Below, piece after piece: positions 1 through 33,657 of a stretch of 33,657 nt of DNA. This DNA comes from Ruminococcus sp. (GTDB lineage Bacteria > Bacillota_A > Clostridia > Oscillospirales > Ruminococcaceae). Location of the stretch: the NCBI GenBank assembly GCA_017480485.1, contig JAFVAN010000034.1, forward strand, positions 1 to 33,657, read 5' to 3'. Each line of letters begins with the position of its first letter. Positions within the stretch are counted from its first letter, which is position 1. The notes beneath the pieces were generated by a model that saw only the letters and a program-made list of their open reading frames with translations, had not been told where the DNA came from and did not search any database. The position numbers and the translations under genes were made by a program.

Positions 1-175
1 GCGAAAAGCCTAAACATGGGGAAGATAAGGGGAAGGGGAGCGCGAGGGGGAGGACCTAAAGAGGGGGGAAACAAGGTACCCATCACATCAGATCGACGGG
101 GAGCCCCCTCTTTTGGTCCTCCCCCTCGCAACCGTGCGCAGACGCTGCGAACACCACAAAGAAAAAGATAGAAGC
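1..175 (+). repeat. R-A hairpin repeat, copy 1 (runs off the window start)
   Basis: This stretch matches, in reverse complement and almost base for base, positions 30841-31015; a diverged third copy lies at 21995-22112. The core is a long inverted repeat: a left arm at 44-67 beginning GAGGGGGAGGACC and a right arm at 104-127 ending GGTCCTCCCCCTC. They form 24 paired positions with a single T-T mismatch around a 36-nt loop. No transposase is present and the short reading frames across it are not convincing genes. The left boundary may lie outside the window. Confidence 0.85.
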
Positions 176-177
176 AA

Positions 178-262
178 AAGCCCCTCGCAACAGGGCGACC
201 GCCAAGGTCGGCCCAGAAACAAAGCCAAGGACGTGCCGCAAGCCCCGCAGCACCGTGTACCG
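178..262 (-). repeat. R-E repeat, degenerate copy
   Basis: Read on the minus strand this segment contains GGGGCTTGCGGCACGTCC followed by TTGGCTTTG and later GCCCTG. These are the landmarks, in the same order, of the 58-bp tandem unit at 26216-26331. The middle is diverged. From here to the protease promoter (about 263-450) I see no gene. Confidence 0.5.
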
Positions 263-454
263 TTAACACCATTATACCTTATCCATTTCCCGACAGCTAT
301 AGCCTTATGCCAAGAACTTTTCAACAAATTCTTCCGCTTATCCCAATAATTCCCTTTTTGGCCCCATATCTCGGGCCGCAGCGACACGCCCGGAGTCGGA
401 AAATGCTGTTTCACGCCGCTTTCGTTTTTTGTCAAAAATTTTTGATTTGATTAT

Positions 455-483
455 CATTGTTTTATCACATTCGGGGGTATAAT
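455..483 (+). promoter_or_regulatory. Probable promoter of the HtrA-type protease gene
   Basis: A perfect -10 hexamer TATAAT lies at 478-483. The -35 region 17 bp upstream (CATTGT) is poor, so the promoter may be weak or depend on an activator. It is 58 bp before the protease start codon. Confidence 0.45.
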
Positions 484-540
484 GTAAGTATAAACAAAAA
501 ACAACACCGCAATGCGGCAGGATATATTGGAGGCATTGAT

Positions 541-1947
541 ATGGATAACATGGGATTCAACAGCTATAACAATGAGATAAATAACGGCACAGCCGCTCCC
601 GAGAGCTATACCGCCGATTTCGCGCCCTACAGCGCCGAGCGCGTGCACGAGGTAACCTACGCCGCCCCGAAAAAGAAAAACAGAGGCCGCGCAGTTCTGG
701 CAGGCATCGTCGGCATCCTCAGTGTGGTAGCCATCGGCGCTACATCCATCGTCGGCTATGACCTGATAAAGGGCGACTCCATCGGCGTTACAAAGACCGC
801 CGACAGCGAGACCAACGACAAAGAGGTCAAGAAGTCTTCGGCTGCTCCCGCTAACACCGACCTGCCCACCATCGTGCAGCTCGCCTCTCCCGAGGACGCC
901 ATGAGCATCCCCGATATAGTTACTAAGGTCTCGCCCTCTGTTGTAGGCGTCTCCTGCGTTACCACAGGCGGCGTTGCCACAGGCACGGGCATCATAATGA
1001 GCAGCGACGGCTACATCATCACCAACGCCCACGTTGTTGAGGGCGCAACCTCTATCTCCGTTCTGCTGCCCAGCTCCTACGCCGACGACAGCAGCACCAC
1101 CGAGGACCTGACCATTGAGGCAACTCTGGTCGGCAAGGACACCCAGACCGATATCGCGGTGCTCAAGATCGAAAAGACAGGCCTCACCGCCGCAGAGTTC
1201 GGAAAGTCCTCTGACATTCAGGTGGGCGAGGTAGCGATAGTTATCGGCAACCCCCTGGGCTTCGAGCTTGCAAACTCTGTTACCGCGGGCATCATCTCGG
1301 CGGTGGACAGGTCCATAACAGTTGACGACAGGACCATGAACACCATCCAGACCGACGCCTCTATCAACAGCGGCAACTCCGGCGGCCCCCTGATCAACGC
1401 CTACGGTCAGGTAATAGGCATCACCTCCGCAAAGGTAACATCCACCTACGGCGAGGGCCTCGGATTTGCTATCCCGATAGATGAGGCCATCCCGATAGTT
1501 CAGGAGCTCATGACCTACGGTAAGGTCACAGGCAGACCCTCTCTCGGAGTCAGCGGCGAGAACGTTACCGAGGTATACTCCCAGTATTACGACATCCCCA
1601 AGGGCTTCTTTGTAAGGGGCGTTAACTCGGGCTCCTGCGCCGAGAAGGCGGGCATCAAGGTCAACGACATCGTTACGGGCATCGAGGGTACTACTATTGA
1701 GACCATCGAGCAGTTCAACGATGTTAAGAACAAATACAAGGCAGGCGACACCGTAACGATCACAGTCTACAGAGACGGCAAGTACATCGACTTTGATGTA
1801 ACGCTGGACGAGGTGGCCGACGAGGTCGAGGAGGAGGACGATAACAAGTATCCTTATCCCGGCGGCAGCGATGACGGCTACGGTGATTACGGGGACTACG
1901 ACGACTACGATCGCTATCGCGAGTTCTTCCAGCAGTTCCCCTTCTAA
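541..1947 (+). CDS. HtrA/DegP-type membrane-anchored serine protease with PDZ domain
   Basis: This 468-residue trypsin-like protease probably degrades or processes misfolded proteins at the outer face of the membrane. The order is: a cytoplasmic N-terminus of about 50 residues, one membrane segment (about 51-75), a linker, the protease domain, one PDZ domain starting about residue 335, and an acidic tail. The catalytic triad is visible as H164 (TNAHVV), D204 (TDIAVL) and S280 (GNSGGP). The start at 541 was chosen because GGAGG lies at 529-533 with 7-nt spacing; an upstream in-frame start at 457 has no such site and would precede the promoter -10. The last 30 or so residues are unusually rich in Asp, Glu and Tyr and end in FFQQFPF. 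Family assignment is secure; the substrate is unknown. It is transcribed alone and followed by a terminator. Confidence 0.93.
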   Translation: MDNMGFNSYNNEINNGTAAPESYTADFAPYSAERVHEVTYAAPKKKNRGRAVLAGIVGILSVVAIGATSIVGYDLIKGDSIGVTKTADSETNDKEVKKSSAAPANTDLPTIVQLASPEDAMSIPDIVTKVSPSVVGVSCVTTGGVATGTGIIMSSDGYIITNAHVVEGATSISVLLPSSYADDSSTTEDLTIEATLVGKDTQTDIAVLKIEKTGLTAAEFGKSSDIQVGEVAIVIGNPLGFELANSVTAGIISAVDRSITVDDRTMNTIQTDASINSGNSGGPLINAYGQVIGITSAKVTSTYGEGLGFAIPIDEAIPIVQELMTYGKVTGRPSLGVSGENVTEVYSQYYDIPKGFFVRGVNSGSCAEKAGIKVNDIVTGIEGTTIETIEQFNDVKNKYKAGDTVTITVYRDGKYIDFDVTLDEVADEVEEEDDNKYPYPGGSDDGYGDYGDYDDYDRYREFFQQFPF

Positions 1948-1989
1948 ACACAGATTTCTTCCAATTTTCATATTCTTTTACTTCTTGGG

Positions 1990-2028
1990 AAAAGGGCTGC
2001 CCCTCACGGGACAGCTCTTTTCTTTTTT
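1990..2028 (+). terminator. Intrinsic terminator after the HtrA-type gene
   Basis: An AAAAGGGCTGCCC arm pairs with GGGACAGCTCTTTT across a TCAC loop, with two small bulges, followed by CTTTTTT. Confidence 0.75.
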
Positions 2029-2032
2029 AGAT

Positions 2033-2290
2033 CCTCCACCATCTTTCAGTCGTGCGAATACGTCGGTGCCCCGACGGGGCAAGTCGCGTGAGCACTCGCA
2101 AGCTCGTTTACAATGATGTAAAGTGGGAGGGTTCCCTCGCGAACCAGCACCCAGCGGGAAAGCACTCACGCAAAGCCCACCGAACGGCTGCACCGCCGCC
2201 TCATCCATAAAGGCGCCCACCTCCCCTCCGGGGAGGCGCTGAGACGCTGCGTGTCCGCCCGACTGAAAGATGGTGGGGGAATTAAAAATA
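2033..2290 (+). repeat. R-B repeat, copy 1, with 17-bp terminal inverted repeats and an embedded R-C module
   Basis: The element starts with CCACCATCTTTCAGTCG (about 2037) and ends with its exact reverse complement (about 2260-2276), then GGGGGAATTAAA. The R-B core at 2186-2237 has CGGCTGCACCGCC and a 7-bp hairpin, CCTCCCC/GGGGAGG, at 2220-2236. Between the left end and the core, 2066-2145 is an R-C module in reverse orientation, so one repeat has been built into another. It fills most of the gap between the HtrA-type gene and the arabinose operon. No transposase or direct target duplication is obvious. Confidence 0.8.
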
Positions 2291-2348
2291 AAAAGCACAA
2301 AAAACAGAATTTACCTTTGGGCATTCTGCCGATATAGTTGAAAAACCC

Positions 2349-2377
2349 TTGCTTTAAAGAAATGTACATTGTATAAT
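2349..2377 (+). promoter_or_regulatory. Promoter of the arabinose operon with a palindrome in the spacer
   Basis: TTGCTT (2349-2354), a 17-bp spacer and TATAAT (2372-2377) form a good vegetative promoter. The spacer contains the perfect palindrome AATGTACATT (2361-2370), placed where a bound repressor would block RNA polymerase. Its GTAC core resembles AraR-type operators, but that link is inference. Confidence 0.75.
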
Positions 2378-2414
2378 ATAAAATGTGTAATAATGTATTC
2401 ACGGAGGCGAGATC

Positions 2415-3992
2415 ATGTCTGTTAATGAAACTATCGCGGCGGGGCGCTGCTTCCTCGGTATCGAGTTCGGCTCTACAAGAGTAAAGGCCGTGCTCTGCGG
2501 CCCCGATTCTCAGCCCGTGGCCACAGGAGCCTATGAGTGGGAAAACAGGCTCGAAAACGGCCTCTGGACCTATTCGGAGCAGGATATCCTCACCGCCCTG
2601 CGCAGCTGCTATGCCGACCTCAAGCGGGACGTAAGAGAGCGGTTTTCCGTCACCCTCACGGGCTTTGCCACTATGGGCGTCTCCGCAATGATGCACGGCT
2701 ACCTCGCCTTTGATAAGAACGACCGCCTGCTGGTGCCCTTCCGCACCTGGCGAAATACCGTCACCGCCGAGGCCGCCGAGAGGCTTACCGCCCTCTTTGG
2801 CTTCAATATCCCCCAGCGCTGGAGCATAGCGCACCTCTATCAGGCAATACTGAACAAGGAGCCCCATGTGGGCGATATCGCCCACATCAATACTCTGGCG
2901 GGCTATGTCCATTTCCTGCTGACAGGTGAGCTGGCCCTGGGCGTGGGCGACGCCTCCGGGATGTTCCCCGTTGAGGAAAGCCGATACTATAACGGAAAAA
3001 TGATGCACAGCTTTATGGAGCTGCCCGAGGTCGCGGCCTGCGGCTGGCACCTGAATTCCATCCTGCCCCGCATCGCGCTGGCTGGCGAGGAGTGCGGCAG
3101 GCTCACTGCCGATGGGGCGGCCCTCCTTGACCCCGAGGGAGACCTGAAAGCGGGCGTGCCTCTCTGTCCCCCCGAGGGCGACGCAGGCACGGGAATGACC
3201 GCCACCAACTCCGTCCGTCCCGGAACAGGCAATATCTCGGCGGGTACCTCGGTGTTCTCGATGCTGGTGCTGGAGCGGGAGCTTACGGGCTGCTATCCGG
3301 AGATCGACGTGGTCACCACCCCCGACGGCTCTCCCGTAGCAATGGTCCACTGCAACAACTGCTGCGGCGAGCTGGACTTCTGGGTAAAGCTCTTCGGGCA
3401 GTTTGCGGAGCTTGCCGGCAGCCCCGTGGATAAGGGGCGGATATACGAGCTTCTGTACACCAATGCCATGAACGCCCCCGCAGACTGCGGCGGCATCACC
3501 GCCTGCAACTTCATCTCCGGCGAGCCCGTGGCGAAGGTGGCGGAGGGCAGACCAATGTATATGCGCAGCCCCGACAGCCGCGCCGACCTCGGCTCCTTTA
3601 TGCGGGCCGAGCTCTATGCCTCTCTGGCGGCCTTGAAGCTGGGGAATGACATTTTGTTTGAAAAGGAAAAGATAACGGCCGGGCGCTTCAACTGCCACGG
3701 CGGGCTCTTCAAGGTAAGGGGCGCCGCAGCGCAGATCGCCGCCGACGGCCTCGGGACACCCACTGCGGTGATGCAGACCGCAGGAGAGGGCGGCGCCTGG
3801 GGCATGGCCCTGCTGGCGCAGTATATGGTGGAGGGCGGCGGGCTCAGCCTTGCCGACTGGCTGGAGCAGAAGGTCTTCGCGGGCCTCGAGGCCGAGGCCT
3901 ACTCTCCCGACCCTGCGGGTGCTAAGGGCTTTGCGGAATATATGAAAAGCTTTAAAACAGCCCTCGATATGGAGAGGATCATAGCATTATAG
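2415..3992 (+). CDS. FGGY-family carbohydrate kinase, probable L-ribulokinase
   Basis: A cytoplasmic sugar kinase of 525 residues, first gene of a three-gene operon with AraD and a GH43 enzyme. The N-terminal phosphate-binding loop reads LGIEFGSTRVKAVL (residues 14-27). A GDAGTG segment with D256 sits where FGGY kinases carry the catalytic base. GTGNISAGTS follows as the second phosphate motif, and near the C-terminus QTAGEGGAWGMAL matches the adenosine-binding region. Direct coupling to AraD suggests it phosphorylates L-ribulose to L-ribulose 5-phosphate; the sequence alone cannot exclude another pentulose such as xylulose. GGAGG at 2403-2407 supports the start. No arabinose isomerase gene (araA) is in the operon, so that step must be encoded elsewhere. 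Confidence 0.85.
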   Translation: MSVNETIAAGRCFLGIEFGSTRVKAVLCGPDSQPVATGAYEWENRLENGLWTYSEQDILTALRSCYADLKRDVRERFSVTLTGFATMGVSAMMHGYLAFDKNDRLLVPFRTWRNTVTAEAAERLTALFGFNIPQRWSIAHLYQAILNKEPHVGDIAHINTLAGYVHFLLTGELALGVGDASGMFPVEESRYYNGKMMHSFMELPEVAACGWHLNSILPRIALAGEECGRLTADGAALLDPEGDLKAGVPLCPPEGDAGTGMTATNSVRPGTGNISAGTSVFSMLVLERELTGCYPEIDVVTTPDGSPVAMVHCNNCCGELDFWVKLFGQFAELAGSPVDKGRIYELLYTNAMNAPADCGGITACNFISGEPVAKVAEGRPMYMRSPDSRADLGSFMRAELYASLAALKLGNDILFEKEKITAGRFNCHGGLFKVRGAAAQIAADGLGTPTAVMQTAGEGGAWGMALLAQYMVEGGGLSLADWLEQKVFAGLEAEAYSPDPAGAKGFAEYMKSFKTALDMERIIAL

Positions 3993-4013
3993 CAAAGGAA
4001 CAGGTGTGACACA

Positions 4014-4721
4014 ATGCTTGAAGAACTGAAACAAAAGGTGCTGGAGGCCAACCTTATGCTGCCGAAGCACGGGCTCGTGACCTTTACCTGGGGGAACGTG
4101 TCCGCGGTGGACAGGGAAAGGGGCCTTATGGTGATAAAGCCCTCGGGCGTCGAGTACGAGGGGATGAAGGCAGATGATATGGTGGTGGTCAGCCTTGAAA
4201 CGGGCGAGACCGTTGAGGGCAGCTACCGCCCCTCCAGCGACACCCCCACCCATCTGGAGCTTTACAGACACTTTCCCAAGCTGGGAGGTGTGTGCCACAC
4301 CCACAGCCGCTGGGCAGTGGCCTTTGCCCAAGCGGGGCGGGGCATACTGCCCATGGGTACCACCCACGCGGATTATTTTTACGGCGAGGTGCCCTGCACC
4401 CGCGCCATGACTCCCGCCGAGATCGCGGGAGAGTACGAGAAGGAAACAGGCACCGTCATCATCGAGGCCTTCGAGGGTAAGGACCCCATGGATATCCCTG
4501 CGGTGCTGGTGCGCAGCCACGGGCCCTTCACCTGGGGCAAGGACGCCTACGACGCGGTGTATCACGCGGTGGTGCTGGAGGAGGTAGCCTTTATGAACTA
4601 TCACACCCTTGGCCTCGACCCCGCGGCAGGCCCCATGCAGCAGGAGCTGCTGGATAAGCACTATCTGAGAAAGCACGGCAAGAACGCCTATTACGGCCAG
4701 ATAAAGGAGGAAGACAAATGA
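4014..4721 (+). CDS. araD: L-ribulose-5-phosphate 4-epimerase
   Basis: A 235-residue class II aldolase-like epimerase that converts L-ribulose 5-phosphate to D-xylulose 5-phosphate, feeding arabinose into the pentose phosphate pathway. The catalytic and zinc-binding residues known from E. coli AraD occur at nearly the same numbers: D76, H95 and H97 (CHTHSRW), D120 (THADYF), H169 (RSHGPF) and a Tyr pair at 226-227 (YYGQ). Length is normal for the family. It starts 21 nt after the kinase, and its last codon overlaps the GH43 start (ATGA), so the three genes are co-transcribed and probably translationally coupled. Confidence 0.95.
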
Positions 4722-6211
4722 AATTCAGGAACCCTGTAGTTAAAGGCTTTTACCCCGACCCCAGCGTTTGCTTTGCAAACGGCAAGTATTATATGGTTTG
4801 CAGCTCCTTCCAGTATTTCCCCGGCATCCCCCTCTTTGAGAGCGAGGACCTTGTGAACTGGACCCAGATAGGCTACGTCCTGACCCGCCGCAGTCAGGTG
4901 ATGCTGGACAAGATAAACAGCTCCGGCGGTATTTTCGCCCCCACCATCAGATATAACAAGGGCAGGTTCTACGTTGTCACCACCAACGATACCACCGGCC
5001 AGAATTTCTATGTCTACACCGACGACATCTACGGCGAGTGGAGCGAGCCCATCTACGTCGATCAGGGCGGGATAGACCCCTCGCTGTACTTCGAGAAGAA
5101 CCGTGTCTACTTCATGTCCAACGGCGAGGACGACAACGGCGTCGGCGGCGTCGTTCAGTGCGAGATAGACATCGAGACGGGCAAGAAGCTCTCCGAGAGC
5201 AAGTGCATCTGGCAGGGCAGCGGCGGCCGCTACCTCGAAAGCCCCCATATGTACAAGATCGGCCGCTGGTACTACCTTATGGCCGCCGAGGGCGGCACCG
5301 AGTACGGCCACATGATAACCTGCGCCCGCAGCCGCAGCCTTTGGGGCAGGTATTCCCGCAACCCCAACAACCCCGTGCTCTCCAACCGCAACAAGGCCCC
5401 CTATATCATTCAAGGCATAGGCCACGGCGACCTTGTGCAGGACAAGAACGGCAACTGGTTCATCCTCAGCCTTGGCTTCAGACAGATACACATCTGGATG
5501 CCCTTCCACAACCTTGGCCGCGAGGTGTTCCTGACCCCCGTTAAGTTCGGCGAGGACGGCTGGTTCACCGCGGGCATGGACGGCACCACCGAGGAATTCT
5601 TCGAGATCGAGGGAGACTTCGAGCAGAGGATAGAGAACCACTACAGCTTCGAGAACCTTAAATGGAACATCGACTGGGCCTATATGCGCCACCCCGAGCC
5701 CAAGAACTACGAGCTCTCCGAGGACAAGGCCGTGCTCCACGGCACAGACATAACCCTTGACGAGGCCGACTCCCCCACCTTCATAGCGCTAAGGCAGAAG
5801 GAATTCAACATGATGCTCTCGGCCCAGGTGAGCGTGGAGGGCAGCGGCGAGGCAGGCTTCACCGTGTATATGTGCGAGAACGAGCACTACGAGGTGGCCA
5901 TCCGCAAGGCCCCCGAGGGCGAGGGCTACGAGGCCGTGCTAAAGCTCAATATAGGCGGCATCAAGCACATCCAGAAGACCGCGCCCCTAAAGTCCGCAAA
6001 GGCGCAGCTCTACGTCCAGTCGGATAATTTCAGCTACAGCTTCTATTTCCGGGAGGAGGATCAGGCTGTCAAGACCTCCCTGGGCTACGGCTACGCCAAG
6101 TACCTCACCAGCGAGGTCTCGGGCGGTTTTACGGGCGTTATGCTTGGTATGTACGCCGTTGGCAGCTGCACGGGAGAATTCACCGAGCTGGAGCTGGACT
6201 ACAAGTGCTGA
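4718..6211 (+). CDS. Intracellular glycoside hydrolase family 43 (alpha-L-arabinofuranosidase or beta-xylosidase)
   Basis: A 497-residue protein with an N-terminal five-bladed GH43 catalytic domain (about 1-290) and a C-terminal beta-sandwich-like domain (about 310-497). The GH43 catalytic residues are visible: D14 in YPDPS (base), D120 in GGIDPS (pKa modulator) and E174 in LESPHM (acid). There is no signal peptide, so it acts in the cytoplasm on short arabinose- or xylose-containing oligosaccharides brought in by a transporter not in this window. AAGGAGG at 4704-4710 and the ATGA overlap with araD fix the start. Co-transcription with the kinase and AraD favours arabinose release, but GH43 specificity cannot be settled by motif reading. 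Confidence 0.9.
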
Positions 6212-6343
6212 CACCATTTGAAAATTTATGCTGGCGGCATAGAAAACCCTGCAAATGCGTGGGTTAAACGTTTTAATAATTTGTCCAAAATAGTGATGGA
6301 CTGCGTCAAATATTGTACAATTCGCTGAAAAAATTTTTAACGC

Positions 6344-6372
6344 TTGACAGCGGGGCCCAAATGTGGTTTAAT
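6344..6372 (+). promoter_or_regulatory. Promoter of the Wzz/BY-kinase/sortase operon
   Basis: A consensus -35 TTGACA (6344-6349), a 17-bp spacer and TTTAAT (6367-6372). Transcription would begin near 6380, giving an untranslated leader of about 110 nt. Confidence 0.85.
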
Positions 6373-6379
6373 ATAAGGT

Positions 6380-6488
6380 AGTATCGTATATTGGACCATC
6401 AGCCCCTGTTCAAATGTAAACTTTTGGTGAACAGGGTAAGAGATCTCCGATGTGCGCATCCTATGCAGGAAAGGGCCCTTAATATAAC
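6380..6488 (+). promoter_or_regulatory. Structured 5' leader of the wzz-like gene
   Basis: The leader holds a 9-bp hairpin (CCCTGTTCA/TGAACAGGG, about 6404-6436). It also holds the palindrome AAGGGCCCTT (6471-6480), which overlaps the AGGAAAGG ribosome-binding site. Folding of the latter could limit ribosome access. I do not recognise a known riboswitch class, and there is no terminator. Confidence 0.4.
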
Positions 6489-7199
6489 ATGAATGAGAAT
6501 AAGGAACAGGAAATAGATCTTCTTGAACTGATCGGCGTGCTGTGGAAAAAACTTTTTGGCATAGTCATCGCCACTGTCCTCGGCGCAGTAGTTGTGCTTA
6601 TGTACACGCTGTTCTTTGTAACCCCCAAGTATCAGGCGAGCGCGATGATGTTCGTAAACACCTCGTCCCTGGATGTGGGCAGCACAAAGATAAATCTTTC
6701 AGACCTGACGGCTTCCAAGAGCCTCGCAAATACCTATTCGGTAATACTTAAATCCAGAACTACCCTCGAGGAGGTAATCGAAAAGGCTGACCTGAATTAC
6801 ACCTACACTCAGCTCAGTGGCATGATAACCACCGAGACCGTCAACGACACCGAGGTGTTCAGGGTGATCGTTACCTGCGAGGACCCCAACGAGGCAAAGA
6901 AGATCGCCAACACCATAGTTGAGGTCCTTCCCGACAGGATCAAGGACATCATGGACGGCAGTGCCGTTAAGGTTGTGGACGACGCCATAGCTCCAAAGAC
7001 CTATGTTTCGCCCAACTACAAGAGAAACGCCCTCATCGGCGCCCTTGTCGGCTTTGTAATAGCCTGCGCCATCGTGATAATCAGGTATATGCTCGATACT
7101 ACGATCCACTCCGAAAGCTTCCTTCTCGACGAATACGAGAGCATACCGCTGCTCTCTGTTGTTCCTGTCGTTTCAGAGCACAAAAGCAGCGAGAGCTGA
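6489..7199 (+). CDS. Wzz/YveK-like polysaccharide chain-length and BY-kinase activator protein
   Basis: A 236-residue membrane protein of the bacterial polysaccharide co-polymerase type. It has two membrane segments (about 22-44 and 181-201) around an extracellular domain, with a proline-containing stretch APKTYVSPNYKRN (168-180) just before the second one, as is typical. In Gram-positives these proteins bind and activate the separate tyrosine kinase encoded next, and together they control capsule or exopolysaccharide assembly. It is the first gene of the operon; the BY-kinase follows after 33 nt. No glycosyltransferase, polymerase or flippase gene is attached, which is unusual for this pair. 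Confidence 0.9.
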   Translation: MNENKEQEIDLLELIGVLWKKLFGIVIATVLGAVVVLMYTLFFVTPKYQASAMMFVNTSSLDVGSTKINLSDLTASKSLANTYSVILKSRTTLEEVIEKADLNYTYTQLSGMITTETVNDTEVFRVIVTCEDPNEAKKIANTIVEVLPDRIKDIMDGSAVKVVDDAIAPKTYVSPNYKRNALIGALVGFVIACAIVIIRYMLDTTIHSESFLLDEYESIPLLSVVPVVSEHKSSES

Positions 7200-7232
7200 G
7201 TGAAGGTGAAGCTTAAAGAGAGGTGAGCACAG

Positions 7233-8045
7233 ATGGCTGACAAGAAAAAGAACAAGGAGCTTGACGAAAAATTTCGCAAGGGCTCAAACATAATAAAAAG
7301 AATACTTAGGCAGGAGGCCGAGTACGACTTCCAGACCAGAGAGGCCTTCAACCTCACCAGAACGAACCTTATGCTTTCGTTCGCGGGCAGCGAGACCTCT
7401 AAGGTAGTGGGCATCACCAGCTCGATAAAGGGCGAGGGCAAGTCCTTCGTGGCCTGCTCCATCGGCCATGCGCTGGCTGAGGCGGACAAGACCGCCATAC
7501 TCATAGACTGCGATATGCGCCTTCCTACAGTTGCAAGCAAGGTCGGGTGCAACAAACGCCCCGGACTTTCAAATATCCTCACAGGCTCGGTAAATGATAT
7601 CACCGAGGCCGTGAACTACGACGCCTTTGGCGGGCTCGATGTCATCCCTGCGGGAGACATCCCCCCCAACCCCTCGGAGCTGCTGGGTTCCGAGCGCTTT
7701 GAGCAGATGCTCAAGCTTCTGGGCGAGAAGTATGATTACATCATCCTCGACCTGCCGCCTGTTACGGCGGTCACCGACGCGATAGTCGTTTCCAAGGTCA
7801 TCGACGGCATCATCCTTGTGGTGCGCCATGAGTACACCGACAAGAACGCCGTTAAGGACGCCATCAGGCAGCTCAATATCGCCGACGCCAGAATTCTTGG
7901 CTTTGTCTACAACGGTATGTTCACCGGAAACTCGAAGTACGGCAAGTACGGAAAGTACGGCAAGTACAAGGGCTACTACGGCTATGGCTATGGCTACGGC
8001 TACGGCTACGAGAACGCGGGGAAGACCACTACCTCGAACAAGTGA
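7233..8045 (+). CDS. Bacterial tyrosine kinase (BY-kinase, CpsD/YwqD type)
   Basis: A 270-residue cytoplasmic ATPase that autophosphorylates on tyrosine when contacted by its membrane partner. The BY-kinase signature is complete: Walker A SSIKGEGKS (63-71, K70), Walker A' ILIDCDMR (89-96) and Walker B YIILDLPP (169-176, D173). The C-terminal tyrosine cluster is exceptional: eleven tyrosines between residues 236 and 259, first as KYG triplets and then as alternating Gly-Tyr, encoded by short DNA tandem repeats at about 7935-8012. Such repeats can gain or lose units by slippage, which would change the number of phosphorylation sites. No matching tyrosine phosphatase gene is present in the operon. 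Confidence 0.93.
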   Translation: MADKKKNKELDEKFRKGSNIIKRILRQEAEYDFQTREAFNLTRTNLMLSFAGSETSKVVGITSSIKGEGKSFVACSIGHALAEADKTAILIDCDMRLPTVASKVGCNKRPGLSNILTGSVNDITEAVNYDAFGGLDVIPAGDIPPNPSELLGSERFEQMLKLLGEKYDYIILDLPPVTAVTDAIVVSKVIDGIILVVRHEYTDKNAVKDAIRQLNIADARILGFVYNGMFTGNSKYGKYGKYGKYKGYYGYGYGYGYGYENAGKTTTSNK

Positions 8046-8057
8046 TAAAGGCGTGAC

Positions 8058-8870
8058 ATGAAGAAAAAGCTTATGTATGCTGCCGCCGTCCTGCTCTTTG
8101 CATTGGCAGGGTTCTTCATCTACCAGGTGATATCGAGGCAGTATCAGATAAGAAAAGCCGAATCGGACAACTCCAGGCTCCGCGAGGAGGTAATGAGCGA
8201 GAACGACGGCTTCAGCGACCTGAAGCCCGGCCAAACCGAAGGCGGGGACAATGAAGAGAAGTATGTGGAGGACAGCCTCAGCGGCGACATAACCTATCGC
8301 TACAGCGTCGATTTCGACAAGCTGTGGGAGCGCAATGCGGACGCCTGCGCCTGGATAGACATCCCCCATACGGATATGAGCTTTCCCATAGCACAGCACC
8401 CCAGCGACGACAACTACTATCTTGAAAGAAATTTCAGCGGCCAGAAAAGCATTTATGGCGCGGCATATATCGAGCTCTATAACAACAGGGACTTCAACGA
8501 CAATGTCACCGTTGTTTACGGCCACGATATTAGCAACGGCCAGTGGTTCGGCCAGCTTGAAACTATATTTACAGACCCCGAGACCTTTGAGAAGAGCAAG
8601 GACATAATCCTCTATCTTCCCTCGGAAACACGGACCTACCGCGTGTTCGCGGCTCTGCCCTACAGCGACAAGCACCTGATGCAGAGCTATGATTTCACAA
8701 AAAAAGAGGTCTTCGAGAAGTTCATCGAACAGATCCTCGAAACGCGGAACATCAACAGCATAATCAGACCCGAGGACGCCCCCGAGTTCGGAGACAAGCT
8801 GCTGGTGCTTGAAACTTGCTTAAAAGGCGACTATTCACATCGCTTTTTGGTATTGGCGCGCAAGCGCTGA
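8058..8870 (+). CDS. Class B sortase
   Basis: A 270-residue membrane-anchored transpeptidase that covalently attaches surface proteins to the cell wall. One N-terminal membrane segment (about 5-24) is followed by a short linker and the sortase barrel (about 85-268). The active-site residues are H156 (VVYGHD), C254 (LETC) and R262 (HRFLVLAR). Spacing and the YGHDI motif fit class B. It starts 12 nt after the BY-kinase and 29 nt before a gene whose product has a sortase-type C-terminus, so enzyme and substrate are encoded together. A second candidate substrate, with NPTTG, is at 14116-14450. Confidence 0.92.
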   Translation: MKKKLMYAAAVLLFALAGFFIYQVISRQYQIRKAESDNSRLREEVMSENDGFSDLKPGQTEGGDNEEKYVEDSLSGDITYRYSVDFDKLWERNADACAWIDIPHTDMSFPIAQHPSDDNYYLERNFSGQKSIYGAAYIELYNNRDFNDNVTVVYGHDISNGQWFGQLETIFTDPETFEKSKDIILYLPSETRTYRVFAALPYSDKHLMQSYDFTKKEVFEKFIEQILETRNINSIIRPEDAPEFGDKLLVLETCLKGDYSHRFLVLARKR

Positions 8871-8899
8871 TAAAATCTTATGAAAGGAGTAATGTTATT

Positions 8900-9676
8900 A
8901 TGAAGAGGAAACTGGCGTGCCTTCTGACTTCCTGCGTTGTTGCAGTAGCAGTTGCTCTGCCCGCATTCGCAGCCGAGGAGGACGCAGATTTCGTTCCCAG
9001 CGTGGAGCCTGAATCTTCTGCTCGCATTGTCAATGCTGCAGTAACGATCGATGGTGAAGACTATGATCTCGAGGGCCTTGAGGCAATGGGACTTGAGATG
9101 ATCGTTACACCTCTCTCTGAGGCAGACAGCGCAGTAAACGCAGACATCACACAGATGCTGAAGGATGCTGATGCTGACGTTCAGAGCGGCATTAAGTTTG
9201 CAGACAGTGCCGACCAGGAGAAGTTCGACGCTGCAAAGCCTGAGATCGATCTTCAGGAGCTGGTCGATGTTAGTATCGTATACTCTGACAGCAAGGAGCT
9301 CTTCACCGAGGCGACAGACGTTACATTTACCCTCCAGGTAGATAACGGCGCTAAGGTAAAGGCAGTTGCTCACGACGACAGAACAGCCGGCTGGGAGCTC
9401 GTAGGCGAGATCCCCTTTGGCGCAAGCGGCGATGAGCTGACAATCAACGTTGCATCCCTCAGCCCCTTCGCATTCTATGCTGATAAGGCTGCAGAGGGCG
9501 GCGAGAGCCAGCCTGAGAGCCAGCCCGAAGGTGGTAACGGCGGCAACGGTGGTAACGGCGGCAACGGCGGTACTTCGCCCAGCACCGGTACGACCAATGG
9601 CCTGCTCTATGCTATCCCTGCTGCTATCGCAGTAGTTGGCGGCGTAGTTCTGGTTAAGCGCGCTAAGAAGAACTGA
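8900..9676 (+). CDS. Secreted surface protein with SPSTG sorting signal, probable sortase substrate
   Basis: A 258-residue protein. It has a clear signal peptide (1-24, ending PAFA), an acidic globular region, a spacer of SQPE repeats and four GGN repeats, then SPSTG (226-230), a hydrophobic stretch and the positive tail KRAKKN. That is the classic layout of a sortase-anchored protein, with SPSTG replacing LPXTG, and the class B sortase is the gene immediately upstream. The start at 8900 follows a good AAAGGAG; longer in-frame reading would overlap the sortase gene and lose the signal peptide. GCT, GCA, GTT and GTA codons are more frequent than in neighbouring genes, which may reflect high expression. 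The globular part is not recognised. Confidence 0.85.
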   Translation: MKRKLACLLTSCVVAVAVALPAFAAEEDADFVPSVEPESSARIVNAAVTIDGEDYDLEGLEAMGLEMIVTPLSEADSAVNADITQMLKDADADVQSGIKFADSADQEKFDAAKPEIDLQELVDVSIVYSDSKELFTEATDVTFTLQVDNGAKVKAVAHDDRTAGWELVGEIPFGASGDELTINVASLSPFAFYADKAAEGGESQPESQPEGGNGGNGGNGGNGGTSPSTGTTNGLLYAIPAAIAVVGGVVLVKRAKKN

Positions 9677-9711
9677 TCAAACGGTTCTAAACAACATCAT
9701 AGGAGAAAACT

Positions 9712-10776
9712 ATGAGCGGTTCCCGAAAACACGGCAGCAAGGGCAGGAAGTCTCCTGTCTTCAAGCTGCTGGTCGTGTCAGCCGTTCTGTGCGCGACTGC
9801 TGCAGCAGTCTACGTTTTGGGCGAGCTGGCCGAAAGAAAAGTTAATAAGGAGCTGAACGATTCTCAGCAGGCGGATTCGTCTGCTGAGAATATTGTTGTT
9901 GACGAAAATGAAAGAAGCACAATAAAGGTGAACGGCAAGACCTACGCCTTGAAGGAGAACATCGAGACCATACTGCTGATGGGCGTCGATAACGACGGAA
10001 CCGTCGAGAGCACCGAGACCTACCGCAACGACGACGTGGCGGACTTTCTTCTGGTCGTAGTGCTTGACCACAGCGACGGCAGCTACAAGTCGCTGGCCAT
10101 CAACCGCGATACCATGGCAAAGGTCCCTGTGCTGGGCGTTACGGGCACCCTCCTTAACTGGATGGACGGCCAGATATCCCTTGCCCACACCTATGGCTCG
10201 GGCACCGAGGACAGCTGCCGCAATCAGGTAAGGGCTGTTTCGGAGCTGCTCTATCAGCAGAACATTGCTCACTATGCTTCTTTTGACATCCCCGCTATCG
10301 GCATCGCAAACGACGCCGTTGGGGGCGTTACGGTCACCATCGAGGACGACTTCGGTGAGGAGCGCCCCGATATGGCTGTCGGCACAACAGTCAAGCTCAA
10401 TGCAGAGCAGGCCGAGCTCTTCGTGCGCGGCAGGGCAACGGTGGCAGACAAGACCAACGTCAACCGTATGTCGCGGCAGAAGACCTATATCAAGGCTTGG
10501 CGCGAGCTTGCCCTGAAAAAGCTGGACTCGGACAGCAATTTCTTCTTCGACCTCCTTGGCATGACCTCTGACTATATGGTCAGCGACATGACCATCAACC
10601 AGCTTTCAGACTTCGCCAACCAGGTGGCAGCCTACGAGGACAAGGGCACCTTCGACATCGCAGGCACCTCCCAAAAGGGCGAAAAATATATGGAGTTCAT
10701 CTACGACGAGAGCGCCCTGCAGCAGCAGGTCCTCGACCTCTGGTACGTCGAACTCCCCGACGACAACGCGGAATAA
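9712..10776 (+). CDS. LytR-CpsA-Psr (LCP) family phosphotransferase
   Basis: A 354-residue membrane protein with one N-terminal membrane segment (about 15-37) and an extracellular LCP domain (about 85-262). LCP landmarks are present: DVADFLLVVVLD (108-119), SLAINRDTM (127-135) and RGRATVADKTNVNRMSRQ (239-256) with its conserved arginines. LCP enzymes move lipid-linked glycopolymers onto peptidoglycan. As last gene of the Wzz/BY-kinase/sortase operon it suggests that the polysaccharide controlled by this operon, made elsewhere, is attached to the wall in step with protein sorting. AGGAGA at 9701-9706 supports the start. Confidence 0.92.
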   Translation: MSGSRKHGSKGRKSPVFKLLVVSAVLCATAAAVYVLGELAERKVNKELNDSQQADSSAENIVVDENERSTIKVNGKTYALKENIETILLMGVDNDGTVESTETYRNDDVADFLLVVVLDHSDGSYKSLAINRDTMAKVPVLGVTGTLLNWMDGQISLAHTYGSGTEDSCRNQVRAVSELLYQQNIAHYASFDIPAIGIANDAVGGVTVTIEDDFGEERPDMAVGTTVKLNAEQAELFVRGRATVADKTNVNRMSRQKTYIKAWRELALKKLDSDSNFFFDLLGMTSDYMVSDMTINQLSDFANQVAAYEDKGTFDIAGTSQKGEKYMEFIYDESALQQQVLDLWYVELPDDNAE

Positions 10777-10778
10777 CT

Positions 10779-10820
10779 ATTCCCCCTGCTGTCTGCCGGG
10801 CTTGCTGGGGGGAATTTTTA
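10779..10820 (+). terminator. Terminator of the Wzz/sortase/LCP operon
   Basis: ATTCCCCC (10779-10786) pairs with GGGGGGAAT (10807-10815), followed by a T run. Confidence 0.7.
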
Positions 10821-10844
10821 TTTCGGGGATAGACAGGGAAGGGT

Positions 10845-11657
10845 GTGGTTAGATTGTTTTACAATGCGGGAGAATTTACGGTGAAGGTCCCAGGCGGGCG
10901 GGTGCCCTGCATTTCCTTCGGGAGGGGGAAGAAGCCTCTTGTGATGCTGCCGGGGCTTCGGCTCTCGGATATTCGGGGATCCTCGAAGCTCGTCGCTTGG
11001 TATTACAGGCTCTTTGCGAAGGAATACACGGTCTACATGATCGACAGGAAGGACAGCATCCGCAAGGGGGCCGACAACCGCAGCCTTGCCGAGGACACGG
11101 CGGCGGTGATGAAGCGCTTGAAGCTCAGGGACGTTTATCTCTTCGCGGCCTCTCAGGGCGGGATGATAGCTCAGGAGCTGGCCATACGCCATCCGGAGCT
11201 CGTGAAAAAGCTGGTGCTGGGGGTCACTCTTAGCCGCAGCAATGACACCGTCAGGGCCGTGATCGCCCACTGGAAGGAGCTTGCGGCGACCTCCGGTCTG
11301 GCCGCCGTCGCGGAGGACTATATGTACAAGGGCTTCTCGGAAAAGTACATAAAGAAAAACAGGCTGGTCATCCCTCTGGCCCTAAAGCTCCAGAGGCTCA
11401 TGCCTGCCCGGCGGTTCATCACACTTGCGGAGGCCTGCCTGACCTGCGAGACCTATGACGAGCTTGACAAGCTCAAGTGCCCCGTCCTGGTCCTTGGCGG
11501 CGGCAGGGACAAGGTGGTGACGGGGGAGGCCTCCCGAGAGATCGCCGAGAGGCTTAGCTGCCCCTGCCACATCTACGAGGACCTGAGCCACGAGGCCTAC
11601 AACGAGGCCAAGGATTTCAACAAGAGGATATATGATTTTTTTGCTGACGGTAAGTAG
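10845..11657 (+). CDS. Alpha/beta hydrolase-fold protein
   Basis: A 270-residue cytoplasmic hydrolase. The nucleophile is S103 in FAASQGG, a variant of the G-x-S-x-G elbow with Ala in the first position. D222 (GGGRDKV) and H249 (LSHEAY) complete the probable triad, and the oxyanion region LPGLRLSD is near residue 35. The start codon is GTG, preceded by GGGAAGGG. It sits immediately after the terminator of the operon upstream and has no promoter I can point to. The substrate is unknown; esterase or peptidase activity is possible. Confidence 0.82.
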   Translation: MVRLFYNAGEFTVKVPGGRVPCISFGRGKKPLVMLPGLRLSDIRGSSKLVAWYYRLFAKEYTVYMIDRKDSIRKGADNRSLAEDTAAVMKRLKLRDVYLFAASQGGMIAQELAIRHPELVKKLVLGVTLSRSNDTVRAVIAHWKELAATSGLAAVAEDYMYKGFSEKYIKKNRLVIPLALKLQRLMPARRFITLAEACLTCETYDELDKLKCPVLVLGGGRDKVVTGEASREIAERLSCPCHIYEDLSHEAYNEAKDFNKRIYDFFADGK

Positions 11658-11671
11658 CGCCGCCGGATGGT

Positions 11672-11714
11672 AAAAACGGGACCACGCCCCAAATGAGGTG
11701 TGGCCCCGTTTTTT
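11672..11714. terminator. Bidirectional terminator between the hydrolase and the anti-sigma gene
   Basis: AAAACGGG-CCAC-CC pairs with GG-GTGG-CCCGTTTT, flanked by A and T runs on the two sides. It can serve both convergent transcripts. Confidence 0.85.
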
Positions 11715-11729
11715 GTCGGAGGACGATCA

Positions 11730-12587
11730 TCATCTCCTGCTAAACTCCGTGCCTTGTACAAACAGTGCATCGACGCCGCCGATGTCGATGACTGTGCCGA
11801 AGAAGCGGCGCTCGAACTCGACCTCGGTGGAGCCGTCGGCGGTCTCGTAGCCGCCGTGGATGACAGCGGTGCTGCTGTGAGGCACAGCCTTGGCACGGCC
11901 GTCGGAATAGACCAGCTGCATATCTCCCAGCACGCTGCTCTCTCCCGTGGCGAGGGTGAAGCCCTCACCGAGATAGGCCCCGATGGGGGACAGAGTTATG
12001 CTCCGCCCGTCCTTCGAGACGAATTCTGCGGTCTCAAGGTTCTTTTCTAAGCTCAGCCGAGCCGTGAAGGTCTCCCCGCCGCCCTTAAATTCCAGCTCGG
12101 CAGAGCCAAGGCCCTCGGGAACATCCAGCTCGCAGATATAGGCGTAAACGTCGGGGGCGTCGCCCTCTCTTCTGTACAGCTCGCCTACCGCCGCAAGGGA
12201 GCCCTCAAAATAGACCTTCGGGCCGTCCTCGAAGAACTCCGCCCCACGGCTGTCCTTGGCCTCGGCGGTGAGTATGAGCAGGGGCGTTTTGCCGTCGCTG
12301 AGCACGTTGTCTACCGTCAGCCGCAGGTGCTCGTTCTCCATGACTGCGCCCTCTCCCTCGGGCAGGGCCTCGGCCCCGGAGATATAGCGCTCCTCGCTCT
12401 CGCTGTGATATGCCCTGTAGACCGCGGCCCCAGCCGTTACGGTCATCGTCAGGGCGGCGCAGGCCGCCGCAGCCACCGCCGCAGTCCTGCGGGCGCGAAC
12501 GCCTCTGCTGCGGGCAATGACCTCCCGCGTGTCCAGAAGCCCCTCGTCTATCCCGTTCATCGCTCTTAAAATATCTATTTCATTCAT
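11730..12587 (-). CDS. Probable membrane anti-sigma factor
   Basis: A 285-residue protein with a short cytoplasmic N-terminus (1-33), one membrane segment (about 34-56, very Ala-rich) and an extracellular domain of about 225 residues with beta-strand-like composition. Its first codon overlaps the last codon of the ECF sigma gene (12584-12587), the usual arrangement for a sigma/anti-sigma pair. I see no zinc-binding HxxxCxxC motif. The role is inferred from position and topology; the outer domain is not recognised and could be the sensor. Confidence 0.65.
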   Translation of the reverse strand: MNEIDILRAMNGIDEGLLDTREVIARSRGVRARRTAAVAAAACAALTMTVTAGAAVYRAYHSESEERYISGAEALPEGEGAVMENEHLRLTVDNVLSDGKTPLLILTAEAKDSRGAEFFEDGPKVYFEGSLAAVGELYRREGDAPDVYAYICELDVPEGLGSAELEFKGGGETFTARLSLEKNLETAEFVSKDGRSITLSPIGAYLGEGFTLATGESSVLGDMQLVYSDGRAKAVPHSSTAVIHGGYETADGSTEVEFERRFFGTVIDIGGVDALFVQGTEFSRR

Positions 12588-13132
12588 ATCAACATACCCT
12601 TTCTTTTCAAGTGTTCTTTAAGCTCCCTGCGCATCCGCGACAGGGCCGTGTTTATCTTGCTTTGGGAGAAGCCCGTCCTTTCGGAGATCTCGCTTGTGCG
12701 GAGGCCGTAGAAGTATCTCAGCACAAAGAGCTTCTGCCTATGCCGCTTCTGGCTCCTCAAAAAGCCCTCCAAAAGCTCCGTCAGCTCGCTCTCCCCGAAG
12801 GCAGCGGCGGGGTCGGGGATGCACTCTGCCAGCTCCTCCGTCAGCTCCACAAGCCTCGCCGAGCGCTTTTCGGCCTTCCGCTTGTCCAGCATATCAAAGG
12901 CGGTGCACCGCACCAGCCGCGCCAGATACCCGAAAAGGTCCTCTATCTCCCGGGAGGGGATGCTGCGCCAAGCCTTGAGATATGCGTCGTTCAGGCACTC
13001 CTCGGCGTCCTGCTCGCTGCCAAGAAAGCTGAGTGCCAGCCTCCCGAGCCGCCCGCCGTATTTTTCCGCAGCAGCGCTGACAGCCTGCCCGCTGCGGCTC
13101 CTGAACAATTCGATGATCTCTCTGTCCTCCAC
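12584..13132 (-). CDS. ECF-type RNA polymerase sigma factor
   Basis: A 182-residue sigma-70 family protein with region 2 (about 15-90, including the acidic SEQDAEECLNDAYLKAW) and region 4 (about 117-175, with helix-turn-helix TSEISERTGFSQSKINTALSR). The start codon is GTG (13130-13132), preceded by AGGGGGAG on the minus strand. It is co-transcribed with the membrane protein downstream, which probably holds it inactive until an envelope signal arrives. I could not identify an autoregulated ECF promoter with confidence in 13133-13290. Confidence 0.93.
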   Translation of the reverse strand: MEDREIIELFRSRSGQAVSAAAEKYGGRLGRLALSFLGSEQDAEECLNDAYLKAWRSIPSREIEDLFGYLARLVRCTAFDMLDKRKAEKRSARLVELTEELAECIPDPAAAFGESELTELLEGFLRSQKRHRQKLFVLRYFYGLRTSEISERTGFSQSKINTALSRMRRELKEHLKRKGMLI

Positions 13133-13387
13133 AGCCCTCTCCCCCTTTCACTATGGTAATCGGAAAACAAGCCGCAATTCTTGCAGCTTTTGAAAAAATA
13201 AGCCGCCCCACAGCCCTGCACGCAGGGAGCCACGGCTCTCTTTGTGAATTTTTACCAAAAATGTTGAAAACTTTTTGACGCAAAAATGAGCCATTTGGCT
13301 CATGTGCTTTCTGAAAAAGTGTGCTACAATTATTATGCGGTAGTATCGGCCTTAACAATTAAGCCGCAAATATTTCACGCGAAAGGA

Positions 13388-13416
13388 TTGACAAAGCTAT
13401 GCCGGAGCTGTATAAC
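13388..13416 (+). promoter_or_regulatory. Strong promoter upstream of a short transcript
   Basis: TTGACA (13388-13393), exactly 17 bp, then TATAAC (13411-13416). It is one of the best vegetative promoters in the window. Confidence 0.85.
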
Positions 13417-13422
13417 AGACAG

Positions 13423-13519
13423 ACAGCATAGCATCACTGCGCCCTTTTTACAATTTTACTATACGGAATAATGCGCACTCATAGGACAACTGCGTCCTGT
13501 GGGATGCGCATTTTTATTT
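13423..13519 (+). ncRNA. Candidate small RNA or attenuator leader
   Basis: Transcription from the promoter at 13388 would run about 95 nt and meet a long hairpin with arms ATGCGCA-CATAGGAC and GTCCTGTG-ATGCGCAT (about 13470-13511), followed by TTTTTATTT. This is either a free-standing small RNA or a leader controlling the damaged Lgt-like gene that starts 20 nt later. There is no convincing coding frame inside. The rest of the gap (13133-13387) contains two short palindromes near 13225-13245 and no gene. Confidence 0.5.
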
Positions 13520-13538
13520 CACGCGAGGTGAAAAAAAT

Positions 13539-13904
13539 ATGATAAACATGGTGTTGAGTCAGGCAAAATATATAGCGCTGCTGCTGGGGCGGGCGCACCA
13601 TCCCGGGGATACACGGATCCTTCAACCGCTACCCCACCCGGGAGGGCGAGATGATATTCTATGTTGTGATGCTGTTCGTCTTTATCAGGCGGGAGAAGGA
13701 GGGCGCCAGGCCCGGAACAGGCTTCCCCTTCTGCTGGCGGCCTACGGAGCCTTCCGCTTTCTTGAGGAGTGGTTCAGAGTCTCCGGCTCGACAAGCCTTG
13801 TCCACCTGTCCCACCTCTGGTCGGTGATAGCCTTTATCGTGGGCCTGAGTATTTTAATTGAAATGAATTCGACCACCAAAAAGCGCCAGGCCCACGCAAA
13901 GTGA
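13539..13904 (+). pseudogene. Lgt-like (prolipoprotein diacylglyceryl transferase-like) gene with two compensating frameshifts
   Basis: The open frame (121 codons, behind a good GAGGTGA site) starts and ends sensibly but its middle is not protein-like. The C-terminal part AYGAFRFLEEWFR, followed by HLSHLWSVIAF, resembles the last part of Lgt proteins. The missing middle is found in the next frame from about 13600 to 13735, reading GSFNRYPTREGEMIFYVV and on to RPGTGFPF. So the gene seems to carry one shift near 13590-13600 and an opposite one near 13725-13735. It is also far shorter than a normal Lgt (about 260-290 residues). Family assignment rests on my reading of short motifs. Confidence 0.5.
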
Positions 13905-13917
13905 CCCCCGGCCGGAA

Positions 13918-14079
13918 AAGCCCTCCCGCAGGCGGAGGGTCAAAACCCGGCGGAAAACGGTATATCCCCCCGCAGGGGGATAATATCATTTTCCGCACCC
14001 CCCGAGCCGCGCCGGCGGCGAGGGCATTCGACCCCATAAAACCAAACCGCAAAGTAAAAACGGTCTCATGACTTTGCGG
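13918..14079. repeat. Cluster of three hairpins in an intergenic gap
   Basis: Three inverted repeats follow each other: CCCTCC/GGAGGG (about 13920-13939); a long imperfect stem at 13951-13995 with outer arms CGGAAAA/TTTTCCG and inner arms TATCCCCC/GGGGGATA; and CCGCAAAGT/ACTTTGCGG (14047-14079). The last is followed by a T-containing stretch and may terminate transcription from the Lgt-like gene. Confidence 0.5.
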
Positions 14080-14115
14080 TTGGCTATTTAATAATAAAAA
14101 AAGGAGGAAAATAAT

Positions 14116-14450
14116 ATGAAGATCTTCAAAAGGGTCCTGACGCGCTGCGGCTCCATGCTGCTGGCGGCTGCGCTGCTTACGACCCTTGCCCCGGCTTCTG
14201 TTTTTATTCTCTGGACGCCGTTGAAATAAGCCCGGTACTGTCGATCAGTGCGAAGGACAACGTTTCCAATACTGATGAGGCAGACTATGCCGAGTGGGAT
14301 GCGGATCTTGGTGAGTTCAACTTCAATGTTGATTCGTTGTCAGTATGCGGCGGCAATACCGGCAACCCGACCACAGGCGCAGCCGCAGCAACAATGAGCA
14401 TTGTTGCTCTGCTTGGCGCAGCGTTCCTTGTTTCAAAGAAAAGCAAGTGA
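14116..14450 (+). pseudogene. Small NPTTG-type sortase-anchored surface protein, frameshifted
   Basis: Translation starts at 14116 behind a strong AAGGAGG. It gives a signal peptide (MKIFKRVLTRCGSMLLAAAL, then LTTLAPAS) and then hits a stop after 38 codons at 14230-14232. In the -1 frame the sequence continues as SLDAVEISPVLSISAKDNVS and ends in a perfect sorting signal: NPTTG, a hydrophobic stretch and SKKSK, with stop at 14448-14450. Adding one T to the TTTTT run at about 14199-14203 joins the two parts into one protein of about 111 residues. This could be a true lesion, a sequencing error or an off state of slippage variation. It would be a second substrate for the class B sortase at 8058. 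Confidence 0.7.
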
Positions 14451-14492
14451 CCAAGCATAAAGCGGCTGCTGTACACAGCGCCGCAAAGTGAG

Positions 14493-14536
14493 AAAAATGG
14501 TACTTCATCCCTTTCGGGGTGAGGTACCATTTTTTG
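14493..14536. terminator. Bidirectional terminator
   Basis: AATGGTAC-TCATCCC pairs with GGGGTGA-GTACCATT around a short loop, with A and T runs on either side. It serves the NPTTG gene and the convergent NlpC/P60 gene. Confidence 0.85.
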
Positions 14537-14548
14537 TGTGTTTGCTTT

Positions 14549-15436
14549 TCATTTTATATACCGCACGGCGCGGACCACCGTGAGCACGCGGCCCTGATAT
14601 TCCTCAAGGTCCTCGGTGCGGCAGGGGTTGTTGGTGAGGCCGTAGTCTGCGGTGAAGTGTACCATCTGCCCGTCACCGATGTACATTGCAACGTGGCCGA
14701 TGCCGTCGTCGGCGTAAAGACTGTTGTTGCCGCTGCTGTTGGTGGCGCAGAGGAAGAACAGCAGATCGCCCTTTTCAAGCTTTGAGATATCCACTCGGGC
14801 CGAGGGGTCGTTTACGCGGTAGGTCTCGATGCCGCTGATCTCTCCGAGGTAGGAGATGTTGTCAAAGACCACCTCGCAGCGGGGGTCGTTGGCTTGGGCG
14901 TCGGCGTAGTGCTCGAGGTAGATGCCCACCTGTAGGTAGGCCAGCTCCGTCATTCCGGAGCAGTCCGAGCGGGTCTCGGTCTCGCCCACATATTCGCCGC
15001 TGAGCTCGTAGGTCTGGTTGGGCTTGCCGCTCATCTCGAGGGCGTAGTCAACAACGATCTGCCGAACCTCGTCGGCGGTGAGGGCCGTGAGGGAGGAAGG
15101 GTCCGAGACGGTGAAGGTGCGGTACTCGTACTGGGCCTCGTTCAGCTCGTTGACGCCTGTTGAGAAGGGTATCTCGATGCTGAGGGCGCCGTTGCCGTCG
15201 GGCCTGCCGTAGCAAACGCGGTCCTCGCTGTTAGAGAGCACGTCATGGGCGCCGTCGGCCATAGCGGCCCCGCGGGCAACGCGGTAGAAGCCCTCGGAGA
15301 ATTCGGCCTTTTCGGGCTGTGAGGCAGCCTCGGAGGCGGAATCGGCAGCGCGGCTCGGGGCCTCGCTGCTATCGGAGGATCCGCATCCCGCCAGCAGCAG
15401 AGCCGCCGCAAGGATAAGGGAAAGATGATTTTTCAT
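14549..15436 (-). CDS. Lipoprotein with NlpC/P60 cysteine peptidase domain
   Basis: A 295-residue lipoprotein. The signal ends in the lipobox LAGC with C18 as lipidation site, followed by a Ser/Ala/Glu-rich linker to about residue 50, a middle region, and an NlpC/P60 domain (about 120-295). The active-site C159 (SDCSGMTELAY) and H248 (GIGHVAMYIGDG) are present, with H260 (MVHF) as a likely third member. It would cleave peptidoglycan stem peptides at the outer membrane face. The ATG at 15436 was chosen over a GTG three codons upstream because AGAAGGTGA is then correctly spaced. The domain has an insertion between the Cys and His regions, so it is longer than the usual 110-120 residues. Confidence 0.87.
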   Translation of the reverse strand: MKNHLSLILAAALLLAGCGSSDSSEAPSRAADSASEAASQPEKAEFSEGFYRVARGAAMADGAHDVLSNSEDRVCYGRPDGNGALSIEIPFSTGVNELNEAQYEYRTFTVSDPSSLTALTADEVRQIVVDYALEMSGKPNQTYELSGEYVGETETRSDCSGMTELAYLQVGIYLEHYADAQANDPRCEVVFDNISYLGEISGIETYRVNDPSARVDISKLEKGDLLFFLCATNSSGNNSLYADDGIGHVAMYIGDGQMVHFTADYGLTNNPCRTEDLEEYQGRVLTVVRAVRYIK

Positions 15437-15527
15437 GATAGTCACCTTCTAAGAGAGTTGTAATGAAAACGAGTAACTGAACGGAAACGGCGCAGAGCGC
15501 TTTTTGTTTCTTACCTCTTGCCTCTAA

Positions 15528-17498
15528 TCAAACATTCCGATCTTTCTTCAATCTCTTGTACACCATCGCGCTGATGGGCTCGATACAGACGCGGCCCGAG
15601 AGCGGGAATTTGTTCATCTTCCCCTGCGGGTTCAGCCTTATGTAGAACCTGCCCTCGGGCAGGTCCAGCCAGCGCTCCTCTTCGTAGGGGTTGAAAGCCA
15701 CTACGATGCAGTCCTCCTCGTCCTCCAGCTTGATGGCAATGAAGTTGTCATCGTAGGTGTTGAGGAAGTATAAGCACCGCTCAACATCCCCCTTGGTCCG
15801 CAGCCTGAAAAGCGGGTTGTTCCGCCGCAGGCGTATGAGCATCCTGTAGTAGTTGAATACGTCTATGTTCTCTGCCTTCTGGTCCCACTTGATGGCGTTG
15901 GTGTAGTCGGGGGCGTTGTAGCTGTCGTGGGCCACCCGCGTTACCTCGTTGTCCTCCTCGCCCGGGCCCGGGATGCGGGGCTTCGAGCGCAGGAAATCCT
16001 GACCCAGCTGCAAAAACGGCATCCCCTGAGAGAGGATCGTTATCGCCGCCGCAAGCTTGTCCATCTTCTTGCGGGTGTCGCGGTCAAAGTGCTTGGCGCA
16101 GATCGACAGCTTGTCCCAAAGGGTGTGGTTGTCGTGGGCCTCGCAGTAGTTCACGGCCTGAGAGGGCTCGAAGGCCCAGCAGGCCTCCTGTGCGTCCTTC
16201 AGCTGCCAGTGAGGCACCGACCCCGCTATCCCCCGCCTGAGGACGTGGAAGGCGTTGCGGTTGCCGCTGACAAAGCCGATGTCATATGGGTTGAAGGTGC
16301 CGCCCTTCACGGCGTCGCGTATGTTGTCGTTGAAAAGGCCCACCCGCCCGAAGCTGTAGGAATTCCATTTATACGCCAGCTTGTCGGAGGGCAGGGGGCT
16401 CTCGCCGCCTGTCCAGCCCTCGCCGTACATCAGCAGCGGCGGATCAAACTTGTTAAGCTCGTCGCGGATAAGGTTCACGGTCTCGATATCGTGCAGGGCC
16501 ATCAGGTCAAAGCGGAAGCCGTCCAGCTTGTACTCGGTGGCCAAGAATTTCAGGGAGTTTATCATGAAGCGGCGGTACATCAGGTGGTCGGAGGCGGTCT
16601 CGTTGCCGCAGCCGGAGCCGTTTGAGAAGCTGCCGTCGCTGTTCAGCCTGTGATAGTAGTAGGGGAAGGTCTTGTGGAAGGCGCTGTCCCGGGTGTGATA
16701 GGTGTGGTTGTAGACCACGTCCATAATGACGCCGATGCCGTTCTTGTGGAGGGTCATCACCAGCTCCTTGAACTCTCGGATGCGGCTGCGGGGGTCAAAG
16801 GGGTCGGTGGAGTAGGAGCCCTCGAGGCAGTTGTAGTTCAGGGGATCGTAGCCCCAGTTATACTGCGGCTTGTCGGGTCTGCTCTCGTCCACGGTGAAGT
16901 AGTCGAAGACGGGCAGCAGCTGAACGTGGGTGACGCCCAGCTCTTTAAGGTGGTCCAGACAGGTCCTTACCCCGAGGTAGGAGGTACCGCTCTCCTTGAA
17001 GGCGGCAAAGCGGCCCCGCTCGTCAAGGGGGACGCCGCTGGAGGGGTCTGCGGAAAAGTCACGGACGTGGCACTCGTAGACCACGGCGTCGCAGGCGTTC
17101 TCGCAGATGGGTCTCTTGGTCTCGCTCCAGCCCATAGGGTTGGTGCGGGAGAGGTCGGTGATATAGCCCCTCTTGCCGTTCACTCCGCAGGCGCGGGCAT
17201 AGATGTCGATGGTCTCAAATTTTGTGCGGTTGTCGAACTCGAAGGTAAAGGTATAATACACGTCGTCGGCGCGGCGCATGAGCTCGACGTACCAGACGCC
17301 CCTTTCCAGCCGCTCCATAGGCAGTATCTCGATGAGGTTGCTGCCCTCGCCGTCCAGATAGAGCTTCAGGTACACGCCGGTGGCAAGGGGCGACCAGGTC
17401 TTGAAGACAGTCTTCCCCTCGTGGAAGCTGACGCCCAAGTCGTCGCCGTCGTAGGCATAATTTTTATCAAATTGTGCGTAGTCTTTTATCTGATACAT
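15528..17498 (-). CDS. pulA: Type I pullulanase (GH13), intracellular debranching enzyme
   Basis: A 656-residue alpha-amylase-superfamily enzyme that cleaves alpha-1,6 branches in maltodextrins or glycogen. An N-terminal beta-sandwich region (about 15-110, CBM48-like) is followed by the TIM barrel. The type I pullulanase signature YNWGYDP is at 213-219, the region I VVYNH at 261-265, the nucleophile D331 (DGFRFD), the acid E360 (MYGEGW) and D456 (EAHDNH). There is no signal peptide, so it works in the cytoplasm on imported oligosaccharides or stored glycogen. AAGGATG lies 8 nt before the ATG. It is preceded by a 246-bp repeat-filled gap, so it is probably transcribed separately from the phospholipid genes. 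Confidence 0.93.
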   Translation of the reverse strand: MYQIKDYAQFDKNYAYDGDDLGVSFHEGKTVFKTWSPLATGVYLKLYLDGEGSNLIEILPMERLERGVWYVELMRRADDVYYTFTFEFDNRTKFETIDIYARACGVNGKRGYITDLSRTNPMGWSETKRPICENACDAVVYECHVRDFSADPSSGVPLDERGRFAAFKESGTSYLGVRTCLDHLKELGVTHVQLLPVFDYFTVDESRPDKPQYNWGYDPLNYNCLEGSYSTDPFDPRSRIREFKELVMTLHKNGIGVIMDVVYNHTYHTRDSAFHKTFPYYYHRLNSDGSFSNGSGCGNETASDHLMYRRFMINSLKFLATEYKLDGFRFDLMALHDIETVNLIRDELNKFDPPLLMYGEGWTGGESPLPSDKLAYKWNSYSFGRVGLFNDNIRDAVKGGTFNPYDIGFVSGNRNAFHVLRRGIAGSVPHWQLKDAQEACWAFEPSQAVNYCEAHDNHTLWDKLSICAKHFDRDTRKKMDKLAAAITILSQGMPFLQLGQDFLRSKPRIPGPGEEDNEVTRVAHDSYNAPDYTNAIKWDQKAENIDVFNYYRMLIRLRRNNPLFRLRTKGDVERCLYFLNTYDDNFIAIKLEDEEDCIVVAFNPYEEERWLDLPEGRFYIRLNPQGKMNKFPLSGRVCIEPISAMVYKRLKKDRNV

Positions 17499-17527
17499 CA
17501 GAGAGCATCCTTTGTTTTGTTAGATTG

Positions 17528-17770
17528 TTCGCGGTTTGACCGATAGTTTTGTGCGTGTTTCGCGGGGTCCGCGACTTAGGGGCGCTGCCTGGACCTGCCA
17601 AGGGCTAAGGCCGCCCTTGGAACCGGCCAATTTGCCGCAGTTGTGCTGACTTTTTCACTTCATTGGCTCGACAAGCCTTCTGAGGACCCCGTTCCGCGAG
17701 GGAGTCCCCGCACATCACACCGTTGTAAACGAGCTTGCGAGTGCTCACGCGTCCTGCGCCGTGCGCGCTA
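17528..17770 (+). repeat. Composite repeat: R-D followed by R-C
   Basis: R-D runs from TTCGCGGTTTGACCGATAG (17528) to about 17688 and includes the hairpin CCAAGGGC/GCCCTTGG (17598-17620, loop TAAGGCC). R-C follows directly with TTCCGCGAGGGAG, CACATCACACCGTTG, GAGCTTGCGAGTGCTC and ACGCG. The same R-D then R-C order occurs at 28692-28975. The end of the element lies inside the phosphatidylserine decarboxylase gene: its TGA stop (17745-17747, minus) is part of the GTGCTCACGCG module. This repeat fills the whole gap up to the pullulanase gene. Confidence 0.85.
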
Positions 17771-18632
17771 GCACAGCTATTCTTTCGCCTTGGAGCACCT
17801 TTGTTTCAAAGCCCTCCTTGGTGTTCACCAGCAGGTCTTCGTCTACGACTGCCTTGCCCTTTTCCAGCAGCAGTATTATGGTGGAGCCGCCGAACTCAAA
17901 ATAGCCCTTCTCCTCGCCCTTGCGGACCGTCCTTCTGCCGTAGGGGTGCATATTGGTTATCTTGCCCACCAGTGTGGCGCCTACCTCCATCTGGATCACG
18001 TCCCCGAACTGCTTGGTCCTGATGATGCAGTATTCGCGGCAGTTCTCCTTGTAAACAGGCAGGTATTTGTTGGCGATGGGGTTCACGGTGTGCAGCACGC
18101 CGCTGATGGTCCTGTTGCGGCTCTTTTCGCCGTCGGCGCAGTAGCAGTAGCGGTGATAGTCGTCGGGAGAGAGCCTGATTATCACGGCTGTGCCCCCGTT
18201 ATACCGCTCCGCCAGCTTGGAGTCCCGCAGCAGCGAGCCCACGGTGTAGACCGAATTTTTTACTACAAATTCGCTGGAATTGGTGATCCTGTAGGCGCTC
18301 ACCTTTCCGTCCGAGGGGGCGATGAGCACGCTCTTGTCCCGGTCAACGCGCCTGCGGCCCGGCTTTATCTTTCTTACAAAGAAGTCGTTGAAGGAATAAT
18401 ACTTCCTGTTCTCGAAGTCGAAGATGTCGATGTCGTTGCGCTCGGCAAAGCGGAGCACAAAGGCAGCTGACAGGCGGCCGTCGAGGAAGAACCTCATAAG
18501 CTTTGAAAAGATCGGCAGCGAGGCTACCTTCATGGCGCATCTGCCTGCGGTGGAGCCGTAGAGCTTTGCCAGCAGCTCGTCCTGGCCCGTGGTCTGTTCA
18601 AATTCGTTTCCTTTTCTGTCCCGGTATCTCAT
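17745..18632 (-). CDS. psd: Phosphatidylserine decarboxylase
   Basis: A 295-residue pyruvoyl enzyme that turns phosphatidylserine into phosphatidylethanolamine. The self-cleavage site is GGST (248-251), where S250 becomes the pyruvoyl group of the alpha chain. D108 (PSDGKV) and H160 (DDYHRYC) complete the processing triad. The length fits the longer, type II-like group of Gram-positives. AGGAGG precedes the ATG. It is the last gene after pssA (31-nt gap). The final residues RTAQDA and the stop codon come from a dispersed R-C repeat, so the original C-terminus has been replaced or extended; the catalytic core is intact. Confidence 0.94.
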   Translation of the reverse strand: MRYRDRKGNEFEQTTGQDELLAKLYGSTAGRCAMKVASLPIFSKLMRFFLDGRLSAAFVLRFAERNDIDIFDFENRKYYSFNDFFVRKIKPGRRRVDRDKSVLIAPSDGKVSAYRITNSSEFVVKNSVYTVGSLLRDSKLAERYNGGTAVIIRLSPDDYHRYCYCADGEKSRNRTISGVLHTVNPIANKYLPVYKENCREYCIIRTKQFGDVIQMEVGATLVGKITNMHPYGRRTVRKGEEKGYFEFGGSTIILLLEKGKAVVDEDLLVNTKEGFETKVLQGERIAVLARTAQDA

Positions 18633-18663
18633 GGTGAATATTCCTCCTGTCAGATCTCGGCGC

Positions 18664-19296
18664 TTACTTCTTGCCGCCGTACATGGTTATATATCCGATG
18701 AATATTATCGCGCCGATGGTGAACAGCACGATAATGCCTCTCATCGACAGCTTCTTTACCTTGATGTTGAGTACGAACAGCACGGCCATAAGTATCATAA
18801 AGCCCTGAAAAACGTAAGGATAAGCGGCTCTGGGGATGTTGTGCCTTCCCATGAATATCAGTGGCAGCACGATAGAGGTGGAGGTGATGGGCAGGCCCTG
18901 ATACTCCTTTCTGTTCTCGGTGGTCGAGCGCTGGCGCTCCTCCTCCATAACGTTGAAATAGCCCAGCCTTATGAGGCCGCAGAGGACTATCAGCAGAGAG
19001 GAGATCATGCCGAGGCCGTGGTTGAAGCCGTAGTGATAGCCGATGCAGGCAGGCAGCACGCCAAAGCACACCAGATCTGCCAGAGAGTCTATCTGTATGC
19101 CGAAGACCTTCTCTTGGTCGGTGCGGTCCTTTTTGGAGCGGGCTATCTTTCCGTCAAACAGGTCGCAGATGCCCGAAAGCACCAGACACAGAAAGGCGGC
19201 GCTCTCGTTGCCCTCGAATACCTGTGTGATGCCGAACACCGCCGAGCAGAGGCTTATGTATGTCAGCACCACTGTGTAATTATAAAATCCTATCAT
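18664..19296 (-). CDS. pssA: CDP-diacylglycerol-serine O-phosphatidyltransferase
   Basis: A 210-residue integral membrane enzyme that makes phosphatidylserine from CDP-diacylglycerol and serine, supplying Psd encoded next. The CDP-alcohol phosphotransferase motif is complete: D45-x2-D48-G49-x2-A52-R53, then G66, D70 and D74. About six hydrophobic segments are visible. Its ATG overlaps the stop of the upstream UPF0104 gene (19293-19296), and AAGGAGTGA is 6 nt before it. pssA beside psd makes the serine specificity likely. Confidence 0.93.
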   Translation of the reverse strand: MIGFYNYTVVLTYISLCSAVFGITQVFEGNESAAFLCLVLSGICDLFDGKIARSKKDRTDQEKVFGIQIDSLADLVCFGVLPACIGYHYGFNHGLGMISSLLIVLCGLIRLGYFNVMEEERQRSTTENRKEYQGLPITSTSIVLPLIFMGRHNIPRAAYPYVFQGFMILMAVLFVLNIKVKKLSMRGIIVLFTIGAIIFIGYITMYGGKK

Positions 19297-20480
19297 TGCT
19301 TGTCACTCCTTGATCTTACCTTTTCGACTGATTTTTTAACGGCAGTCCCCGATTTTTTAACAGCTGTTCCCACCGTGCTCTTCACGGCTGTGCCGGAGCG
19401 CTTCACGGCGGTGTTCACCACCTGAAGCCTTTCGGCGATGGGCTCCTTTTTGGCGCTGCGGCGTATGGCGATTATGTGGGCGATAAGGGTTATCACTGCC
19501 CCCACTATCAGCAGGCCGTAGAACGAGAGCCCGCGGCTCAGCAGCATTCCCGAGGTCACAAGCTCCGCGCCGAACACACCCTCAAACATCACTATGAAGC
19601 AGGCCTCGGTTATTCCCGCGGCCCCCGGCAGGGGCAGCATCTCGACGGTTATGGCTATCATGGTCTGCAGGGTGATTATGGCGATGAAGCTTGTCCCCGT
19701 GAGCCCGTAAGACTTATATACCACCCAGGTCACCGCAAACAGGAATATCCTTTGGGCGCAGGTCATAAGGAAGATGTTCCAGACCGACCTAAGGTGGGTC
19801 CTGATGTACAGGGAGCCCTCGGTATAGTTATCGCAGATGCGGTTGATCTTCTTGATGGCGCCGTCCAGCTTCTTGTGCCGCAGGATATGCAGCTTTGTCA
19901 GCAGGAAGGCCACCCTTATGGCAAAGCGCCTTGCCCACCGGGGCTTTAAGATCAGCAGCACCAGCCCGGAGATATAGGCGATATTCAGCAGAAAGCCAAC
20001 CAGCAGCAGCCACATCCACTCTCCCACGCTCTTCACCACGAACTCGTGCTCGAAGAGATAGAAGATGACGCCCAGCACCACCAGCACCGCCTTATATGCG
20101 ATGGCGATGACCAGCATCATAAGCGTTGAATAGCCAAGCTTTATGCCGTCCTTTTTCATGTAATACATCTGGGCGGGCTGGCCCCCCGAGGCCGAGGGCG
20201 TGATGTAGCTGTAGAAGAAGCCCACAAAGCTGTATTTCAGGCAGCGTATGAAGGGGGTCTTGTCGCCGAAGAGCCTTAGCATATATTTTATTATCACGGA
20301 TTCTCCCGCCACAAAGCAGAACACGAAGACGGCGCCCAATGCCAGCCACCGCTTGTCCGCTCTGTCCAGGTCGGAGATGATCGTTTCCAGCTCTGCATTC
20401 TTCAGCAGAAGGTGCAGCGTCAGATAGGCGATCAGGATTATGAACAGCACGTTCATAGCATATCCGACGATCTTCTTCAA
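19293..20480 (-). CDS. UPF0104 / lysylphosphatidylglycerol-synthase-type membrane protein (flippase-like)
   Basis: A 395-residue protein with about seven to eight membrane segments, matching the transmembrane half of MprF without the aminoacyl-transferase half. The family moves or flips lipids, but the substrate of stand-alone members is usually unknown. The start codon is TTG (20478-20480) with AGAGGA about 10 nt upstream. The C-terminal 46 residues are a cytoplasmic, very basic tail made of repeats of TAVKRSGTAVK type (about 355-385), encoded by DNA tandem repeats at about 19325-19420. Coupling to pssA and psd suggests a role in distributing phosphatidylserine or phosphatidylethanolamine between leaflets; this is inference. 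Confidence 0.8.
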   Translation of the reverse strand: MKKIVGYAMNVLFIILIAYLTLHLLLKNAELETIISDLDRADKRWLALGAVFVFCFVAGESVIIKYMLRLFGDKTPFIRCLKYSFVGFFYSYITPSASGGQPAQMYYMKKDGIKLGYSTLMMLVIAIAYKAVLVVLGVIFYLFEHEFVVKSVGEWMWLLLVGFLLNIAYISGLVLLILKPRWARRFAIRVAFLLTKLHILRHKKLDGAIKKINRICDNYTEGSLYIRTHLRSVWNIFLMTCAQRIFLFAVTWVVYKSYGLTGTSFIAIITLQTMIAITVEMLPLPGAAGITEACFIVMFEGVFGAELVTSGMLLSRGLSFYGLLIVGAVITLIAHIIAIRRSAKKEPIAERLQVVNTAVKRSGTAVKSTVGTAVKKSGTAVKKSVEKVRSRSDKQ

Positions 20481-20575
20481 ATCTTTTCTTCCTCTTTTCG
20501 TTGTGTTGCCTTTGATGTATCTTTATGGCCCCGAGCCGCTGCGCGGAGAGATCATTCCGCCCGGCTCCTTGGCGC

Positions 20576-21511
20576 TTACAGCAGCATCAGCACGGTATAG
20601 CCCAGCACCAGCTGGAGGATGACGAAGCGGGCCACCACCTGAGTGTCCGACCAGTCCTTGTTCTTTCTTACATGGTCGTGGATGGGGGTCCTTATGCCGC
20701 TCATGAAGCTCTGCTTGTGGGTCAATCTTATCACCGTGAGCTTGACAAGGCCCAAGCCGCCGTCAATTATCATCACCAGCGCGAAGGGGATGAAGAGCAG
20801 AGGCCTGCCGCTGCGCATTGCCAGCAGGGCAATGAACACTCCCACAGAGCGGGAGCCCGCGTCGCCCATCAGCAGGCGGCTGGGGTGGCAGTTGAACCAC
20901 AGATAGGCCGCCAGCACGCCCAGCATGACTATCGAGGGGAAGTAATTGGCCCAGGAGCCCGAGAACAGGAAGATGCTTACCATCGAGAGGGAGGCGCAGA
21001 GCCCGTCCACTCCGTCGGTGCAGTTCACAACATTTATGCTGCCCCAGACCAGCGCCACGCCCAGCAGGGCATAGACGGGCTTCGGCAGGTCGAGGGTGGT
21101 GCCGAAGAAGCCGATCTCGGTATCGTTATGCCAAACGAAGTTCACGGCGACACCCGCCGAGATGACAAGGTCCAGCAGGCCCTTCTTGAGCTCGCCCCAA
21201 GGCATTTTCGCGGCGTCGTCCAGATAGCCCGTGAGCATGGCGGCGAAGATGAGGGCGAGGTAGATGACATTCTCGATGCTCATTTTTGTAAAAAAGGCGC
21301 TGCAAAGCACGAAGACGGAGATAAGTATTATCCCCGCGCCCCTCGGCTTGCCCTGAGAGAGGGCGCCGTTGACAGCGAACTCTCTGCCCTGATCCTTAGG
21401 CAGGAACCCACGGAAGACAACGATGGCCGCCGCGCAGATCAAAAAGCTTGCCGCAAAGGCTATGGCAGCCAGCGGAAAGTCACAATTTTCGGCAAAAAAG
21501 CTATACAACAT
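20576..21511 (-). CDS. MraY/WecA-family glycosyl-1-phosphate transferase (MraY-like)
   Basis: A 311-residue membrane enzyme with about nine to ten membrane segments. The superfamily Mg2+ and catalytic motifs are present: D98-D99 (YLDDAAK), NCTDGVDG (163-170), MGDAGS (216-221). The late cytoplasmic loop reads TPIHDHVRKN (275-284), close to the MraY motif P-x-HHH but with Asp in the middle position. MraY loads phospho-MurNAc-pentapeptide on undecaprenyl phosphate to make lipid I. It lies outside a cell-division cluster and next to phospholipid genes, so it may be a paralogue with another sugar substrate. It has its own promoter at 21558-21586 and is 95 bp upstream of the UPF0104 gene on the same strand. 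Confidence 0.85.
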   Translation of the reverse strand: MLYSFFAENCDFPLAAIAFAASFLICAAAIVVFRGFLPKDQGREFAVNGALSQGKPRGAGIILISVFVLCSAFFTKMSIENVIYLALIFAAMLTGYLDDAAKMPWGELKKGLLDLVISAGVAVNFVWHNDTEIGFFGTTLDLPKPVYALLGVALVWGSINVVNCTDGVDGLCASLSMVSIFLFSGSWANYFPSIVMLGVLAAYLWFNCHPSRLLMGDAGSRSVGVFIALLAMRSGRPLLFIPFALVMIIDGGLGLVKLTVIRLTHKQSFMSGIRTPIHDHVRKNKDWSDTQVVARFVILQLVLGYTVLMLL

Positions 21512-21557
21512 TTTACTTCATTCCTTTAGCGCATACTATCCTACTATACAATATATT

Positions 21558-21586
21558 ATTATACACCATTTGAAGAAAAAATGCAA
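21558..21586 (-). promoter_or_regulatory. Promoter of the MraY-like / phospholipid operon
   Basis: On the minus strand TTGCAT (21581-21586), a 17-bp spacer and TATAAT (21558-21563). The same -35 version, TTGCAT, occurs before the L,D-transpeptidase gene. Confidence 0.75.
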
Positions 21587-21625
21587 ATCTATTCCTACGT
21601 TATTTTGCACAAATTTTCTTTTTAA

Positions 21626-21745
21626 ATCCCCCACCATCTTTCAATCGGGCGCTTGACAAGGTTTTTCGGGCCTCCCCGGAGGGGAGGTGGACGCCTTTGT
21701 GGATGAGGCGGCGGTGCAGCCGTTAGGAGAGTCTTTGTGCGGGTG
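21626..21745 (-). repeat. R-B repeat, copy 2
   Basis: Read on the minus strand it has CTCCTAACGGCTGCACCGCC, the hairpin CCTCCCC/GGGGAGG (21671-21687 on plus), then GATTGAAAGATGGTGGGGGA and TTTAAA. The outer end is thus the same as the right end of copy 1, with one base changed. The following stretch, 21746-21994, shows no gene and no repeat I can place. Confidence 0.75.
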
Positions 21746-21994
21746 CCCTATCAAGGCTGGTGCGGGATCTGTTTCGTCCCCAGCGGGGTGGAGCGGGCCG
21801 GAAGAAGTTGATAATTACGGTGCGAAATTGTTTTCTTAGCAGCCCCAAAGCCCACCACCTGAACAGCCAAGCCATGACCAGCTCAAACAACAGTCCCCCA
21901 AGACTACCGACCGGCTCACCGCAAAAACCCAAACAAAAGGAAAACCAGCAAGCGCCCCTTGACCTTGAAATCGCAACAAAATGCCCGACCGGGA

Positions 21995-22112
21995 GATAAG
22001 GACAGGGGAGCGCGAGGGGGAGACCTTAGGAGGGGAACTTCGCTGCTGAACGAGCCTATCAAAATGACCCGTTCCTCTCCTATGGTCTCCCCCTCGCAAC
22101 GAAAGCGCAAAA
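21995..22112 (+). repeat. R-A hairpin repeat, copy 2 (diverged, structure kept)
   Basis: Flanks match copy 1 (GATAAGG, then AGGGGAGCGCGAGGGGGA; right side CCCCCTCGCAAC), but the loop is unrelated. Both arms lack the same base pair relative to copy 1: GGGGGAGACC with GGTCTCCCCC, against GGGGGAGGACC with GGTCCTCCCCC. The stem still pairs over 22 positions with the T-T mismatch in the same place. Confidence 0.8.
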
Positions 22113-22246
22113 TGAGCAGGCCGCATAAAGTGAGGGAACGAGGAAGAACCCCTCCGTCTCGGCTGGCGCCGAGCCACCTCCCCTTCTAGATGCCAGAAAT
22201 TAGAAACTAGAAGCCAGAGAAAGGATTATAGCTTCTGGTGGGCCCC

Positions 22247-22376
22247 AGTTCCGCGAGGGAGCCTTCGCGGTCTCCACCGTTGTAAACGAGCTTGCGAGTG
22301 CTCACGCGACTTGCCCCGTCGGGGCACCGACCGAGCTTGCGAGTGCTCACGCGAATTGCGCCGTGCGCGCTAGCGA
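22247..22376 (+). repeat. R-C modular palindromic repeat, with internal duplication
   Basis: It starts GTTCCGCGAGGGAG, has CACCGTTGTAAACGAG, then the unit GAGCTTGCGAGTGCTCACGCG-type (described in two parts: GAGCTTGCGAGTGCTC and ACGCG) twice. The first unit is followed by the hairpin GCCCCGTCGGGGC and the second by AATTGCGCCGTGCGCGCTAGC. It ends 10 bp before the -35 box of the trpB leader. Confidence 0.8.
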
Positions 22377-22386
22377 AAAAAAGGGG

Positions 22387-22415
22387 TTGACAAATTGGGA
22401 GTTTGGGTGTATAAT
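22387..22415 (+). promoter_or_regulatory. Consensus promoter of the T-box/trpB transcript
   Basis: Perfect TTGACA (22387-22392), 17 bp, perfect TATAAT (22410-22415). Confidence 0.9.
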
Positions 22416-22422
22416 ATGATTA

Positions 22423-22710
22423 CTTTGAAAATATCCTAAACCGATGAAGAAGAGTAAGTAGCTTTTAGCTTCAGTTTTCAGAGAGCTGCCGTGTGCTGCG
22501 AGGCAGCAGCTGTGCTTTTAGCGAATGGACTTCCGAGGGTGACCGAAAGCCTTGTGGCAAGTAGCAGTCAACGGGTGTGCTGCTCCCGTTATCAAAGCAG
22601 GCTCGTATGTCGGTACGAGCGCCGAGCGGGCGCGTTTGCGCCAAATTGGGTGGCACCGCAGGAACCTATCCCCTGTCCCATGTTTTTTGGGATGGGGTTT
22701 TTTGTGTTTT
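22423..22710 (+). promoter_or_regulatory. tRNA-Trp-responsive T-box leader
   Basis: The leader has the AGTA element (about 22450) and a specifier loop with the triplet TGG at 22526-22528 in GAATGGAC. The T-box sequence GGGTGGCACCGC is at 22648-22659, and a terminator has arms CCCCTGTCCCA and TGGGATGGGG (22670-22697) followed by six T. The bulge TGGC (22651-22654) pairs with a tRNA ending GCCA, which fits tRNA-Trp. When uncharged tRNA-Trp binds, the antiterminator forms and trpB is expressed; when it is charged, transcription stops. Confidence 0.92.
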
Positions 22711-22779
22711 TTGTCCATCTGTGCCGCCGAATCTTTTTGCAAGGGCACTGAAAAATTTTTTAAGAAAGAGGTAATCACT

Positions 22780-24153
22780 ATGAGCAAGACCATCCCCTAC
22801 AAGATCTATCTTGAAGAAAACGAGCTGCCTAAGCAGTGGTACAACGTGCGCGCAGATATGAAAAATAAGCCCGCACCCCTGCTGAACCCCGGCACCCTGC
22901 AGCCTATGACCATTGACGAGCTCTCTCAGGTGTTCTGCCGCGAGCTGGCAGAGCAGGAGCTGGACGACACCACCCCCTATATCGACATCCCTCAGGAGAT
23001 ACAGGACTTTTACAAGATGTACCGCCCCGCACCGCTGGTAAGAGCCTACTGCCTTGAAAAGGCCCTGGGCACTCCCGCAAAGATCTACTATAAGTTCGAG
23101 GGCAACAACACCTCGGGCAGCCATAAGCTGAACTCGGCTATCGCTCAGGCCTACTACGCCAAGAAGCAGGGCCTCAAGGGCGTTACCACCGAGACAGGCG
23201 CCGGACAGTGGGGCACCGCCCTTTCCATGGCCTGCGCTTATCTGGGACTTGACTGCAAGGTCTATATGGTAAAGGTTAGCTACGAGCAGAAGCCCTTCCG
23301 CCGCGAGGTAATGCGCACCTACGGTGCAGACGTTACCCCCTCGCCCTCCAACACCACCAACATCGGCAGACAGATACTCGAGCAGTTCCCCGGCACCACC
23401 GGAAGCCTTGGCTGCGCCATCTCGGAGGCCGTTGAGGTCGCCGTTAGCACCGAGGGCTACAGATACGTTCTCGGCTCGGTGCTCTCTCAGGTACTGCTGC
23501 ACCAGTCCGTTATCGGCCTCGAGGCTATGGCAGCCTGCGACAAATACGACATCAAGCCCGACATGATAATCGGCTGCGCCGGCGGCGGCTCCAACCTTGG
23601 CGGCCTTATCTCGCCCTTCGTTGGCAGAAAGCTCCGCGGAGAGGCCGACTACGAGATCATCGCGGTAGAGCCCGCCTCCTGCCCCTCCCTGACCCGCGGC
23701 AAGTACGCCTATGACTTCTGCGACACAGGAAAGGTATGCCCCCTTGCAAAGATGTACACCTTGGGCTCCGGCTTCATACCCTCGCCCAACCACGCAGGCG
23801 GCCTGCGCTATCACGGCATGAGCAGCGTTGTTTCGCAGCTCTATGATGACGGCCTTATCACCGCCCGCAGCGTCGAGCAGACCGCGGTATTCGAGGCCGC
23901 CGAGAAGTTTGCCCGCGTAGAGGGCATCCTGCCCGCCCCCGAGAGCAGCCACGCCATCAAGGTCGCCATCGACGAGGCCCTTAAGTGCAAGGAGACAGGC
24001 GAGGAGAAGACCATTCTCTTCGGCCTGACAGGCACAGGCTACTTCGACATGGTAGCATACCAGAAGTTCAACGACGGCGAGATGTCGGACTACATCCCCA
24101 CCGACGAGCAGATCGCCGAGAGCCTTGCGAAGCTTCCTGCCGTAGACAAGTAA
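22780..24153 (+). CDS. trpB: Tryptophan synthase beta chain-like protein, TrpB2 type
   Basis: A 457-residue PLP enzyme that joins indole and serine to make tryptophan. K116 (GSHKLNS) holds the cofactor, E138 (TETGAGQWG) is the catalytic glutamate and CAGGGSN binds the PLP phosphate. The extended N-terminus with LPKQWYNV and the SHK motif mark the TrpB2 subgroup, which is longer than classical TrpB and often works without TrpA. No trpA or other trp gene is adjacent, so it may salvage free indole. The ATG at 22780 follows AAGAGG; a longer in-frame reading would run through the T-box leader and is not real. Confidence 0.94.
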   Translation: MSKTIPYKIYLEENELPKQWYNVRADMKNKPAPLLNPGTLQPMTIDELSQVFCRELAEQELDDTTPYIDIPQEIQDFYKMYRPAPLVRAYCLEKALGTPAKIYYKFEGNNTSGSHKLNSAIAQAYYAKKQGLKGVTTETGAGQWGTALSMACAYLGLDCKVYMVKVSYEQKPFRREVMRTYGADVTPSPSNTTNIGRQILEQFPGTTGSLGCAISEAVEVAVSTEGYRYVLGSVLSQVLLHQSVIGLEAMAACDKYDIKPDMIIGCAGGGSNLGGLISPFVGRKLRGEADYEIIAVEPASCPSLTRGKYAYDFCDTGKVCPLAKMYTLGSGFIPSPNHAGGLRYHGMSSVVSQLYDDGLITARSVEQTAVFEAAEKFARVEGILPAPESSHAIKVAIDEALKCKETGEEKTILFGLTGTGYFDMVAYQKFNDGEMSDYIPTDEQIAESLAKLPAVDK

Positions 24154-24169
24154 AGCACGAGCGCAATTT

Positions 24170-24250
24170 AAAGCCCCGAGCCGCACAGCGGTCCGGGGCT
24201 TTTCCGTAAAATAAAAAACCCCCAAACGGGGGTTTTTTATTTTACGGAAA
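24170..24250. terminator. Double terminator between trpB and the L,D-transpeptidase gene
   Basis: First hairpin: AAGCCCCG with CGGGGCTT, inner GCCGC/GCGGT (24170-24204). Second: a perfect 20-plus-bp stem, TTCCGTAAAATAAAAAACC then CCC, loop AAAC, and its exact complement (24202-24249). The A/T-rich arms make it work in both directions for the two convergent genes. Confidence 0.9.
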
Positions 24251-24254
24251 CACT

Positions 24255-25907
24255 TTACAGACCGAAGGGGGTCTCCTTGTCGGAGTTCTTGTCCTTGTAG
24301 TACATTACCACGGGGGTGCCGAGGGGCACGTTGTCGTAGATGTACTTGGCGCCGTTGTAGTTCATGTTTATGCAGCCATGAGAGCCCTGCCACTTGTAGA
24401 TCTCTCCGCCCAGGTAGTTGCCGCGCCACTGAGAGTCGTGCAGGCCGATGCCGCAGAGTGAAACATTGTTCCAGAAGGCGCAGGTAACATCCCAGCTGTC
24501 GCCGTCGGCGTTGGTGTCCTTCATGCGGTGGTTGGTGTCCTTGCTCCAGAGCTTGTACACGCCCGGGAGGGTTGTCCTTGCCAAAGTCGTGGTCTGGCCC
24601 GAGACGATGTCCGTCTCAAAGTCCAGCTTGCCCTCCTTGTAGTACCAGAGGTGCTGGGCCATAAGGTCGATCTCGATATAGGTCTTGCCGATGTCGTCCT
24701 TGGCGGTGCGGGCCTCCTCGACGCCCGTGTAAACAAAGTATCCGTCCTCGTAATAGATGGGGTCAACGTTCTCGATGGTCTGGCCTGCCTCAAGCATTTC
24801 AACAAGTGCGTCGCAGGTGCGCTCCTGATCTATCCACCAGCCGTATCTTGCGTCGTCGCTGTCCTCTACGGTGATGTCGCCCTGAAGGGTGGCGTGGAAT
24901 TTTCTGTCCTTGCCGAAGGTGTCGTACTTTTCCGCCAGCTTCTCAACATACTTCATGGCCTTGTCGCGGTTGGCGGAGATCTCGAAGGTCTTGGGGTCCA
25001 GCTCGATCATGTCCACCAGCTCCTGACCCTCGAGGGTCTCGGTGGTGTAGTCGAAGTCATAGGTGATCTTCATATAGGCCACGGTGTCGATAGAGTCAAC
25101 GGCCTCCTTGAAGGTGTTGTATTTGTTATCGAGGGTACCCTCATCGTCGTTTATGAGCTTTTCCAGCACTTCGTCGGTCAGGTTCCTCTGAACATAGTCG
25201 TAGCCGGAGTTGTTGATCTTGAGGTCGTAGATCTTATTGAGCTTTTCGCACTTGCTTTCCAGATCGGCCTCCTTGATCTCGGGCTCTATGTAGCAGCCCG
25301 AGGCTGCGGCCTCGCTGGTATAGGTGCCCTTGTCAAAGTTTTTGAGTACATAATCCTCAAGCTTCTGATACTCCATATCGTCGCCCTGCACCTCGGGGAC
25401 TATCTCGTAGCCGCTCTCCTCAAGGACTATCTTGGCGTCCTCGTTCTTGGCGCTGCCCCAGTCGGCGGTCTTCAGCAGGAGTATCATCTTATCGCGGTCA
25501 TAGATGGGGTCGGCCTCGAAGTAATAGTCGCTCTTGGCGGCATAGCCCATGAACCAGGACGAGGGGTCCTGCTTATCGAGTATCTCCTTGACCTTATCCT
25601 TGGAATTGTTCTTATAGTCAAAGTCGGTGAAGGGGATCTCTACCTTTGAGCCGTCCCGCTTGATGACGGTGATGACGCTGTTGTTCTCGGTCTTGTCGAA
25701 GACCTCCTGGGCCTCGGTAAGGGTCTTGCCGCTGACGTCGGTATTATTGATATAGGTATTTGGCAAAAACTTCCCCGTATATCTGGCGCGGCCAATAAAA
25801 TAGATGATGCAGGTGGCAGCAATGAGCAGCAGCAGCACGACGGCCACTATAATGACAGGGACGATGCTTTTCTTTTTCTGACTTTTTTTCTTTGTCTGTA
25901 CAGCCAT
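24255..25907 (-). CDS. L,D-transpeptidase (YkuD domain) with peptidoglycan-binding repeats
   Basis: A 550-residue membrane-anchored enzyme. It has a basic N-terminus, one membrane segment (about 16-38), and an extracellular region of about 370 residues that fits two PG_binding_4-type domains of the kind fused to Gram-positive YkuD enzymes. The YkuD domain (about 415-540) has the motif SHGCINM with active C512. It would make 3-3 cross-links in peptidoglycan or attach proteins to it. AAGGAAGG precedes the ATG. The gene stands alone between a bidirectional terminator and its own promoter. Confidence 0.92.
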   Translation of the reverse strand: MAVQTKKKSQKKKSIVPVIIVAVVLLLLIAATCIIYFIGRARYTGKFLPNTYINNTDVSGKTLTEAQEVFDKTENNSVITVIKRDGSKVEIPFTDFDYKNNSKDKVKEILDKQDPSSWFMGYAAKSDYYFEADPIYDRDKMILLLKTADWGSAKNEDAKIVLEESGYEIVPEVQGDDMEYQKLEDYVLKNFDKGTYTSEAAASGCYIEPEIKEADLESKCEKLNKIYDLKINNSGYDYVQRNLTDEVLEKLINDDEGTLDNKYNTFKEAVDSIDTVAYMKITYDFDYTTETLEGQELVDMIELDPKTFEISANRDKAMKYVEKLAEKYDTFGKDRKFHATLQGDITVEDSDDARYGWWIDQERTCDALVEMLEAGQTIENVDPIYYEDGYFVYTGVEEARTAKDDIGKTYIEIDLMAQHLWYYKEGKLDFETDIVSGQTTTLARTTLPGVYKLWSKDTNHRMKDTNADGDSWDVTCAFWNNVSLCGIGLHDSQWRGNYLGGEIYKWQGSHGCINMNYNGAKYIYDNVPLGTPVVMYYKDKNSDKETPFGL

Positions 25908-25984
25908 AATTGTCCTTCCTTTTTATATATAACGCGAGAAACGGGGCTTTTCACCCCAAGTGTACAAAAAATGTCGCTATTTTT

Positions 25985-26013
25985 ATTATAGCACAAGCAT
26001 CCGCACAATGCAA
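25985..26013 (-). promoter_or_regulatory. Promoter of the L,D-transpeptidase gene
   Basis: On the minus strand TTGCAT (26008-26013), 17 bp, TATAAT (25985-25990), with TGC directly before the -10 (extended -10). Confidence 0.7.
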
Positions 26014-26080
26014 GAGAAAAAATGCGAAAATTTTACCCTCCAAGGGCTATTCAACTTGTTAAGTGTGCTAACGAACACGG

Positions 26081-26209
26081 CGCAATTCGTGTCCCGGGAG
26101 CGGGCGCGCAATTCGCGTCCCGGGCGCGGGCGCGCAATTCGCGTGAGCGGCGGCGGAGCCGCCTCGCAACTGTGTGATGTGCGGGGGCTCCCTCGCGGAG
26201 GGCAGTCTC
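26081..26209 (-). repeat. R-C repeat with 26-bp tandem units
   Basis: On the plus strand a 26-bp unit starting CGCAATTCG and containing GTCCCGGG lies at 26081-26106 and 26107-26132, with a partial unit at 26133-26142. Then come the hairpin GGCGGAGCCGCC, CGCAACTGTGTGATGTG and CTCCCTCGCGGA. It is the mirror image of 28838-28956. No spacers separate the units, so it is not a CRISPR array. Confidence 0.85.
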
Positions 26210-26215
26210 ATTTTG

Positions 26216-26362
26216 GGGCTAGTGGCATGTTTCTGGTTTTGTGATCGGCTCCACATCGGTTTTCGCCCTGCTGGGGCTTGTGGCACGTCCCTGGCTTTGT
26301 GATCGGCTCCACATCGGTTTTTGCCCTGCTGGGGCTTCTACCACGCTCTTAGTTTTGTGTGA
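26216..26362 (+). repeat. R-E tandem repeat, 58-bp unit, two full copies and a partial third
   Basis: Units at 26216-26273 and 26274-26331 share GTGATCGGCTCCACATCGGT and GCCCTGCTGGGGCTT; the third copy decays after about 30 bp. A degenerate inverse copy is at 178-262. The remainder of the gap (26363-26627) contains a short AATTATCAACTATCAACTAT run near 26576 and no gene. Confidence 0.85.
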
Positions 26363-26627
26363 TGAACAACATTGGCGCCCTCTTTTTCTCAGGTTTTAGG
26401 GTCACTTGTGCTACGCTAAAGATTTGTGGTTTTTTCGATTATTTGATCAAGAGGTGTTAAGGAAAGATTGGTGTGCGCCTTACATCGTGCTATCAATCAG
26501 ATCCATCAACAGGGTGAAGGCTTGACCGCGCGTTTTTTAATGCGCTCCGCGAGGGGGTTTTAGGGCCTCTGCTTCTAATTATCAACTATCAACTATCAAT
26601 TATCAACTTCCTCTGTCCCCGCGCCAC

Positions 26628-26656
26628 TTTACATTTTTGGGGCGTTGTGCTATAAT
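26628..26656 (+). promoter_or_regulatory. Promoter of the potassium channel gene
   Basis: TTTACA (26628-26633), 17 bp, TATAAT (26651-26656), with TGC before the -10. The leader is about 107 nt and can fold (CCGGAGGGA with TCTCCTCCGG, about 26677-26719). I do not recognise a known riboswitch in it. Confidence 0.8.
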
Positions 26657-26769
26657 GTTCTTGACCCGAACCTGTCCGGAGGGACCGGCGCAGAGCTAAA
26701 AAGCTGCCCTCTCCTCCGGCCGCGACTTTGCAGATAACTGTGGACCAATAAAAATACGGAGGCCCTGAA

Positions 26770-27738
26770 ATGACAAGACCGGGATTTAAGAAAAGAGTTT
26801 TTGATATAATCCAGATAGGCTACCGGGGCGACGCCCCAAGCAGGTTCTTCGACCTGTTCATCTCGGCTGTGATAATGATAAACATAACCGCCATGCTGCT
26901 GGACACCTTCAGTGAGCTGGAGCGCTTCTCCCGCATCTTCGAGGTCATCGAGCTGGTGACGGTGGTGGTGTTCTGCATAGAGTATGTTCTTCGGATGTGG
27001 ACGGCGGACCTGCTTTATCCCAAGTACGGGCCCTTTGGCTCCCGGGTGCGGTTCCTGTTCTCCTGGGACGGCATCGTTGATCTGCTCACCATCCTGCCCT
27101 TCTACTTCCTTTCGGGCTTCATCGTGTTCAGGCTGCTGCGGGTGGTCAGGATATTCCGCCTTTTCAGGCTCAACGCCCAGTACGACTCCTTCAACGTCAT
27201 AACCTCGGTGCTTAAGGAGAAGCGCAACCAGATAATCTCCTCGGTGTTCATAATCCTGACGCTGATGCTGGCCTCCTCCATCGGGATGTACTCGGCGGAG
27301 CACATTGCTCAGCCCGAGGTCTTTGACAACGCCTTTTCGGGAATGTGGTGGAGCATCTCGACGCTGCTAACGGTAGGCTACGGCGATATCTACCCCATCA
27401 CGGTGGTGGGCAAGATAATGGCGATAATCATAGCCCTGCTGGGCGTGGGGGTCGTTGCTATCCCCACAGGTATCATCAGTGCGGGCTTTGTTGAGCTTTA
27501 CAGCAGGAACGAGCACTCGGACTCCCGCTTCGAGGACGTCTCGAAGATCGGCGAGATACAGATAGACGAGCACAGCGAGCTCTTGGGACTTACGGTACGG
27601 GAGGTACAGAAGAGCTTTAACATGACGGTGCTGCTCATCCTTCGGGGAGAGCTGACTGTTCTTGCGGCAGAGGCCCTGCGCCTACAGTCGGGGGACATCA
27701 TCGTGGTTCGCTCCGACAAGCTGGAAAAGACAGAATAA
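26770..27738 (+). CDS. Voltage-gated-type potassium channel with C-terminal TrkA_C-like domain
   Basis: A 322-residue channel subunit with six membrane segments. S4 (121-134) has arginines at every third position (R121, R124, R127, R130, R133). The selectivity filter TVGYGD is at 201-206 before S6. The soluble C-terminus (about 255-318) reads like a TrkA_C/RCK_C domain (HSELLGLTVREV, then LQSGDIIVV), a ligand-sensing fold that in several bacterial K+ transporters binds c-di-AMP; whether it does here is unknown. GGAGG lies 7 nt before the ATG. It is transcribed alone from the promoter at 26628. Confidence 0.92.
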   Translation: MTRPGFKKRVFDIIQIGYRGDAPSRFFDLFISAVIMINITAMLLDTFSELERFSRIFEVIELVTVVVFCIEYVLRMWTADLLYPKYGPFGSRVRFLFSWDGIVDLLTILPFYFLSGFIVFRLLRVVRIFRLFRLNAQYDSFNVITSVLKEKRNQIISSVFIILTLMLASSIGMYSAEHIAQPEVFDNAFSGMWWSISTLLTVGYGDIYPITVVGKIMAIIIALLGVGVVAIPTGIISAGFVELYSRNEHSDSRFEDVSKIGEIQIDEHSELLGLTVREVQKSFNMTVLLILRGELTVLAAEALRLQSGDIIVVRSDKLEKTE

Positions 27739-27742
27739 AGAG

Positions 27743-27784
27743 CCGAAAAAGCGTACTCCCCTGTTGGGGAGTACGCTTTTTCGG
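27743..27784. terminator. Bidirectional terminator between the K+ channel and mazF
   Basis: Perfect 19-bp stem CCGAAAAAGCGTACTCCCC (27743-27761), loop TGTT, and its exact complement. The A and T runs within the arms let it work in both directions. Confidence 0.93.
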
Positions 27785-27810
27785 CAGTAGGGTTGAACAT
27801 CGATCGCACC

Positions 27811-28167
27811 CTAACTCCTTGATGCCGAGAGCCCGAAGGATATCTCAAGGGCGGAATCCACGGCGTCCATGACGTCGCCGCCCGCCTCGCCCATGCGCTC
27901 CCGCAGGCGGCGCTTGTCTAATGTACGGATCTGCTCCAGAAGGACGATGGAATCCCGCGAGAGGCCGCAGGTGCCTGCACCGACGGTTATATGGGTAGGC
28001 AGGTCGCTTTTGGTCATCCTGCTGGTGATGGCTGCGGCGATCACGGTGGGGGAGTATTTGTTCCCCACGTCGTTCTGGACGATGAGCACGGGCCTGAGCC
28101 CGCCCTGCTCCGAGCCCACGACTGGGCTAAGGTCGGCGTAATAGATCTCGCCTCTGCGCACTGTCAT
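27811..28167 (-). CDS. mazF: MazF/EndoA-type endoribonuclease toxin
   Basis: A 118-residue PemK/MazF protein, very similar in my reading to B. subtilis EndoA (NdoA), including [20 protein letters not shown]. It would cut mRNA at a short sequence. The residues needed in EndoA, R25 and T48, are at exactly these positions. The ATG at 28167 is favoured over an in-frame GTG four codons earlier, because the AAAGGAG site would touch that GTG. No MazE/NdoAI-like antitoxin gene lies upstream: 28168-28404 contains no convincing small gene. The antitoxin must be elsewhere or the toxin is tolerated in another way. Confidence 0.93.
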
Positions 28168-28404
28168 TTTGCTGCACACTCCTTTTTTGATGTAAGATAG
28201 AGGAAGAGAAGAAGCATCCGCTGTTCCTCTTTGCTGTTATTATTGACTGCCGTCCGCTTTTTTATACGGCATTTTTAGCTGCCTCGGCGGCTCTTTTTTA
28301 TTTTATGCTGCGGGTCGGGAGGAGGTCAATTTTGCCGTCATTCTGCACAAACGGGAAGCGGCGTTTTTGTGCAAATATATGTTTTTATATTTAATGAATT
28401 CACA

Positions 28405-28451
28405 AACCCCGATTTGTTGCACGCCGACGTGCAACAAATCGGGGTTTTTTA
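28405..28451 (+). terminator. Perfect 19-bp hairpin with T run, no gene in front of it
   Basis: AACCCCGATTTGTTGCACG (28405-28423), loop CCGA, and its exact complement (28428-28446), followed by TTTT. It looks like a strong plus-strand terminator, yet the nearest upstream gene (mazF) is on the other strand. It may insulate the prophage module, or end an unseen small transcript. From 28452 to 28690 there are several short palindromes (for example GTCTCGCAGCCGAGAC and CGACTGCGGTCG) but no gene. Confidence 0.75.
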
Positions 28452-28691
28452 CCTGTTAGTGAGAGGTGTTAACGGACAGAACAAAGGCTGGTGTCTCGCA
28501 GCCGAGACCGAAGGGTTTCCCGTCGGCCCGCTGGCGGGGCGAGGCTTCGATCCATCTGACCCCGGGCAGGGGCGGCCCTCTCTTGCAGGGCACGACTGGT
28601 ACCCCCGTGCGGAGCGCCCGTTGGGGTGGGGGTTTCGCCGACTGCGGTCGGCGACCAGGGCGCTGCCCCGATTTTCGTCCGAGTTTATGCG

Positions 28692-28975
28692 AGGACAAAA
28701 TATACCTTGCCAAGGGGCTAAGGCCGCCCCTTGGATTCCGGCCAATATGCGGGTAAAGTGCTGGGTATTTCACTTTGGTTGCTCGAAGGCCTTCTGAGGG
28801 CGTTTCCCTCTTCTGAGCCCCCTCTGAGGGCCACCGTTCCGCGAGGGTGCCCCCGCACATCACACAGTTGCGAGGCGGCTCAGCCGCCGCTCACGCGAAT
28901 TGCGCGCCCGCGCCCGGGACGCGAATTGCGCGCCCACGCCCGGGACGCGAATTGCGTGGTGCACGCCGTGCACAA
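28692..28975 (+). repeat. Composite repeat: R-D followed by R-C with 26-bp tandem units
   Basis: R-D: hairpin CCAAGGGGC/GCCCCTTGG (28710-28734, loop TAAGGCC), then CCGGCCAAT, TTTCACTT and GCCTTCTGAGG. R-C from about 28838: TTCCGCGAGGGTG, CACATCACACAGTTGCGAGG, hairpin GGCGGCTCAGCCGCC, and two 26-bp units (28895-28920, 28921-28946) beginning GCGAATTGCGCGCCC, a partial unit, and the palindrome GTGCACGCCGTGCAC. It ends next to the ribosome-binding site of the terminase small subunit gene. Confidence 0.85.
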
Positions 28976-28987
28976 TAAGGAGGTTTT

Positions 28988-29476
28988 ATGAAACAGATCG
29001 ACATTAAGGATTTTGTGGCGGCTTTTGCCAGAGGCGGGAACGCCGAGGAGGCTGCCATCAATGCGGGGATATCCCCCCTAAGAGCTAAGACTGACGGCCT
29101 GAGGCTGCTGCTGAAAAGCGCCGTAAGGCGGCAGATCAAAAGGGTGCGGGCTGCCCTCTTCTCCGACGAGGCGGAGGTACGGGCAGGGCTGGAACGCCTC
29201 GCCTACGGCAGAGCCAACGACGCCGTGGCTCTGGCCTTCTGCGAGGAGATAACTCCCGAGCTGCTGGCGGGCGCCGACCTCTATAACGTCAGCGAGATCA
29301 AAAAGGTCAAGGGCGGCGGCGTTGAGATAAAGCTCTTCGACAGGCAGCGCGCCCTCGAGGCTCTGGCGGAGCTTAACGACAGGCAGCAGCAGGACAAGCG
29401 GGCCCGCAGCCTTGTGGAGGAGATCTACGGCCCCGCCCCCACCCCCGAGGAGGCCGAGACCGATGGGGGCCTCTAA
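28988..29476 (+). CDS. Phage terminase small subunit
   Basis: A 162-residue protein placed directly before the terminase large subunit, with which it overlaps by 14 nt. The N-terminal part (about 1-55) reads as a helix-turn-helix-like DNA-binding segment (VAAFARGGNAEEAAINAGIS), and the rest is mostly helical with a Lys-rich KKVKGGG turn, as in Terminase_2-type small subunits. It would recognise the packaging site and load the large subunit. AAGGAGG ends 5 nt before the ATG. No phage promoter is recognisable; the sequence just upstream is host-type repeat. Confidence 0.75.
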   Translation: MKQIDIKDFVAAFARGGNAEEAAINAGISPLRAKTDGLRLLLKSAVRRQIKRVRAALFSDEAEVRAGLERLAYGRANDAVALAFCEEITPELLAGADLYNVSEIKKVKGGGVEIKLFDRQRALEALAELNDRQQQDKRARSLVEEIYGPAPTPEEAETDGGL

Positions 29477-30722
29477 GCCTGTGTGCCGCCTCTCGTCAAA
29501 GCAGCGGCAGGTCTTTTCTTGGTGGCGGGACCCCGAGACCTCCGGCCGCGACGGCATCATCTGCGACGGGGCGGTCCGTTCGGGAAAGACCTTCGCCATG
29601 TCAATGTCCTTTGCGGTGTGGGCCTGCACCACCTTTCGGGACAGCGACTTTGCCCTCTGCGGCAAGACCGTGACCTCCGTGCGGCGCAACCTTGTGACGC
29701 CTCTTGTGAGGCGGGCGCGGGACTGGGGCTTTGACGTAAAGGAGTACGCCTCGAAGAGCTACATCGAGCTTTCGCTTGGGGGTTCTCGGAACAGGTTCTA
29801 TCTTTTCGGCGGGCGGGACGAGAGCTCGGCGGCGCTGATACAGGGCATCACCCTCTCGGGGGTGCTGCTGGACGAGGTGGCGCTGATGCCCCGAAGCTTT
29901 GTGGAGCAGGCGGTGGCAAGGTGCTCGGTGACAGGGTCGCGGCTGTGGTTCAACTGCAACCCCGAACACAGCCGCCACTGGTTCAAGACCGAGTGGATAG
30001 ACAAGGCCGAGGAAAAGAACCTGCTGGTGCTGCACTTCTCTCTGGAAGACAACCCTGCCCTGTCGGCGCGGGTGGTCGAGAGGTACAAAAAGCTTTACTC
30101 GGGGGCCTTTTATGAGCGGTTCGTGCTTGGGTGCTGGACGGACACACAAGGGCTCGTGTATTCCATGTTCGACGAGCGCCTGCACGTCACCTCGGCGCTG
30201 CCGAAGGAGTGCGAGAAATACGCCGTCAGCTGCGATTACGGCACTGTGAACCCCTCGAGCTTCGGGCTCTGGGGGCTCAGCGGGGGCGTGTGGTACAGGC
30301 TGGCGGAATACTACTACGACTCTCGGCGGGAGGGACAGGCCCGGACCGACGAGGAGCACTATCGGGGGCTTGAGGCCCTGTGCGGCGGCAGAGAGATAAG
30401 CCTTGTGATCTGCGACCCCTCGGCGGCGTCCTTCATCGAGTGCATAAGGCGGCACGGAAGGTTTCGCGTAGTGCCTGCGAAGAACGACGTTTTGTCGGGG
30501 ATAAGGCGGGTCGGAGACGCACTGACCAACGGTAAGATCAGGATAGGAGCGGGGTGCAGGGACTGCATCAGGGAATTCGGGCTTTACCGCTGGGAGAGCG
30601 GCGGGTCCGATGCCCCGGTCAAGGAGAACGATCACGCCATGGATGATGTGCGGTACTTTGTATCGAGGTTCATCACGGGAGACGAGAGCGGGTTTATGGT
30701 AATGACTATAGATAGGTGCTGA
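29463..30722 (+). CDS. Phage terminase large subunit
   Basis: A 419-residue packaging motor and nuclease. The ATPase half has the Walker A variant GAVRSGKT (36-43), Walker B GVLLDE (133-138) and the coupling segment LWFNCNPE (161-168). The nuclease half (about 250-405) has the acidic residues D258 (SCDYG), D318 (VICDPS) and D394/D395 (HAMDDV). It cuts concatemeric phage DNA and drives it into the prohead. All key residues are present, so the gene looks functional. The start at 29463 lies inside the terS reading frame; longer in-frame readings begin with a proline-rich sequence without a ribosome site. Confidence 0.93.
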   Translation: MGASKPVCRLSSKQRQVFSWWRDPETSGRDGIICDGAVRSGKTFAMSMSFAVWACTTFRDSDFALCGKTVTSVRRNLVTPLVRRARDWGFDVKEYASKSYIELSLGGSRNRFYLFGGRDESSAALIQGITLSGVLLDEVALMPRSFVEQAVARCSVTGSRLWFNCNPEHSRHWFKTEWIDKAEEKNLLVLHFSLEDNPALSARVVERYKKLYSGAFYERFVLGCWTDTQGLVYSMFDERLHVTSALPKECEKYAVSCDYGTVNPSSFGLWGLSGGVWYRLAEYYYDSRREGQARTDEEHYRGLEALCGGREISLVICDPSAASFIECIRRHGRFRVVPAKNDVLSGIRRVGDALTNGKIRIGAGCRDCIREFGLYRWESGGSDAPVKENDHAMDDVRYFVSRFITGDESGFMVMTIDRC

Positions 30723-30840
30723 CCCGGTTCCGCAGAAATTAGGGTCAACGGCGCACAGCCGAATTTCGCGCCCCAGATAGTGCTGGCCGATAAAAAGTCT
30801 CGCGAAGCGCTTTATGTCCGCAGGAGGATAAGCCTTCTGC

Positions 30841-31015
30841 ATCTCTCTTTTTCTTTGTGTGGTTCTCCGCGTCTGCGCTCGGTTGCGAGGGGGAGGACCA
30901 CAAGAGGGGGCTCCCCGTCGATCAGATGTGATAAGTACCTTGTTTCCCCCTCTTTAGGTCCTCCCCCTCGCGCTCCCCTTCTCCTTATCTCTCCCCATAT
31001 TTAGGCTTTTCGCGC
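30841..31015 (-). repeat. R-A hairpin repeat, copy 3 (inverted relative to copy 1)
   Basis: The reverse complement matches 1-175 nearly throughout, including both stem arms and most of the loop. There is one additional mismatch in the stem. It lies between the terminase and portal genes. The pair is inverted and about 30.8 kb apart. The short stretch 30723-30840 shows no gene. Confidence 0.9.
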
Positions 31016-31077
31016 AAAGGGATGGAGTAAGAGCTAAGCTTTTCGCCCGCGCTTTTCAATGCCTCGAGAGAGCAAAA

Positions 31078-31234
31078 CAAAACTCCGCACAAGCCCTGAT
31101 AGGACCACCCGCACAAAAGCCCTCCTAACGGCTGCACCGCCACCTCCTCCACAAGGGCGCCCACCGCCCCTCCGGGGCGGCGCTGGGACTTATGGCAGGA
31201 GCACAAGTAAGGCCTTGGTGGGGGAATTAAAGAG
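31078..31234 (+). repeat. R-B repeat, copy 3
   Basis: It contains GATAGGACCACCCGCAC, CTCCTAACGGCTGCACCGCC, the hairpin CCGCCCC/GGGGCGG (31164-31180) and the right end GGTGGGGGAATTAAA. A near-identical copy follows in direct orientation about 242 bp downstream. Confidence 0.85.
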
Positions 31235-31318
31235 CGCAGCCGAATGTCTTTGTGCAGGAGGCGAACGGCGCGACCGTAGGGAGCAAACTAAAACCCGCAC
31301 AAGCCATCTGAGGGGGAA

Positions 31319-31475
31319 ACAAAACCCGCACAAGCGCTGATAGGACCACCCGCACAAAAGCCCTCCTAACGGCTGCACCGCCACCTCCTCCACAATGGCG
31401 CCCACCGCCCCTCCGGGGCGGCGCTGAGACTTATGGCAGGAGCACAAGTAAGGCCTTGGTGGGGGAATTAAAAAA
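31319..31475 (+). repeat. R-B repeat, copy 4
   Basis: Nearly identical to copy 3. The hairpin CCGCCCC/GGGGCGG is at 31405-31421. Its right end GGTGGGGGAATTAAA runs directly into the ribosome-binding site of the portal gene. The sequence between copies 3 and 4 (31235-31318) has no gene. Confidence 0.85.
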
Positions 31476-31490
31476 GAAAGGATGAAAAAA

Positions 31491-32633
31491 ATGATTTTCA
31501 GGAAAAAAGCTGCTGCCGAGAGGGTCAGCGCGGCGGCGGAAAGAATGCCGTTTCGGCTGGCGGCCGAGGGGTGCATAGGGCTCGAGAGCGGCCTCTATGA
31601 GCAGCTTCGCGCCCAAGTGCCGATCATCGACGCCTGCTTCGGCAAAATTATCAGACTGACCAACGATTTCAGGCTGACCGCCGAGAGCCCGAGAGCCCAG
31701 CGGGTCCTGGACGAGTTCAGCGAGAATGTGGCAGTGGGCGTTTCGGGCTGCTCCGTCAGCACCTTCGCGGACCTCTACCTCGACAGCCTGCTGACCTACG
31801 GAAGAGCCTTCGGAGGGCTGAGCATCGACAGCGCCAGCCGCAGGATAAAAGGCATCCTTGTGGCGGACCCCACCCAGACCACCGTACGGCGCGGCCGCGA
31901 CCCGCTGGAGCCCGAGTTCCGCTCGGCAGCAACGGGCGAAAGGCTGCGGCTGCCGCCAAGCGAGATAAGCTTCTACACTACCCTCAACCCCTCGGTGAAG
32001 CACCCCGACGGCGTCTCCATACTTCGGGGCGTTCCCGCTCTCGCGGAGATACTTATGAAGATCTACGAGTGCGTGGGACAGAACTTTGACAGGGTCGGGA
32101 ACGTCCGCTATGCCGTGACCTATAAGCCCGACACCGACGCCGACCGCGCCTTTGCAAAGGAGCGCGCCAAGGAGATAGCCCGCGCCTGGACCGAGGGCAT
32201 GAACAGCGCCGCCGTGGGACAGGTCAAGGACTTCGTGGCTGTCGGGGATGTGGACATCAAGGTCATCGGCGCCGACAATAAAATGATCGATACCGAGGTC
32301 CCCGTCCGCCAGCTGCTGGAGCAGATAGTCGCAAAGCTGGGAATACCGCCCTTTATACTGGGCCTCAACTGGCAGAGCACCGAGCGCATGAGCTCTCAGC
32401 AGGCGGATATCCTTACCAGCGAGCTGGAGTATTACCGCCGCCTGCTGACGCCCGTGCTTAAAAAGCTGGGCCGCGCCGCCCTGCGGATCAGGGGGCTGGA
32501 GGATGAGTGCAGCATCGAGTGGGGCAATATCAATCTTCAGGACGAGGAGGCCCTTGCGAGAGCGCGTCTCATGAACGCTCAGGCCGCTGTGATCGAAACA
32601 GAACAGAGAAAGGAAAACGCAAATGGAAAATGA
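31491..32633 (+). CDS. Phage portal protein
   Basis: A 380-residue protein that forms the dodecameric ring through which DNA enters the head. Recognised from position after TerL and from portal-like features: the helical N-terminal part with IDACFGKIIRLT, the DLYLDSLLTYGRAFGGL region, and the C-terminal LGIPPFILG then SSQQADILTSELEYYRRLLTPVL segment, typical of phage_portal families. The ATG at 31491 is preferred over an in-frame ATG at 31482, which touches the AAAGAAAGG site. The last 11 nt overlap the next gene. Confidence 0.85.
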   Translation: MIFRKKAAAERVSAAAERMPFRLAAEGCIGLESGLYEQLRAQVPIIDACFGKIIRLTNDFRLTAESPRAQRVLDEFSENVAVGVSGCSVSTFADLYLDSLLTYGRAFGGLSIDSASRRIKGILVADPTQTTVRRGRDPLEPEFRSAATGERLRLPPSEISFYTTLNPSVKHPDGVSILRGVPALAEILMKIYECVGQNFDRVGNVRYAVTYKPDTDADRAFAKERAKEIARAWTEGMNSAAVGQVKDFVAVGDVDIKVIGADNKMIDTEVPVRQLLEQIVAKLGIPPFILGLNWQSTERMSSQQADILTSELEYYRRLLTPVLKKLGRAALRIRGLEDECSIEWGNINLQDEEALARARLMNAQAAVIETEQRKENANGK

Positions 32634-33483
32634 TTTTGTACTCACCGACGAGCTGCTGGCAAAGCTAAACCGCTTCACCCGCCGCACCGTCACCGCCGAG
32701 GAGGTATACACCTTCCCTGTGGTGCTCTGCGACAACGAGACCGACCGCGACGGCGAGCGCTTCTCGGACGGGGCGCTGGAGCAGCTGGCGAAGCTGTTCG
32801 TCGGGAAAACGGGCATCTTTGACCACGACCCCAAAAGCGGCAACCAGACTGCCCGCATCTTTGACTGCGAGGTGGTGACCGACGGGGACAGGCTCACCAC
32901 CTTCGGGGCGCCCTATAAAAAGCTGCTGGCCAAGGCCTATATGATGCGTACCGAAAGCAACTTAGACCTCATCAAGGAGATCGAGGGCGGGATAAAGAAG
33001 GAGGTCTCGGTGTCCTGCGCGGCGGCGGAGAAGCGCTGCTCGGTCTGCGGCAGGGACAGAAGGAGCGACCCCTGCGGCCATATCAAGGGCAGAGTATACG
33101 AGGGCAGGCATTGCTGCGACGTCCTTGACGGGATAACCGACGCCTACGAGTGGTCCTTTGTGGCGGTGCCCGCCCAGCCCGAGGCGGGAGTGACCAAGCG
33201 CTACACCGAGGAGGGCGAAGGCGAAGACAAGGAGCTGCGCCAAAGGCTTGCGGAGCAGGAGCGCATCAACGCCGCCATCTGCGATATGCTTAGGCGGGAG
33301 ATCATCTCGCTGAGCTTTCTGACGAAGCCGATGATGGCAGTCGAGACCGTGAAGGCCCTGACGGAGAGCCTGAGCTTTGAGCAGCTGCTGACCATGCGGG
33401 ACAGGCTGGAAAAGAGCCTGCCGAAGGAGAAGCAGGAAGAAAAAAGCTCAAAGGGAGCGGACACAGAAAGCTTCAAGTGTTGA
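32623..33483 (+). CDS. Phage prohead maturation protease, HK97-type, with scaffold-like tail
   Basis: A 286-residue protein. The N-terminal part (about 1-200) has features of HK97-type prohead proteases: H68 (FDHDP), a serine in KEVSVSC (S129 or S131) and E176 (YEWSFVAVPAQP). Between the Ser and Glu regions is a probable zinc knuckle, C139-x2-C142-x8-C151-x-H153. The C-terminal part (about 205-286) is charged and helical and could serve as internal scaffold. AAAGGAAA precedes the ATG; coupling to the portal gene fits a head-assembly module. A major capsid gene would be expected next, but the window ends. Confidence 0.7.
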   Translation: MENDFVLTDELLAKLNRFTRRTVTAEEVYTFPVVLCDNETDRDGERFSDGALEQLAKLFVGKTGIFDHDPKSGNQTARIFDCEVVTDGDRLTTFGAPYKKLLAKAYMMRTESNLDLIKEIEGGIKKEVSVSCAAAEKRCSVCGRDRRSDPCGHIKGRVYEGRHCCDVLDGITDAYEWSFVAVPAQPEAGVTKRYTEEGEGEDKELRQRLAEQERINAAICDMLRREIISLSFLTKPMMAVETVKALTESLSFEQLLTMRDRLEKSLPKEKQEEKSSKGADTESFKC

Positions 33484-33518
33484 TAAGCAGAAGCCCTAAA
33501 AACCCCCGCGGAGCGCAT

Positions 33519-33640
33519 TGGCCGGAATCCAAGGGGCGGCCTTAGCCCCTTGGCGGATTCCAAAGGCAGAGCCTTTGGTCGCCGACCCGGCGAAACACGC
33601 ACCAAACTATCGGTTAAACGCGGCGCAGCACAACACAACA
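33519..33640 (-). repeat. R-D repeat, copy 3
   Basis: On the minus strand: AACCGATAGTTTGGTGCGTG, TTTCGCCGGGTCGGCGAC, then the hairpin CCAAGGGGC/GCCCCTTGG (33529-33553) and CCGGCCAAT. It matches 17528-17630 in order. It follows the prophage protease gene directly, in place of the expected capsid gene. Confidence 0.8.
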
Positions 33641-33657
33641 AGGGAGCACCTATTCCC

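What the first reader, a model, noticed from the sequence alone, without database searches (positions are those of the whole stretch)
2066..28975. R-C elements: modular palindromic cassettes with interchangeable hairpins
Five copies (2066-2145, 17688-17770, 22247-22376, 26081-26209, 28838-28975) share a constant start (TTCCGCGAGGG, CACATCACA-GTTG) and a constant join, CTCACGCG followed in most by AATTGCG. Between these are different short palindromes: GAGCTTGCGAGTGCTC, GGCGGCTCAGCCGCC, GCCCCGTCGGGGC, GTGCACGCCGTGCAC. Some units are duplicated in tandem. The exchange of palindromes within a fixed frame resembles mosaic BIME- or REP-type repeats but I do not recognise the family. A dedicated nuclease such as a RAYT could be responsible.
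Basis: partly seen in the sequence, partly recalled or inferred. Interest (0 to 1): 0.8.

Follow-up and report, generated by a model that had tools for sequence, protein, structure and literature searches.

The report
Modular hairpin repeats that swap parts
Short hairpin-built DNA repeats scattered between the genes of an uncultured clostridial bacterium are put together from a small kit of interchangeable parts, much as the BOX repeats of pneumococcus are, and their parts differ at the same place between close relatives, but what spreads them is unknown.

Summary
Five copies share a frame (CGCGAGGG...TTG; join CTCACGCG) carrying different hairpins, far beyond chance. It is a high-copy, one-directional, modular repeat family: a sister-species MAG (G001) has at least 57 matches to one unit, and the 15 other genomes of its genus have none. 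Of 88 joins, 87 lead into one of five tail types. One tail, always last (17 of 17), fits an H-type pseudoknot whose two 4-bp stems both covary (98% of cells paired, 14 sequences). Modules are exchanged: at 17687-17776 the sister species has the same site and linker but different hairpins, and a strain contig has one extra unit at another site. Copies avoid genes (0 of 63) and are antisense between same-direction genes (16 of 18). A RAYT is not supported: no GTAG/GTGG/CGTC tag, no close inverted pairs, no Y1 transposase found in G001. They are not intrinsic terminators. Best reading: a new family of BOX-like parasitic composite repeats, moved in trans by an unidentified enzyme and reshuffled by recombination between copies. 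Mobilizer and function stay open.

The parts
2062..2149 (-). Copy 1: head stem CGCGAGGG (2141-2134), hairpin P2 + join CGAGCTTGCGAGTGCTCACGCG (2106-2085), linker ACTT, tail GCCCCGTCGGGGCACCGAC (2080-2062). Lies inside a composite of a second repeat family (D2) with 46-nt inverted ends, 83% complementary (2017-2062 / 2250-2295)
17687..17776 (+). Copy 2: head (17692-17725), P2 + join (17730-17751), linker TCCT (17752-17755), pseudoknot-like tail GCGC-C-GTGC-GCGC-TA-GCAC (17756-17774). Same site and linker but different hairpins in sister species G001 (contig C278, about 4190-4290, minus)
22244..22378 (+). Copy 3: head (22249-22282), P2 + join twice (22287-22308 and 22332-22353) with tail CCCCGTCGGGGCACCGAC between (22314-22331), last tail pseudoknot-like (22358-22376, stem 2 imperfect)
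26063..26205 (-). Copy 4: head (26200-26167), hairpin P1 GGCGGCTCCGCCGCC + join (join ends 26140), two 26-nt CCCG..CGGG tail units, last tail pseudoknot-like but degenerate in stem 1 (26083-26065)
28832..28975 (+). Copy 5: head (28837-28870), hairpin P1 GGCGGCTCAGCCGCC + join (join ends 28897), two 26-nt CCCG..CGGG tail units, last tail hairpin GTGCACGCCGTGCAC (28959-28973); ends next to the ribosome-binding site of a terminase small subunit gene (28988)

Best explanation
These are copies of a lineage-restricted, non-autonomous, modular interspersed repeat, organised like the BOX elements of pneumococcus. SHOWN: each composite reads in one direction: leader, head (CGCGAGG ... TTG), hairpin P1 or P2, join (TC[AT]CGCG), 4-nt linker, tail, and then sometimes a further head or a further hairpin+join. 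There are five tail types, and the pseudoknot-like tail was always last. Copies sit between genes with a strong strand preference. Module content differs at one fixed site between sister species and at another between strains. INFERRED: new sites are filled by a trans-acting enzyme that recognises the constant frame or the folded single strand, and that is not among those I searched for. Once in place, composites are rewritten by recombination or template switching between copies, the constant frames acting as crossover points and the hairpins as stall points. This gives tandem gain and loss and new head-hairpin pairings. Pairing in the hairpins and the pseudoknot is kept because the folded strand matters, for recognition by the mobilizer or for tolerance in transcripts. 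I found no sign of a host function shared across the genus.
For: G001: 57 unit matches at E<=10 (only 40 of 88 first-look candidates were scored, so a lower bound), 54 at E<=0.001; 0 in the 15 other genus genomes. 700 kb fetched from 12 of those relatives: only two short weak BLAST hits (31 nt E 0.007, 22 nt E 0.011). Grammar: 87 of 88 joins fall into five tail classes; the pseudoknot tail is last in 17 of 17. All four head x hairpin pairings occur (30, 19, 11, 9). Module change: copy 2 versus G001 C278; L179 versus C213, 97.4% identical over 986 nt without gaps from L179's second unit on, with one more unit in L179, and C213's first unit carrying a TTTCGC-type head like L179's first unit and the P1 hairpin of its second. 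At the terminase leader the sister's element is at another place and on the other strand. Placement: 0 of 63 inside called genes; 5' neighbour pointing away 36 versus 9 (18 unknown); same-direction pairs 16 antisense versus 2 sense, p = 0.0013. Pseudoknot: 98.2% of cells paired versus 79.6% shuffled and at most 56.5% slid; 5 of 8 pairs with two-sided changes.
Against: No mobilizer identified. No clean empty site for an R-C copy, so insertion ends and target duplications are unknown. Whole-element folding is mostly unremarkable and no strand is clearly favoured (z +0.19 to -2.17 over six elements, both strands). RNAalifold draws a partly different consensus. On the head alignment the number of further standard pair types is below the shuffles (8 versus 9.0), most two-sided changes (56 of 69 cells) are the P1/P2 switch, and the outer stem has one two-sided change. 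Nearly all copies come from one MAG; exchange rests on one inter-species and one strain comparison.
Confidence: 0.62

Rival explanations
1. A REP/REPIN-like family mobilised by a RAYT: the single-stranded hairpin is cut at a tag and pasted elsewhere.
For: P1 with its surroundings (GTTGTGA-GGCGGCTTGCCGCC-GAT) looks like Pseudomonas REPs listed in PMC2817692 (passages); GTTG is in 67 of 69 units. Relatives have RAYT-like genes: PF01797 just over its cut-off, REP_Tyr_transpos below its cut-off.
Against: 0 of 69 units with GTAG/GTGG/CGTC in the 14 columns 5' of the hairpin; smallest gap between inverted neighbours 680 bp; no PF01797 in G001; another ORF in G001's ruv interval; none of the six genomes with a strong RAYT-like match has the repeat.
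Confidence: 0.1
2. A classical MITE moved by a DDE transposase that recognises terminal inverted repeats.
For: Copy 1 sits inside a D2 composite with 46-nt inverted ends, 83% complementary; many short intergenic repeats of this size are MITEs (established knowledge).
Against: By reading of the 67 listed clusters, the R-C composites have no inverted ends: leader and tails are unrelated and the 3' end varies by module.
Confidence: 0.1
3. Functional cis-acting RNA elements (mRNA processing, stability or attenuation) kept by selection on the host.
For: Two-sided covariation in the pseudoknot tail; a conserved G-U pair in the outer stem in 69 of 69 units, which on the other strand would be C-A; the last join lies within 30 nt of a facing gene's 3' end in 17 of 30 cases; a few copies directly precede a ribosome-binding site (by eye).
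Against: The set differs between sister species; absent from 15 genus genomes; between same-direction genes the element strand is antisense to the mRNA in 16 of 18.
Confidence: 0.12
4. RNA-mediated (SINE-like) copying: a structured RNA with an A-run at its 3' end.
For: 41 of 88 joins are followed by a linker and an A-run, which in a second count ends the element in 22 cases, meets a new head in 12 and a CCCG tail in 3.
Against: No reverse transcriptase (PF00078) in G001; the other tail classes have no A-run.
Confidence: 0.03
5. Ordinary intrinsic terminators.
For: GC-rich hairpins, often near gene ends.
Against: In 17500-33657, none of 19 terminator-like sites falls in the four copies there, and 19 is about the shuffle mean of 17.9 (copy 1 was not scanned). 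Shared modules in 87 of 88 joins.
Confidence: 0.02

Closest known systems
BOX elements of Streptococcus pneumoniae and S. suis (boxA-boxB(n)-boxC; PMC3049150, passages seen)
   Same: Intergenic modular composites with variable copy number of inner modules, stem-loop modules, restricted to a few related species, nested with other repeat families, length differences between strains.
   Different: GC-rich; several alternative hairpins compete for one slot; a pseudoknot-like terminal module; antisense bias relative to neighbouring genes, where the paper reports enrichment between convergent genes; no inverted ends seen. The sequences themselves were not compared.
REP/BIME/REPIN with RAYT (PMC2817692 and PMC3733652, passages seen)
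   Same: GC-rich hairpins with complementary stem changes, composites, intergenic location.
   Different: No GTAG or CGTC tag beside the main hairpin, no close inverted pairs, no RAYT found in G001, tandems direct only.
Neisserial intergenic mosaic elements, Correia and ERIC elements (named in the PMC3049150 passages; otherwise recalled)
   Same: Short mosaic or imperfectly palindromic intergenic repeats that can act when transcribed.
   Different: Correia elements have 26-bp inverted ends; none seen here. Not compared by sequence.

Membership tests
BOX-type modular repeats (as a kind) | Composite of distinct modules in a fixed order with a variable number of inner modules | tested here: met
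   87 of 88 joins in five tail classes; transitions
BOX-type modular repeats (as a kind) | Module number varies between strains at the same site | tested here: met
   one more unit in L179 than in C213 (one site, two strains)
BOX elements of streptococci (sequence family) | boxA/boxB/boxC sequences and inverted ends resembling ISSpn2 | not tested
   No box sequence was aligned; only the architecture was compared with the paper
REP (GTAG or CGTC superfamilies) | Tetranucleotide tag GTAG/GTGG or CGTC beside the palindrome | tested here: not met
   0 of 69 units in the 14 columns 5' of hairpin P1/P2; GTTG in 67, ATTG in 2. The 3' side and the tail hairpins were not tested
REPIN/BIME | Closely spaced inverted pairs of hairpin units | tested here: not met
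   9 inverted neighbour pairs, smallest gap 680 bp; tandems are direct
REP-RAYT system | Cognate RAYT gene in the genome | tested here: inconclusive
   none in G001 and another ORF in its ruv interval, but G001 is a fragmented MAG of unstated completeness and the window's genome is not held
MITE | Terminal inverted repeats | tested here: not met
   by reading of the clusters; several alternative 3' ends
MITE | Target-site duplication on insertion | tested here: inconclusive
   no clean empty site for an R-C copy
Intrinsic terminator | GC hairpin followed by a T-run | tested here: not met
   (copies 2-5; copy 1 not scanned)
Known structured RNA families | Match to an Rfam model | tested here: not met
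   window: only a T-box, next to copy 3; 5 loci, E<=0.5: one TPP riboswitch and four microRNA-type matches, all below gathering except the TPP

The most novel reading that the evidence does not exclude
A new class of mobile composite whose unit of inheritance is the module, not the element. Structured single-strand cassettes (junction head, exchangeable hairpin, pseudoknot cap) recombine through constant frames, so that each genomic site holds a reshuffled assembly; a dedicated factor recognises the frame or the cap of the folded plus strand (RNA or single-stranded DNA) and places it antisense beside gene ends.
Probability: 0.22. Interest if true: 0.82.

Novelty: new variant of a known kind. 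Interest (0 to 1): 0.57.

Why it matters
Small repeats such as BOX, REP and ERIC shape bacterial intergenic space, yet how composite ones are built and rebuilt is hardly known. Here the module vocabulary, its order rules and two cases of differing module content (between sister species, between strains) can be read directly, which makes the exchange step testable. The covarying pseudoknot-like cap is an unexpected sign that a folded strand matters. Such repeats probably also break assemblies: 27 of 58 G001 clusters lie within 400 bp of a contig end (no expectation was computed), so such families may be under-counted in uncultured bacteria.

Tried and rejected
Own-genome search: not held. RAYT as mobilizer: PF01797 in G001 and its genus (11 of 16 genomes match, G001 not), a RAYT-like protein from a relative (not in G001), then the RuvB protein to read the orthologous interval in G001. 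RuvA, RuvB and the intervening membrane-protein-like ORF were recognised by eye, not by a family search. Reverse transcriptase: none in G001. Terminators: rejected. Replication-strand explanation of the orientation bias: not supported by GC skew (12 same, 19 opposite, p = 0.28), marginal by gene-strand majority (17 versus 31, p = 0.06); not claimed. Energy-based folding: mostly unremarkable. Family-level search (396 genomes, exact pattern): G001 and one hit in G226; the reversed control hit two other genomes once each. Viral contigs: L001 and L179 only, both matching G001 contigs of the terminase region. Rfam: nothing for the element. Copy 1: I looked for its site in G001, but synteny is broken there (HtrA on C114 and the FGGY gene on C244, each followed by other repeats), so its absence is not shown. 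Copy 3: G001 has an element in the same orientation in the equivalent interval, but contig C278 ends there, so site identity is unresolved. Seven paper searches, listings only apart from three papers read in passages, showed no description of this family; several were dominated by unrelated hits, and most subscription papers are not held, so this is weak evidence of novelty. Rows dropped: the loose scan gave 67 clusters; counts use 63 after TTCCGCGAGG alone, which also hits coding DNA, and one loose P1 variant were removed as anchors. The join count dropped duplicates and joins with under 12 nt left before a contig end. My gene caller missed the terminase small subunit gene of the window, so distances at copy 5 are too large.
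Full report
CHECK. The shared pieces are far beyond chance: CGAGCTTGCGAGTGCTCACGCG occurs four times exactly against a shuffle mean of 0.00, and the frame CGCGAGGGNGCCCCCGCACATCACACNGTTG three times within three mismatches against 0.00. The constant start TTCCGCGAGGG is exact in 3 of 5 copies; by itself it is only modestly enriched. AATTGCG follows 3 of 6 joins.

WHERE IT LIVES. No genome is held for the window. The 22-mer is found in 9 stretches of genome contigs, all of one MAG, an uncultured Clostridia bacterium (SRR873595_bin.23; G001 here), and once in viral contigs. G001 is the sister species: phosphatidylserine decarboxylase is 93% identical to the window's, and the 13 other genus genomes with a match lie at 61-78%. 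One 66-nt unit has 57 matches in G001 at E<=10 and 54 at E<=0.001, with 40 of 88 first-look candidates scored, so these are lower bounds; the 15 other genus genomes have none. The exact pattern GNGCTCACGCGNNTTGCG in 396 genomes of the family hits G001 and once G226, no more than its reversed control. In 700,283 bases fetched from 12 relatives, 14-mers present four or more times occur only in G400 (91) and G397 (12) and are other sequences. BLAST of six element queries against these and other loci of relatives gave two weak hits: 31 nt of copy 5 in G398 (E 0.007) and 22 nt of the D2 repeat in G400 (E 0.011). Copy number in G001 is probably under-counted: 27 of 58 clusters lie within 400 bp of a contig end, and contig L001 runs across the gap between G001 contigs C239 and C213 through element-like sequence.

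ANATOMY. From 219.5 kb of G001 in 55 merged pieces plus the window I took 63 clusters (58 + 5) and 69 head units (64 + 5). The order is leader, head, hairpin, join, linker, tail. The head is CGCGAGG, a variable stretch, then one of two types (TCACAC-like, 39 units; the rest, mostly TTTCGC-like, 30), then GTTG in 67 and ATTG in 2. The hairpin is P1 (GGCGGC..GCCGCC, 41) or P2 (CGAGCTTGCGAGTG, 28); all four head x hairpin pairings occur (30, 19, 11, 9). The join is TC[AT]CGCG in nearly all. Of 88 joins, 87 go into five tail types: A-run 41, CCCG..CGGG 21, pseudoknot-like 12, GTACAC hairpin 10, CCCCGTCGGGG 3; one is other. In a second count with somewhat different patterns, A-run tails end the element in 22 cases, meet a new head in 12 and a CCCG tail in 3; GTACAC tails end in 9 and meet a head in 3; CCCG tails end in 9 and lead to a further hairpin+join in 13; the pseudoknot tail is last in 17 of 17. 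Hybrids of P2's 5' half and P1's 3' half (CGAGCTTGCCGCCG) also occur, in C39 and C192.

STRUCTURE. Fourteen pseudoknot-like tails were collected with a pattern that left stem 1 free and aligned as A2. With stem 1 of 4 bp, a one-base loop, stem 2 of 4 bp and T(T/C)A or TA before its partner, 98.2% of cells are paired. The shuffled mean is 79.6% and the best slid version 56.5%; five of eight pairs have changes on both sides (7 of 500 shuffles reach that), and the covariation score is 0.501 against 0.151. The pattern partly fixed stem 2, so stem 1 is the cleaner test; two nested alternatives used in turn would fit as well as a true pseudoknot. For the head unit, the outer stem CGCGAGG:TC[AT]CGCG, the TCACA/TGTGA hairpin and P1 together pair 88.2% of cells against 81.2% shuffled and at most 51.9% slid. 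However, 56 of the 69 cells with two-sided change are the P1/P2 switch, the outer stem has one, and the number of further pair types is below the shuffles. Minimum free energies of whole copies are mostly unremarkable on either strand, and RNAalifold draws a partly different consensus.

EXCHANGE. At window 17687-17776 the sister species has an element at the same site, before the same gene end and with the same linker TCCTGCG, but with a P1-type half hairpin before it and the GTACAC tail after it, where the window has P2 and the pseudoknot tail; the head is missing in G001. The insertion therefore probably predates the split while its parts do not. At the terminase leader, G001 has an element on the other strand about 400-540 bp upstream plus a D2 repeat next to the gene, whereas the window has its element at the ribosome-binding site. 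Copies 1 and 3 could not be compared cleanly. Strain contig L179 aligns with C213 over 986 nt at 97.4% without gaps, beginning in L179's second unit; upstream it has one further unit, and C213's first unit carries a TTTCGC-type head like L179's first with the P1 hairpin of its second, as if two units had recombined at GTTGTGA. The leader of the antisense element nearby also differs between the two strains.

PLACEMENT. None of 63 clusters lies inside a called gene, though some overlap a gene end by up to 37 nt (own hexamer gene caller). The 5' neighbour is transcribed away from the element in 36 of 45 cases where it could be called (p = 6.6e-5 against one half; p = 2.5e-4 against the 53% expected from intergenic gaps over 100 bp, which include those holding elements). 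Between same-direction genes 16 of 18 copies are antisense (p = 0.0013); without the window copies it is 14 of 16 (p = 0.004). When a gene's 3' end faces the element's 3' side, the median distance from the last anchor is 27 nt (30 cases). Local GC skew does not explain the bias (p = 0.28). No terminator-like site falls in the four copies scanned.

MOBILIZER. PF01797 has no match in G001, while 11 of 16 genus genomes have one. Six of the 15 other genomes have a strong match (63-99%) to a RAYT-like protein taken from one of them, and a seventh a partial 34% match. In the two loci read it lies between genes I recognise as ruvA and ruvB. It passes the PF01797 cut-off but scores below that of REP_Tyr_transpos. 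In G001 that interval holds another, membrane-protein-like ORF. None of the six genomes has the repeat. Reverse transcriptase is also absent from G001. I therefore leave the mobilizer open.

COMPARISON AND VERDICT. The nearest kind is the BOX element (PMC3049150, passages): modular, intergenic, lineage-restricted, variable in inner modules, nested with other repeats. Two defining REP features were tested and not met. I class this as a new variant of a known kind: a new family of BOX-like composites with exchangeable hairpins and a covarying pseudoknot-like cap. Most likely it is a parasitic composite repeat reshuffled by recombination. Function and mobilizer are inferred, not shown.

Noticed in passing
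window 2172-2245, 21670-21727, 31116-31189, 31357-31430; inverted ends 2017-2062 / 2250-2295: A second, separate high-copy repeat family (D2; CCTCCCCGGAGGGGAGG core, in G001 also CGCCCTCTAAGGGCG); dozens of matches in G001. It lies between terminase and portal genes in the window, and also directly upstream of terminase in G001.
   Followed up: partly
window 42-129, 22012-22097, 30880-30950: A third family: long inverted repeats around GCGAGGGGGAG(G)ACC; similar sequence in G001 contigs C114 and C301.
   Followed up: no
window 17605-17640, 28709-28746, 33517-33554: A fourth repeat (CCAAGGGGCTAAGGCCGCCCCTTGG...CCGGCCAAT), just upstream of copies 2 and 5, and upstream of elements in G001 C252 and in L179.
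   Followed up: no
window 26214-26329: Two tandem 58-nt units, 90% alike, next to copy 4.
   Followed up: no
window 27811-28179: PemK/MazF-type toxin gene, in the 2.6-kb interval between the inverted copies 4 and 5.
   Followed up: no
window 28988-33483: Terminase small and large subunit genes and a portal-like gene (below the Pfam cut-off) with repeats between them: a prophage-like region present in the sister species too.
   Followed up: partly
window 22387-22683: A full-consensus promoter-like site (TTGACA-17-TATAAT) and a T-box leader directly after copy 3, upstream of a PLP-dependent enzyme gene.
   Followed up: no
L125:1312-1875 and L126:1417-1977: RAYT-like gene between ruvA- and ruvB-like genes in two relatives, with two internal palindromes (GGCGGCTATTAGCCGCC, GGCGGCTGATAGCCGCC and the like) inside the coding sequence in both.
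   Followed up: partly
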